A stretch of DNA of 64,000 nt, taken from NCBI RefSeq assembly GCF_019649055.1, contig NW_026570298.1, positions 496,001 to 560,000 on the forward strand, given 5' to 3'. The notes under the pieces are model-generated. The model was not told the DNA's origin. It made no database searches and was given only the letters and a program-made list of their open reading frames with translations. Positions 1 to 64,000 of the stretch are shown here, one piece after another. This DNA comes from Paramacrobiotus metropolitanus (taxonomy: Eukaryota; Tardigrada; Eutardigrada; Parachela; Macrobiotidae). Numbering within the stretch: the first letter of the stretch is position 1; every line of letters starts with the position of its first letter. Made by a program: the position numbers and the translations under genes.

Positions 1-476
1 AGGCAGGAAAAACAATAAGAACAAAACACAAAAAACACAAGCATGTTTTCTTTACGTATATGTTTCATTCTTTTGTTTCATTCTTATTCTTTCTTATGTT
101 TTATTTATATTTTATCTTCCTCCCTCAAGAAAAATGTGTCTCTCGCTCTCTCCCTCAGGAAAAACATGAAAAGGAACATTAGAAAAGCATGAATTTTAAA
201 AATCAGTTTTAAGAAAAAAATTAATAATTGGTCTGTGTCTCAAATCTGGTAAAAGTGATATCGGTATGCATAAAAGACTACTTGAAGTTGATTAATAAAA
301 TCATGATTTTTTTTATTAGAAGTTAACTCCAGTTAACTCTAGTTATTGCGGCTAACTTAACTCGTAGCGTAACTCGCGAGCTGCGATTAACTCTTAACTC
401 TAACTATGAGTCGAAATCTCATAACTGCCCAGGTCTGGTGCATCGTAAGGTGAAACACTTTCGAAGAGCTCTACGA
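1..476. other. Intergenic, AT-rich left edge
   Basis: Simple AT-rich and pyrimidine-rich sequence with TTTCATTCTT-type repeats near 60-110. The run of 'ttaactc' words at 325-405 is a short degenerate tandem repeat. I see no coding exon. Confidence 0.6.
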
Positions 477-1000
477 ATGACAGCGTTAGCTTGTCCTCCG
501 TCAGCCGTAAGTTTTTCACTTTTGTAGGGCGGAGCAGTCGTACGAAACAGGTGAACGTAGAAGAAAAATGTCCAGACACCACCGGAATTCCCCGCATCGT
601 TACATCGACCAAGAGGTATATTCAAACAGTGCAGCGCGATGCTGTGCTAATGTGCCGCAGTACTGGATCGCCCGCACCGAAAATCGCCTGGTTTTATCAG
701 GCTACGCTGCACCGTAAAGGCAATCCAGCGTCCGCTAAAATAATCCGCCCGACACAAGAAAAATACGAGGTAAGGAAACTGCGAACGGACCAGAATAATA
801 TTACTGTAACAAAGCCTGTTTTTGGCAACTCGATTATACAAAATATGTTGAAGGTCCTGGAGACTGGTGATCTGCTAATCCGCAATATATCCGCCAAAAC
901 CGACCGTGGATATTACATTTGTGGGGCGTCGAATATCTATGGCTCGCATTACACAGTATCGTTCCTACAACCGGTTGGTAACCGGCATCAGAATACATGA
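477..1000 (+). CDS. Small single-Ig-domain protein, paralogue of the gene at 11292-11875
   Basis: Two exons are well supported: 551-769 and 854-1000 (intron GTAAGG...AAG). They encode one I-set-like immunoglobulin domain. The first Cys is in LMCRSTGSPAPKIAWFYQ with the Trp 10 residues later, and the second Cys is in DRGYYICGASNIYG, the usual D-x-G-x-Y-x-C pattern. The second exon is exactly 49 codons including the stop, the same as in the paralogue on the other side of the GH31 gene, and both end near VSFLQPV. The 5' end is uncertain. An ATG at 477 (exon 477-506) splices in phase to 551 through a 44-nt intron, but unlike the paralogue this gives no hydrophobic N-terminus, so a signal exon may lie further upstream or the copy may be truncated. 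A surface or secreted recognition role is only inferred from the fold. Confidence 0.6.
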
Positions 1001-1604
1001 TGTTGAACCCGCTCCTTCCGCCGGACACTAATGGTTTTCGCATCACGACTGAGGCGGGAATAGTGAATAGTACACCGTGTCATTACTGAGTAGCGCATTA
1101 AAGCTGCAGTCAATAATCGGTATATTCCAGGCGCTCAATACATGTCCTACTAGTGCTGCTTGAATTACGGACAACGTTGCATTTGTACTCGTACACATCG
1201 AAACTTACTTTACACGTTCTGCCTTTATCCTTATCACGTACAGTACAATAAATTATATACAGAAATTGCAATGACGTAATTCTATAATAAAAAAAACACA
1301 CGTTCCTGTAACACCTGAACCAACTGTACCAGAACATGGCGTTGTGATTTAGCGACAGACCACCATATTACGCAGATGTATCGTTTCACATTTAGTCAGC
1401 AATACACTCGTATTTACGAAATTCTCTGGATAGTGATTTTGTGATTAGTGGCAGTCCAGGCAGTGGCCCGTACTTGGTCTTTACTATGGTCCTACTGGAT
1501 TGTAGCCGGTTGGCAAAACGTTTTCGGTGGTGAGCTACAACCCATTCCTTTTTGGACGGCCTACGGTGTTCTGATGGGTGGTACTCAATAAATGCTTTAG
1601 CCGG
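1001..1604. other. Intergenic between convergent Ig and GH31 genes
   Basis: No coding exon seen. The two genes on either side end toward each other here. An AATAAA at 1248-1253 (+) could serve the upstream gene. Confidence 0.4.
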
Positions 1605-4600
1605 TCATTTCAAGGAATCAGCTGAGCGTATCACCCCCTCCTCAGCGGGAATTGACAAGTCGCATTTACAATATGTATCTTCCTGTCGACAATCGTCGTT
1701 GGTGAAGAGAAAGGTCATCGTTTTGGTCATGGGTATGGCTCCGGTGATGGTCATAATCTTAGTGCCGTTCTGTTTAATAAGCCGCTTTAGACCCGGAATC
1801 CTTTAGGATACAGAGTAAAAGTAAGAATCGTTACCTTGTTAGCAAATTTAAATTCCCCGGTGCGATCGTGCTGACGGTCGATGATCACCTGCTGGTAGCG
1901 GCGCGCCTGCATCCCGTAGATCTGGATTTCTTCAATGAAGTAGTTCTCCATTCCTGTCCAGTTTTGTTTCACTTCAAGAATGAAGACATGCTGCAAAGAC
2001 AGGCGCATTTCCGTCTAGTAAAACCGATACTGACCAGCGCTTATATACAAACACATTAAGTACGCAGTTCTATATACTGTATGTCCGGAGAAATTGTCGG
2101 CATTATTGCTCTGATGGACAAAAAGTGAAAATTCGTACCCAGTATCCATAAGGCAGCAGCGGATATAGAACGGAATCTTCGCCTTTATACCGCAACCACG
2201 CCGAGAAGTGGTTCTTGTTTTCGTGTGTATCTGCATAAACAAAATAAACAAAATTGTACTAGGTTATTAATCGCGTGCAGGCAGCACGTGAACTTCCGCT
2301 CAAATTGTTACATGTTTTAATTAAATAGCCTTCATTCTAAATTCGACAGACCTTGAGATTCTCCGTCATCCCAGAAAAACTCTCCACTAGAGTACTCATC
2401 CATTTTCGGGAATATGACCACGGTGAAATTATTCTTACGACTGCGAAACCAAAAAAAGACGACCTCGTTCGTTGCTAAGCAGGTTGAAATACGCAAGCAT
2501 TTCAAAGACCTTTCTCTGGTGTTGAGCTGCTCGTTCCTGTTTTGGGTCGCTATGATGTGACCGGCTCGACCATGCAGACCGATGGATACATCAGTTAAGT
2601 TGTACATTTCCGACTCATGCTGTGACTTCACTCGTTCACGGTCTATTACTTCCTGCAAAACCATCAAAAGGTCATAGTAAGGCTAAACATGAACAATACT
2701 AATTAATAACCATAAATTAAACAAAGTAATTAATCTAATTAAATGATAAAAAGGAGTAAACCGTAAAAAAATTAAATTCAGTAACAAGATATATCATATT
2801 TTCCCAAACAAATTAATAAAGGAACCGGGAATATTTCGTATTGATCTTTCGGTAAGTAACAAATCTAATAACAACATCAATAAACCGGTGCTGTATTCAA
2901 GGGACCGTATAATGCGCGTACCCCGGTAAAGAAATCGTAGAACCTGTCCGGCGGGAAGGTTATCCTCACTTGATCGACAAACGCCGTACCCTCGCGGACT
3001 TCCAGCACGGGTGTGATCATCAGCGCCGCGCCCCACATAAACTGTATCTGTTCGCTATCGGCGCTAACGAAATTGATCATATCCACATTTGTATATCTAT
3101 GCAGTAAACCATAATTTGTCGTTGCATGGTTTCACAGCAAGGACTACGCTGTACGTACTCGTGATGTAGCGGCCGCATCACGGTGTTCCCCTTGGTATGT
3201 GCAATATGGAAGAGCGTGTACAAGTACGGTAAAAGCCTGTAGCGCAGATCCAGGGCTTTACGGACTTGCTCCAAGTACGCCGGTGGCTTCTCGCCGAACA
3301 TGCGCGCCGGGTCGTGATAGTCGTTGACGTTGGAGGAATGCGCGCGCATCAGCGGATAGAACGCCCCGGCAATCGTCCACCGATGGCATAGTTCCGTTTT
3401 TAGATAGGTACCGGCGGTAGGCGGAGGGCTCCAAAACCCGCAAATATCCACACCGGTCTGTTACCACAAAATGAAGTAGTCACATTTTGTCCGGCCGAAA
3501 AAATTTTAAAGAAACTGATGCAGTGCCTACGTAGCTGTTTCCAAATAGACTATATTCCAGGATCCATTGGAACGAATAGCGAAAGTCTCGTTTATCCGAC
3601 GAGATGTCGCCTAGCCAACGGCCGGCGTACTGCTGCATCCCGGGAAACGACGCTTTGGCCATAATGAGCGTCCGGTTCAGCCTGACTTGTTTTGCTGCTC
3701 TGTGCAAGTCAAAATATTCGATTAAGGAACACGACATTCCGCTCGTCAGTGAGTTTGCACCTGAAGAGTGCGCGAGCAGCCGTTAAACCGTAGATATTAT
3801 GCACATCATAGTGATGGTAGGTGGTCACTCCATCGCTCTGCACGGCGTCCATACATAACGTCTGACTAGACAACAGCTCTTTTTTGTATGAGGACTGATG
3901 GGTCTTGGTAGATTGGTCTTCCCATTCGCGGATAGCCGCTAATTGGCCGAAAATTAGGAGCTGACGTTTGCTAATGGATTACGCTTTGTACAGTTTAGTT
4001 GTGCGATTAACTTTTACCGGTTTTGTACGGTGGACGCTCATGTAGACTAGCGGGATCGCACTGCAGTGTATAGTTCCAGTGCCGTCCGTACCCGGGTACC
4101 GTTTTCTCATCCTGCTGATCACCGCGTCCCTTAATAAACCAGGCCTCCTTCACCGGTGTGTTGGTAGCGAAGCAGGACGGTTCGGCAATGCCCAGCCAGA
4201 GGGAGGAGAAGGCCGCTAATTGGGTGTGCTGCATGTGCAGCATATCCTGTAGCCATTCCGCCGATTTCGGGTTCAGGTAGTCCACGTAGGCGGAGCGCCC
4301 GTTTGCCCAGGCCTAGGTGAGCAGCAGTATTTGCAGCAAAAATAGATTTATCTTAACGCCACGGCTATGCGCCTCGAATGGAAGGATGCGTCACTGAGCG
4401 GTCGTTTGCTGATTGTACAGACCAGCTGAGTCAGCTGACTACAGTACCGTACTGTAGTCAGTCATGGACCTCGCTACTAATTTTATTTTATGGTCAGAAG
4501 ACTGAAAAAAGTCCAGTAAAAAGGAACCAAATGTCGAAAAATATACGAGATTGAAATCTCTGCGCCATTCCGACATTCGACGCGCACCGCAGGCGTCTTA

Positions 4601-7232
4601 AATCATAAATTAACCGATTTATCTATTTTATTATAAAAATTAATAGTTTATTGTATTTTATAATTTTTAAATGGTTGATTTATAAAACCACTTAAACTTG
4701 TTCTTTCCTGTTATTTCGCTGGAAGAAAACTGCGTAAAACGTTACCTTTCCCAAGAGCACCGAGTCACCTCCAACACTTAATCCATTATTGGAGTGCGCC
4801 CAGCCCACACTGCGCTGTGGCCATTTGACGAGGATTCCCTTTTCCTGGGCGGTGGTATATGGTACTGCTGCGGATCCGTTGGCGTCGGCATGAACCGAAG
4901 GAAACTATCAAATAAATTTAACTATAGTTTTCCGAAGTTGCCTGGCTTACCTTGCCGAATCAGGCATGTGTGTATGGAAACTTACTACAACGCCCCCATA
5001 ATGAATTCCAAATCTTTCCAACATTTCCGTTGTGAGGGCGTGGAAATCTTGTCCGGTTTTATTCTGCGTGAAGGGCTGACGCTCGTCCATATCTAAACAT
5101 TTCTGAACCGTAAAAAATGCTCCTACTATTAAAGGAAAAAATAAAGCTTAGGTTAAGCATACAGTCGATGTCGACGAACACCATATCGAACGGGATCTTC
5201 TCATGGAGATTCCGCTGCGCCAGTTGCCGGGTTTGTTCAGCCGATTCCATACCCCAGCGCCCGATCTGGAAACCCAGCGACCAGTACGGCGGCATGAAAG
5301 TCCTCCCGGTTAACTACAATCACGTAAAGGTCATGCAAAAATCACACTATTTCGTGCTAATAAACCGTTTAAGTTTTCTTACAGCTGTGAATTGCTGAAT
5401 GACGTCCTCCGGTTTTGGACCGAGAAATACGTAGAAATCCAGAATACCCCCGACGGTTCTCCAGGTTATGGCGTTTCCGGGAAGAAGCGTGTAATCTAAA
5501 ATTGACAAGCTGTTGTTCTGGATAATTCTGGATCAGCAGAACTGGTACCCATGGCGTTGCTGTTGCGAAGGAAAACACCGTGCGCTTTCCCGTCATTCTC
5601 AATGACCATGTAGAACGGCTGGAATCCGTACAGGTTCTTGGGCGTGGTTCCCCGTGTATCCATCATCAAGAGGTCCACGTCGCGGTTGAACATGGCCCAG
5701 GTGGCCCAGTCCATTTTCCTTTTGAGACTGCCCAGTCGATTATCGCCTGTCCGCAGGAACCAAGCTGTACAGATACTCTCGTTTAGAAGCGGTGTAGTTA
5801 CGTTTTCGTACCGAGACCGAAAAGGTGCTCCGATGGCAATTTGGCCGAGAATTGCAGAAACTGATCTTGCAGTACCAATCCACCAATGCATGTATCTAAC
5901 CTGCAATTTAAAACTGTGCTTTATTTGCCCGTTTTTATAAGGAGTATTAATACGAAACCGTACAGGAATGACTCGGATCCGAACGTCCGCCGGTAAATGC
6001 GGAATTTAAACGGATTACTGCTGGTAATGTTGATGGCGTACTGGCGTCGATTCGGATTAAACTGCGTCGACCGTACATTGTGAAGCTCGACCGGTACTTC
6101 GTAACGGCTGGTGTTGTAATCGAAGAACTGCAACATAAGTGTTGATGCTGTGAGGAAATGCGACACACCTTTTTACTAATTTTGTACTTCTTTTCTGGAA
6201 TAAACTCTCTCAACAGTTGTAATATTTATGTACATAAAGGAGCGTTTGGAATAATTTAACCTCCGTGCGAATTACAACGTTATACTGCGAGGGCGGGAAA
6301 TTTTAAGACTTGAATTTATATCGCAGGTGTTTCTCATGTACGAGTACATAGCAAAAGCATTTTTAATATGAAAACTAGCGAAGTGCGTTTTTAGCATACG
6401 GAAATGTTTACCTGAAACCGCAGCGTATTTTCCGATAGATAGTCCGATCGGAATGCCGGTCGTCTAAAGGCAAAATGTGCTTCCGACGGCGGGCGTTCCT
6501 CATCAAAGACAATCGGCGTATGGATAGCTTCCAGAATACCGACACTGTTCCAATCACCAGGAACATATTCATCCCGGTTGACCAAATTATACCCAATCTT
6601 ACTCGGCGGCATGTAGCACGACGGCGGCCCAAAATCCTTCCCATCATCCACCGGGAGGTCCTCATCCCGATACTGGCACCCGCGCCGCCGACACAACCCC
6701 TGATCACACCTCCGCGCGTCCGTCCCGCGTTTATCGGGGTGCACGTGATCCGCAACCCCACCTCCACAAACTCCACGCTCTCCTCCGCGTGGTTGTCCTC
6801 CTCTGTCTTCATCAGGGCGATGGACGTGATCCCCGACGCCAGCGCCACCAGGAACACCACCAGACACGCCCACAACGCCCACTGGTACTTTTTGGGGATG
6901 TGGAAGGGGAATTTGCGGGCGGGGTTGACGGGGATGGGTTGGGCGGGGCGGGTGGGTGTGGTGGCGAGGGAGGCCTGGGAGGCGCTGGTCAGCAGGGTCA
7001 GGGAGGTCGTGGAGTACATGCTGGCGTCGGAGGGCGGGGCCGGGGGGTACTGGCGGCGGTAGTGCGGGATGTCCTCGTAGATGTGCCCCAGGGACACCCG
7101 CCCCGGGTGGTCGGTGTGCGATTCGAAGCCGTAGATGATGTCGTTGGTGTCGTGGATGAGGTCCATGTAGTCGTTGGGCCGGGCGGGTACAGTGACGTCC
7201 ACAGTCTCGGACTGACGATCCCAAGCGGCCAT
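1605..7232 (-). CDS. Type II membrane GH31 alpha-glucosidase-like protein (maltase-glucoamylase/sucrase-isomaltase family), probable pseudoenzyme
   Basis: Eighteen exons (high to low): 7232-6412, 6127-5964, 5900-5812, 5764-5549, 5495-5383, 5313-5163, 5092-4986, 4904-4746, 4312-4018, 3878-3761, 3699-3531, 3457-3159, 3063-2922, 2652-2510, 2440-2352, 2230-2139, 1990-1835, 1769-1605, about 1162 residues. All phases agree except one frameshift in exon 1 at the G-run 6736-6739. Order: cytosolic tail of about 116 residues, one membrane span (about 118-141, WALWACLVVFLVALASGI), trefoil-like Cys-rich segment ending PSCYMPP, GH31 N-domain (YEVPVEL, GGLVLQDQFLQF), barrel (MPPYWSLGFQIGR, YHHYDVHNIYG, VDICGFW, GAFYPLMRAH) and C-terminal beta domains (FFWDDGES). 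The family hydrolyses terminal alpha-glucosides outside the cell. Here the nucleophile motif W-[IL]-D-M-N-E reads LWLGIAEPS: Asp is Gly and Asn is Ala. The acid/base motif WLGD is kept. Activity is therefore doubtful. Confidence 0.85.
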
Positions 7233-8555
7233 TTTTCCAAGAATTTTCAAATAGCCCTGTTCAAATTTTTTTGCTAGTTTAAAGAAAAATATCAGAAGAA
7301 TTTACGGACGTTCCCAGCCCGTCATCTTCTCTGTTCCGTTCCGCAAATTTTAAATCACGGTGAAAGAAAAATTCTGAGCGTTGTATGCTCGCTGAAAAAT
7401 GCCCGAAGAATTTTACTGCGTGGATGGATGTTTGTTTAGACTGTAATTTATCGTTCAGGAGACAATTGTGTTGCCGGTAGTTACGACTGATACCGGTTCA
7501 CATGGGCACGGAATGAACAGATAGCGCTGTCGGCAAGTATCTGTCACTAAGGTCAGTGTGACAGTTGTGGGTTTGCACAGAGTGATAATCGTGGAATTCT
7601 AGTTTGTTTTCCGATAATTGCGGAACGTTTTCGAAGCGACATATACGGGATTTTCGCGCTGTGATAAGCGGAAACAATACATAGTTGCGAGTGAAGTCGA
7701 TAGGTCGAACTGTACGAAACAAATCAAAGAATTTCACTTCCTGGATACGTGAATACAGATACATCAAGGTGAGTTATCATCCGCAGGTTTACCAAGCGCT
7801 ACTGCGCTAGTTACGTGGTATGTTCGTAATTAGGCTTTTGTTAACCCGCTACAGTTTAAATTTAAAAACTGTAAATGACAAAAAATTTGGAAATTCTGAA
7901 TTGCGCCGCTACAGCTGACATATTTTCGGCTAACTAGTTATTTTTAATGCTTTCCTTGGTTTTGCCACTCCACTACAACCCAGATAATCGTGTCCATGTA
8001 GCTGTCAAATGGCCAGTGTAACCGAAGAACAACAATAATTATAAAATTAATTTATATTAATAATATAATTTACCGTTTTATTTTGTATTTTTTTATAATA
8101 TTAATTTTTTTATTCTAAAAATATAAACAGTTCCACCGTGAATGTGGAATGGATTTAAATAATACCCAAATGTTCGTTCGTAATACAGGTTTTATACAGA
8201 ATATATATAAGCATTAATTCCCATAAGCATTTAATAATGTACTAGTCAAAATGCACAGTGCGCTAAATTTAATATTTTTCCGCAGCAGTCAACTGGCAGA
8301 TCACGCGCATATATGTAAATCTCTATATTCAGTGTATGTATTGAATCCTGGTACATAAATCCATCGTCTTCTGCTGTACAAAAAGGCAACAAAAATCAAA
8401 ACTATTGCATCTTCGGCACAACAAATACAACTACAGCTTTTGATTTGAGTAATAACACACTTCGCTTCAAGAAATACACATTAATGTGCGAAAGACTGTT
8501 CATGTCAGTATCTATATACACACTCTGGCATCACCGTACACTCTAGCGACTTCCG
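7233..8555. other. Intergenic, divergence region upstream of the GH31 gene
   Basis: Contains the presumed promoter and 5' UTR of the GH31-like gene (minus strand, from 7233 up), then AT-rich DNA with long A/T runs at 8036-8130. No coding exon recognised. Confidence 0.4.
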
Positions 8556-8801
8556 CTACCATTCAAAAGCCTGACGCGGACTACTCCCATGCTCCAATGT
8601 GGGCTGGACGAATAAACTCTGTTTCCTGTGCAGCTGCAGCCGCTGGATCTCCGAGGGCTCGATGTCCACCACGGAGGTGGAGCGCGACCGCGGATTCCGC
8701 TCCAGACTGCGGTGTGGCGTCTCCGTGGCGTCGGCGATTTCCAGTTTGCTCTTGCGGGGGAAGGGGATGGGGATCGGCTGGGATTTCACCGTGTCCGACA
8801 T
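8556..8801 (-). CDS. Small basic, Ser/Pro-rich protein, unrecognised
   Basis: An 81-residue open frame with a true ATG at 8801 and a stop at 8556-8558. It is distinctly GC-rich inside AT-rich flanks, which is how real exons look elsewhere in this window. The peptide is polar: Pro-rich near the start (PIPIPFPRKSK), then SRSTSVVDIEPSE, a pattern that would suit kinase sites, and no signal peptide or membrane span. I do not recognise the family. It could be a single-exon gene or the first exon of a longer one; no partner exon is obvious. Confidence 0.45.
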   Translation of the reverse strand: MSDTVKSQPIPIPFPRKSKLEIADATETPHRSLERNPRSRSTSVVDIEPSEIQRLQLHRKQSLFVQPTLEHGSSPRQAFEW

Positions 8802-11291
8802 AATTATTTCCGGAACCGTTTTCCGGTAAAAAATTTCGGATTTTTTTCGGTGCAGATTAAGGCGAATCAGTGCGGCGTCGATACAGTGAAGATCCGATAG
8901 AATTTTATTTAACAGATCCGTTGAGCTGAGATCCAGCGAGAAACGATGCTAATCGTTTGCACACGCTCCGCTCCAGATATCCGTAAAAAAATGTCGTTCC
9001 GTTAAACTGCTGTTAAAAAAATCCGTTTATTAAATGACAAGCAGGTTTTTACGGTTTTCAAAGAGACATTTAAAGAATCCGAGGATAAAGATTATTAGTA
9101 GAGTACACAAGTTTTGCACACGCTTCACTCCAGATATCTGCACATATAGAAAGGCCGGCAAAAAAACCGTTTATCAAACAGCATGCATTTTTTACGGTTT
9201 TTGAGGAGGCATTAAAAAACCTTATGACTAGAATTATTAGAAGAGTTCTGTATCACGAAACAGATCGAGTTTCACTGCGTCCAGGTAAACGCCGAACACG
9301 CGATAGCGAACGCCAACAAACACAGCATGATTACGGTTTTACGCCGCTGTGCACACTCCGCATGTAACCGGTTAAGTTGAACGGTTTTATCAGGCGGGCG
9401 AATCGCATAAGTTGGCGATTATAATATTATGCATCCGCCGCGGAGCCATGTGCCCGCGTAATACCGCGAAGTGCCACGTTGCCAAGCCGGGTATGGTGTC
9501 GAGAATAGCAGGTTGGTGGTTGTCCAAGTCATCCTCGATCACAAGATCACCCGGCATTTTCAGCGCACTGCCGTATGGTGATTACACGCGCCTTGGCATT
9601 GAGCGTCGGCATATACGCCAAATCAAGTGCATTGCTCTCCGCTGGGTTGTGAAAGAAGCGTATTATTATCACACGGGTTCCATAGAAACCCGAAAATAGA
9701 TAGGCTGGTTAATCGACTGAGTGGGAAGGAGCGCAGGCTGAGTCATACCGAGCATGTAACATCCCGGGTGGGTGGAGTGCATGGGAACTGAAGAAACTTA
9801 AGGGATTTTTTTACAGCTTAATGAATTGTATAGACTGCTTTGGAAGGTGTTGTAAAATGTATTACTTTAATCACTCTATACGGTATTATCCTATGTTTGT
9901 GCCGATTGGTGGTTAGTCAGACGATGCGGTTTACAGCAGTTGCAATACAAAAAGCGTATCAGCGCTTAATTAAGCGTAAATAATATTTGTGTAAGATTGT
10001 GCAGTTGACACAAAAATATAAATTTATTAGTTGTACAGTACAGCGTGCAATTATAAGTCACGTGACATATCTGACTGATTTATTTCTGTACTTTCTTATT
10101 ATTATGATATAATTATTAATGTATTATTATTATTTCTGTATTTGTTCCTGTTTCACGATTACCGGCAACACGTATATACAGCTATCGGTATAATTATCAC
10201 TTTCACGTGCGATCGTCGCGTCTTTCTAGCTGTATGGCTAGTGTGTACTGTGTGTACTGCACAGTTTATGAATTTATTAGAAAATGACTCCGTAGATGCT
10301 TACTAATACCTGGTAGCATTTTCAGCGATGGGGGATCGTCTGCGGGATATATCTGTATCTGCGATCATCCGTGGTATTCAGTATCACTGTATCAGTATCA
10401 AAATCCGGCGAAGAGATACAGTAATTGCAGACGCTATGACAGTGGGATACCAAGAAATTTCGTGTTACAGATACAAATTTTGCAACAAGCGCTGTAGTAC
10501 TTAACAATAATTTGGCTCTATTGCAGAAATATTGATTTTATAAATTACGCAGGAATATGCAACCATGACGTAGTCTTCGATACTGAAAAATACGTCTTCA
10601 CAAAAAAGGTGTTATGAAATACGTAAACAAAAAGTTTAATAATGTTACCAAAATCTGTAGCTGCCATGGATACCGCATCTTCAGGGTCAAGCATGAACAG
10701 ATACTTCAGTAGAGGAGTTCGTTAAATTTATTTTCTTTTGCTGCGATCCCGGTATCAACATCGTTTTACTACGAGCCCTATCGAATGGTTCAGATATTCA
10801 CAGCACAATTTATCAGGTATTTATTACTCGTGAAACTCCTTATTAACAGGTGACCGTTTAATCCGGGTATTGACAGCTAGATAAACAACCGTTTTATTTG
10901 ACTGCAGTTAGCAAATAAAGGAAGAACAAATCAGTTACAAACAAAATCGCAAATAGCATACGAGTATACAACGTTCATCTGCATGATGCGGGTATAGTAT
11001 TATGTACAAGAAAAAAAGCCGTCACAATAACACTTGTTCAAAAGAAATTTAAAACTGGTTAACTATCACGTCGCAAAGAAGAGCAAAGCAGCTAGCCCGG
11101 GGGCCGTTGGATGTCCGTGGTGACCTTTCCGTTGCCCCGGCATTTTATTTACAATTTATCTACACAAACATCGATTCGGTTACCGCACACCGTATGTGTA
11201 AATATTGACTTTACCATTTATTTTGCCAGTGGTAACTGGGAAGAAAACGCACCTAGGTTTTGTACCTATGGAACTTTCGATTCTTTCTCAA
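8802..11291. other. Long intergenic stretch
   Basis: No exon I can defend. 8930-9260 has two diverged copies of a short segment sharing 'cacgcT(c/t)C(a)CTCCAGATATC' and 'CGTTTAT(t/c)AAA' (about 8960-9050 and 9120-9200), so a local duplication. 9412-9700 is GC-richer and open on the plus strand for 95 codons, but its translation has no recognisable motif. 10060-10150 is simple AT-rich sequence. Confidence 0.4.
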
Positions 11292-11875
11292 TCACACCTC
11301 GCCCGGGGCCGGCAGCACTGGCTGCAAGAAAGACACCGCGTAATCCTCTCCATAAAGATTCATGGCCCCACAAATATAGTAGCCCAGATCATGCTGAACC
11401 GTGGCCTTTTTCACGACAAGATCGCCGTTGCCCAAAATCTGCAGAATGCAAAAACCGATTATATGCAGCATATTGATATGGCCTTCAATAGCTCATTATG
11501 GAAAAGGCAGTACGTATGCAAGTAATTGGAATGGCCGACCTGGTATTTCTCCTGTTGATAGGGCTGGATTTTCTTCAGATAGTCCGGTGTGGCGTTGCGG
11601 AAGAGTCCGGCGTGAAAGTACCAAGCGTTGCGGGGCGGCGGGGATCCGGTACTACGGCAGTGCAGCACTACGTCATCCTGGGCGTGGGGCATGTACCTGC
11701 GTGTCGATAGGAAGATGTGCGGCGCGAGGGTCGGGTATGCGGAACATTTGTGGTGTGGACTGACGTGTTTGGAGCGGCTGAAGGGTCCTATCCACATAAT
11801 AAATAAGGTACAGCAGAGCAGCAAAATGGATAAGCATAGATAAGGGGGACAGTGTTTCGCTGTTTGGCGGACCAT
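11292..11875 (-). CDS. Small Ig-domain protein with hydrophobic N-terminus
   Basis: Two phase-consistent exons, 11875-11540 and 11438-11292, giving 160 residues from ATG 11875 to TGA 11292-11294. The N-terminus is a long hydrophobic stretch (LCLSILLLCCTLFIMWIG, about residues 14-31) that acts either as a signal peptide or a type II anchor. One Ig domain follows: first Cys in VVLHCRSTGSPPPRNAWY, second in HDLGYYICGAMNLYG, ending VSFLQPVLPAPGEV. It is clearly paralogous to the gene at 477-1000 (same exon split inside the Ig domain, same 49-codon last exon) but in the opposite orientation. The intron donor would be GTCGGC, a rare type seen again in this window. Ligand and role are unknown. Confidence 0.72.
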
Positions 11876-12079
11876 CAGAATTCGTCCAATGGAAACACCG
11901 GATCGAAATTCATTACACAGTACAAAACCGACGTATGCTTTGGTCACATGATAAAACCGGTCTTTTTGCGCCACATGCATTACACGGATCCTCACATGCG
12001 TGCCAAATGTGGATTACAGAAGGAGGAAGGGTGCGCACTGAGCATTAGAATATGCGGCGGAAATTAAAGAAATACTGTA

Positions 12080-12393
12080 CTGCAACGCTTATCGCATTCC
12101 GGACACTTTTACAATACAGATTCGCGTACCGGATACCAGAGAGGGGGCATTCTCTGCGTTCGTCCACGTTAAAAAACTTCATAAGTTTTTATAAATTTCG
12201 CGTACAAGCAAGTATAAAATCCCGAACATGAACACGTAGTCATGAACACGTAGTCATTTTTGGAAAAAAAATTTTTCATGTGGAACACCGCGGAGATTTT
12301 CCTCCCTCTGGTGTCTGTTACGGGAACCCATATTTTAAAAGTATCCGGAACGGGAAACAGGTCGAGTACTCGCATAATATACTGTTCGTTCAA
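12080..12393. repeat. Inverted pair of related, exon-like segments
   Basis: The plus strand at about 12088-12178 and the minus strand at about 12345-12260 translate to similar peptides: IPDTFTIQIRVPDTR and VPDTFKIWVPVTDTR, followed by SAFVHVKKL and SAVFHMKNF. The DNA is also alignable. The minus copy could be a downstream exon of the Ig gene at 12447-14763: a GTACGT donor inside that gene's last exon and a GTTGAG acceptor near 12418 keep phase. I cannot tell an alternative exon from a relic. Two direct 'ATGAACACGTAGTC' copies lie at about 12229-12254. Confidence 0.35.
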
Positions 12394-12446
12394 CGTGTAA
12401 AAGACGGGAACATTGTGAAACCCTCAACAAATAATAACCAAACTAT

Positions 12447-14763
12447 TTAGCACGGCGTTGGAAGTTCATTCACATGTTCCTTATAAATCGATGCTGATAA
12501 CGCCAACGTACCGGTATTGACAATGACCTTTGTGGTGGTCTGTATGCGCGCTGTCGGTGTTTCGGCCACGCAGACATAATCGCCACTGTCCCCGGGCACT
12601 ACACAGTTAAAGGACAGAACACTGAAGAGGATGACGTTGACAGCCGTGTGATTGGTGGGCGAAACATCCGCTTGGTCGTCTGTCGGACTGACGATGCTGC
12701 CGTTGCGCATCCAGTAGACTCGCGGTGGTGGGCCGTGAATGACGGCGGCTTCACAGCGCAGATTGAAGGACTGGTAGCGGAAGACTTCCAGGATGCGCGG
12801 TGGCTTGGGATCCGTAAAGGCCAACTGGCCGTCTGCATAACGAGACCACTTGACAACCGAATCCACTAGGACAGTTTTCTAACCTTAGTTTTGTTTTCCG
12901 ATAATTTGCTGACCGACATATCGCTGATTCAGATTAATTTACTGACTGACAATTGCCGCGTTTACATACTACGCCTTGATTACGGATGTCACGTGCAGTG
13001 ACGCGCTTCTTTCGCAGTTCAAATATGTACAGAAGTGTAATGTTCTGAAATCTGTCAGCAAAATTGTTGGGTACGCGTTTTGTCGGTCAGCAAAAAATCG
13101 TCAGCAAATTGTCGGTCAGCGGATTCTTGGTGCGGCGTAACTGGCACACCTTACCTCGGGTGTTTGTCTGGAGGAGAACGCTCGACATTGGCGGGATCTT
13201 GGACTGTACAATTAAAAGCAGAATTATTGATTTATACACGCAAACGTATTTGTCAGAAACCTGTAATCAAACATAGGCAGTACACTGCTAAATTTAACGT
13301 AATTAACAGTCCCTACTTAACGTTTGCTTCCCGGACTTATTAGGTAAATACTGTGGAAATATCGCGCATTCAATTAGGAAGGTAAACGACCTGCTCCTCA
13401 CAATTATGCACTATGCATAAACGCTCTAATATTTTGAAGTTATTCGGCAGTTATGATTTTCACACTTATATCGATCGATTATATTTAGAGGCGGTTTTCT
13501 TTTCTATATTTACGTATTACCATAACGAATGTTATTCTTCTGTTCCGCTCCATGACTGGGTAGTTATGACGCTGCATATTGCTGTCAGAAATCAGTACGG
13601 CTTACGTAGCCGCCTAGAAGACGGTGTTCCTCTTATATTACATGTGTCTATTAAAATAAATGCCCTTCCAAGTTCCTATCAGCCGTAAGGGGTCGTCACA
13701 AAAGTATTGATCGTGAACAACTTTCGCACCAAATGGATAACATAAAAACGTGCTTCACAAAAGTAATGTAAAAAACTGTGAAGGCAAATACTGGCGGTGA
13801 TCTTCTGATGCAAAGAACTTCTCCAGAGGTTCTCAAATTTAAAAAAAAATTCTTGCATTTTCGGAATTTTGGGGCCAAATAACACCAGCAGTTTAAAGTA
13901 GACGGAATTATGCTGTGTACTTCTTGGGCACCAAAAACGCACTTAGGTATCGTTCTCCCACAATCTATTTTCCAACGAGGTAGCCCTTTGGTCGAAAAAT
14001 ACCGTGACAGTGCCAAAACATTGTTTTCAGCGCGAAAAACGAAATGTTTTTTTTTATTTTCACGAATTTAGCACTACTTATCCTCTGCAGATATAATGGT
14101 ACTTCCGTTAATTCAACAGGTATTTCTATTTTTAATTCGCATTCTGATAATTTGAGTGTAAAGGTTACCCTTTCGGCCACTCTGCACAACTGCAGCATTT
14201 CCCTGAAACATCGGTCAAGCTCAAAGGGTTAAGAACAGCAGTGGGACGCGCTGCTCCGGTCAGTCAATAAATTTTTGGGCTCATCCAAAGTAACTCTATC
14301 CCATAAAGCCGGGGCAAAACAAATTCTTATTTTTATATACTTTTACGGTATTCGCTGTTTTGTCGCTAAAACCGAATTTCTTCTAATTTTTTTATGTGAG
14401 AAATCTTTCTTAAAATGATAAATCTGTAAGCAGAACTGCTTTCGCCAAGTAGCCGAACGCCAGCGAGGCATAAATACAGTACGTTTTAACCCACGGGACT
14501 TCGAAAGATTCTAATTGGCTTTAAAATTCAATCCGTAGTAATTATAAAAATAATAGTGTCAGCGTGCTTCGTTTACGCTTCGATTATATTACTGCCCATC
14601 GCTGATTACAGCGTAATATATAAAAAATGTGTAAGTAACGGAATTTATACAGTGGAGTGTTTACCTCGAAGGAAGCAAGGTCGATGTTAGTCGGCATCCC
14701 CAGTCCCCGGTGGAGAACGAACAGGATATACAGGGCCACAAAAACTATCGCTAATCGCGGCAT
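12447..14763 (-). CDS. Secreted Ig-domain protein
   Basis: Three exons whose phases fit exactly: 14763-14665 (99 nt), 13203-13155 (49 nt), 12865-12447 (419 nt), together 188 residues. Exon 1 is a textbook signal peptide (MPRLAIVFVALYILFVLH, then a small-residue cleavage region GLGMPT). The last exon carries one Ig domain: first Cys in FNLRCEAAVIHGPPPRVYW, second in GDSGDYVCVAET, then a strand ending TTKVIVNTG. Two N-x-S/T sequons (NGS, NHT) suggest glycosylation. There is no membrane span, so the product is probably secreted. The large first intron (13204-14664) shows no further exon. Its Ig domain differs from those at 477-1000 and 11292-11875. An alternative 3' exon is possible (see 12080-12393). 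Confidence 0.72.
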
Positions 14764-16757
14764 AGTGCTAATTTTGTAAAGTTACGCTATTTACACAAAG
14801 GTCACAGAAGTTGTCTGCCTAAGCTCGACCGAGTAACGGCGCGTGCAGCTCAACGTCAGCCCCGACGACACACGGTGAACGATGCTCCCGTTCATCTTTA
14901 TAAATGCCGGATGTACATCACGTGTTACAGCACCGCGACGGTGTCGTACAGTAAAATAATTATGCGTATTGTACCGACTGTGATCCAGATCACGGTTGTT
15001 ACATTCCATGTGTCAATTACCGTGTAGAGCATCATACGCACTTCACTGTCTACTGTGTTATTACAACGTATAATCCAGCAATGTGCAAGTGTAATATTTA
15101 TGAATATTCCGATCAATTTTCATGGTAATAACGACACAGCGCAATACATATATAGGTGTCGGCCATACTTTTGATATTGGAAAGCCAGTCTGGAGCAGCT
15201 AATGAACTGTCTACTGTTACAGTTGGGTGCGTCGTTAAAGCGCGCTCTGATATCAGGGCATAAAGACAATGGTACGGGCGGGCACGTGACACACGCGGCT
15301 GTTGAATAATGCAGCGTTCACATCCTGCCACGGCGATATTTCGGGAACGCGGCTATTGTCCCGACCACACCAGGTAGGCGGTTGGGTGGGCGCGCGACTT
15401 TCCCGGGGGCCGGAAGCATTCGTTATGGATCACATGGGGTGAATGTTCTGCCAAGGGATCCTTGGCGCCGGTTCCTGTAAGTGCGTTTCCATAAGTACTT
15501 AGTGATCCACTATAAAACGGGCCGTGACCTCGCCTTCTGAATTCGATAGAGTTTTCTGAGAATCCGTGAAAACAGTTCAAACATGGAATTTTTCTGGATG
15601 ATTTTAGGGAATATTCCAGAAAATCCCTTGTTTGCGAACTGCAAGCCCCTAAACTCTCGTTTGCTGTTCTGGTACAGTACCGTATAAAAGTGGAAAATAA
15701 CCGAGTGGAAATAAGGTACTGAGAAAAATATTTTTGGTTGTAATTTTGTTGAAGTTGACATAATGGGAGCGCCCCTTTACATTGGTAATGTTTTTTGCTG
15801 TTACCGTCAACGCTTCTTCCATTGTGCTTATATTTGTGACTGCTGTATATTTGCTCAAACATATAATTATAGCATTCACTTGTCAGGAGCAATAGCATCC
15901 TTGTACGTGTTATCGTAGTGCAGTGACATCCCTCATTGATGACATCCAACATGTCAACTTTGAAGGCGGTATCTTACAGCGACTCACATATCAATGTTCA
16001 TTTTCGTCTTTAATTTTTTTTCTGATGCTTCACCCCGAAGCGTATTTTTCTTCTAAAATTACAAGTACTCCTCTACTTTTATATGCAATGTAACGAGGCT
16101 CGGTGTACATGAAAATACTCGTATTAATGCCTGACGGGGGTGTCACTCACCAAGTTGGCGGTGTGCCGAAAAATTTCAGGAAAAAGCCTAGTTCAGTTGT
16201 CAATCACGTAACTTTTACTAATTCTCAGCTGGAATTTTTCTAACGATTTTTCTCTACTACATGAGTTGTATGGGTCAACGTCCTCGCAGGGAAGATGTAG
16301 TGCCGCGATACCTGGGTTACGAGCACCCCGAAGAAAGTGATCATATCGAGAAAATCCAGCACCGATCCATCTCAAGAATTTTAGGCAACACTAAAAGGTC
16401 AATGAACCGAATTTTGCAATTATATATAAAGTATTCCATCACTGATATAGCATATAATTCTCATATGGTACTGTAAAATTCCGAAGCCACCAGTCTCGGC
16501 GCGTACAACGCCGGGAAAAGCCTCAACACCAGACAAGCCAAATGCAGGTGCCGGCTGCCCATGGCGATGCCGATCGCCGGGGTTAAACTTCACTGGAACA
16601 ATACGGTGCGGTCAAACACCAAACTGTATAATATTATTATCTCATATATGGTGCTCGTATAAAATGGATAAACGCGCTTCTGGCTGTTGCGCAGCCCTAA
16701 CACTGTGTTACGACGACCACATTCGATTGTACAGACTGTAACTGCCAAGTAACCAGT
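14764..16757. other. Intergenic between divergent Ig and SAHS genes
   Basis: Should contain both promoters. 15350-15950 is moderately open on the minus strand but shows no domain. A GC-richer block at 16490-16600 reads on the minus strand as a short hydrophobic peptide (HLHLACLVLRLFPALYAPR) and could be an isolated exon; support is weak. Confidence 0.35.
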
Positions 16758-17995
16758 ATGGCGTTCATGCGTATAATCTGTTTAGGTAACAGAATACGAC
16801 TTGGATTAATTAATCACGGGATACTGTATATTTCCTATAAATTAATATAGATGATTATTGGTACTTGTAATGTACAGGAACGCTGGCGATCGCCGCCATC
16901 GAGGGCGCTGGCTTGGATGCGTTTCTGGGAAAGTACGAGTCCACCGACCGGCGAGAGAACACCCAGGCCTTTGCCGCCGCGTTAAGTGCGTATCTCTTCA
17001 AAACTGGTGTACTACAGAAACTAACGAGTTTTTAATTCATTTTCATATAATTATATATATCGGATTCTTTACCGGATGGGGCTACCGATTTCGGCTTGGT
17101 TTTTTAAGCTATAATAGTATAACATTATTTATATATTAGTCTAATACATATTATGAAATATGCTGCGTTTATTAATTAACCAATGCCGAATTACTTAAAG
17201 CCATTAATTAGTCATTTACGATGAGAAAAAAGCTTATTTTGTTGGTATTTATTCGTACAAACTGTTTTTTGATACTGTTAAACTGATTGCTGATAACCGT
17301 TGAATTACCGGCTTGTGCAGAGCAAGACGACATTCACGCAAAGATCATCAATGAATTTTCCGCCAGCGGCGACGAATACCATCACAAATTCTCCGTGCCC
17401 AGCAAGAACTACGTTCAGGATCTGCCGTTCAAACTGGGGGAAGAACGGCAGGCGGCGTTCAATGGGACGAATTATAAAGTACGTGCGCATTTATGTAATA
17501 CATAATTATTTAAATAGAAAACGAGCTGCCTTTTTAATTAAGCTAAAAGCAGCTAAGTTTAGTTGAGCAGTTGTTTCCTAACTTGGTAGATACAAATTTT
17601 TTCAAGCTATCTGTGATGCAATGGCGCATATTTTTAGTCATAAAGATTTTCCAAGGTTTTCTGGAGAAAAACTTGAATCGCAGCATGTGGAGTTCTGTTG
17701 TAGTTCTACCTATACATACGTGTAATTAATTTCCAGCTTGCTGTGGTATATGTAACACTGTACACGTTAACTGCAGTACAAGTACACGTTGGAGGGCGAT
17801 TCACTGAAAGCGAACTTTGACCTTCCGGATCGCCAGGTCGATCAGATGTTTACCTTCTCCGGCAATGAAATGGTCAAAGTAAGAAGGCGTTGCACCTTGA
17901 ATCTTCTCACCCACAAATCCCAGTTCCCATCATTTGTCTTACAGACATACAAAGTTGGTGACGTCACCGCGAAAGTTTGGTTCACCAAGGTTTAA
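16758..17995 (+). CDS. SAHS-type secretory abundant heat-soluble protein (FABP-like)
   Basis: Five exons in perfect phase: 16758-16785, 16878-16985, 17321-17478, 17777-17878, 17945-17995, 148 residues. Residues 1 to about 20 form a signal peptide (MAFMRIICLGTLAIAAIEG). The mature chain follows the tardigrade SAHS pattern: FLGKYESTDRRENTQAF at the start, EYHHKFSVPSKNY in the middle, YKYTLEGDSLKANF, and TYKVGDVTAKVWF at the C-terminus. SAHS proteins are secreted, fold as fatty-acid-binding-protein-like beta barrels and stay soluble on heating; they are implicated in protection of the extracellular space during drying. This copy is a little shorter than I remember for the family. Exon 2 ends at a GTGCGT donor. 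The gene identifies the source as a tardigrade and stands alone here, with no second SAHS copy in the window. Confidence 0.9.
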
Positions 17996-18347
17996 CCGAC
18001 CAGTTACGATGGCTGATCCGTACAGTAAAACTATCCTGGCAGCAAGTGGCACTATATGCGAGTCGTCGCCTGTGTACTTGACAAATTAAACATCCATTCG
18101 CAGATATGTTGTGTTTAATCAACACAGTAAATTGCAGTAATCGTCTGTACCATTAAAACATTTTGTCTCAGCAATAAACAACACCAACAAGGAAGTGTTG
18201 CCTCAAAAAGAATTACGTAGAAAGCTGTACTATCTAAACTTACTGTAATTAGAATATCTTTGACACTGCACAAATGTACCATGGTTAAATAATACATTGT
18301 AAAAATATAATAACTATAATGTAATACGTATAGTACAACTTTTATTA

Positions 18348-19120
18348 GTGGATTAGCGCAGACCACTTGTATAGATACCGGAATCTATACATACAAACAT
18401 GTGACGTCACGGCCGAACCCACAGTGCACTGATTCGCTGCCGCGCAAATTAATGTATGCGTGTATGAAAGCGGTGCCGAAAATCCATCCACGTAAGGCCC
18501 TTACGTGTATGCATGTAACTCCACCCCTTTTGATGCATACAAACAAGTAGCGGATCCAGCTGCCAGTCGATCTCAAAATTTCAAACGCTTATCTTTCGTT
18601 TACTCCTCAACGGATTTTCCCAATCGACATACCAGAAGATGTAGAAATTAAATTTGAACTTTTTGATATCTGACAAGTGGACATTTATGACAAATCAAGA
18701 TAATTATGACTGTTTTAGTTTCTCGTAGACTTAACATAGGACACAAGCAACGCCTCCTCGCACGGACCTATGCTGTGTCTACGAGAAACGAAAACAGTCA
18801 TAACTATCTTGATTTGTCATAAATATCCACTTGTCAGATATCAAAAAGTTCAAATTTAATTTCTACATCTTTTGATATGTCGATTGGGAAGATCCACTGA
18901 CAGACAAACGAAAAACGAGTATTGTAAGTTTTGGGGATCAACTGGCAGTCTGCTTGTATGTGTGCATGCGAGATGGCTGGCAGCTATACGCGTGGCGCAC
19001 ACCAGCTCGCTCGTATACGTTACGATCTATACAAACACGCCTGTTTCCGGAAGGTTCTGACGTCACGTGTTTGTATGTATAGATTCCGTGTATCTATACA
19101 ACTGGTCTGCGCTAATCCAC
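18348..19120. mobile_element. TA-flanked foldback/MITE-like element 1
   Basis: A 773-bp near-palindrome. The left end GTGGATTAGCGCAGACCA matches the right end as its reverse complement, and both ends abut TA (18346-18347 and 19121-19122), the target-site duplication expected for Tc1/mariner-type insertion. Arms of roughly 370 bp remain alignable to the centre, though with small gaps. At the apex is a hairpin TTTCTCGTAGAC...GTCTACGAGAAA (about 18719-18804) around a short GC-rich loop. No transposase is encoded, so it would be non-autonomous. A second family member is at 41155-41891. Confidence 0.75.
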
Positions 19121-19182
19121 TATTACTTTTACGGCATCATACATTCACAGTAGGTCAACAACACTACGTACACACTGCTGTA

Positions 19183-19450
19183 TTAAGACTGAAAAAAACA
19201 ACCAAATTCTCCAGTAACAATCTTATTCTTTCCTGGCAAAGGGCCCAAAACTGCTGCGGCATTTCCCTTCATGATAGCCAAACTAATGCGCTGTTTAAGA
19301 AAGTCCGTGGATCTGCTCTCGCCTGTCTTTTCCCTAATCAGACGTCCAAAGAAACTGACCACTTCCTTAGCAGCTTCTCCTAGGACTCCCATCGTCGCCA
19401 CAGCAAACGGATAAAACCAGTACGGTCTCCCAGCAAGCGGTAGTTATATC
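19183..19450 (-). pseudogene. Retroelement C-terminal nuclease-domain remnant
   Basis: The minus strand reads VATMGVLGEAAKEV, then FLKQRISLAIMKGNAAAVLG. This aligns with the C-terminus of the larger fragment at 55573-56440 (ETLGPWGKSA..., FLRQRLSLEIQRGNA). The conserved Glu of that motif is Ala here. Only the end of the domain is left and there is no start codon context. It abuts the foldback element at 18348-19120. Confidence 0.6.
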
Positions 19451-20270
19451 GTTTTCGGTTTTCCGCTTGACGAGCTGCTGCTCCAGCCGCTTTGGTCGAT
19501 TCTTAATACGTATTTTACTAGATGTACTTGTGCTTATGATTACTCTCTGCAGTTTGCACAGCATAAGCCGGCTGCATTAGAAAAAAAGAAATTTATTAGA
19601 GTCGCAATAAAAGGGAAAAACTAGGGCTGCGCAGCGAGTTCATTATTTTAATTTCTATTGCAAAAGGCCCACGTGGGCAGCGGCATTAACCATCCCGTGT
19701 AGATATTAGCAGTAAGAATAATACCGTCAGCTGCTGTCAAAACGTGAGATACACCGATCAAGGAAGAAAGTTGCTGCAGCTGAAGCGCTTGTCAGATTAA
19801 TTACCATGCGGTTTGCTGGCCCAAGGCACGAAAAGATATTTCTTTTTGTTTCGAAATTGTTACTGCAGTGTCAAGAAATTAGATGGCTGCCGTAATTGCG
19901 TTTTGCATTGCTGTACTCCGTCCGCTCACGAAGAGGCGCTTGGGTGCTTGTATAAAGCAGTGACCGCAGAGATAACCTTGGAATCTCCCAATAGAATTAA
20001 TCTTGCAGTAAAAAACGTCAAAGCATAGCGTGACCTGTACATCATGCTGCCTTGACCGGTTGTGCAATCTAATACAATTTTAATTCTACAGAACGAAGCA
20101 CAGAAACCGGTAGACATAGTAATACACTCCAAGTATATCCGTTATACTACGAACTATGTATGTCCAAACATTACTGCACATGTCATCTGTATATTGCACC
20201 GTAAATCTGGGCGCTACTTTCCGTCACTTTTAATTACCGATGAAAAAACTCTTTAATGCGTTCGAGTAGG
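19451..20270. other. Intergenic
   Basis: No exon recognised between the nuclease remnant and the P2X-A upstream region. Confidence 0.4.
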
Positions 20271-20279
20271 CTGAATAAA

Positions 20280-20632
20280 ATTAGTCGCCGCTCTTGCGCA
20301 ACGTTGGGGATGCCGTTGCCGCTTCATCTGCGGTTTAGCCGCGGCAATAATCCCGTCAACACTCCGCTCCGCGCTAATTATAACCGAACGCTTACTGGAG
20401 ACCATCCAGCGCGCATGTTGCACTGACAAACGCTATCAATCCTGCCAGTAGCGTGTCGCGACTTGTGCAGCTGGTTTACTGTGAATTATTTCTCCACCGT
20501 AAACCGCTTTGGCAATATTGTCGCTCCAGTAAGTCATTCTGTTTATCTTAATCCCGTTAGTTGACAACCCACGGATGTCAGTTTAATCAGCTAGCTGGAA
20601 ATGAACGGTTTATCCACGCGGGTGTCGTTGTC
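20280..20632 (+). promoter_or_regulatory. Conserved 5' flank of P2X-A
   Basis: This stretch aligns with 27690-28051 upstream of P2X-B. Shared blocks include CACTCC(g)CTC-GCGCTAA-TATAAC, CTGGAGA-CATCCA and ATTATTT-TCACCG. The similarity runs up to the start codon, so the duplication copied the promoter and 5' UTR as well as the gene. I see no convincing TATA box position. Confidence 0.45.
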
Positions 20633-23464
20633 ATGTTGCAAGGTAATCCGCTGAGTTGTTCGACGATTGTACGGCAAAGTGTTGTGGATACATTTACCAA
20701 GTATGTATTCGCTAAATGAGTGGACAATTAGGACATTTAGGATAATACTCTCTTTCCGCCACTTTTATTACTGAAAGTGTAAACCAGGTGAATTTGTGTT
20801 TATAATAAGCGACGCGTACGCTTTAACCGGAACTGCGGTTTCTGAGCAAAGACAGATAGAAACTGGCTTCCGGAAGAGAACAGTCTCCAAAAATTCTGGT
20901 GTTGATTGGCCGATAAATGCGCTATTCATCAAACGGGATTTTTCAACCTTCGCAGGTATGAAACAGCACGCTCCGTGCGCTTCCATTCGCCGTGTATCGC
21001 CATCTGCAATCGACTGGTACAAGCCACCATCATCGCCTATGTTGTTATGTAAGTGATGCGTTGCAAACTGACACATTCCGTCACGGGTCTGTCCGATCTG
21101 ATTTGGTATGATGATTGATGTGTCCCATCACTATCGTGTGCAATAGCGAGATCGTGCTACTCCTCTCCCAAATAAACACAGTTCAGACTGGGTTTTTTCT
21201 CGGTCAAGCAAAGTAGTAAAATGCGCAAGTATATTTTCAAATGTATGCCGTACTTGCAGCGTGGTTTTTATCATGGATAAAGGCTACCAGCGCTCGGAGG
21301 AGGGCGAGAGCAGTGTCGTGGTGCGGGTGGTCGGACTGCAGCAGTCCCTGCGGGAGAACTTCTCCCATCTGGCCGACCGTGATCCCAGCCGACGGGGTTT
21401 AATGAACAAAGCGCTGGGATTAACCTGGGATTCGGTGGACACCAGGGTTCCCGCATTGGTCGGCTAGTGTTCCACAAATCGTAATCCGTTTTTACAGAGA
21501 AAAAAAACGTCCATCGTAATCCCACCGATATAGCCTCATAGCAGCTGCATTACATGTTTAACACTTGAGTTGAACCAATCAATAAATAAATTAAACTATT
21601 ACCAGTATATTATACAGTTAATACAACTCTGGAACTAACTGTACACGGTTGTATTGACAGGAACACAACGCCCTGTTTATTACCACCAAGGTTACTGCTA
21701 CGCCTAAACAAACACAGGGGATCTGCGCTGAAGTACTGAGTTGATTTTTTCTTTCCCATATTCTGGCAGTTATATTGCAGCTGCTCGATTGGTACTATCT
21801 AGGATAAATTCAGTGGTGCAGATTGTATGCGCGATTCAGACTGCGAAGTCGGCCGGTCCATCCATTTGGGCCATGGCTTGCTCACCGGCCACTGCAACCG
21901 GACGACAAACACCTGCAGTGTACATGCCTGGTGCCCGCTGGAAAACAAGGCCAGGTACAAGCAGCAGCGTTGCTGGTATTCCGTAGAATATCGCTGTCAC
22001 TGAAGTAATATGGTTGTTGGAGAATAACACTGTGCTGCTTTGCAGCACGACGATGCTGACAGGTGGTGAACGTCTGACCCTACTCGTGAAAAATTACATT
22101 GTCTTCCCCAAATTTCGCGTTCGAAGGTAAATTAAATTTCACGATTAAGTTCATCTGTCCAAAGCGGATTATGTCATTATGAAAGCGGATTAAGACTTTA
22201 AGGTGTATTCCAGGAGAAACATTGGGGATTTGGATGACAGTTACGTGACAAATTGCTTCTACAATAACGCCACCGATCCACAGTGTCCGGCATTTAATCT
22301 CGGCTATATAATTCGCTTAGCGGGAGAGGATTACGACGAAATGGCACGCCACGTACGTTGCCTAAAAGTACACTTACTGTTTTGGATAGATCTAGAATAT
22401 GCTGTTTTAAATGTAAATTATTCTAAACTACGCATGTACTCTGTACTTTGCCAACGGCAACAGGCCACAGATATTTAGGAGCCGCCGAATTTCCCTTGGC
22501 TGAAACGTGTTCGACCATTTGAAATCTACTTTAATGTCGTGCAAAATGACTTATACAAATTCCAGAAAATCTTGAAGTATATGAATTTACGCATCGTTTT
22601 AAGGCGAATTGTTAAGGTGATCTGTGAATGATGCCCGTGGATTATTGGGTTTATGATAAATTCGTACTAAACACAGGGAGCCATCCTGAGTTTCGGGATC
22701 AAATGGGACTGCGATCTGGACTACCACATTCACCACTGCACTCCCAAGTATTCCTTCCGCCGGCTCGACGAGCGTGAAGGCGTCATCGTACCGGGATGGA
22801 ATCACCGGTAAGCGCGGACAAATTTAGCCTCTTAGCGGGGCATACGATTTTCAAGGGGCGCGATCTCCATCACTGGCATTTGACGGGATACAACAAAACC
22901 GTCGCCGGTATGTGTTGCAGCCGCAGTGGATACTGGGAGGAAGAGGGTGTTTTTACGCGCTATCTGTATAAACACACCGGCATCCGGATCGTCTTCAACG
23001 TAGACGCCGTGGCCAGAAAGTTTAGCTACGTACAGACCACCATCAATCTCGGATCCGGTCTGGGACTGCTCGGCGTGGTAAGGCAACAATCTTGCAATCA
23101 GCTAAGACTTTTCGAAGCCTGTAGTATAGTTCGGCTGCTTGCTATATCCAGCGAATCGCGCACTGTAGTATATAGTACGGCGTAGCCCGTGAATTGGGAT
23201 TTGTCGCTGTGTTAATGCGACAGAAACTGGGGGAAAAGCTTTTGCAAAGTATCGTGTACATTAAATAAGTTTACAGCTTCTCTATAAAAAACGGTAAAAT
23301 TCAGGAGTTTGTAGTCGCGTTTTCATCTGAACGGTTTGCCATTGCAGACGACGATTTTGTGTGATTTCATGCTGTACCACTGCGCTGATCCGCAGAAGCG
23401 CTTCTTTCGATCCCATGCCACCATGGTCGATGTTGACAAGGATGCCGATGGCCAATCTTCGTGA
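20633..23464 (+). CDS. P2X receptor A (ATP-gated cation channel subunit)
   Basis: Ten exons, all phases consistent: 20633-20700, 20956-21048, 21260-21458, 21661-21732, 21803-21954, 22046-22126, 22214-22352, 22677-22807, 22921-23077, 23348-23464; 402 residues. P2X subunits form trimeric plasma-membrane channels opened by extracellular ATP. Visible features: N-terminal YETARSV (the YxTx[KR] kinase motif), TM1 at about 36-57, VFIMDKGYQ, an ectodomain with all ten conserved cysteines (ICAE; five in DC-DC-HC-TC-WC; NC...QC; WDCD...HHC), GIRIVFNV and TM2 in the GSGLGLLG-TTILCDF region. The paired lysines that contact ATP just after the KGY segment are not present (VVRVVG). The NFR motif reads NHR. 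Intron 3 uses a GTCGGC donor. The cytosolic tail is short. Confidence 0.92.
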
Positions 23465-24860
23465 GGCGATGTTGTCCTAAATACTAAGGATGAGAAAGAT
23501 CGTTCAAAGGCGACAGATGCCACTTGTTATTTGATTCATTGGCGTCTTTATTTTTTACCCTTTTCCGTCTGAAAAGTTTTGCTTCTGTTCTTCCAGCTTT
23601 TTATTCCTTATTTAAGTTGAATCTTACAGCTAATAAACTGTCTTTGTCGAGCTTCGTATCTAATTTCAAGCTGATATTGTAAATCTTATTTCTAATTTGG
23701 TGTTCATTGATTTTCTGAGTGCGTCTGAAATACTAGTATCAATTACGACCACTCATATTAGTTAGCTAACTCATATTAGTTTATAACGGGCTAAGTTAGA
23801 TTAGTTATATTAAGTTGAGCAACTCATATTAGTTTCTAACGAGCTGAGTTTACGTAAGTCAAGCGCTAGAGTAGGTATTGTAAGTCGTGAATGTTGCTGA
23901 AGTAGACAAACCACACTATCGCAGCTAGGCCATACTTACATAACATTTTCAGACCTAACATTCACATTTTCATACATTTTCATTTCGTAGTTTATAAAAA
24001 AAATAGGTGTTTGACATAAGATACCGATATTTTTATCAAAGAAGGTTTTTTCCAAAATTTTATCAGAATTTGATGCTATTGCTCATAGTTTTGTAAAATG
24101 TGGATGCCTTACAAACAAGCTCGCACGAAACCAACATGCTCGAGGATTCCAGACCGAATGTGCTGTGTATTCAGCGAAAAAAATTTCCAAAAAAGTTGAT
24201 CCTCCTGCGTACTCATGATGGTCAGTTATTAGCCCGCAGGCCAACACTAAGCCACATGGAAACTAACAGTACTACCAGGCCGTTCAGCCGATAATGTGTG
24301 TCTTGCTGCATGTACGCTGGACCATGGGGCATTTAGTCATTGACTGGTAAACGCGTCACACGCTGAATGTGCGCAATATTCGTAGCCACAACAAACTGAA
24401 CGGCACTTTCACGTTTCGACCCATGCGATTCAGGTCTAGAGTAATCTGTGTAGACAGCAGCAAATATGCAGTGACCAGAGCACATTATCCACGATTCAGT
24501 TTTAATAAAACTGAATCGTGCAAATCCCATTGTTAATTGTTCGTCATAATCCTGTTGAAGCAAGCGCTGTACAGCAAAATTTACAGACTAAAATGTCAAT
24601 TTAAATGTATTCAAATTACGTACGTGTACGGTGTACATACAATTTACGCCATAAATGTGGTTACAGCGATAGGCGATAGCGCTAAGCATGCATACACCTA
24701 TCGGTGTAGCCACATTTGCGGCGTCCACTGTACACATATCTGTAGCGCCGTTGAGCAGTTGCATCTTACCAAGAAAAGGGTTCATCAACGAATCTTATAA
24801 AATTTTTAATGTATCCACAGAATCCGTATTACTCTGTTGTGTTCACCGTTACTAAGTATA
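23465..24860. other. Spacer downstream of P2X-A
   Basis: AT-rich, with repeated 'ACTCATATTAGTT' words at about 23750-23840. A perfect 15-bp hairpin CACGATTCAGTTTTA / TAAAACTGAATCGTG occupies 24490-24520. An imperfect palindrome of about 105 bp lies at 24631-24735. No convincing exon; the frame open at 24100-24294 shows no motif. Confidence 0.4.
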
Positions 24861-24867
24861 CGTTATT

Positions 24868-25011
24868 CGGTCCTCATAAACTGGTCGTCGAAGGAAGACG
24901 AAAGTTTCTGAAACATTACTAGATGGTAGTAGATACCTTCGGTCCTCATAAACTGGTCGTCGAAGGAAGACGAAAGTTTCTGAAACATTACTAGATGGTA
25001 GTAGATACCTA
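24868..25011. repeat. Perfect 72-bp tandem duplication
   Basis: Two copies, 24868-24939 and 24940-25011, that I read as identical. The period is divisible by three, so the minus-strand frame stays open through both (24-residue unit containing FQKLSSSFDDQFMRTE), but nothing else suggests coding. Confidence 0.8.
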
Positions 25012-25113
25012 CCTGCAGAGTATTGTGCATATCATTAGAGCTGTATAACGAAACCAAATTAACGAGGGAATATCCGAACCGCCGATCGGTGATTGGTTTG
25101 TGAAAATGCATGC

Positions 25114-25518
25114 TTAAATGAACAAAATCTGAGCGATTTCGAAATAATGATGATTATGTAAACATGAATATTCAAATCGGTACAATCGCAACTTTTCGTG
25201 CCGTTGTTTCAGCTGATTACTCCCGCGGCGGTGGTCACCGGCTGCAGCGATTCCATCTGCATGAGATTCGCCTGGCCCTTCGCATCGACGAAATCCTCTC
25301 CTTAATGGTTCGCACCGAATGCGGGAAGGTCCGCGAGTGTACCAGCTTCTGCATGGGCACCTTGGTCCAGTACTCCAGTCCAGTACTCCACAATCAAAGT
25401 ACCCTCTGCGGAGCTGCATCTCCCCGAAGGTCAGCTTGCAGCAGGCGCTGAGCAGCTTAACGACCGACAGGATGACCATCATGGACGTGATCATGATGTT
25501 ATTTTTTATCGTTGGCAT
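25114..25518 (-). pseudogene. Decayed or mis-framed small secreted-protein gene
   Basis: From ATG 25518 the minus strand starts like a signal peptide (MITSMMVILSVVKLLSACC). It runs into GC-rich sequence where all three frames are open for a while. Near 25370-25395 a 13-bp unit (GTCCAGTACTCCA on +) is duplicated, which shifts the frame. Downstream frames read plausible peptides (for example FVDAKGQANLMQMESLQPV or LVHSRTFPHSVRTIKERIS), so the original frame is unclear. Family unrecognised. Confidence 0.35.
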
Positions 25519-27690
25519 TTGAAACTTTTGGTGCTTGGTCCAATACGTCTGCCAGTCGCTTGAAGGAAATCGGCAAAAAACTTTACAGTATCAGAACGGG
25601 AGAAAGCCGCTCCACCTGTTTCCTTTTTCTACGTTGACGTCAGAGATTCGACGCGGTTATGCCGAGGGTTTTTTGGGAATTACCCCGTCTCATATTAACT
25701 GGAATGGGTTTTTAATTTAGAAGAAATTCGTGCAAGACGTTGCTTTTTGTTAAACGTACGGAATAAAGTTATGCTAGGCAGTTGTATAACGGTAAAACAG
25801 TATACAGCCTGCACAGTGCGATAGGAGTATGTACGCTTCTACATGCCATCTTATGGCATGCGCTATTTCTACGCTCCAAGAGACCCAGATAACCGCTTAG
25901 AAAAATAACTTTCGAGAAATTCCTCGTACTTCCATGCTATCGTAGAGAAATCAATTGAAAACCATTCTTTCTTGGTGTCTGTTACTAGCTACTGTACAGG
26001 ATTTTCAAAATAGTTTAGCAAGTCATAATCTGTACCTTTATATATAAGGCTCACAAGGGAATAAAAATAAAGTAATAAAAAAAGTAATGGAAACAAAGTA
26101 ATAAAGTAATAAAAAAATAAAGTAAGAAATAAAAATAAAGTAGTAAAAAATCGCTTTTATGTGTAACATTTCTTGTGCTAAACTTCTTCCTGCTACAGCA
26201 TGGTGCACACAGTGCACCCTGATTACTAAGTGAACGACAACCGCATCACCGCATGCGCAACCGGCAAAAAACGTTCGCGATAATTTTTGCCTTTGTGTAT
26301 ATTCAGATTTTTGCCGGGACGTTTTTTTAACCGCCGGCGAACGGTTTTGCCGGCTGCACGCACTCATGCATCTTGCCGTCCCCTTAAGCACCATTCGGCT
26401 TCCGGTTAGCATCCCTTGCCGACCGTGCCAGCCTTTCTCACACACATAGAATACTAGGAAAGTGCACTCGCTTCTGGCGGGCACTGTATGACCGAAGCGT
26501 AGCAATAAGTTTATTATCAATCTTTATCTACTTCGTAGCAAATACTTGTCGAATTCTCGTTACGAGTATGAGATATTTAGAGCAAAATCCCGCAACCAGT
26601 GGAAGCTTTCGGACCGACGAACATTCCACTGTTCTCAGAACGTAATAAAAATTATGGATGGGATTTGTTTGCCGACCGTACTGAAAGCTTTAATATTTTC
26701 TAAAACCTAAAGTGAGATAAATATTTACGGTTTAAATTACGGTGGAGGTAGATCTGAGCCGGCGTAGGCATGGTTTTGCCGGTTGTATAGACGTGTTGCT
26801 TACTTGCTCCTTTATGATTTACGAGAAATCTGGTGACGAGCCTAAATCTTTTTTATTTTTTTCCCATTGAAGCTGACTGCAATAACGTTCCCGACATAAT
26901 ACGAAATTTTACTGTTGCAACATGGGTTGGTGGTTAAATATGGTTTTAGAAATACTTGCACGTTTGACTACTGTAGCCGATCAGGTAAGGGCGCCGATCA
27001 GGTAAGGATGCCTAATGAAACTACGATCAGGTAAGGACGCCGATTGCCCATGCCGGTATTGCGCTTATCACAACGAGCAGCTGTGGCTTCCGTACTTTGA
27101 GGCGTTGCATTTTAATCTTCCTTCCTAGATTTTTCCGTTTGCGTGTGATGTAAAGATTGTGATGCGAAATGAAAAAGTTAAGACCAAAGAAATATATCCC
27201 TGAAAATTCAATAAGCAGCGCAGCACTTGTATATGGCTAGTGACCAGTATATGCGGCCAGCACGCTTATGTACATTTTGGTAGCAAGCCCGCGCATTTGT
27301 GTATTAGGTGGCGGTGACCGACGGACACCATAGTTTGCTTGTGGCTTGAGTATATACGGCCAGTGCGCATATGTGCATTAGGTGGCAATGACCGACGGAC
27401 ACCACTTTTTTCATAAACGCTGAACACAGAGGACCTTCGCTACGCTTCGGTCGATTAGTTAGAATGGCTGTCGTTACAATTCCACTACAGTTTACTCACA
27501 AACGCAGCAGCCGGAAGTAGCGCAATCAACTGTTACTTCATGCTGTATCGTGCGCACGATAACAACAATTACAATCATAGTGCGCACTCTGCAGTACGGA
27601 GTGCGCCGTATGTCTGGGCGGTACTCCGTTTCTTTTGATTGCCGATGCAGTAACTGGATCGCGACATCGGCGTTCTAGTCGGCTGATTAA
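25519..27690. other. Spacer between P2X-A and P2X-B
   Basis: No exon recognised. 26050-26160 is a degenerate 'AATAAAGTAATAAA' simple repeat. 26980-27052 has three copies of GATCAGGTAAGG with short spacers. 27235-27400 carries two or three diverged copies of a segment with 'TATACGGCCAG(t)G(c)GC' and 'GTGGCGGTGACCGACGGACACCA'. Confidence 0.45.
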
Positions 27691-28051
27691 AAATAAGCAG
27701 ACGCAGCTGTTGCGGTGCCGTTGCACTTCCTTTGCCGTTCGACTGCGGTACAATCTACACACTCCCCTCTGCGCTAAGTATAACCAGCGGCGCTGGAGAG
27801 CATCCAAGATGCGATGTTGCAGTCTTGCAGAGGCCAGTGAGTGATTCCCATTAGCCAGAACACATTGGCTTATACTGTACACCCACCGACTTACTGTTAA
27901 TTATTTTTTCACCGCACTACATTTCGGCTTTGGTAACATTGTAACTGTTCTCTCGTCGTTATGTTGATCGTAATCCAGGAATTTGACAGCCTACAGATGT
28001 TAGAGTAATCAGACGGGAAATGCATCGGTTATCCATCCGAGTATCGCTGCC
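27691..28051 (+). promoter_or_regulatory. Conserved 5' flank of P2X-B
   Basis: Counterpart of 20280-20632; blocks of shared sequence extend to the ATG. Divergence is higher than in the exons, as expected for a noncoding flank of a duplicated gene. Confidence 0.45.
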
Positions 28052-31014
28052 ATGTTGGAGGGTAATACGCTGAATTGTGGGACGATTGTGCGGCAGAGTG
28101 TTGTGGATACGTTTACCAAGTATGTGTTTACCTGGATGTGCAACTTAGGACAGTATTCCTTCTCGGCACAATCATTGTCGCAAGCGTAATGAAGTGATTC
28201 CGATTTCTTACAAAGCGTGCCCTTATCAGAGGCAGTGCGAAACATTCGGCGTAATTACTTGCTTTCTGAGTTACTATTAAAAAACACGCTTTTATTCTGT
28301 GGCCAAAATATTCGTCGGCTTGTTGATTTACGAGTATGTCTTTGGTCGGTTGGTTGATTGGCCGGGGCGTGCGGCGGAAAGGGAATAATGTCCTAAATTG
28401 TAGTCATCGGTTAGAAAATTCTTGCAATAGTAGTCTTGCAATAGTAGTCATTCTTGCAATAATAATTCTTGCCCTTGCAGGTATGAAACGGCACGCTCCG
28501 TGCGCTTCCATTCACCGTGCATTGCCATCTGCAATCGGCTGGTACAAGCCACTATCATCGCCTACGTTGTTATGTAAGTGATGCATTATGTGGCATGAGG
28601 GATCGAGTACGGCATGCTGATTGATGCGTCTCATTAGTCAGTCTTCTGTGCAGAGTATCTAGATAAGAACCATGGGATGTTGACGTCCCTTCCTAAAATA
28701 AGTCGTTAAAAATAAGTAAACCGAGTTTTATTTCCTTTCTAACAGAATGGCTAAGTACCATTGGCGGTATAGCCACGGATTGTCATTAATTCTTACCGTT
28801 TGCAATTTTGACTGTGCTTGTAGCGTGGTCTTCATCATGGATCGAGGCTACCAGCGCTCAGAGGAGGGCGAGAGCAGTGTCGTGGCGCGGGTGGTCGGAC
28901 TGCAGCAGTCTCAGCGCGAGAACTTCACCCATCTGGCCGACCGTGACCCCACCCAGCGGAAATTGAAGAACAAAGCGCTGGGATTAACCTGGGACGCGGT
29001 GGACACCATGGTTCCCGCATTGGTCGGCTAGTGTTCTGCAAATCGTCAAACCGTAAACTTCGTTACCCCCGACATATCATAACCTGGCCTTACCTGCTTG
29101 TAACGCTTTAGTACATGAGCTTTACTGCTGCGTTAAAAGCGCTTCCGCCATATGATTTTGCGTAGCACACTCAACTGCCGTCATACATCTCTGGTGCATT
29201 TCATACCGCTTGATAAACATGACCTAATTTTTTTGTCTCTTGAAAAAAAATTTATGTACTAATTTGTTTAACAGGAGAACAACGCCCTGTTCATCACGAC
29301 GAAGGTGACCGCCACTCCTAAGCAGACACACGGGATCTGCGCCGAGGTACTGTATAACGCTGGCTTGATCGTCCTCTTGGGCAGTTATTTGCATGGCTTT
29401 TGGCTGATTGCTTTCCAGGATAAATTCACCGGTGCAGATTGTACGGGCGATTCAGACTGCGAAATCGGCCGGTCCATCCATCTGGGCCACGGGTTACTCA
29501 ACGGCCACTGCAATCTGACCACCCACACCTGTAATGTACATGCGTGGTGCCCGTTGGAGAACGAGACGTCCAGGTGAAACACACGTGCTTTTAGCGTTTG
29601 ACTGGAAAATTGCACTGCTGTCTTTGCAGTACGACCACACTGACTGGAAGCGAACATCTCACCCTTCTTGTTAAAAACTACATTGTCTTCCCCAAGTTTC
29701 GCGTTAGAAGGTAAAAGGTATAGCGAAATCAATAATAAGCTATAGTGAAAGCATTTTGCTTCATTGGAATGTGCTAGGAGGAACTTCGGGGATTTGGATG
29801 ATAGCTACGTGAGCAACTGCGTATTTAATAACGCCACCGACCCGCAATGTCCGGCATTTAATCTGGGATACATCATCCGGTTAGCGGGAGAGGATTACGA
29901 TGAAATGGCGCGCCATGTACGTTACTCACGAGTATTTTTGTATTTTTGTCTATCAGCTACGATTAGCGTGTCCTCGTGCGATAACTCGGTGCGGTTAGTA
30001 ACTAATGACGTTCAACTTATTTAGTACAGTAGCTCTTCTAAAACAGATTGGCTGTTGTAAATTATGTTGGTTCGCAGTCTGGAAATTTGATTTAGCTCGT
30101 TACTGAATTTTTCTGTCTCGCGAATTACGCAGCGTAAGACGGACTATCTTGATGTTGCTGCGTTTGCAATTTTCGCAGGGAGCCATCTTGAGTTTCGGGA
30201 TCAAATGGGACTGCGATCTGGACTTCCACATTCACCACTGCACGCCCAAGTATTTCTTCCGCCGGCTCGATCCACGCGAGGGTGTTATCGTACCGGGATG
30301 GAATTACCGGTAAGTGCGGAATCATTTTTTTATCACGACTGGGTCTGCAATTTTCCCCATGGCGCTTTCTCCATCACAAATGACACTAACTATATTAAAC
30401 TAATAACACTGCCTATATTAAAAGTATTAATAACACTGCCTGTACTTTTCTACAGCCGCAGTGGATATTGGAAAGAAGAAGGCGTCTTCACGCGCTATTT
30501 GTACAAACACACCGGCATCCGGATCGTCTTCAACGTGTACGCCGTGGCCAGAAAGTTCAGCTATGTACAGACCACCATCAACCTCGGTTCCGGTCTGGGT
30601 TTGCTGGGCGTGGTAAGGGACAAGATGTTGGTCGGGATTTGTCCGAACCTTTATCCATGAACTGAATCTAGCATCTTACAAGATACTCAAAACGCTTAAC
30701 ACGGCGTACTAGCGATACATTAATTAATGTATCACGTGAATAGTACGCAGATAGATTTATGTGTCAGCATAATTATTAATAAACAACAAACCACGTAATG
30801 ATCTTCCTGTCTTTTTAGCAGCGATCTCGCTTATTTACAAGTAGCAGAAAGCGGTGAGTGCTGTACAACAATCGCCACCTAAACTGCCTTGTTATTGCAG
30901 ACAACGATTTTGTGCGATTTCATGCTGTATCACTGTGCGAGTCCCCAGAAGCGCCTCTTTCGAGCCAATGCCACCATGGTGGATGTTGACAAAGATACTG
31001 ACGACAGGTCTTGA
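28052..31014 (+). CDS. P2X receptor B
   Basis: Ten exons parallel to copy A: 28052-28119, 28481-28573, 28824-29022, 29275-29346, 29419-29573, 29630-29710, 29778-29916, 30179-30309, 30456-30612, 30901-31014; also 402 residues. Nearly every exon has the same length as in A and the proteins are very similar, so A and B are the younger pair in the array. All ten ectodomain cysteines are present. The post-KGY lysines are absent (VVARVVG). The NFR-equivalent reads NYR, which is closer to the canonical motif than in A or C. A lysine remains before the last ectodomain strand (ARKFSYV). Intron 3 again uses a GTCGGC donor. The tail after TM2 is short and ends DKDTDDRS. Confidence 0.92.
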
Positions 31015-32380
31015 GGGAAAGATGTGCTGCCCGGAAAAAAAAACGGGAAAGACAGCAGATGCATAGAACGTTCCAGAATTAATTAGCGTCTCATTGTTAA
31101 GGACTACTTTTAATGTCCCGTGAATATTTGTTTTGGCGCTTTTCCAGCTTTTGCTCATGTACTACATGTAAGTTAATTGTTGCACAAATCTAGCGTTTTC
31201 TATGGCGCTTACATATTGTTATTGGTTTCCTTCTATGTAAGAATTCCGGCATCACGAAATAAGCCCAAGCACTCTGTAAATGCCGGTCGTTATTGTCTGC
31301 ATGGCTAAGAAGAACAACCTCAACATGTACGTACGAGAAACGCTTCAGCAATGTATTAAAAATTGCGATAGACTTGACAAGCAACCAAAAGCTGCACAAG
31401 TGCATTATAGACAGTGGTAGTAAATTTAGTGCATATACGAGTACATCACCAATCGCATACACACCCTATAAACAAAGTGGTGCAAGTGGCAATAGGATGT
31501 ACAAACTACAAGTACTGCTTAGGAAAGTTTAGAGGCCGATTAGCAACAGATTCAGCATTCCCGAATTTGTTTCTATTGTGTACCATCGTGGATAGTGGAA
31601 ACGGATCCGTTAACTCCTTTGTCCAAATCTAGATTTATAAAAAGCTCTTTAACTTTTCTTCGTGAGATATCTTTTCAGTTGTTAAAAGTATAAAAACAAG
31701 TAGAAGTTGTCAAATTTTGCGGCCCAGTGTTAATCTGTTTAGGATGTGCAAAGCGTGATAAAAGTTTCCCTAGAGTAATGCACGAAATGAGACCTTTCTT
31801 CTTTACTGGAATATTAAATGCTGGTATAATAAAGCACTTACAATAACTAGTTTGGTTGAAAATTTAATTTGGGTTTATGTATACTACAATAACTAATTCG
31901 GTTTAAGAGTTTTCACAAGACGCATCACAGCGCACAACATACAAATGCCTGCTTTCTATTTGACAGAACAGTGATGGAAACTCGAGAAAGGACAGACCGG
32001 ACAAATCAGTCAGAACCGCTGCCGGCATCTCCAGGTCGCCGTATATTCCAGAATTCTGCGCGATTCCGTGCATGTGATGCCCATGCGGCCATGCCACACT
32101 TCATGCTTGAAACCGGAGCAGTTGCACCTTCACGTGCAGCACCCAGTATGACAGTTCCCGCGGCCGCAGCGTTGGACCGGGCTTCGTCGCCGTGAGCCAA
32201 CCACCCTGATCGGCTAGTCCCTGATCGGCCGATCACGACCCAGCCGATCGGGATAGTTGGTTGCTTCCTCTATACCGGTGACACTCGCAGCAGTATATCT
32301 GTAAAAGCAGCAGAGAAGAGCAGCATATTTGTTATGGCAGAGCAGTATATTTGTGAAACCTGAAGGGCAATTCTTGAAGT
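31015..32380. other. Spacer downstream of P2X-B
   Basis: AT-rich with no clear exon. A GC-rich island at 31975-32240 is open in several frames on both strands (minus-strand readings such as GCNCSGFKHEVWHGRMG), but I cannot choose one or name it. Confidence 0.35.
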
Positions 32381-32399
32381 GCCTGATAAAATGCCAGAA

Positions 32400-33430
32400 C
32401 ACGGGACTTTACGGACCGCGGTGGTGAAGCGGTGTGGCCGCTTAGACCGATATCGTTGCGCCGCACATGAAAGGAACAGTACAGTGTACAGGATTTGCTG
32501 TGCCAGCGCGTCTGATACGACGCTGACTCAGACGAGCCTGGCAACAACACATCCAGTAAGTAACAGCTAGATCGGGAGAAATTAAACCATGGCCACGCTT
32601 CTCACCACGGCTGTAGGTGTTTGTCTTGTGGCGGATGTGGAGAATTCCTCAAGATCGTCCGTGTAACACGGGCGCGAACGTGTGAGCCTTCAGGCAGACA
32701 TGTGTTTGAACGAGTGGAGCTTTATAGTCCGGGGGAGCTCGAGGTGGGCTGTTTTGGCGCCCCATATTCCGCTCCTAACTCTCGTACGCGTTCGCTGTTT
32801 TGCGAACATCAGATCACTGAACTATGCTTTTAGCAAACATATATAGACAGAAGAGAATATTGTCCAGGCAGACAGAGAATATTGTCCGGTATATAGACAG
32901 ACAGAGGATATACCTAGCCCGGAATAATTGCAATAGTGCAAATCACAATATGCTACGGACAAGCAAATTCCTTCCTCCACCGTACCGGCTATCCGCGGGT
33001 TTTGTCCACTTTGATGTGACGCAAAGATTGAGCGACTTCCATTGTACGAGTACTTTGGCGGTCAAGCAGGCACATCTTGGCGAGATTCTTGTTAGGTTTA
33101 CCTTCTCGTCCTAGCTACTGTAGCAGGGAAACGGGGGATATTAATGAGATTGGTGCGCTGATAATTGCCTCACACCGGCACAACACCTCAGCGAACATCC
33201 GGAGAATGTTTTGGCATTCCTTTCTTAATCTCGTAAATTTCAGGAAGTGTAATTAAATAGATCGTGCTTTCTCCGTGATTTCCAACATCTTGGATCCTGA
33301 GATATAAATTATATACACACCTATACCTGCAGTTTGGTGCGCGTTAGTGCGCCTCACGATGAAAGTCATCGCTTAACCGCTGCGAAGAACAGATCGATAC
33401 CAGGCTACCAGCATGGCATTGTTAGGTGGT
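32400..33430. repeat. Segmental duplication, copy 1
   Basis: Two blocks reappear downstream. 32470-32710 matches 34710-35000 (ACAGTGTACA, CCAGCGC-TCTGATACGAC, CTGACTCAGA, GGGAGAAA...CCATGG). 32985-33410 matches 36395-36850 (TCCACTTTGATGTGAC, GATTGAGCGAC, CGTGCTTTCTC-GTGATTTCCAA, GAAGAACAGATCGATA). The order is conserved but the spacing differs, because the second copy contains about 1.4 kb extra. No protein domain is visible in either. Confidence 0.55.
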
Positions 33431-34149
33431 GTGCATTGAACAGTGCTGGGTACCGTGTATGTACTCAGTTGCATTTTATACCGCAGTCAAAAATGAGCCG
33501 TACAGTTTTCAGCGCACATTACCAAGATTTATGCAGCTAACACGATGGAGAGGCTGATTTACCGGCAAACACGGACGTACTGTACGGGTGGCAGCTGTAG
33601 GACGGTATACCGGGAAAAGTGCAAGTACGTAATTTATTAGCAGAATATCAATTATTGCAGATTAAGAATTCTGCCGGTGACTAGCATATCGAAGCTCGCC
33701 TCTGCCATCGGAAGTGGCTTTTCGTATAGTCATTTAACACAAACAGCAGTTTCCGTTTTATAATTACAGTTCGCTGGCAAGAATGATTTGCCCAATCCCC
33801 AGTGAAGTGCCACCAAGAGGACCAATCTCCTGCTTCAAAAGCTGTCCTAACGTCCTCTTCCTGACAGCCTGCAAGATGCTGGCGTCTAAAGACGCAAGTC
33901 ACCGGGAAATTACGTCTTCTGTTCGATGTAGGCATTTGGACTTTAGATTTTTAGTCGGGCGCTGACCGCGGTATAACGGTCTGCTAATTGTTCGCACATC
34001 TTTCAGACAGCTTCAATAATTTACGCAATTTCTGGTTGGCTTTGTGCTGCCATGAGGATTAACTTCACTGTCCACTGTCCAATGCTCACTGCAGCTACGC
34101 TGACTACAGAGACAACTTTGTACACGATAAATTTTTCAGGACAACTTTC

Positions 34150-34680
34150 CTGACAGTATTCCACCGTATCCTCTACGTTTCCCTCATGTATGTTTATAAT
34201 GTTCCAGTATGCCCTTTTTTATTTCACTGCTCCCGTTTCCCACCCGTACGTATTTCTACAGTATGATGCCAGAATGATGCAATTTTTTGTGTTTCCCATG
34301 CAATTTACCAAGAAGTCCACGAACCTTAAGGAACCCAAGAAAATTACCGTTGGATGCACAAAGGATACGGTGCGGATACTGTGCGATAGTTAGGAATTAG
34401 GATAGCTAGCCACGATATTCTCACAGTATCCTACGTGTATCCCAAAGCATCCTGCTGTCTGCAGCTTAGTTGCGGGTTATAAGCAGCACTTGTATCCGTA
34501 ATCATCTATGTATGCATCCTTACTGTATTCATAAATCCTTACTGCATCCTTACTCTATTCGTCGCGTGTCCCGCTTGTATCGTGATAATTGTCTTAGATA
34601 TCTCAATGGGATACACGAGGGAAACATAAAGGATACTGCAAAAATACAGTAGGATACAAGACGCTATGGAGGCTGTACAA
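34150..34680. repeat. GTATCC-rich dispersed repeat
   Basis: Dense 'GTATCC/GCATCC' words. 34604-34675 recurs in inverse orientation at about 37105-37175 (CATCTTGTATCCTAC, CTTTATGTTTCCCTCGTG). 34435-34500 recurs inverted at about 38520-38585 (GTTGCGGGTTATAA). It is probably a family of decayed elements. Confidence 0.5.
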
Positions 34681-35018
34681 GCCAGTAAAGATGCCCTAAA
34701 AATTTAACTTGCATTACAGTGTACACGATTCGCCGTTGCCAGCGCATCTGATACGACCACTGACTCAGATGAAATCATAAACGGCACATCATGTTACATG
34801 TCATGCAACACATCGAACACCACAAATGAGTTGCGATTACCGAACATTATATTTTATATTTTATCAGAGCACTGGCAAGGACAGTTATGCCGGGAGAAAG
34901 CCATGGTCAAGCTTTTCACGACGGCTACAAGTGTCACTATGCAGCCGGACGCGAAGAGTGCCTTGAGATCGTCCGTACGGTTTCTCTTCAGGCACACAAC
35001 CGGGTGTACATCGGCTAC

Positions 35019-35735
35019 CGCAGACTGTACATAGAGTCCGATTTGTACGGCCGTCACACAGTGTGAAGGTCGTACATATCCCACACTATGTACAGTCTGC
35101 GACGAGGATGCTGGCAACGGAGCCGGTGGTGGTTCAGTAGCGGTATCACTGGACAGATCCAATGGAACACTCACAGACTCCATCTCCCTTCGGAAATCCA
35201 GACGAATCGGCGTCAACGGTTTGTACTCGGGAATTGAGGTGTTCCTGGGCTTTAACGCCACACGTAGACGTGTTAATTCACGTACGATATACTGCTCTTC
35301 TGGTTTGACCTCGCAGAACGCCAAATGCGTCAGTTTTGAACTCTTACGCGCCACGCCCCAGGGGTTCTCAGTCCTCGGCCTTTCTTTTGAGCATCATCAG
35401 GATCGGAGGCGTATGTAAATACCTCCGGATCTTCATGTTACTCAAAAGAAATTTCCTAATAACGACATCGCGTTCTAACTCAATGGACGAGTGTGGCGAC
35501 ACATTTGCTTGCATTTGGGGCGCTTGGATCTTGATTCAACGTTAACACAACAGCGCTTTCCTGGGAACGAACCACGGTGTTCCTTCCATCTGACAATGGT
35601 TCCAACTCTTTCGACAGTGGAGCTGCCCTGAAAACCGTCTTTGGAAACCGGTGAAATTGCGCCCGCCAGAAATATTGCAGCAGGAATAATTGTCGAGGAG
35701 TGTTCTACCAGCAGGCTTTTCCCGTGGTCAACCAT
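35019..35735 (-). CDS. Unrecognised nuclear-type protein, partial model
   Basis: The best-supported exon runs from 35379 down to about 35100 and encodes a basic then acidic/Pro-rich chain (EEQYIVRELTRLRVALKPRN, LTPIRLDFRREMESV, TEPPPAPLPASSSQT). It joins in phase, across a 43-nt intron, to an exon ending at 35423 that reads SIELERDVVIRKFLLSNMKIR. An upstream first exon may begin at ATG 35735 (MVDHGKSLLVEHSS) with a GTGGTT donor; that junction is not certain. The 3' end is unresolved and falls in an inverted repeat (35019-35101). No known domain is recognised. It lies inside the extra DNA of the second segmental-duplication copy. Confidence 0.4.
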
Positions 35736-36380
35736 TTTTTTTACGATACACGATTACTGCTTTGTACCCGATCATCCGATGATACCCTACGATGACGTAG
35801 GTATCCCACGTTATCATTTTGTGTAGCGCAAGCAGTTAATACTTTATCTGATAAAGGATTATCTGATTGCTAAATGACGAACATACGCCCACACCCTTCT
35901 GGGTCGATGAAATCCAGACTTTGTTCCCGTTGCCGGTCCAAATAATAGACGTCAACATCAGGCCGATTTTGTCTTCAGTGACTTGCGTAATAGGATGAAC
36001 TTACCGTAACCACAAGATTCGCATCCCTTTTCGGCAATTAAACAAAAATTCCGTCCAGTCGTTAACGCCTACTCGGTATCTTCAATTAGCCAAGAGCAGC
36101 CCGTTTCTTTTTAAAGATCAGGATCCTACTTTAGGTTCTCTTTAAGGTCCTCTGTTGTCGTCCTATAACCCAGAGCGGCCACAATTACAGATTACAGTTT
36201 CTTTTCATAGCTATTGGAGTTTATCCAGTTATTGGCTGAGCGCCTTCCATTTTCCAAGGCCCAGCTGAATCGAGCTTCAGTTCTTTTTTAACCGGGGATC
36301 TATTGCACTGATTTGACTGGAATCCTGGAATTGCGATGGTGCGAATTACAACATTGCACTGACAAACAAATTTTTTCGTC
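35736..36380. other. Intergenic
   Basis: Upstream of the minus-strand gene near 35 kb. No exon recognised. 35772-35815 has 'GATGATACCCTACGATGACGT', a short internally repetitive stretch. Confidence 0.35.
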
Positions 36381-36860
36381 GTCATACCCGTTAATCGCGG
36401 TTTTATCCACTTTGATGTGACACCGAGATTGAGCGACATCCATTAAGTACATACAGTCTGTATACTGAAGCAGTCAAGCCAACATCACGGGAACCTGGCC
36501 AAAGATGCACATCTTCGGCGAGGTTCCTGGGATATTTGGCCGCCAAGCCATGCAGTGGGCCATCGAAAGAGCGATTTCCGCGGAAATCGACAGCTCGCTG
36601 GTCTTCGCCGCACACCTAGTATTTTACGACACACAACCTCAGCGAGCATCTACCCCATATTTTAGCCCTCCATTCTTAAGACGAAACATTTCAAAAAGTA
36701 TAATCAAATAGAATGAAAACGTGCTTTCTCTGTGATTTCCAATATCTTGGATCTTCAGATCCGTATATCGGCACCTGCAGTATGACGCGCAGTAGAGCGC
36801 GTCACGATGAAATTCATCGGTTACCAGTGGCGAAGAACAGATCGATATCCGCGCGGAACT
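36381..36860. repeat. Segmental duplication, copy 2 (3' block)
   Basis: Counterpart of 32985-33410, in the same orientation. Aligned landmarks: TTTATCCACTTTGATGTGACA, AACCTCAGCGAGCATC, GTGCTTTCTCTGTGATTTCCAA and GAAGAACAGATCGATATC. Confidence 0.55.
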
Positions 36861-37308
36861 GCACGCTGATACACGGAACTGCAAGTGCGCATTGTAGCTA
36901 CGTTGACTACGGGATCTATAGATTAGGACGATTTGGTAAACGGTATCACTTTTTCTGGGCACCTTCCCTGACTTGTATCCACAGTATCCCGCCGCATCCT
37001 GCAATAGCGCCCAACGTTGTCTATGGCCCGGTTGGTGCACGTTACATTTTTCAAGGCCTCTACTTTGGCTTGTATGTAAAGTACTTCAAGTACGTATGTG
37101 AAGTACCATAGCATCTTGTATCCTACCGTATTTTTCCAATACTAGAAGTACCCTTTATGTATCCCTCGTGGATTCCACTGTGACGACATCGTCTTTAGTC
37201 GCACCGCATGACCATTAGTCACCGGAAGCCTACGTGCAGGTATGCCCTGCAAATTCCTGCGCGGTCATATGGCATCACGCTGACCGCATATTACATCATC
37301 ATGCCGTC

Positions 37309-37524
37309 ATGCACTCTGTCATTGGCTTGTCGCCACACCAGCCCCACCCATGGCAGCCGAGCCCATCCGGACCAGGACCATATATTGTAAAGCACCCCTC
37401 CACACCGTACCAGACAGTAGTCCGACAGCAGTCCACCAGCAGTCTACCACTCGACTACCAGCCTACACCTGGATTACCTAGCATTAGCATTGTTATTGTG
37501 GGCATAGTTGTTTATATTGAATAA
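37309..37524 (+). CDS. Possible small Pro/Gln-rich protein or last exon with hydrophobic end
   Basis: From ATG 37309 a 71-codon frame reads a Pro/Ser/Gln-rich segment (HQPHPWQPSPSGPGPY, TVVRQQSTSS) and ends in a hydrophobic stretch (SISIVIVGIVVYIE). An AATAAA overlaps the stop region (37522). It is compositionally unlike the surrounding noncoding DNA, but no family is recognised and it may be chance. Confidence 0.25.
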   Translation: MHSVIGLSPHQPHPWQPSPSGPGPYIVKHPSTPYQTVVRQQSTSSLPLDYQPTPGLPSISIVIVGIVVYIE

Positions 37525-37811
37525 AGGTCACTGTCATACGGGTGCGTTGCCTAATCGTTATAGGGACACATAGGTAACACATAAAGGTCATCGTCGACCT
37601 GCACAGGTGTAGCACAGGTGCGCTTACAGGAGAACTCTATACTGCGACACCACTGAGAAATCTAAGACAATTATATCAAGATTGTTACGATAATATGAAT
37701 ATCTATAAATAGTATGTTCTTATTTCTTAAGCAGTTCCAACGTAACAGATCCGCTGTGCTACTGTAGTTCACATCGTATCTACAAGTTCACATCTCTGCG
37801 TTCTCAATCTA

Positions 37812-38057
37812 TACTCGGACCTTTGGGACCAGACGCCTCGGACACTCGGACCTTTGGGACCAGACGCCTCTCGCATGGTCACCGAGCTCGGGTACGAAGA
37901 AACGGGCGAGATACGGGCAATTGAGTATCTGCGCCAGCGGTTCAGCATTGAAATTCAACGCGGAAATGCGGCGCCCGTCATGGAAACAGCACCAGCATCG
38001 GCTAATTTATATGAGATGTTCTGTATAATTAGACCGTCTGTTTCTGTTGTCGGTTGA
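37812..38057 (+). pseudogene. Retroelement nuclease-domain remnant plus 31-bp tandem duplication
   Basis: 37905-38010 encodes TGEIRAIEYLRQRFSIEIQR, homologous to the end of the 55573-56440 fragment. Upstream conserved motifs are missing. Immediately before it, a 31-bp unit (from ACTCGGACCTTTGGGACCAG) is repeated at 37813 and 37844. Confidence 0.6.
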
Positions 38058-38230
38058 GGCTGTGGATTAAGTACATCTTTATTATGATAGAAAAATAGTG
38101 TGAGTTTTGTATACCGCCAAATAAAAAGTAAAAAAATCTCTACATACTGTTCTGTATATAAGCCGGCTACTGTACCATTATGCAATATCATTGTACGAAG
38201 ATGCTACCTAACGACTGAGCAAAGCAGCAT

Positions 38231-38359
38231 ACAGGAGAAAAGCGTTCCCATGAATATTTACGTCAAAGATTGTCGCTGGAGATTCAACGAGGAAATGCGG
38301 CTTCAGTTTTGGGCACAATGGAAGGAGCGGAAAAGTTTAATGAAGTTTTTATGTTGTAA
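38231..38359 (+). pseudogene. Second retroelement nuclease-domain remnant
   Basis: Reads TGEKRSHEYLRQRLSLEIQR, then GNAASVLGTMEGAEKFNEVF and a stop. This is very close to the C-terminus at 55573 (HEFLRQRLSLEIQRGNA, LGTMEGAIALNEILLL). Only the last 42 codons survive. With 37812-38057 it forms a tandem pair of stumps about 300 bp apart, which suggests two insertions or a duplication. Confidence 0.65.
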
Positions 38360-40455
38360 AAACTGATGTTTTTAATTATTGATTAAGATGTTGTACCACA
38401 GGTGAATAAAGTAATGCAAACTGAGCAATACATGGTTAACAAACGCTTACGCAAACCAACATGTATCAAGATACAAGTGGGATACATTAAGGATAAGGAT
38501 ATACAATAAGGATACAATGCACATTAGGATACTGATGCTGTTTATAACCCGCAATGAAGCTGCAGAGTGCAGACTGCAGGATGCGTTGATGACTGTGGAT
38601 AGAGTCTGTACACTTAGAATACTGTGAGTTTACAGTGGCTTTTAAGGGGAGGGCTATGAGATGAAAGTGGGTCTGGGAAAACATGAATAAGTTTAAAACA
38701 ACTGAAAGAACACTGTTGCCATTGTTCTGACTGCATGCGCAAAAGGTTTCGCCACACAATGGTGTGCTGCGATCTTGTCTGCGCTCTGTCTAGACAGAGC
38801 TATTCAAGAAACAAAGAAAAAACTTTGGAATCAAAAGTTGAATGAGAAAGTATTTACGAATGAGATGCAATACACATCATTGGATGTGTTTTAGCCTGGA
38901 AAGCTTATATTCTCCAACATGTTAATAAAAAATGTTGTTAGTTTACAAAAAAATTGAGAAAAACACTTTTTAAAAAGTGTTTTTTTCAGTTTATTCAAAC
39001 ATGCTTTGTTGGATTACAGCGGAGTGTCGGTATATAAGCTTTCTAGAAAATAACACATTATCTGATGCCCATTTGGAAAGTGTAGCAAGTTTTACAATGA
39101 AGTTATCGATTTTTAAAGCCCTTTAACTAGTTTTTGGAAAACGTCAGCTGAATGGAGGGCTTGTTGACTGACCGGCAGCAATGTGTGCCAGAGCCGGCTA
39201 CCCATGCCCGCGCTTGCAGAAAGAGATCAGACAGGACATAGCTTGAGAGGGAAGAATGTGTTTGTTCCGGCCAGAGGACAGCATCAGGTGTTCTGTCTGA
39301 GATCTTCTGGGACATATCTGCCATGTGGCTGGCCATGGCTAGCCGATAACATCACTGCATTTATTACGCCGCTGCTGACCCGGTCATGTTTTTTTACTAA
39401 TAACTTATGATCACAGTTTACGATATCGTATTGGTACACACTCTCTGGAAGCCCGAAAAATTCCCTACAAGCTGATGTTAAAATTAGAAACTTATTAAAC
39501 GAAAAGTCATCTCATAGTGGTCCCCTTAAAGGTGAAACGAATGCAAACACCATTAATTTGAAATTCAGCACGTACAATCTTACATGATTCCCCTTGTTAA
39601 TATGGTCATTCTTTTTAACTCAGAATCCTACAGTATCCTCACATCATCCATTTTACATCCACTGTGTATCCTCTTAATTTTCGTAGACTGCTTTGTTTTC
39701 GTGGGTTTCTTATTGTTAGTACATAGAATAGAGGGTATGCGAGGTACATGAAAGACATATACTTACTACCATCAAACTGTATCTGTACACGCGTGGGATA
39801 CGGCAGAAATAAAAAGGACGTACTGGAAAATTAGAAGTACTTTCCATACATAAACGAACGATCGGATTCGGCAAACTCATAAGTCATGGGCGCTGGTAGT
39901 CGCCTGGAACGTTTTCCCTTGTGAAAACCAGGAGACCAATCAGAATAAGGCATTGACGCTTAACGGCACGTGTTCAGTGGTCTTGTGACGTAAGTGGCTA
40001 AATAGTGTAAACTGCACTAACTTCAGCACTTGTCTTGGTCCCGCTTGTAAACTTGTCTTGGTCTACTTATAAATCATTATAAAATCGCATTAATAAAAAG
40101 CCGTCATCGCACAATACGGAACCAGCGTACGTACAGTACGCATACCGAATGGATATGTGCCACCCGTTATGCAAGCAACAGCAACAAGAAACCGCGATCG
40201 AAATCTCCCGTGCACGGATGCACCCGGGCTGGATGATGGATGCACCGCGCCGCTGTAAATAAAGACACACATACGCTCCCATCAAATCGGATCACAACTG
40301 TCCTGACTATCTTGATCCTGGCGCTGGGTAGCATCTGTATAATCTCCGGCTGTCGACGCCGCGCATCTTCATCGCATGCGCTGACAGTTAGCGTATTGCC
40401 GTTGACTTATAGCGCGGCTTAAAAATGTTTGACTTGATCACTGCTCACCGGCACC
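38360..40455. other. Spacer upstream of P2X-C
   Basis: No firm gene. 38460-38620 is an inverted GTATCC-family copy. A short A/T hairpin (AAAAACACTTTTT / AAAAAGTGTTTTT) lies at about 38961-38985. 39127-39310 is open on the minus strand without a motif. From ATG 40240 a 60-codon frame contains a hydrophobic run (TTVLTILILALGSICIISG) and could be a tiny membrane protein, but it sits in the presumed P2X-C promoter. Confidence 0.35.
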
Positions 40456-43400
40456 ATGCTCCTTAAATTACTGGATCGTGAGCCGCATTGCTCCCGGATT
40501 TTCCGCCACGGTGCTGCGGATATCTTTACAAAGTACGAAATGTGCTGCCTATAAAGTACTGTGTCCCTGTGACTGACTGCATTGCTTATCTGCAGATACG
40601 AAACAGCGCGTTCGGTGCGGTTTAAGTCGCCATGGATCGCCGTGTGCAATCGTCTATTTCAAGGCAGCATTATTGCCTATGTTATCGTGTAAGTTGGCCC
40701 AAGTGCCCAAGTCTTCTGTTAATTTTCCGCCGTACAAAAAATAAATTGTACAGTAATATCGTGCTGTTTATGTGCTCATTTGGTATTCATTTCTTCGGTT
40801 TCATTTTTGAAAATTTTTTTAAAATTTTTTTATTTGATTTTTTAATTCTTAATTGTGATTAGTAAATTTTTGATTTGTAATTTTCTTAGATATTTTTTAA
40901 AGATATTTTAATTTCACTGTTTTAGTATATTGGACGGCAAATACAAGTCGTACGTAATTAATAAAGGTTCATGCAGAACTGTACAGTAATTTTCCATTAA
41001 TATAAATATTCCGGTCAGTGACCTTTAGGGTCTTGATTTGCATGTTATATATCTATCCAAGAACTTACTATAGCGTAAAAGCTATAATAAGTTCTTGATT
41101 TATATTATACGTACGTATTTATCTTAATAATTTATCTTATTTGTATTAAACGTACGAGGACATTTGGGTGCTGTGAACATACCCTGCACGATTAGGCTGC
41201 GATGAACAGCCGGCTAAATTAATGGCAGTCGATTGCCTCAACCGTGTATGCCATCCTGGGCGGCTGGCAAACCAGCCCGTAATGTTACGAAATTGGTCGC
41301 ATCCACGGATTTTAAACAGATTTTCTCCATAGACTGGTATGCTAACTTCAGATGCCTGTCTTTCTTGATTTTGAAAATGAAACTGTTCAAGTCATATACC
41401 AAACGGCAGAAAATTAATTTTCACGGTTTTTGACACCAAACAAGTTGCAGTTTATGGCGTGAAAGACAAGTTACAGCTGTTTGAAGTTTCTCGTAGACAC
41501 AGCATAGAATCGCCGCGTGGGACCTTTGATCGTGAACTGTATGCTAAGTCTACGAGAAAACTAAAATGGCTGTAACTTGTTTCATTTGCCACAAACCACA
41601 ACTTCTTTGGTCTCAAAAATCGTGAAAGTTAATTTTCTGTCGTTTGGTATATGACTTGAACAGTTTCATTTTCAAAATCAAGAATGACACGCATCTGAAG
41701 TTAGCATCCCAGTCTATGGAGAAAATCTGTTTAAAATCCGTGGATGCGACCAATTTCGTAACATTACGGGCTGGTTTGCCAGCCGCCCAGGATGGCATAC
41801 ACGGTTGAGGCAATCGACTGCCATTAATTTAGCCGGCTGTTCATCGCAACCTAATCGTGCAGGGTATGTTCACAGCACCCAAATGTCCTCGTATATCTAC
41901 TCTGTAATCACATTATTACCGTATGTAATTGCGGTGTTTTATTTTAATTTTAAAGGAATATTTTGATCGGTTAATCATTCTCCGATTTCACAGAGTGGTG
42001 TTCATACTAGAGAAAGGCTACCAGAGCACGGAAGAAGGCGAAAGCAGCGTGGTGACCCATGTGATGGGCCTACACATCAATTCGCGGACCAATCTCGCGG
42101 ATTTAGCCATCGACGACACGCGAAATCTGCTTGACCGATCGCTGGGTAGCGTGTGGGATTCCGTGGATACCGTAGTGCCAGCACTGGTTGGTGGCCCTTT
42201 CCTATATCCCACGATATTGTACAAGCACAGATATAATTTCATGTCTGCAGGAAAACAGCGCTCTTTTTATCACCACCAAGGTAATGGCCACACCCAAGCA
42301 AGTACAGAGTGTCTGCCCTGAGGTACGCAGTTTACCCATAATATTGAAATTTTATCGATCAAAGTTTAAAAATAAGAAAACGATTATATTAGAAAAGGAA
42401 TAAAATGACTCAGTATGAACGAAAAGCAAAAAATGTTCCAGCTAACAAAAGCAAAAACACATGACATTGGATTTAATATTAATATTAACCAGTGCACCCG
42501 TTTGATAAATACCGCACAAATTATAAATAAAAATTTAAAAAAAAACAGAGCAAGTAACCAACGAAATAGTACTGGAATAATTAATAAAAAACAATAAAGA
42601 TAAAAATGAAAAAGTATTTGATTAATTTAACTTACGGTAGTTAGCCATGGCCAGTACCTTTGGCCGATAACCGCAGAGAACGACAAGACAGTATTTTTTC
42701 ATATGGCAAGATTTTTGCAGTTAAAAAATTCCGGAGCCAACTGCATCAGCCATGCGGACTGCCTACCCGGGCGGTCGATCCATCTGGGCCATGGATTCAC
42801 GACTGGTCAGTGTAACAACGCCACCAAAACGTGCAATGTGGCAGCATGGTGTCCGTTGGAGAATAAAACCCTAAGGTGACCTTTTTCGTAAATAAATTAT
42901 TTCTTACTCTACGCACAGCGACGTATTTATAGTACGGCGCTGTTAGTTGGAGGGGAGGAGCTGGTTCTTCTGGTTAAGAATTACATCGTCTTCCCGGATT
43001 TTAATATAAGAAGGTAACGGTTTCAAGAATCCCTGGGAATCATCTGCGATTTTTATACCGAGCGTTGTGGAAATATTTAGGAGAAATTTTGGTGATCTGG
43101 ACGAAAGCTACGTAGCCAACTGTTCATATAACAACGCCACGGATCCGCATTGTCCGGCTTTTAATCTGGGTTATATTATCAAACAAGCTGGGGAAAATTA
43201 CAGCGAAATGGCCTCGCATGTAAGTCACTGATTCTACCGGTTAAAATAATACTTAAACAAATAACTAATAAATGAAAGAAATTTTCAAATTACGTTAATG
43301 TTTAATTTAATAAATATAGATATTTTTAAGATATTTTGTAAGAATAAAAAATAAAATTTCTCCGTTCGACAAATGCTCCAAAAAACAGTTGTGAGTTTTC

Positions 43401-45829
43401 CTTATCTAGCTTCTAGCAGGTTATTAGCACGTAATATTCGGCAATTATATCCGCGATATGTATCGCATTTCCGTGATGAAATATGAGAGTTTTTGGCCGG
43501 AGCACTTGACAAATAAATCAAGCCGTACACATTGGATAATTAACTGTTAACCATCATCCAGTATGTTTACAGTATCCAGAGACGCACGCTGTCGGGGTAC
43601 GAGTACTATACCTGCTAAGTGGATATTTTCAGCAATTTTACAACACATGCTGCCATGATGTTGGGTGTGTATTTCGGTGGTGTGTTCGTGCCTTGGCAGC
43701 TGTACAGCTTGTTCATGATCGTAGCGTGAATGTTTTATGACAGCATCGGTATGCTCTGCTGATCCCCCGCACAAATTTCTCATGATTGACTTGCGTGCGA
43801 AAGCACTTTCTTTGGTCAACTAGATTCCGTTCCTCTGCTTGCAGTTTTGTTATCGTCAGCCGCCGAAGTTGACCGAACAGAGAACAGCTTAATAAAGGCA
43901 ATAAACGAACCTATACCCAGCAAAAAATCTTTATTTGTATAATTATATGTATCTGTATAATTAATTATCCTGAATTCTTGTAAAAACTGACAAAAATTAA
44001 ATGTTAAAAATGAAGATTAATTTACTGATGTGGCCACTGACAATTCGCCGTATTACTTAACTTTTTATTTAATGGAAATGTACAAGTACCTCGTATACGA
44101 AAATTTTAGGTAGATATGTATTTGCAGTTTACTCTAAATTTGTACCAACAGGGCGCCATACTAAGCTTCGGCATTAAATGGGACTGCGATCTGGATTTCC
44201 ACATCTACCACTGCATGCCGACGTATTCATTCCGCCGACTTGACGAGAAAGAGGGCGTTATCGTTCCCGGATGGAACCACCGGTAAGGTATACTACAAAA
44301 CTGCTGCAAAAAGATAATTGCGAAAAACAGTATTAAAATACACGCATTACATTACGCACATACAGTAAAACCTGTGTAATTTCAACACCTACCTACGGTT
44401 CCTTTAAAGTGTTCAATGTAATCAGCTGTTCAATATTCGCAGTAGTCTTCGCAGTATACGAGACGCGCCGGTTCCTATACGGTCGTTCAATCTTCGCAGT
44501 TACTCAATTTTCGCAGTTGTTCAAGCTCACAGAGTTTACTGTACATGTGCGTAACGTACATTACATGTACATAACGTATATTTCGTACATTACATGTACA
44601 TAACGTATATTTCGTATATTACATGTATAAGCTTGTCTGGTAATTTCCTACGTAAAGGTACAGCTAGCGCGAAATTTGCGCTTAAAACGATGGCCACGTC
44701 ACTACGTTTGTCGCATCACGTAAATGCGCTCCGGAGCTAGATTGTCCCTTACTGCACAGACCAATTTCTAGCCGCCTTCCGCCAGGCAATTACGATCATT
44801 ATCATTAAAATATTTGGCGTGCACCAAGCCGCCAGCCAAGCAAATGCAAGTTACGTGCTTAAACATTGTGGCGTGGCGCGCCGTAGTAGCGATTTACGCG
44901 TAACCCGTAAATTTATAAAATTCGCTGTATTGATTCGTCAGAAATTACCGGACAAGCTTGTACTCTGTACATAAAATGTATTACATTACATGTGCAACTT
45001 CTGCAAAGGAATCAGTAAAAATTACAGAACACGATCGTTCTAAACATGTTAATAAATGGATTTTAAGGTACCTAATTTGTTAGGCGGACTGGTTACTGGG
45101 AAGAAGACGGCGTCTGGACGCGCTATCTGTACAAGCACACCGGCATCCGCATCGTCTTCAACGTGGACGCCCTGGCACGGAAATTCAGCCTTGTCCAGAC
45201 CACCATCAATATCGGTTCGGGTCTGGGCCTACTGGGCGTGGTAAACATAACTTCGTTCTTCGTGATTAATGGCTGTTTGGATGCTACGGAATCTACACCA
45301 TTAGTCTCACCGGTTAATCTTGTAATCTCTTTGGCAGGCGACGATACTGTGCGATTTCATGCTGTACCACTGCGTGGGACCGGACGACCGGGCCTTTCAC
45401 TCGCACGCCACGACTGTTGATGCCGGCGACGCGGGCGAACCGGAAAATGAAACATTGTGGTCGCGGACCATCCGTGTCGACGTCGACGACAAAAACTCGC
45501 TGACCAACCCACCGGACGATGGGAAATCGGGGTCCCTGCATTCGCACGTCGCCGGCATCGTTGCCGGGGACGAGGAGCCGGCGATCAGCCGACCGGACGA
45601 CGGGACAGCAACAGACGTCCTTCGTACGCGTATCGATACCGGCGACCAGGATCCCGCGGTTATTGACGCACCGGACGACGCACCATGGACGCGTGCTATT
45701 ACTGTCTACGCCGACGACCCGGAACCGGAAAAAGACGAATCGGAAGACAAGGAACCACCCTCGGACACCACCAATCCCGACACGATTGATCAAGACGACG
45801 TGGAACTCCTTCGTGAAACTACGGTGTAG
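40456..45829 (+). CDS. P2X receptor C with long acidic repeat tail
   Basis: Ten exons, all in phase: 40456-40532, 40596-40688, 41994-42186, 42251-42322, 42721-42875, 42933-43013, 43081-43219, 44152-44282, 45084-45240, 45338-45829; 529 residues. The channel core matches A and B (YETARSV, VFILEKGYQ, all ten ectodomain Cys, GIRIVFNV, ATILCDF in TM2). The post-KGY lysines are missing (VVTHVMG) and the NFR motif reads NHR. The last exon is much longer than in A and B: about 150 residues after TM2, strongly acidic, with three to four units of 22-27 residues carrying P-x-D-D (NPPDDG, SRPDDG, DAPDDA). It ends VELLRETTV. Intron 2 contains foldback element 2 (41155-41891). An AATAAA follows the stop at 45883. 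It is the more diverged member of the array. Confidence 0.92.
41059..41095. repeat. Short hairpin in P2X-C intron 2
   Basis: AAGAACTTACTATAGC pairs with GCTATAATAAGTTCTT (one mismatch) across a 5-nt loop, about 60 bp left of the foldback element. Confidence 0.6.
41155..41891. mobile_element. TA-flanked foldback/MITE-like element 2
   Basis: A 737-bp near-perfect palindrome inside P2X-C intron 2. Ends CGAGGACATTTGGGTGCTGT and its reverse complement abut TA on both sides (41153-41154, 41892-41893). Both arms encode the same 66-codon open frame, which follows from the symmetry and is not evidence of a gene. The central hairpin TTTCTCGTAGAC...GTCTACGAGAAA and the nearby AACTAAAATGGCTGTAACT region resemble element 1 (18348-19120) in opposite orientation. 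The arms differ at few positions, so the insertion or its last correction is recent. Confidence 0.8.
44555..44628. repeat. 29-bp tandem repeat in P2X-C intron 8
   Basis: Unit CGTACATTACATGTACATAA plus CGTATATTT, two full copies (44555 and 44584) and a partial third from 44613. Confidence 0.8.
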
Positions 45830-46945
45830 TACCTCGAAGCTCCCTGATTGGCCAGAATGTAATGAACGAATTTCTGTTCCACAATAAAAAAGGTTTTGCT
45901 CAGTGAGTCGCTCCGCCAAAGTTTTCGACGACGGTTAAATGAAAATCTGTGATACACTGCTTACTGAGAATAATTGTTATGGTTGCGCATACTAGTACAC
46001 AAAATGATAAAAATAAACGACATTTAGCAGGAGATCATCTACAGTTCTCTACCAGATTATAATCATAACAAGCCGAGCACGGATGAATATTGGCTGATGA
46101 CTATAAGAATAAGTATGTCTAGATTTCCGAATGTTTACAAACTGTCATAATATCACTAAACCAGTACGTATTTTTAGCAATAATTATTCTGACACACTGT
46201 ACATAAGTTAATCGAAACATGGACTGCCTTTTTAGATATACTGTACATACGTTGCAGAGGAGCACAGATATTTCTACTGTTCTGGGTCAAATTGTGCATG
46301 TATTAGAACAGTATGCATTTCTTATCGCGTCCATGGTAACAAGCTTATGATTGACCACTGGACCTAGACAAATGATTTTGGCAAAATGTCAACAATCTTG
46401 GATCCACCGCTACACCTAGAGAATTTTGATGTACTTTAGAGCAACAAAATTGGTGAAGTAGAAGCCGAGATCCTTTGCCTCAAAGGACAGGGGCCGAAGT
46501 TCTGGCACAGATAATCAGTATTCATATAATTATTAGCTTACTGAGATGACGTCATATTGTATGATAAGTATATATTTTTGGCACTTCGACAAGAACAACT
46601 GCTTCGCGGTGACCCACTCTGGCCACTCAACTTTCGATGACATTAATCATTCAAGGCTAAAATCTTGGACAGCATAACACAGTCAACGTCTTCTTAACTG
46701 TGCTTCTCCAAATACCAACTGACAGCCTAATTATATCTAGCTAATAATAGAGATGAAGAGACGTATAGTTGTTCACTCCTGATCATCGCTGACGTAAAAT
46801 GCCGCACCATCAAGATTATTTAATTCTCAATAATTATTTAAAAATAATTAACCTCGATCATCGATGGTAAACGCTCTCTTATAAGAGAACGTTTATTAAG
46901 TAACGAATTAGTTTACTGAATATTTATTATTGGAAAGGTCGCCGC
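45830..46945. other. Intergenic between convergent P2X-C and RIB43A-like genes
   Basis: AT-rich; apart from the P2X-C poly(A) signal I see no feature. Confidence 0.4.
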
Positions 46946-49188
46946 TCATCGTGGATCGCTTTCGAACTTATCGAACCACTCGGGCGTGGGCTGCGCCCCG
47001 TTCTTCATGATCAGCTCCACTTCCTCGCGGTCCTTCCTCTCCAGTGCCATCTTCTGGTTAAGCGCGTCGAGATTCCTGCGCACCGCGGCGCGCTCCTCCT
47101 CCAGCGCCAGCAGCTCTTTCTTCACCTGGTTCTCGACATTGCGGAAATAATTGTCCCACACGTAGTCTTCTTGGCGCTCTTGCAACCGCGCATTGGCGCG
47201 CTCGTGCACCTGTTGATCGCGCTGCGCGTAGACGGCGTCCAGCTGCGCCGGCGACAGACCGCGCCAGTCGCGCGCATGCACGCTGACCTCGTTCAAGAGC
47301 GCGCCGTTGCGGACGTTATTGACGTGGGCGGCGGCGTCGGCCTGTTCTTGCTCGCGGAAGCGACGTTTGTGGTCCTCTTGGGTCGCTAACTGAAAGGTTA
47401 ATAAATTAAGTCGCCGGTAGTTTGATATGTTGTTTATTGATTAGCTTAAAGGTCACTCATTAACTTATTCTAGTCACGGTAAGCTTTTAGATAGCGGGTC
47501 GTAGTTTGCCAGAATATTTTGTAGCCGAAAGGTCACCAGTTTTCATTTATTAACGTAATATATGGCAGAGAAGCAAACGTCGTCTAATAATCGGAAAGGT
47601 CACTAATATTTAAATTTATTAAGGCACCTGGATTTTCCAGAGTTCGAAAATTGGCGTTTAAGCGCCCATAATGGATGATTTTAATAATGGAAAGGTTAGA
47701 CGGCTCAAGTCGGAGTTCAGAGTGACCTTCAGACGTTAGCTGTACGTACTACGTAGTCTGCACAGCGGTTTGGTGGAATTCAGACTTGAAAGGTCACTAA
47801 TTTAATTTTTGAAAATTTCTTTATGGGTTTTTTTTAAAAACAGTCTTCCGATGAAACCAGAACTGGAAGTTACGTAGTACGTATTATACGTACTGACGTA
47901 CGTATGAACGGTTAATAATATTACCAGAGCTTCGTTGTAGCGACGTGTGGCCAAGGTCGTCGCTTTCTGCAGGTCCTCCGTGGCGCGGTCGATGGCGTCC
48001 AAGCGGGCTTGCTGGGCCAGGAACTCGGCGCTGTGGTTGCTGTTGACGTTGCGCTCGTGATCCTGGCGGGTTCTTTTCTCATCCAACTGCCGCCCCAAAT
48101 CATCGCGCTGCTTCCGGGTCCGAAGCTCGATTTCTTTCGGTGTGCGCAGCTTTTCTCCGTCGAAACTACACACAACGGGAAATTACGATCTTTTCCCAAA
48201 ACGGAAACCGTATGTGCAGCAAAACACCAACACTTTCAGCAGTAATAAGATAAGCCAATAACATGACTAAAATCACAAATAAAAACGATTTCCATCATGT
48301 AATAAATAATAATTACCTTCTGAATAAAAATAGTTTAATCTGTATTGATTTACTGTTTTGTATCAGTTAAAAATTGGATAGAAAATACGTTATTTTTAAG
48401 ATCCCGAAAAAATAATGAATCATTTTGTTTCATTCGATGTTTATTTGGCTGCTCGTTGTCAGTTATTAATTAATGCAAATTGACCACTGACGTCACGACA
48501 CTGGACGGTCCATAGGCGGAAAAGTCCCCGTCGGCGCCGATGGGTCGCTGCTTTTTCAGCCAATGCGGATCGTTTAATTCGAAGCTGGCCAAATCTTCTT
48601 TCCTCTGGAACAGCTTGCGATACTGGTCCAGTTGTGAGTTGGCAAATTTTTTGTACTCATGTTCTTTCTGTATGATGGCATGATGCGCGGCGTCTAATCG
48701 GTGAGCGGCTTGATCTGCCAACGAAAATTACTTTTTTTTGAAAATTGTTCTTTCTAGTAAAAACAATTTTCTGTATACAAAACTGCGGATATTATTTTGA
48801 AAAAATTCACTCCCGTTGATTAAAAGAAAATTTATTAAATTAAATTATTTTGCTCGACCCTAAAAATTAATTTATACCGACTCACCGAACGCCAAATCGC
48901 GCATCGCTTCGCCTCGTTGACGATGGCGTTTGTCGACAATTTGATGCTGAATCTCCGCGACATCGTACTGCAGACTGAAAACTATGAAAAATGCATTTTC
49001 CCATCCGAAACAGCCCGTTTAAAGCATTTTTTTACGACACTCAATTACGACTGCAGCAGTGCACGTACCGCTTGCTTGGCACGGACGGGATTAAAGATGA
49101 CCTTTCCACGTTCCGCTAGCACATGCTTCTTGTGCTGCAGTTTCTTCTCATATTTGTCATCCACAGGTAACGATAAAAAGTAAGACAT
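46946..49188 (-). CDS. RIB43A-like coiled-coil protein (RIBC1/RIBC2 family)
   Basis: Five exons in phase: 49188-49069, 48967-48886, 48714-48507, 48165-47925, 47389-46946; 364 residues, close to the usual length (about 380). RIB43A proteins are filament-like microtubule inner proteins of ciliary and flagellar doublets. Evidence: almost entirely charged alpha-helix/coiled coil; an early YDVAEIQHQIVDKRHRQ segment; FELNDPHWLKKQ matching the family's F-D-L-x-D-P-x-x-L-K-K motif; FDGEKL; a DWRGLSPAQLDAV segment aligning with RWKGMT-x-EQ; and a C-terminal PTPEWFDKFESDPR like the family's Y-F-x-Q-F-N end. In a tardigrade the likely site is sperm flagella or sensory cilia. The third exon ends at a GTCCAG donor. 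Intron 4 contains a cluster of AAAGGTCA words. Confidence 0.85.
47390..47924. repeat. Intronic array of GAAAGGTCAC-type words
   Basis: Matches to AAAGGT(C/T)A, most with a preceding G, occur at 47392, 47448, 47527, 47594, 47690 and 47788, with one more just past the stop codon at 46933. Several are followed by AATTTATTAA-like sequence. All point the same way, with spacing of about 55-100 bp. Confidence 0.65.
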
Positions 49189-51527
49189 TTTGAGTGTATA
49201 ATCCTTTCTGTTTTTGGTCAACAGTCAGTCAGTCTTGCACAAATCAGTGTACGTTGATCGTGTTTACTTAGCGCTGCTCCTTTGCATGCACACCGCGGTT
49301 TATGCGTGTTGCTATGTGAACGCGAATAATTGCAAGCAGCGTTAATTTTAATTTACCTTCTTATTATTATTATCAAAAATCGGCAATAATTAATTTATTT
49401 ATTGATAATAATTATTTTTGTATTATTAAAGTACTTTTTATTATTTTCCTGCACTTGAATTACATGTAATTTCTGTACCTGAACTTGTGCGATTTATTAA
49501 AAGTATTGCAATGCAAAAATGTCAGTTTTTGTTCGCTGTAAACATTGATTTTAAAGAAAGGGATCATCAGGCTTCATGGTCGATATTCACTGGATTAACA
49601 CAGGTGCATATCGCACAATATATTGTACAACTACGTACGGTAGCTGTACAGTTATCGTACTGTACAACAATACCGTAGTTTGTGCAATACACGCCGGAAG
49701 TTGTACATTACGTACAATATTGCAATTGTACGAATATTGTAGATTATATCCAACGAGTTTATGTTTGCTCCTTTAGCTTTTGAGACTGTTGTAGTAGGCC
49801 CAGCATGTATAAAGTTTTCTGTGCGAACTGGACGCGCGGATGAAGGATGCTGCGGGAGAGCGACGCCTTTTGATTTCTAGCTCCGCTTAGGATTGAAAAG
49901 CAGAGGGCAAATTGACAACGGCACAATCGCTAATGAGGTGTGATTTCGGCTCTATTGTGTCATCTGGGATGAGACGCTTCGCAAGGTTACTGTAAGCATT
50001 TGCGTCTATGGGAAAAACACAAGTTCTGTCCACATTTCAACGTGTATACACTCTTCTACTTGTTTTCTCCAAGTACAATCAAAGAGAAATTATTCAGCAC
50101 AAGAATTACCGTTCGACCGTTCCACGTTTTGACGCGGTCTGAATGCTGCTTCCTTGTTCTGTGATATTTCGCAATCTGGTGCTTAAAACTCTACCCGTAA
50201 GCCGTAGCTGATAACCACACCATGAAATAAATTTTTAATCCTTTATTCCATATCACTGCAGTGTATAGTAGACCTACAGGTACCCCGGCTACCGTGAATC
50301 AGGCAACAAAACGTAGAATTACGTAACCTTCTGCCAGTCTCATTATTTTAATGCTCTTGCATGGTTTCCAGCATAGAAACTCGGTATTCTTGTTACCCGC
50401 GCAAGGTCACCTTTCTAACACGTCCAGACTGGGAGGGTATCCCCACATACGTGCCAGTAAGTAAAGAGCACGCATGGATGATAATTCGTGGACGTCGCAG
50501 ACCGGCAACGTTTATGAATTAAATTTTATAACACCGGCGTGCAAAATTACGAGCACAAGTACAGATAGTGTATAAGAAGGCGGGAGGATAAGTAGGCCGG
50601 AATACAAAATTTTGTATTACCGGCGATGGGTGAGTGTGTATGCATCCTCTTTATATTATTGTCCACGTCGGAGCATATAAAGAAAGACTGCACTAAAATA
50701 CGAAAATAACATTATTTAGAAAAAATGCACTTTTATCCAGATGTTGTAATACTTCTACTGACTTACGCACTCGCGCGAGTACCTATAAGTTTATAAGTTG
50801 TGGACGCATGTACAGATAAATGCAAATACCAGTTCACAATTACCGTTCACTGCTACACTTTTTTCTGTCAGTGACACCTGGCATAGCATAAGCGCAACGA
50901 TAAAATTTATGTACAGATACGTACGGTATGTATAATGTGTAGTATGTACTGTTATATCTATACATGTATTATGGTTAGTTGAAAGTAGAAACAGTACTCT
51001 ACATGCTCTCGTAATACAGTTTCACGTTGTGCAGAACATTCTCACTGATGCGTGCTGAATATTCATATTCACCGTTAATTAACCTTGGCCATGTCCTGTT
51101 AGTAAGGCATATCATTATGCCGATTATTCCAGTTTAATCAATAGAAAACCGCACGCAAACACTTTGCTCTTCATCGCGGACGACACCTGTATGCCGGTTG
51201 GCGAAACAGCACTCTGTTTAGTCTGTGATATTGATTCATTCCCGTGGTGAGCAGGCATTCTAATCTACTCTAGTGGATATTATATTAGCGCGTCAGAAAA
51301 AGTGCAAAACATATAATATTCCCGCTACTGTCTATCGCTATGTAATTACAAACACTGATAAACGCTTTCATCTCTCCCATTACCGATCAATAACAACCCA
51401 GTTTGAAACACATAATCACTCGATTAATGCGCAGCATCGTTACAGAGAAATCGCAAAGGTCACACATAGTGTGTTGTTGTTGTTTTGCCGGTGTAGGTAA
51501 TGACGATTGACGCGGTGTTGTTGTCCT
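49189..51527. other. Long intergenic stretch
   Basis: AT-rich DNA with no exon recognised. 49600-49745 is rich in short palindromes built from TACGTA/TTGTACAA. It lies upstream of the minus-strand RIB43A-like gene, so that promoter should be near 49190-49400. Confidence 0.4.
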
Positions 51528-52675
51528 TCATCGGAGAATGAAGCGACGCGGCGGCGGATAATCGGCCGACACCGGCTGTAGTCGCGACGGGAGGCCGCGT
51601 GCCGCGTACACCGTGGGGATGTCGGTCAGGGCCGTCGGTGGGTAGTCGTCCATGTTGACCAGATCCTGTGGGGATTAAGTGCCAACACAATGGGTACAAA
51701 AGCAGCGGATTGATTTCGATATTTTCACTATTTTGCAGAATAAATACGCGAAATATGTGCAAAGGTTGTCTGTCTATCCGCTAAATCCCAGTTGACGTAG
51801 GTAATTAAATCTCGACCGATATTCGGGATAATGGACAAGAAAGCACCGGCTTTCACATAAAAATATAAAGCCCTATTTGTACGCTCCCACGTGCGTTTTA
51901 TATATTCGATAATACTTCGTTAAATGGTGTTTTTACTGCCGTGTCATTGTAACAACTGCACAAACTAACATGCACGCAATAAAAATTAAAATAGGATGTA
52001 CTAATACAAGGTGTTTGTTTACAATTGTATGTATAAATAAAACAAATTTGCAGATAACCATACAGGAATGACGGCAAAAATTCCGGCGTCAGTTAATTTA
52101 TTATTGTAATTACACTAAACATTAGCTAAGTTTTAGCGATCGCTCTGCTGATGATTAGCACAAATCAAAATTATACTCCAGACTCATAGGTTTAAATGTA
52201 GCGAAAACAAAAATATCAAGCCGAAATACAGTAAATAAAACTTCTAGTAAATGTAAATAAACATGAAAAATAAACCATCATATAAAATTTGATTACTATT
52301 ATATTAAAAAAGTCTTTGAACGACGTATTTTATATCCAACAGAAAATACATGCCATCAATTCGCCATTCATTGTGCATCATGAAATAGGCATTATGAAAT
52401 ATGTCACACCGTCTTGTACATATATGTATGAAAATGCCTTGCATGTGTACTTCAGCTGCAGCACTCACCATATCGCCACCGATCATCGGATAATTAACAT
52501 ACGACACCGGTACACCGCGTCGTCCCAGCTCCTCCACACGGTACGCGCCCGCCATCATCTCCTCATTGCCCGCCGGACTCCATGACCTTTTCGTGGGCAG
52601 ATACCGCGACGCGTTGACCAGACACCCGGCGGTCAACAACACCATCACACAGCACACCGTCACACTTTGAGCCAT
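51528..52675 (-). CDS. Secreted small-peptide precursor, possible neuropeptide
   Basis: Two exons in phase, 52675-52469 and 51665-51528, giving 114 residues. The first about 22 are a clear signal peptide (MAQSVTVCCVMVLLTAGCLV). The rest has dibasic sites typical of prohormone cleavage: PTKR, then a stretch ending VEELGRR, where Gly before the dibasic pair would leave an amidated C-terminus, then PPPRR shortly before the end. There are no cysteines after the signal, so no disulfide-linked hormone fold. The candidate amidated peptide runs from SWSPAGNE to VEEL. I do not match it to a named neuropeptide family; a cuticular or other secreted protein is the alternative. Confidence 0.6.
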
Positions 52676-53723
52676 GCTAAATTTAAAAAAAAATGCCCAA
52701 TAACCAAACCCAACCGGCGATTATCACAGCGGTGTGTGCGGCAAACGGGACGGAATCTTGGATGATGCGTTATATGTAATTATACGTCATAATATCGATG
52801 TCGATGTAGACGGGGATCAACTGAATAATTCCGCACCGGTTTATATATACGCGCGTGTACAGAGCATTTGCTGTAAAATAACAGGAAGTATGTATGGGAT
52901 ATCTCGGTGGGATTGCCCATTGTGCGGAGGTTTAATAGATAATTAGACGAAACAAGCCGTCGATCGCTGCCATACAATGGCCACGTCAAATGGGGCGGAT
53001 GTTGCGCGCGGGTTGGGTGGCGCAGTGCTCCGCTGGGAGTACATGCGCGTCGGGAATTGGAGGTTGCGTCGCGTTCACCTTTGTGCACGTTATCTACGCG
53101 GTACACGCGCGGGTAATTATCAGGCAGGGTACAACGTACTAATTAGCCTGGCACGCAATTTTCATTTGCTTTTTGAATACTGAAAATTATAATAATTCTA
53201 TTGCCGGTAAAATACGTAATTTCCAATAAGAAACCTTTGGAAATTAATTAATTAAACAAATTATTCTATTATTAGGATGGGTATCGTTACATCATATAAT
53301 TAAAAGCGGTTTAATATTTTATAGACTGAAATAATTTTCTGCACGAGGAAGCGTGACCGAGGAACACGTTCGTGCAAGTTGTGCAACTGCATTTTATTTT
53401 AAGATTAATAAAAACGCTCTGTTGTACGTCATTCTGTAAGTATGTACGTATAATATCGGTAAACTGGTGAATTATTATTGGATGCAGTAAAAACTAATTC
53501 GAATTTTTAATAAAATTAATTGTTAAATAATTTTATTTCTATAAATTTAATAATTTATTTTGATAACTCTGATAATTGGTAGGCCGTACATGTGTATTTA
53601 ATAGGTGCTACAGTTTTGTGATATCGAGTGCTTCAGAGTATACGGTAAGTACAGCAATTTGCCGACTATTACGTTATTATAACGCTACCGGCGAGATATC
53701 GCAGCTACTTTCCTGAATACTTA
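52676..53723. other. Intergenic, presumed promoter of the peptide gene
   Basis: 52690-52780 is GC-richer and lies directly upstream of the minus-strand start. The TATATATA at 52842-52849 is about 170 bp upstream. No coding exon recognised. 53200-53600 is AT-rich. Confidence 0.35.
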
Positions 53724-54056
53724 ATGGGATTACTTATCATTATACGGTGTTCATTAAGGACAGCGAACAAATACTGGGAATATAGCGTAATCGCCACGAA
53801 AGGTGGATTAGAGAGCCGCGACGTATTACGCGCGGTGGCCGATATATGGCAACGCGCAGAAGATGACGCTGTACAGCACCTATCACCGGCACAAATGGCC
53901 GCTTTACCGCGCAACCGGAAGGAAGCGGCGACTGGCATTTTTCTTGCAAGGAATTTCCAGCATCCCGCTACTCGGGATGCGGATGACACCATCCGCGCGG
54001 AACTCCAGCATTTCGTCCGCGTTTCTATTTACTACCGTCGAATGACGTTAGGCTAA
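53724..54056 (+). CDS. Small ORF of unknown function
   Basis: A 110-codon frame from ATG 53724. Codons from about 53805 on are GC-rich compared with the flanks and read as a soluble helical peptide (LRAVADIWQRAEDDAVQHL, AQMAALPRNRKEAA, DADDTIRAELQHF). The first 20 residues are mildly hydrophobic but are not a convincing signal peptide. It may be an exon of a larger gene or a fragment of an inserted sequence. No family recognised. Confidence 0.35.
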   Translation: MGLLIIIRCSLRTANKYWEYSVIATKGGLESRDVLRAVADIWQRAEDDAVQHLSPAQMAALPRNRKEAATGIFLARNFQHPATRDADDTIRAELQHFVRVSIYYRRMTLG

Positions 54057-55572
54057 CGCGAAAAAGAGATTTCGGACAAGCGCGACGTACGGTGATCCTA
54101 ATTCTAGCAATAATTCACAAAACAAAACGCATTTTCGTGATTGATGTTTTTGTACTCTAATTCGCAGCATATGTGGGCATTATAACTGTGCATAATCTGA
54201 ATTGAACTTTGCGTTAAAAAAGTATAATGAAAAATCTATTATACATTAAGTAAGTAAAACGGCCGATTTTCGTGTATCCGGCTTTGTGAGGCTAATTATT
54301 TTTAATTTCGTTATTTTTGGTAAAGTATGAATCACTGCATACCCTTGTTAAACCTAATATAGAAATCATGAAAATTAACAGAAAAATACTATCAATTAAT
54401 TTTGTTCATTTGCATCTTTCGCCGTACTGCTTTACAGTTTGCACCAAATCACCATTATTTTGCTTTCGCAAAAGCAATTACACTACGACATCACCTGCAT
54501 ATTACGGTAAATCCTGAACTGTGTCAGATGCAATCCCAATGTCAATCGGCATCCCGCTGCTCCAACTTAAAGCACTCTCTTTTGTGCTACGCAATTCGAT
54601 TGGTTTAAAAATTATTTTTTAGGAATTATTAGTCTACTGTCTACCCGCCATGCAATATTAATGAACAACGAAGAACCAAGAACTTGTGCCAAGCAGCACC
54701 GGACAGCGACAACGTAAACCTGATTGTCCAATGTCTATGTGTGTTTCAGACCGTCTATGTGTGTGTAAATGAACAAAACCCATAATATTACACGGATTTA
54801 GTAGTAGACCACATCCGGCGACAGCACAACGGTGCGGAAGTCGTCTTGCAAGCCCAGACAAGCAATGGACTTCCCGCAGAGCAATTAACGCGTGGCGCGG
54901 AAGCTGGCCCGTCTCTGCGCCGCTGCCTCGCATCAGCGTCGCTAATCCGCCTACGATAGGCACGTTTGGTTTTCGAAACTATGCCAGATTGCAACAAATT
55001 TCCGGTCCGCTTGCTTGCTAGAGCATTCAGTGTCGATGGAGGGGCATCTTCGACCGGTCGTCTCGCGCAGCGAGAAAATTCGTTTCCTTCAGCCCAGCTT
55101 ACTGTCCCCGGACGGCCGCCACATCCACTGTCACGAAGCGGTCTCTCAGGTACGCTGTCCGTCGGAGGCGCCTGTCCTTGGCCGACGCTGTAGTCAGGAT
55201 TCAACGAAGGCCGAGGGTATCTCCCTTTTCTTCGGGTGGCTGTCCGCCGAGAAAGCGAGAGGCGATACTACGCTGGTGCTGGCGGTAGGCAGTTAAATCT
55301 TGCGCGGCTTCAACCTTTTTTACTGCAAGATCGTCGATGGCCCACTGTGAGTGTACACAATATATCCGGTTGCCACCGCGATGGGGCAAATAAAGGGTAC
55401 GGTTGTGCCGGCAGTTATTCAGCTTCCGGTAGCTGAACTAACATCCGTAAAGTACATAATTACTTAGATGACTACGGCGCCGGTATTATGTGGACAACAC
55501 TTTACGATGTATTGTAATTTTATTTCATAAAATACAGGTACGATACACTGAACACAGATCAATAAAAGTCAA
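54057..55572. other. Intergenic / possible retroelement remains
   Basis: 54800-55330 is GC-rich, like the nuclease fragment next to it, and is open in several frames without any motif I can place. It may be the decayed remainder of the same element or of a neighbour. Confidence 0.3.
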
Positions 55573-56440
55573 TCACAGTAACAAAATCTCATTTAACGCT
55601 ATCGCTCCCTCCATTGTTCCGAGTACGGAAGTGGCGTTACCTCGCTGAATCTCCAGAGACAGCCGTTGACGAAGGAACTCATGGGAGCGAGGTTCACCTG
55701 TGTGAAGTTGTAGTCGCTTGCCGATTTCTTTTACCAATATGGTAGCTGACTTTCCCCATGGGCCAAGTGTTTCGAACGCTAGCGGTACGAAAATGTATCT
55801 GCCATTCAGATACGCATACAGATGCACTTTCTTGACCTCGGCTTGCGCGGCAGCGGAACCTGCGGTGACCGACGTGGATTTCCGGTGGGACAAAGCAACA
55901 GTGTCCACGCAGGTCACATCCCATGCAAGGCACATCCCGCGTTTCCAGGCAAATGTGGTGCATCCATCGGGGCGGCGAGCCGAAGTGTGTGACGTTCCAC
56001 GGGGCTCCAGACTTGCTGGGATCCCTGCCGAAACTAACGATCTGCACACAATGCTATTCAGGCCACCGTGGCGTGCGTGTCTCCCAGCAGAAAAAGAACA
56101 TGATAAGCCGTGGTGGCCATACACGTCAACAGGCTTATTGCACTTAGCACATGGATGAGGCTCACAGATGGTAACGCCCAGTCTTAGACCTACTGATATC
56201 TTGACCGTATCGTCGTCCAGAAGGTTGCCGATGTGTGCCGAGGGTAGGGCATTCAACAAAATGCCAGCTTCCGGAGTAGACTGCGCCAGGAGACGGGCCC
56301 GATTGACCTCGTCGTCTCGGAAGATGTCCAGCAGTACAGACAGTGAAACATTGCACAGCGGCAGGTTCTTTGTATTTTGCGAAAAGCTGGTTCGGGGAGA
56401 TCTGGGAGACGTGCGTTAATCTTCCACAATTCCAAGGCGT
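55573..56440 (-). pseudogene. C-terminal PD-(D/E)XK-type nuclease region of a reverse-transcriptase-class mobile element
   Basis: A continuous minus-strand frame from about 56380 to the stop at 55573 reads, in order: RDDEVNRARLLAQS, LLNALPSAHIGNLLDD, a Cys/His knuckle (CAKCNKPVDVYGHHGLSC), GIPASLEPRG, ARRPDGCT, LAWDVTCVDT, AAAQAEVKKVHLY, FVPLAFETLGPWGKS and FLRQRLSLEIQRGNA. This series (E-P, R-P-D-G, W-D-x-T, A-E-x-K, E-T) is what I know from C-termini of RT-bearing mobile-element proteins in other invertebrates and fits a PD-(D/E)XK nuclease with D and E-x-K present. Upstream, at about 56370-56440, the homologous reading (ELWKINARLPDLPEPAF) is in a different frame, so there is a frameshift, and the RT domain is absent. 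Three shorter relatives lie at 19183, 37812 and 38231. Confidence 0.65.
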
Positions 56441-58200
56441 CCGATACATCTACGGCAGGGTAATCAGGATTAGTTGGTGGATACGCCCATAATCAAATTT
56501 GCGCGGCTTCATGATGAAGCCCAGCCCACTGAGCGCGGACTGCTTAGACCCGGTGGACGACCGACCGCTGACACTGGTCAGAGTGTTCGCGCGCTTGCAT
56601 TTAGAGACCTAACGATCTTTATGAAGTACACGCATGACTGCCTTATTGACTGGGTATGGGAGTATGCGACCATCTAGTCCTGCGTTTTACGAGTACGTAT
56701 GTGCCATTGTGTCCATCTGGGCTGTTGGGTGTTAACGTTACACCTTCATGCTTTATTTTGATGGGCCCGATGGTGTTCAACGGGAAAACTTTGCAAACGA
56801 GCACCGGACACACCCACAGTCCTTAACATTATACCTGTTTTCTGAAAGCGATCACCAGTGCACCTATACGCTTAATGGTAATTGTGCCGTCGTCAAACGT
56901 CGTCAAATGAAACGTCGTCAAACATAGCTATAGCATAGTGCACACTAGATGGGGCATCCAAATAATCAGCAGCACTCCCGAGCACCCGACTAAAAGCACA
57001 GTAAAGCGGAATGACAATCAAGCGTAATGTCAGCATTCAGCATCTTCCAGATGATCTGGATTTATAAAAAGATGTTGTTATCAGGAGCTCCATAATATGC
57101 CAATGGCGCATTCATCACGAAAGATGTTGGCCTTCTAAGAAGCTACAAAGACGATCTCGAGGAACTCGTCAAATCTGTTTCCCAGAACGATGAAATTATT
57201 GACCGTGATGATGGCGTGATGCTCTGTGTAACGGGTTTTTATTGAAGTACACGCCATAGGCACGCGACAGGATTCGCTGCCGGTATCAAAAGTGATACTC
57301 CCAGGTCCCAAGTCAATCCGGAGGGAGACCGCCGATCATGTTAAATGTCGAACATCACATTTTTTGTGCGCTGAACGAACTATATTAAATTTTCTCAACG
57401 CGTTGGCAGGCGAAGTTCGACCAGGAAAATGATCAAGCCATCAGTCGACAGGGACTGGCTGATTCGACTTACGCGCACATATTGCATGACTACGCTCAGT
57501 GTCACTATGTCACCAGAATATATGCAATGAACGTTAGATGCCAACGGACGACGGTGTTTAACGGGAAAAAGGCTGCTTTTCTGGTGACACCACCTCAGTT
57601 TTCTGGTGCACCAGAGACGAAAACGTGTTGTCGCACGTGTTTTCTGTGTTGTCGCACACGAAGAACTAGAAAAATTTTCGACGATGCTCGTGTGTGTAAG
57701 ATTGTATTACAGTATAATAATTGTCACCTAATCAATTTCAGCATTAATTTTTGTTTTTCGTGTGAAACACCGCAGAGGCGTAGATACCAAATGCTCTCCC
57801 TGATTCGTGAGTCACGAATCGTGAATAGCGAGGGTTGGTGACTCTTACCGAAGAAACCCGGACCACCACTGGATATGCGTGACCGGGTGCTTCCACGATT
57901 TATGGCCAGGATGTATGCGGCTGCCTTCCGGTGCTGTCCTTGCGAGAGGGTTGTGCGATGGAGGACTGACATTTAACAAACAGCTTGTACAACAAAATTA
58001 TCACAAAACAGAATACGGTAGCTAGCTAAAACGTTAGAAACAGGGAAAGAGGGAGATAAAGCGGGTATACTCTAATGGCATGTAAAAGGTCACCTGCAAC
58101 ACCTTTTTGAATTCCAGTAATTCGTTTTGAGTATTACGGATTTCACCAACGTGATGTGACAATTGATGTGAAAATTGATGTGATGTGATAATTAACGTGA
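56441..58200. other. Intergenic
   Basis: No gene recognised. 56890-56932 has repeats of 'CGTCGTCAAA'. 57800-57830 contains a short palindrome around GATTCGTGAGTCACGAATC. The plus-strand frame at 57482-57841 is Cys-rich by chance repeats (TGTTGTCGCAC twice) and unsupported. Confidence 0.35.
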
Positions 58201-58211
58201 TGTGAAGAATT

Positions 58212-58520
58212 GTGATAAAAAATTAAAGATTATCCTGCAACAAGGATTCACTTGGATACACACGCTGTAAGGTTCGATTCACCACGGTGTGCACCCCGAT
58301 TCACCGCGATTCACTGGCTAAAAATTCTGATAAAAAATTACCGATTATCTTGCAACAATCGAAGATTCACTTGGATACACACGCTTGGGGTTCGATTCAC
58401 CGCGGTGTGCACCCCGATTCACCGGGATTCATTGGATAAAATCTGTGATACGAAATTACCAATTATCCTGCTACGAGGATTCATTTGGATACGCACGCTG
58501 TGAGATTCGAATCACCACGG
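58212..58520. repeat. Approx. 115-119 bp tandem repeat
   Basis: Two and a half diverged copies, with GATTCA(c/t)TTGGATAC marking unit starts at 58245, 58364 and 58478. Each contains GGTTCGATTCACC, a GTGTGCACCCCGATTCACCG block and AAATTACC(g/a)ATTATC. Preceded at 58150-58215 by a GTGATGTGA/AATTGATGTG simple repeat. Confidence 0.75.
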
Positions 58521-59956
58521 GGAAAGAGCAAGGGCAAGGGCAAGAGCAAGAATGATTTCAGAGCATTCAGACAATCTCAGAAGACCAGAAAAGCCACGTA
58601 GAACTGGTCATTTCGTACAAGTACACATTCAAATGTTTCCGGTTGCACTAGCACCAATGAGATGCACATCTTCACTACAGATCTCATTTGTACGGCTACA
58701 GTAAGTATCATAATGCGATGACCGAACCTCCAAATTTATTGTAACATCAACCGAATGCGGAGCCTGCGGAGCAGCAGGTGATATTTTAATTCAGATTAAA
58801 TGCTGTAGTGTCCAAACTTTATGTTTTCATTATTTAATGAAGTACAGTACGAAGTATCATAATACAGTGGACGCCATTAAAGTGTTACACTTATATAACT
58901 ACATTGCGCGCGCAGCCAGGCACTTATCTGTACTCAAACAGCCACTTCCAGCTGGCCATCGGCCTGTTGTTGTTAACGCTTGCACCTTGCTAGTTTTCCA
59001 AACGAAAAACATCAACCGACATATCAAACGAATGAGAACAAATATCAACAAATTCAAAACCAAATAGGCTGTTCTTCATGAGATCTAAGAGAAAATCTAA
59101 GTACCCAATGCTTTCCGTAGACACAACATATCTGAATTCAAGGTTTGGTTCCAGTTATCACGCAGACATCGCATGCTTTGTCCCCGCCAAACTAAAATGG
59201 CTCGATTTTCTTCACCTGTGTTAAGCAATAATCGAAAATGTAGCAAATTTTTACAACATTAAATCTTTCAACTGTTAAACGTGTGTTAAACTTTTCTGCT
59301 CTTTCCACTATTCCCAAAATTGATGCAGCGTGTATGTGTTGCCAGTCCAAATGATCTGAATTTCTCCAGCACTGTTGGTAATGTGGACTGCGATGTGTAC
59401 CCCGTCCAGAGCGAGAGATTGCGACGGTGCAGAGTATCACACTTGAAATACTGCGTCGATTCCGTAAATGGCCATTCTGGAGAGTGTTCTGACATTCACC
59501 AGCCGCAGGTCGACTTTCACCCAATTTTGTGGTCGGCCGGTGAGGTTGAATGGACTGAACCTGCGCACAATAATAGTTATAATACAGTTAAACCACAGCG
59601 CGCGACAATAAAATACGTTCCAACGGACACTGAGTACAGTCTCATATAGCAATAAAATAACTGACATTACGGTAGTACACTGTCCGACTGCCTGTTCGGT
59701 TCGAGAAGTCCATGGTTCATGCCGACCCCGAAGTTTAAAAATTCGCGAAAGAGGAATGGCCCCCGAAGTATAACCGGAGAAAATTTGCTACACATTAACC
59801 GGTTCTTACGAGAAGACCGCGGCTCTCCGTCCCGAGAGAAGGGCCGTGGGCCACAATGGATGTCAGATAGCCAGGCATAAAAACTGATATTGAAAAATAA
59901 GTAAATCTTTACCGGATGTTACCGGCTGCTGCTCGTAGAGCGGTAGAGGTACGCAC
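58521..59956. other. Intergenic, with a possible foldback-element relic
   Basis: 59100-59210 contains GTAGACACA...CATA, then AAACTAAAATGGCT, words shared with the apex and flank of the foldback elements at 18348 and 41155. The palindromic structure is gone, so this is at best a decayed copy. Nothing else recognised. Confidence 0.3.
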
Positions 59957-62584
59957 TCACAGAATGAGATAATTACGAATCGCCTGCCAATCGTCCGGAT
60001 AGCACAGGGTGCGCACCCAGCGGGCATGCACAGCCGTGACCTTTTGTAGCATATCTTCCTTGACCGGCGGAAAGTTGTCGTTCAGGGCGCACATCACGCG
60101 GCTGGCCATGAGCATTTCGCTTTCGTCGCAGCGCAGCAGAAGCTGCGGAATAGTAATGCGCAGCTGGTCGATGGGGAGTTCGCGCCGTTCCTGATAATCC
60201 TTAAGAAGATTCCTCTTGAATGACCTCTCATGCGCTGGCAGGGGCAGGCGAAACCATTCAAACACGTACCACATAGTTTCACTAAAAAGATGGTCTACTT
60301 GACAGTTACGTAGCAGAATGAAGTCGCCAATGTTCTTATACGATGTTATGACGCTAGTTGCCGGGTGAGCGGAGAGTGAGTACTGATCGCACTTCCCTCC
60401 ACGACCCGCGATAATATGGTCTTTGAAAACAATTAAGCGCAGCGTAATCTTCATGGCCCGCAATACTTCGCTTAGAAACAGGAAGTTGTGGGGAAGGAAT
60501 TCACCCAGTACGGTGAGAGTTGCGGTGGTTGTGTTGATGGTGCGGTTCAAGAGCGATGCCGCACGGAAACAATTGCTGCTGTTGTCCGAATGATATCTGG
60601 CACAGCTGTCCAGTGCGATGCTGATGTGCTCGGTCAGGCGGGGACTACTCAGCAGCAGCTGCCACAAGGCGCATACCCTGTCAAAGCAAAAAATCTACCA
60701 TTAGAATTTCGAAACAGCAACAATCACATTTCGTTTCAGTCACTATCATGAATCAGGCAGATAGATTTGTCGCTGAAGGGCAAAGGCGGTCTTGGTCATT
60801 CAGTTTAATGGCTACATGGTCGGGCGGAAACGCTTAAATTTTGTCCGGCATTACACTGAACTTGTACTTTTCGATGCTGATCAGAGGAAGATGGTAATTT
60901 ATACGGCTAACTATCGGTATACTTGAGTCGGCAATCCAGCTGTCACAATGTCAGTCCTGTACTAAGAACTTAAATACTGTAATTTTGGGATAATTATGGT
61001 ATTTCGTGCCATCATGATCTGTGACTTTGTACATATATAGTCCCTGAAGCCCCGTAAATTTAAGGTAACTGGTTGTTTGCTCAGTGGTCGGGGAATGGTC
61101 GGATGCTATAACATACAAAGCGTATGCTCCTAACATAGAAAGAAGAGGAAGAAGAAGAGGAAGAGAGGTGTTAATTCGGGGAAATCAAACGCTATAACAG
61201 TTATAGCGTTTGATTTCCCCGAATGATTAACACCTCTCTGAAAAGCAGACTTACGGTTAAGAACTTACGCTTTACGGTAAATTTTGATTCGGTCCAACTC
61301 AGTGACTACATACGAATAAACCATGGTGCCACGTATTAGTATTCGTACCGTTTCGCTCGCATTTGTGAATGTAAGTCCATATGGGGGAATATTTCGCTCT
61401 GAAGGTACGGCGGCAGGTGACACAGGTTCATTCCCGTGCATACTGGATCGATTTCCGCATCTGAGGGACGACAACGAAAGTCAAGCTTAAAGAACAACAA
61501 AGGTGTCGCAACGATAACAGGATTGTGCCTCACAGAATACAATTTATATGACACAAATGTGTCGATTATTTATACTTATAGTCTAAAGAGTACAACCGTC
61601 AAATACTCAAAACTATTTTAGTCTACGCGCTGCAGTGATACCTTTGTCGTGCAAAGAATGCAGACCATGGTGATCTAGATTTCGGGAACGGATCGATGGG
61701 AAATGCGCCCGACTGGCCAGATGCGTCTCCAGCACTTCCGTCAGTGTCCCCCTCATGTGCTGTGCCATCTCCGCGCCCATTGCCGGACTCATAATAACAA
61801 ACGTACAACCATCCCGTTCAATGCGCAGATGAAAGCGACAATCGCTCCACTCGCTGTAATATAATCCCCCTTCCCCTTGGCGATCCGCTGCTTCGCCCAA
61901 AAGCTTGCCGATTTTAAATTGACCGGCGGCGTGAACGTCACAGCAGTACAACGACCGACAAAACGGTGGGATTAGAAATAGTTTGCGAAAATGCATGATG
62001 ATGCGAAATTTATCGGAGGCGTCATTCAGAAGCGCCTGGGCGCCGGGAAACGCCACCAGGAACTTGGAACATAACGGACCGCGCCTGGATTGATGAAGTA
62101 ACGGGGAATCAGCGGGCGGCAGCTGTTTGCTAATTTGGCAGTTCTGCACCAGCGCCAGGCGAACGCTGCCTCTCTTACCATTGACTGCGGTTGCATGGGT
62201 TTGGACGTACAGCACTTCCGACATCTTCTCACATCCACGCAATCTGTCCACCACCGTGACCGGTCGAAACTGAAAGGGTCCGTCATCTTCGTCACGAAGT
62301 GCCGCATAGATTCGCATACCGATCGAATGCGATGATGTCAACCGGTTGTCGTCCCAGTAGAACTGTAGCGGCCAGACGCATCCCATGTGCACCCAGCGGT
62401 CAGTGACGTTTTTGGCGTCAAAGTGGATGAAGGCCTGGTCGCCGTCCATATCCTGGAGGTATCCCAACCACCAGCTATTGTCAGCATTGTGAACAGCCAC
62501 GGTGTTCCGGTAACTGATCTGGTTGGCATCAGCCAAGATCGGCTGAAATTGTGGCATCACTAAGGGCAAACGCTCCATAGTCAT
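59957..62584 (-). CDS. F-box protein with N-terminal Tudor/SH3-like domain
   Basis: Three exons, phases exact: 62584-61642, 61460-61349, 60677-59957; 591 residues. The N-terminus (about residues 20-65) has a small barrel-like pattern (VAVHNADNSWWLGYLQDMDG, AFIHFDAK, WVHMGCVWPL), reminiscent of Tudor/SH3-like domains. Exon 2 plus the start of exon 3 encode an F-box: LCHLPPYLQSEIFPHMDL, then RAKRVCALWQLLLSSPRLT. F-boxes bind Skp1 in SCF ubiquitin ligases, so the rest could be the substrate-binding part; it is Leu-rich helical with no repeat I can name. Exon 1 donor is GTATCA and exon 2 acceptor CCCTCAG. I have the impression that this architecture is multiplied in tardigrade genomes but cannot check it here. 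Confidence 0.65.
61162..61239. repeat. Long near-perfect hairpin in F-box gene intron 2
   Basis: AGAGAGGTGTTAATTCGGGG... (61162-61198) pairs with 61200-61239. About 37 bp match, with a 3-nt insertion in the right arm and a 1-nt loop. A GAAGAGGAAGAAGAAGAGG purine run precedes it. Confidence 0.8.
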
Positions 62585-64000
62585 ACCGATACACCTAAGA
62601 AACAAAATGCAATGCATAATATTATGGACTGCGTTCCAATAAGTTCCGATTCGGATTATGTCGGCCAGACCAGCATTGTCGAAATTTTGTATTTAATTAT
62701 GGGGAAGGTTCCCGACGCCAATTTTTATTAATTTTTCAATGTTAACCATACCCCAAAAAATCTCGGTACAGTGTACAGTACACCACCACGGGAAACACAC
62801 TCAGCAGTGAAGACTACGGACTATTTGAAAATTTTTTTGTAAAAGGTTATTATAGGTGCGCCATACCACATTGTCTGCTGGTTATTGCTTTTGGCTGGGG
62901 CATGGTTGGTAAATGCCAAATATCAACATATCTGTATGTAAAAATAAATATTGAGGACTTAAAATAATAAGATAAGTAAAATTTATAAAAGAAAATAAAA
63001 GCCGTAAAATATGTTTTAGGTTTCGAATTCGTCATGTAAATACTTTAGTGCAGTGGCAGATTGGCAGTCGTTCCACTTCTCAGGAACGTGGCGCTCAGTG
63101 CACACCAGCTGTAGCTTTAATTTAAGTTTCGAATTTCCGGACAAGCTTGTAGTCTTTACTGGTAGGCAGTTAGGCAACTCAAGTAACGATACCAAATGGC
63201 AAACTGTAAAAACGGACCACTCATATAAAGTTTTAGCCGAGCCAGTTTAAGTTGTCGTAGTTAATTCAGTATTCATGTATTTTAGAAATCGTTTATATAA
63301 TATAGGTACGCATCGTTTAGTTCATATATACGCCGCCGGTTGATAACGGATGCAGCGCAGCCAGAGGTCAGCCGGACATAGCGAGTGGCCAACTCCGCGC
63401 CCTGCAGTAAGCAGATTCCAATGCTTGGAATCTTTTGCGTAAAGCGATTTTATGCATATGAAGGCTCAATAAAAACCTTATCAGGGCTTTAATTAGTAAC
63501 GTCGTCCGTAAATCCTTTTAAACTATCGAGGGGTCAGGTCGCTGTTGAACCATGTATTCCTAGAACATTTCTGTTCATGAGCCGGTTAATGTTATAGTCG
63601 GAAAATACAAATTAAACTCTTACAGATAAAGGTTAAAACAATGGTATACCAAAATCAAATAATGACAATTTAATTAAGCCTTTACTCAACAGGTTTAATT
63701 TGTATCACCCGATCATGTACCGATATTCAGTTCGGTTATTAGTTATTAATTTACAATCTGAGAATAATGGAATATTATTATCTTTATCTATTTATACAAT
63801 TTACCGTTTAAAACGCATTTATTGCGTCCTTTTTTGGACTTCGTCAAAGCGTGGTCAGTTTTAGTCAAGCTTGTTCTAAAAAAATTTCATATTTTCCACA
63901 GGTTTGCCCCCTGATTTTTGTTTGTTTTAATGGCCATTGGTCATAAGATAACTCCACCAAGTCTTAAGTATAGGAAACGTAAAGAGCACTCGAAAAAGGG
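62585..64000. other. Intergenic right edge
   Basis: Upstream of the F-box gene; AT-rich, with no exon recognised. The plus-strand frame at 63053-63250 shows no coding-like features. Confidence 0.4.

What the first reader, a model, noticed from the sequence alone, without database searches (positions are those of the whole stretch)
20633..45829. Tandem array of three P2X channels that keep the disulfide scaffold but lack the usual ATP-site lysines
All three proteins keep ten ectodomain cysteines, both membrane spans and the N-terminal YxTx[KR] motif. After the conserved KGY segment, where P2X receptors normally carry the paired Lys that bind ATP phosphates (T-K-V-K-G type), they read VVRVVG, VVARVVG and VVTHVMG. 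The NFR motif is NHR, NYR and NHR. Either ATP is bound differently, the ligand differs, or the subunits work only as partners in heterotrimers. Seeing it in all three copies means the loss predates the duplications.
Basis: partly seen in the sequence, partly recalled or inferred. Interest (0 to 1): 0.75.

Follow-up and report, generated by a model that had tools for sequence, protein, structure and literature searches.

The report
P2X channels with altered ATP pocket
Three neighbouring genes in what is probably a tardigrade genome encode intact channels of the ATP-receptor (P2X) family whose changes at the family's most conserved positions fall almost only on the ATP-binding pocket, so they probably work as partner subunits or answer to a different signal.

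Summary
Three complete ten-exon P2X genes (402, 402 and 529 aa) lie at 20633-23464, 28052-31014 and 40456-45829. All keep ten ectodomain cysteines, two membrane spans and YETAR. In hP2X4 numbering K67/K69 are R/V, R/V and H/M; NFR is NHR, NYR, NHR. K190, N293, R295 and K313 stay. The host assembly (consistent with Paramacrobiotus metropolitanus) holds at least 15 P2X genes. Eleven keep both lysines. One on another contig, C33a, reads K67/V69 and is the trio's sister (99.8/100). The simplest reading is stepwise loss: K69 before, K67 after, the split from C33a. Of 45 columns invariant in 15 background P2Xs, the trio changes 4 of 5 pocket columns and 0 of 40 others. W1/W2 dN/dS is 0.08. These look like maintained channels with a remodelled ligand site, not decaying genes. 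The damage falls mainly on one subunit face of the site (K67, K69, I229; T186 in one); the phosphate-contact residues of the opposite face stay, though F294 there is changed. Best guess: heterotrimer partners of ordinary P2X subunits. A different ligand or altered ATP binding remains open. No function was measured.

The parts
20633..23464 (+). P2X gene 1 (W1), 402 aa; exons 20633-20700, 20956-21048, 21260-21458, 21661-21732, 21803-21954, 22046-22126, 22214-22352, 22677-22807, 22921-23077, 23348-23464
   Evidence: Spliced models, GT-AG junctions, no internal stop; Pfam PF00864 334.9 bits
28052..31014 (+). P2X gene 2 (W2), 402 aa; exons 28052-28119, 28481-28573, 28824-29022, 29275-29346, 29419-29573, 29630-29710, 29778-29916, 30179-30309, 30456-30612, 30901-31014
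   Evidence: PF00864 329.6 bits
40456..45829 (+). P2X gene 3 (W3), 529 aa with a 151-residue acidic C-terminal tail; exons 40456-40532, 40596-40688, 41994-42186, 42251-42322, 42721-42875, 42933-43013, 43081-43219, 44152-44282, 45084-45240, 45338-45829
   Evidence: PF00864 346.8 bits
21324..21332 (+). W1 codons at hP2X4 67-69: R67 (CGG, 21324) and V69 (GTC, 21330)
28888..28896 (+). W2 codons at hP2X4 67-69: R67 (CGG, 28888) and V69 (GTC, 28894)
42058..42066 (+). W3 codons at hP2X4 67-69: H67 (CAT, 42058) and M69 (ATG, 42064)
42964..42966 (+). W3 V186 (GTT) in place of T186; W1 and W2 keep T186
22290..22292 (+). W1 A229 (GCA) in place of I/V at the adenine contact; the same change at 29854 (W2) and 43157 (W3)
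22800..22807 (+). W1 N293-H294-R295 (R295 codon split by a phase-2 intron, last base in the next exon); the same place at 30302 (W2, NYR) and 44275 (W3, NHR)

Best explanation
[quoted passage not shown] T186 in W3) has been dismantled, while the phosphate-contact residues of the opposite face (N293, R295, K313) and the rest of the channel are kept. Most likely mechanism: they cannot be opened by ATP as ordinary homotrimers but join ordinary P2X subunits in heterotrimers. In a trimer of two ordinary subunits and one W subunit, the ordinary-ordinary interface and the interface to which W gives only its N293/R295/K313 face keep their contact residues, and the third interface is blind; two occupied sites are thought by several groups to suffice for opening. 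W subunits would then set ATP sensitivity, kinetics or location. Shown here: intact gene models, nearly pocket-limited change at family-invariant columns, purifying selection. Inferred: order of loss, loss of ATP gating as a homomer, heteromeric assembly, its effect.
For: Of 45 columns invariant in 15 background P2Xs, the trio (and trio plus C33a) changes 4 of 5 pocket columns and 0 of 40 others (Fisher 3.4e-5); of 11 other genes or overlapping groups tested the same way, none gave p under 0.1. W1/W2 dN/dS 0.083 at dS 0.6. In hP2X1 K68R is non-functional, K68A >1800-fold, F291A 160-fold (PMC3874471 Table 1, passage). In zebrafish P2X4 subunit B gives K70, K72, T189, L191, I232, L217 and subunit A gives N296, R298, K316 (PMC3866589 section 6). 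The trio differs from hP2X4 at 4 of 6 (W1, W2) or 5 of 6 (W3) of the first set and 0 of 3 of the second. Co-expressed P2X6 rescues ATP-site mutant P2X2, taken as support that two sites suffice (PMC3866589, passages). Eleven paralogues keep both lysines and could be partners, though one of them, C33b, lacks N293 and R295.
Against: F294, on the 'kept' face, is H or Y in the trio. L214V, one of the counted changes, also occurs in C33c, and hP2X1 has M there. R295 and K313 also have gating roles (PMC3874471), so their retention need not mean ATP contact. The half-site asymmetry (4 of 6 against 0 of 3 in one lineage) is too small to be tested. K70A in hP2X1 costs only 5-fold. BzATP labelling data fit a model in which three sites must be filled (PMC3866589, passage). 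Dictyostelium P2XA lacks the K68 equivalent and NFR yet is ATP-gated. No evidence of co-expression or assembly was available.
Confidence: 0.45

Rival explanations
1. The trio forms homotrimers gated by something other than ATP (another anionic metabolite, a peptide, a proton or metal signal) bound in the remodelled pocket.
For: Changes at the 45 family-invariant columns are confined to the pocket while 40 of 40 others are kept; purifying selection; R296 appears in trio plus C33a only (4 of 4, 0 of 15 background), beside NxR, so that region gained charge while the other face lost it.
Against: Pocket positions 67, 69 and 186 differ among C33a, W1, W2, W3 (K/R/R/H, V/V/V/M, V/T/T/V), which looks more like relaxed constraint than one new ligand; no candidate ligand.
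Confidence: 0.27
2. They are still ATP-gated homomers with low potency or a shifted binding pose, using R67, K190, R295 and K313.
For: K190, N293, R295 and K313 kept in 3 of 3; W1 and W2 keep a positive charge at 67; Dictyostelium P2XA works without the K68 equivalent and NFR; K70A in hP2X1 costs only 5-fold.
Against: K68R is non-functional in hP2X1; W3 has H67, M69 and V186 together; the adenine contact I229 is A in 3 of 3, I or V in 15 of 15 background sequences. In Dictyostelium P2XA, mutating the lysine equivalent to K69 lowers ATP potency; the trio lacks that lysine.
Confidence: 0.2
3. Complementary half-sites: the trio (which keeps N293, R295, K313) pairs specifically with C33b (D293, W295 but K67, K69, T186, I229 intact), so that a complete ATP site exists only at the mixed interface.
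For: C33b changes only R295 among the 46 columns invariant in the other 14 background sequences (1 of 6 pocket, 0 of 40 other) and keeps all six residues of the other face.
Against: A mixed W/C33b trimer has only one complete site, and at least two are thought to be needed; ordinary partners would serve better; one gene only.
Confidence: 0.05
4. Pseudogenes or errors in the assembly or models.
For: None found; but no transcript was available.
Against: ATG to stop, ten exons, GT-AG, core intron positions shared with C33a and C33b, no stops; dN/dS 0.08; the same site changed in three genes.
Confidence: 0.03

Closest known systems
HdP2X of the tardigrade Hypsibius dujardini (PMC2633282)
   Same: P2X of a tardigrade, ten ectodomain cysteines, two membrane spans
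   Different: HdP2X has the ATP-site lysines, NFR and FT and is ATP-gated (EC50 44.5 uM) (passages); the trio lacks K67/K69.
Dictyostelium P2XA
   Same: P2X channel without the first lysine (hP2X1 K68) and without NFR, yet ATP-gated
   Different: P2XA also lacks the cysteines and keeps the lysine equivalent to K69; the trio keeps all ten cysteines and lacks both lysines
Ephydatia muelleri Em0004g666a (PMC11883242)
   Different: Reported there as lacking the characteristic P2X motifs; the trio keeps 40 of 40 invariant columns outside the pocket. The sponge sequence itself was not compared
Mammalian P2X6
   Same: A subunit for which functional homotrimers are doubtful but which joins others (passages)
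   Different: The failure is described as ER retention and lack of trimers, not as loss of the ATP site; P2X6 rescues ATP-site mutant P2X2

Membership tests
P2X receptor family | Match to the curated family profile over the whole length | tested here: met
   PF00864 334.9, 329.6 and 346.8 bits against cut-off 27, profile 3-346 of 361
P2X receptor family | Ten conserved ectodomain cysteines | tested here: met
   10 of 10 in 3 of 3
P2X receptor family | Two membrane spans with intracellular YxTx[KR] | tested here: met
   Hydropathy peaks near both ends; YETAR in 3 of 3
ATP-gated P2X receptor (canonical binding site) | KxKG lysines K67 and K69 | tested here: not met
   R/V, R/V, H/M
ATP-gated P2X receptor (canonical binding site) | K190, N293, R295 and K313 | tested here: met
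   Kept in 3 of 3
ATP-gated P2X receptor (canonical binding site) | F294 of NFR; F185 and T186 of FT | tested here: not met
   F294 is H, Y, H; F185 is L in 3 of 3 (but also I, V or L in 7 of the 11 own background genes); T186 kept in W1 and W2, V in W3
ATP-gated P2X receptor (canonical binding site) | Opening by ATP | not testable with these tools
   Needs recording
P2X receptor family | Trimeric assembly | not testable with these tools
   Spliced proteins fall outside the stated rule of structure prediction; no assembly assay
P2X receptor family | C-terminal YxxxK retention motif | tested here: not met
   Absent in 3 of 3, but found in only 1 (C10) of 15 own genes, so not diagnostic here; tails of C14b, C32 and C1b are uncertain

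The most novel reading that the evidence does not exclude
A tardigrade lineage has taken the P2X channel fold away from ATP: W1-W3 form channels gated by a different ligand through a remodelled pocket, and the paralogues C33c, C33a, W1/W2 and W3 display graded stages of that change inside one genome.
Probability: 0.25. Interest if true: 0.82.

Novelty: new variant of a known kind. Interest (0 to 1): 0.57.

Why it matters
P2X channels are defined as ATP-gated, and the paired lysines are central to the site. A series of paralogues in one animal, from both lysines (C33c, though with S293 and V214) through K67/V69 (C33a) to both changed (trio), with 40 of 40 family-invariant columns outside the pocket untouched, is a natural mutagenesis experiment. 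It lets one ask directly whether subunits without a full ATP site act as partners, how many sites a native trimer needs, and whether the fold can serve another ligand. The genome also holds at least 15 P2X genes, whereas a 2021 paper states that tardigrades contain one receptor (PMC7943599, passage).

Tried and rejected
Pseudogene, frameshift and sequencing-error readings were rejected.

A second copy of the KxKG exon, as a possible alternative exon, was looked for with W1 as query: only one match to that exon per window gene was listed.

Corrections on the way: an early note took the lysine of GKF for K313; numbering from the printed hP2X4 chain corrected this: K313 is the lysine of LIKAYGIRF and is kept in 15 of 15 own genes. 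The W1 model held a spurious intron and was replaced. The R printed before YETAR in the models belongs to the acceptor site; the residue is K.

A search for relatives in viral contigs gave 151 pattern matches and no relative. A literature search on loss of ATP sensitivity and paralogues held 1,503 papers at 3 of 6 terms; the 12 listed were not about P2X. A search for tandem repeats in the acidic tail of W3 found none.

C-terminal YxxxK was considered as a sign of partner dependence and dropped, since only 1 of 15 own genes has it. Structure prediction was not run, because its stated rule admits only proteins read letter for letter from the DNA, and these are spliced. The own genome was not searched for co-regulated genes, and no transcript data were available.

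Model limits: last exons of C14b, C32 and C1b are uncertain; C14a, C14b, C23 and C33c carry extra short exons in the models. S293-F294-R295 of C33c rest on one 45-base exon.

Caveat on the enrichment: K67, K69 and the NFR position were flagged in the finding before I defined the 12-position pocket set, and the four genes are one lineage, so the p-value is optimistic; the unflagged parts are 0 of 40 elsewhere, T186 and I229. With other backgrounds the result is less clean: 13 sequences, 48 invariant columns, 5 changed in trio or C33a, 4 of them pocket (the fifth D170; Fisher 1.3e-4); 11 sequences without C33b and C33c, 51 columns, 7 changed, 4 of them pocket (the others G29, D129, D170).
Full report
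What is there. The window lies in contig C78 (496001-560000) of an assembly of 169,799,020 bases in 533 contigs whose contig C1 is 4,484,719 bases long. The published Paramacrobiotus sp. TYO assembly is 170,483,395 bases in 684 scaffolds with a longest scaffold of 4,484,941 (PMC8277472, passage); PMC11191345 gives a 170 Mbp genome and a longest scaffold of 4.48 M for P. metropolitanus (passages). The match is close but not exact, so the species is inferred, not proven. All three are full-length P2X by Pfam; W1 matches 35 distinct PDB sequences at E up to 0.001, best 1.2e-65 to P2X4.

The residues. In hP2X4 numbering positions 67/69 are R/V (W1), R/V (W2), H/M (W3). F185 is L in all three; T186 is T, T, V; L188 and K190 are kept; L214 is V; I229 is A; N293, R295 and K313 are kept; F294 is H, Y, H; position 296 is R. 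R295 is a codon CG|N split by a phase-2 intron in W1-W3; the corresponding codon in C33b is TG|G, tryptophan.

The rest of the genome. A Pfam search (70 matches) and a search with W1 itself (72 matches) hit the same nine contigs and resolve to 15 gene models, a lower bound by the tool's own note: three in the window, three in tandem on C33, two on C14, two on C1, and one each on C10, C23, C32, C49 and C138. Eleven of the 15 have both K67 and K69; C33a has K67 and V69; the trio has neither. The tree (LG+I+G4; labels SH-aLRT/ultrafast bootstrap) gives (W1,W2) 87.3/87, the trio 98.9/100, trio plus C33a 99.8/100, and these with C33b and C33c 100/100; the pairing of C33b with C33c is not supported (6.8/51). 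The simplest reading is that K69 was lost before C33a and the trio parted, and K67 afterwards; whether R came before H is not resolved.

Targeted change, not decay. With 15 background sequences (2 human, zebrafish, tick, 11 own), 45 columns between residues 30 and 345 are invariant. The trio changes 4 of the 5 that belong to a 12-position pocket set taken from the literature (K67, K69, F294 in 3 of 3, T186 in W3 only; K313 is kept) and 0 of the other 40; adding C33a gives the same counts (Fisher 3.4e-5; single genes 0.0007 to 3.4e-5). Of 11 other genes or overlapping groups run as controls, pocket changes were seen in the two sets containing C33b (R295W, 1 of 6) and in C1a (K190R, 1 of 6); none had p under 0.1. 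Changes outside the pocket ranged from 0 to 7 columns in the controls. Earlier runs with fewer background sequences and no position limits were less clean: 5 of 48 columns changed, one outside the pocket (D170), and 7 of 51, three outside (G29, D129, D170). The p-value is optimistic, because the finding had already named three of the positions and the four genes are one lineage. W1 against W2 has dN 0.050, dS 0.606, ratio 0.083; W1/W3 and W2/W3 have dS near 2 (ratios 0.090 and 0.111, unreliable); dS could not be computed for the other pairs of the six-gene group.

What mutagenesis says. In the review PMC3874471 (passages), hP2X1 K68A loses more than 1800-fold and K68R is non-functional; K70A loses 5-fold and K70R 18-fold; N290A 60-fold; F291A 160-fold; R292K/A 90-120-fold; T186A 6-fold. 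Loss of the second lysine is milder in hP2X1 than in P2X2, where K71A gives a major decrease (rat) and K71C is non-functional (human). W1 and W2 carry the K68R-type change plus V at the second lysine plus a changed NFR phenylalanine; W3 carries H and M plus V186. Against this, Dictyostelium P2XA lacks the K68 equivalent and NFR and is ATP-gated (PMC2633282 and PMC3853471, passages), though mutating its lysine equivalent to K69 lowers ATP potency.

Which half of the site. In zebrafish P2X4, one subunit gives K70, K72, T189, L191, I232 and L217, and its neighbour gives N296, R298 and K316 (PMC3866589 section 6). Compared with hP2X4, the trio is changed at 4, 4 and 5 of 6 positions of the first set and 0 of 3 of the second. 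C33b is the reverse: 0 of 6 and 2 of 3 (D293, W295); C33c has 1 of 6 (V214) and 1 of 3 (S293). This suggests, but does not show, that the trio still offers one usable face to a partner. The counts are small, F294 on that face is changed, and R295 and K313 also have gating roles.

How it most likely works. I favour heterotrimer partners of ordinary P2X subunits (0.45), then homomers with another ligand (0.27), then ATP-gated homomers with an altered site (0.20). The residue losses are shown; loss of ATP gating and assembly are inferred. In support of feasibility, P2X6 rescues P2X2 with defective ATP sites, and several studies conclude that two occupied sites open the channel; one labelling study fits three better (PMC3866589, passages).

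Known or new. The protein family is known. P2X sequences lacking parts of the ATP motif are also known: Dictyostelium P2XA and a sponge sequence described as lacking the ATP-binding consensus (PMC11883242, passages). My searches (P2X with tardigrade, 15 of 15 listed; with tandem, invertebrate and lysine terms, 13 listed of 15; with Paramacrobiotus, 1 of 1; residue terms, 15 listed of 1,121 and 7 of 7; KxKG, 2 of 2; evolution terms, 15 listed of 36; loss-of-sensitivity terms, 12 listed of 1,503) list no paper whose title or abstract start speaks of a tardigrade P2X expansion or of animal P2X subunits with pocket-limited loss. Most papers were seen only as listings, and subscription journals are mostly not in that library. 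I call it a new variant of a known kind.

Noticed in passing
G000 C33:1056350-1059698 (C33b core exons, in L009/L010): A P2X paralogue with both lysines but D293 and W295 in place of N and R: the opposite half of the ATP site is changed.
   Followed up: partly
G000, contigs C1, C10, C14, C23, C32, C33, C49, C78, C138: At least 15 P2X genes in one genome, against the published statement that tardigrades contain one receptor.
   Followed up: partly
window 41153-41893: An inverted repeat of 354 nt arms, 93% complementary, 33 nt apart, within an intron of P2X gene 3; looks like a hairpin or mobile-element remnant.
   Followed up: no
window 45374-45826: A 151-residue acidic C-terminal tail on P2X gene 3, against 25-26 residues in genes 1 and 2; no tandem repeat found at DNA level.
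   Followed up: partly
L001 (C14a, C14b) and L010 (C33c): N293 of the ATP site is S in three paralogues that otherwise keep both lysines; in C33c this rests on one 45-base exon.
   Followed up: no
window 46949-47440 (-): Open frame matching RIB43A (56 bits, cut-off 28.9), from recall a ciliary microtubule protein family.
   Followed up: no
window 449-997 (+): Immunoglobulin-domain exon (Ig_3, I-set above cut-off) of a neighbouring gene.
   Followed up: no
window 5499-6005 (-): Weak match, below cut-off, to the N-terminal domain of glycosyl hydrolase family 31.
   Followed up: no
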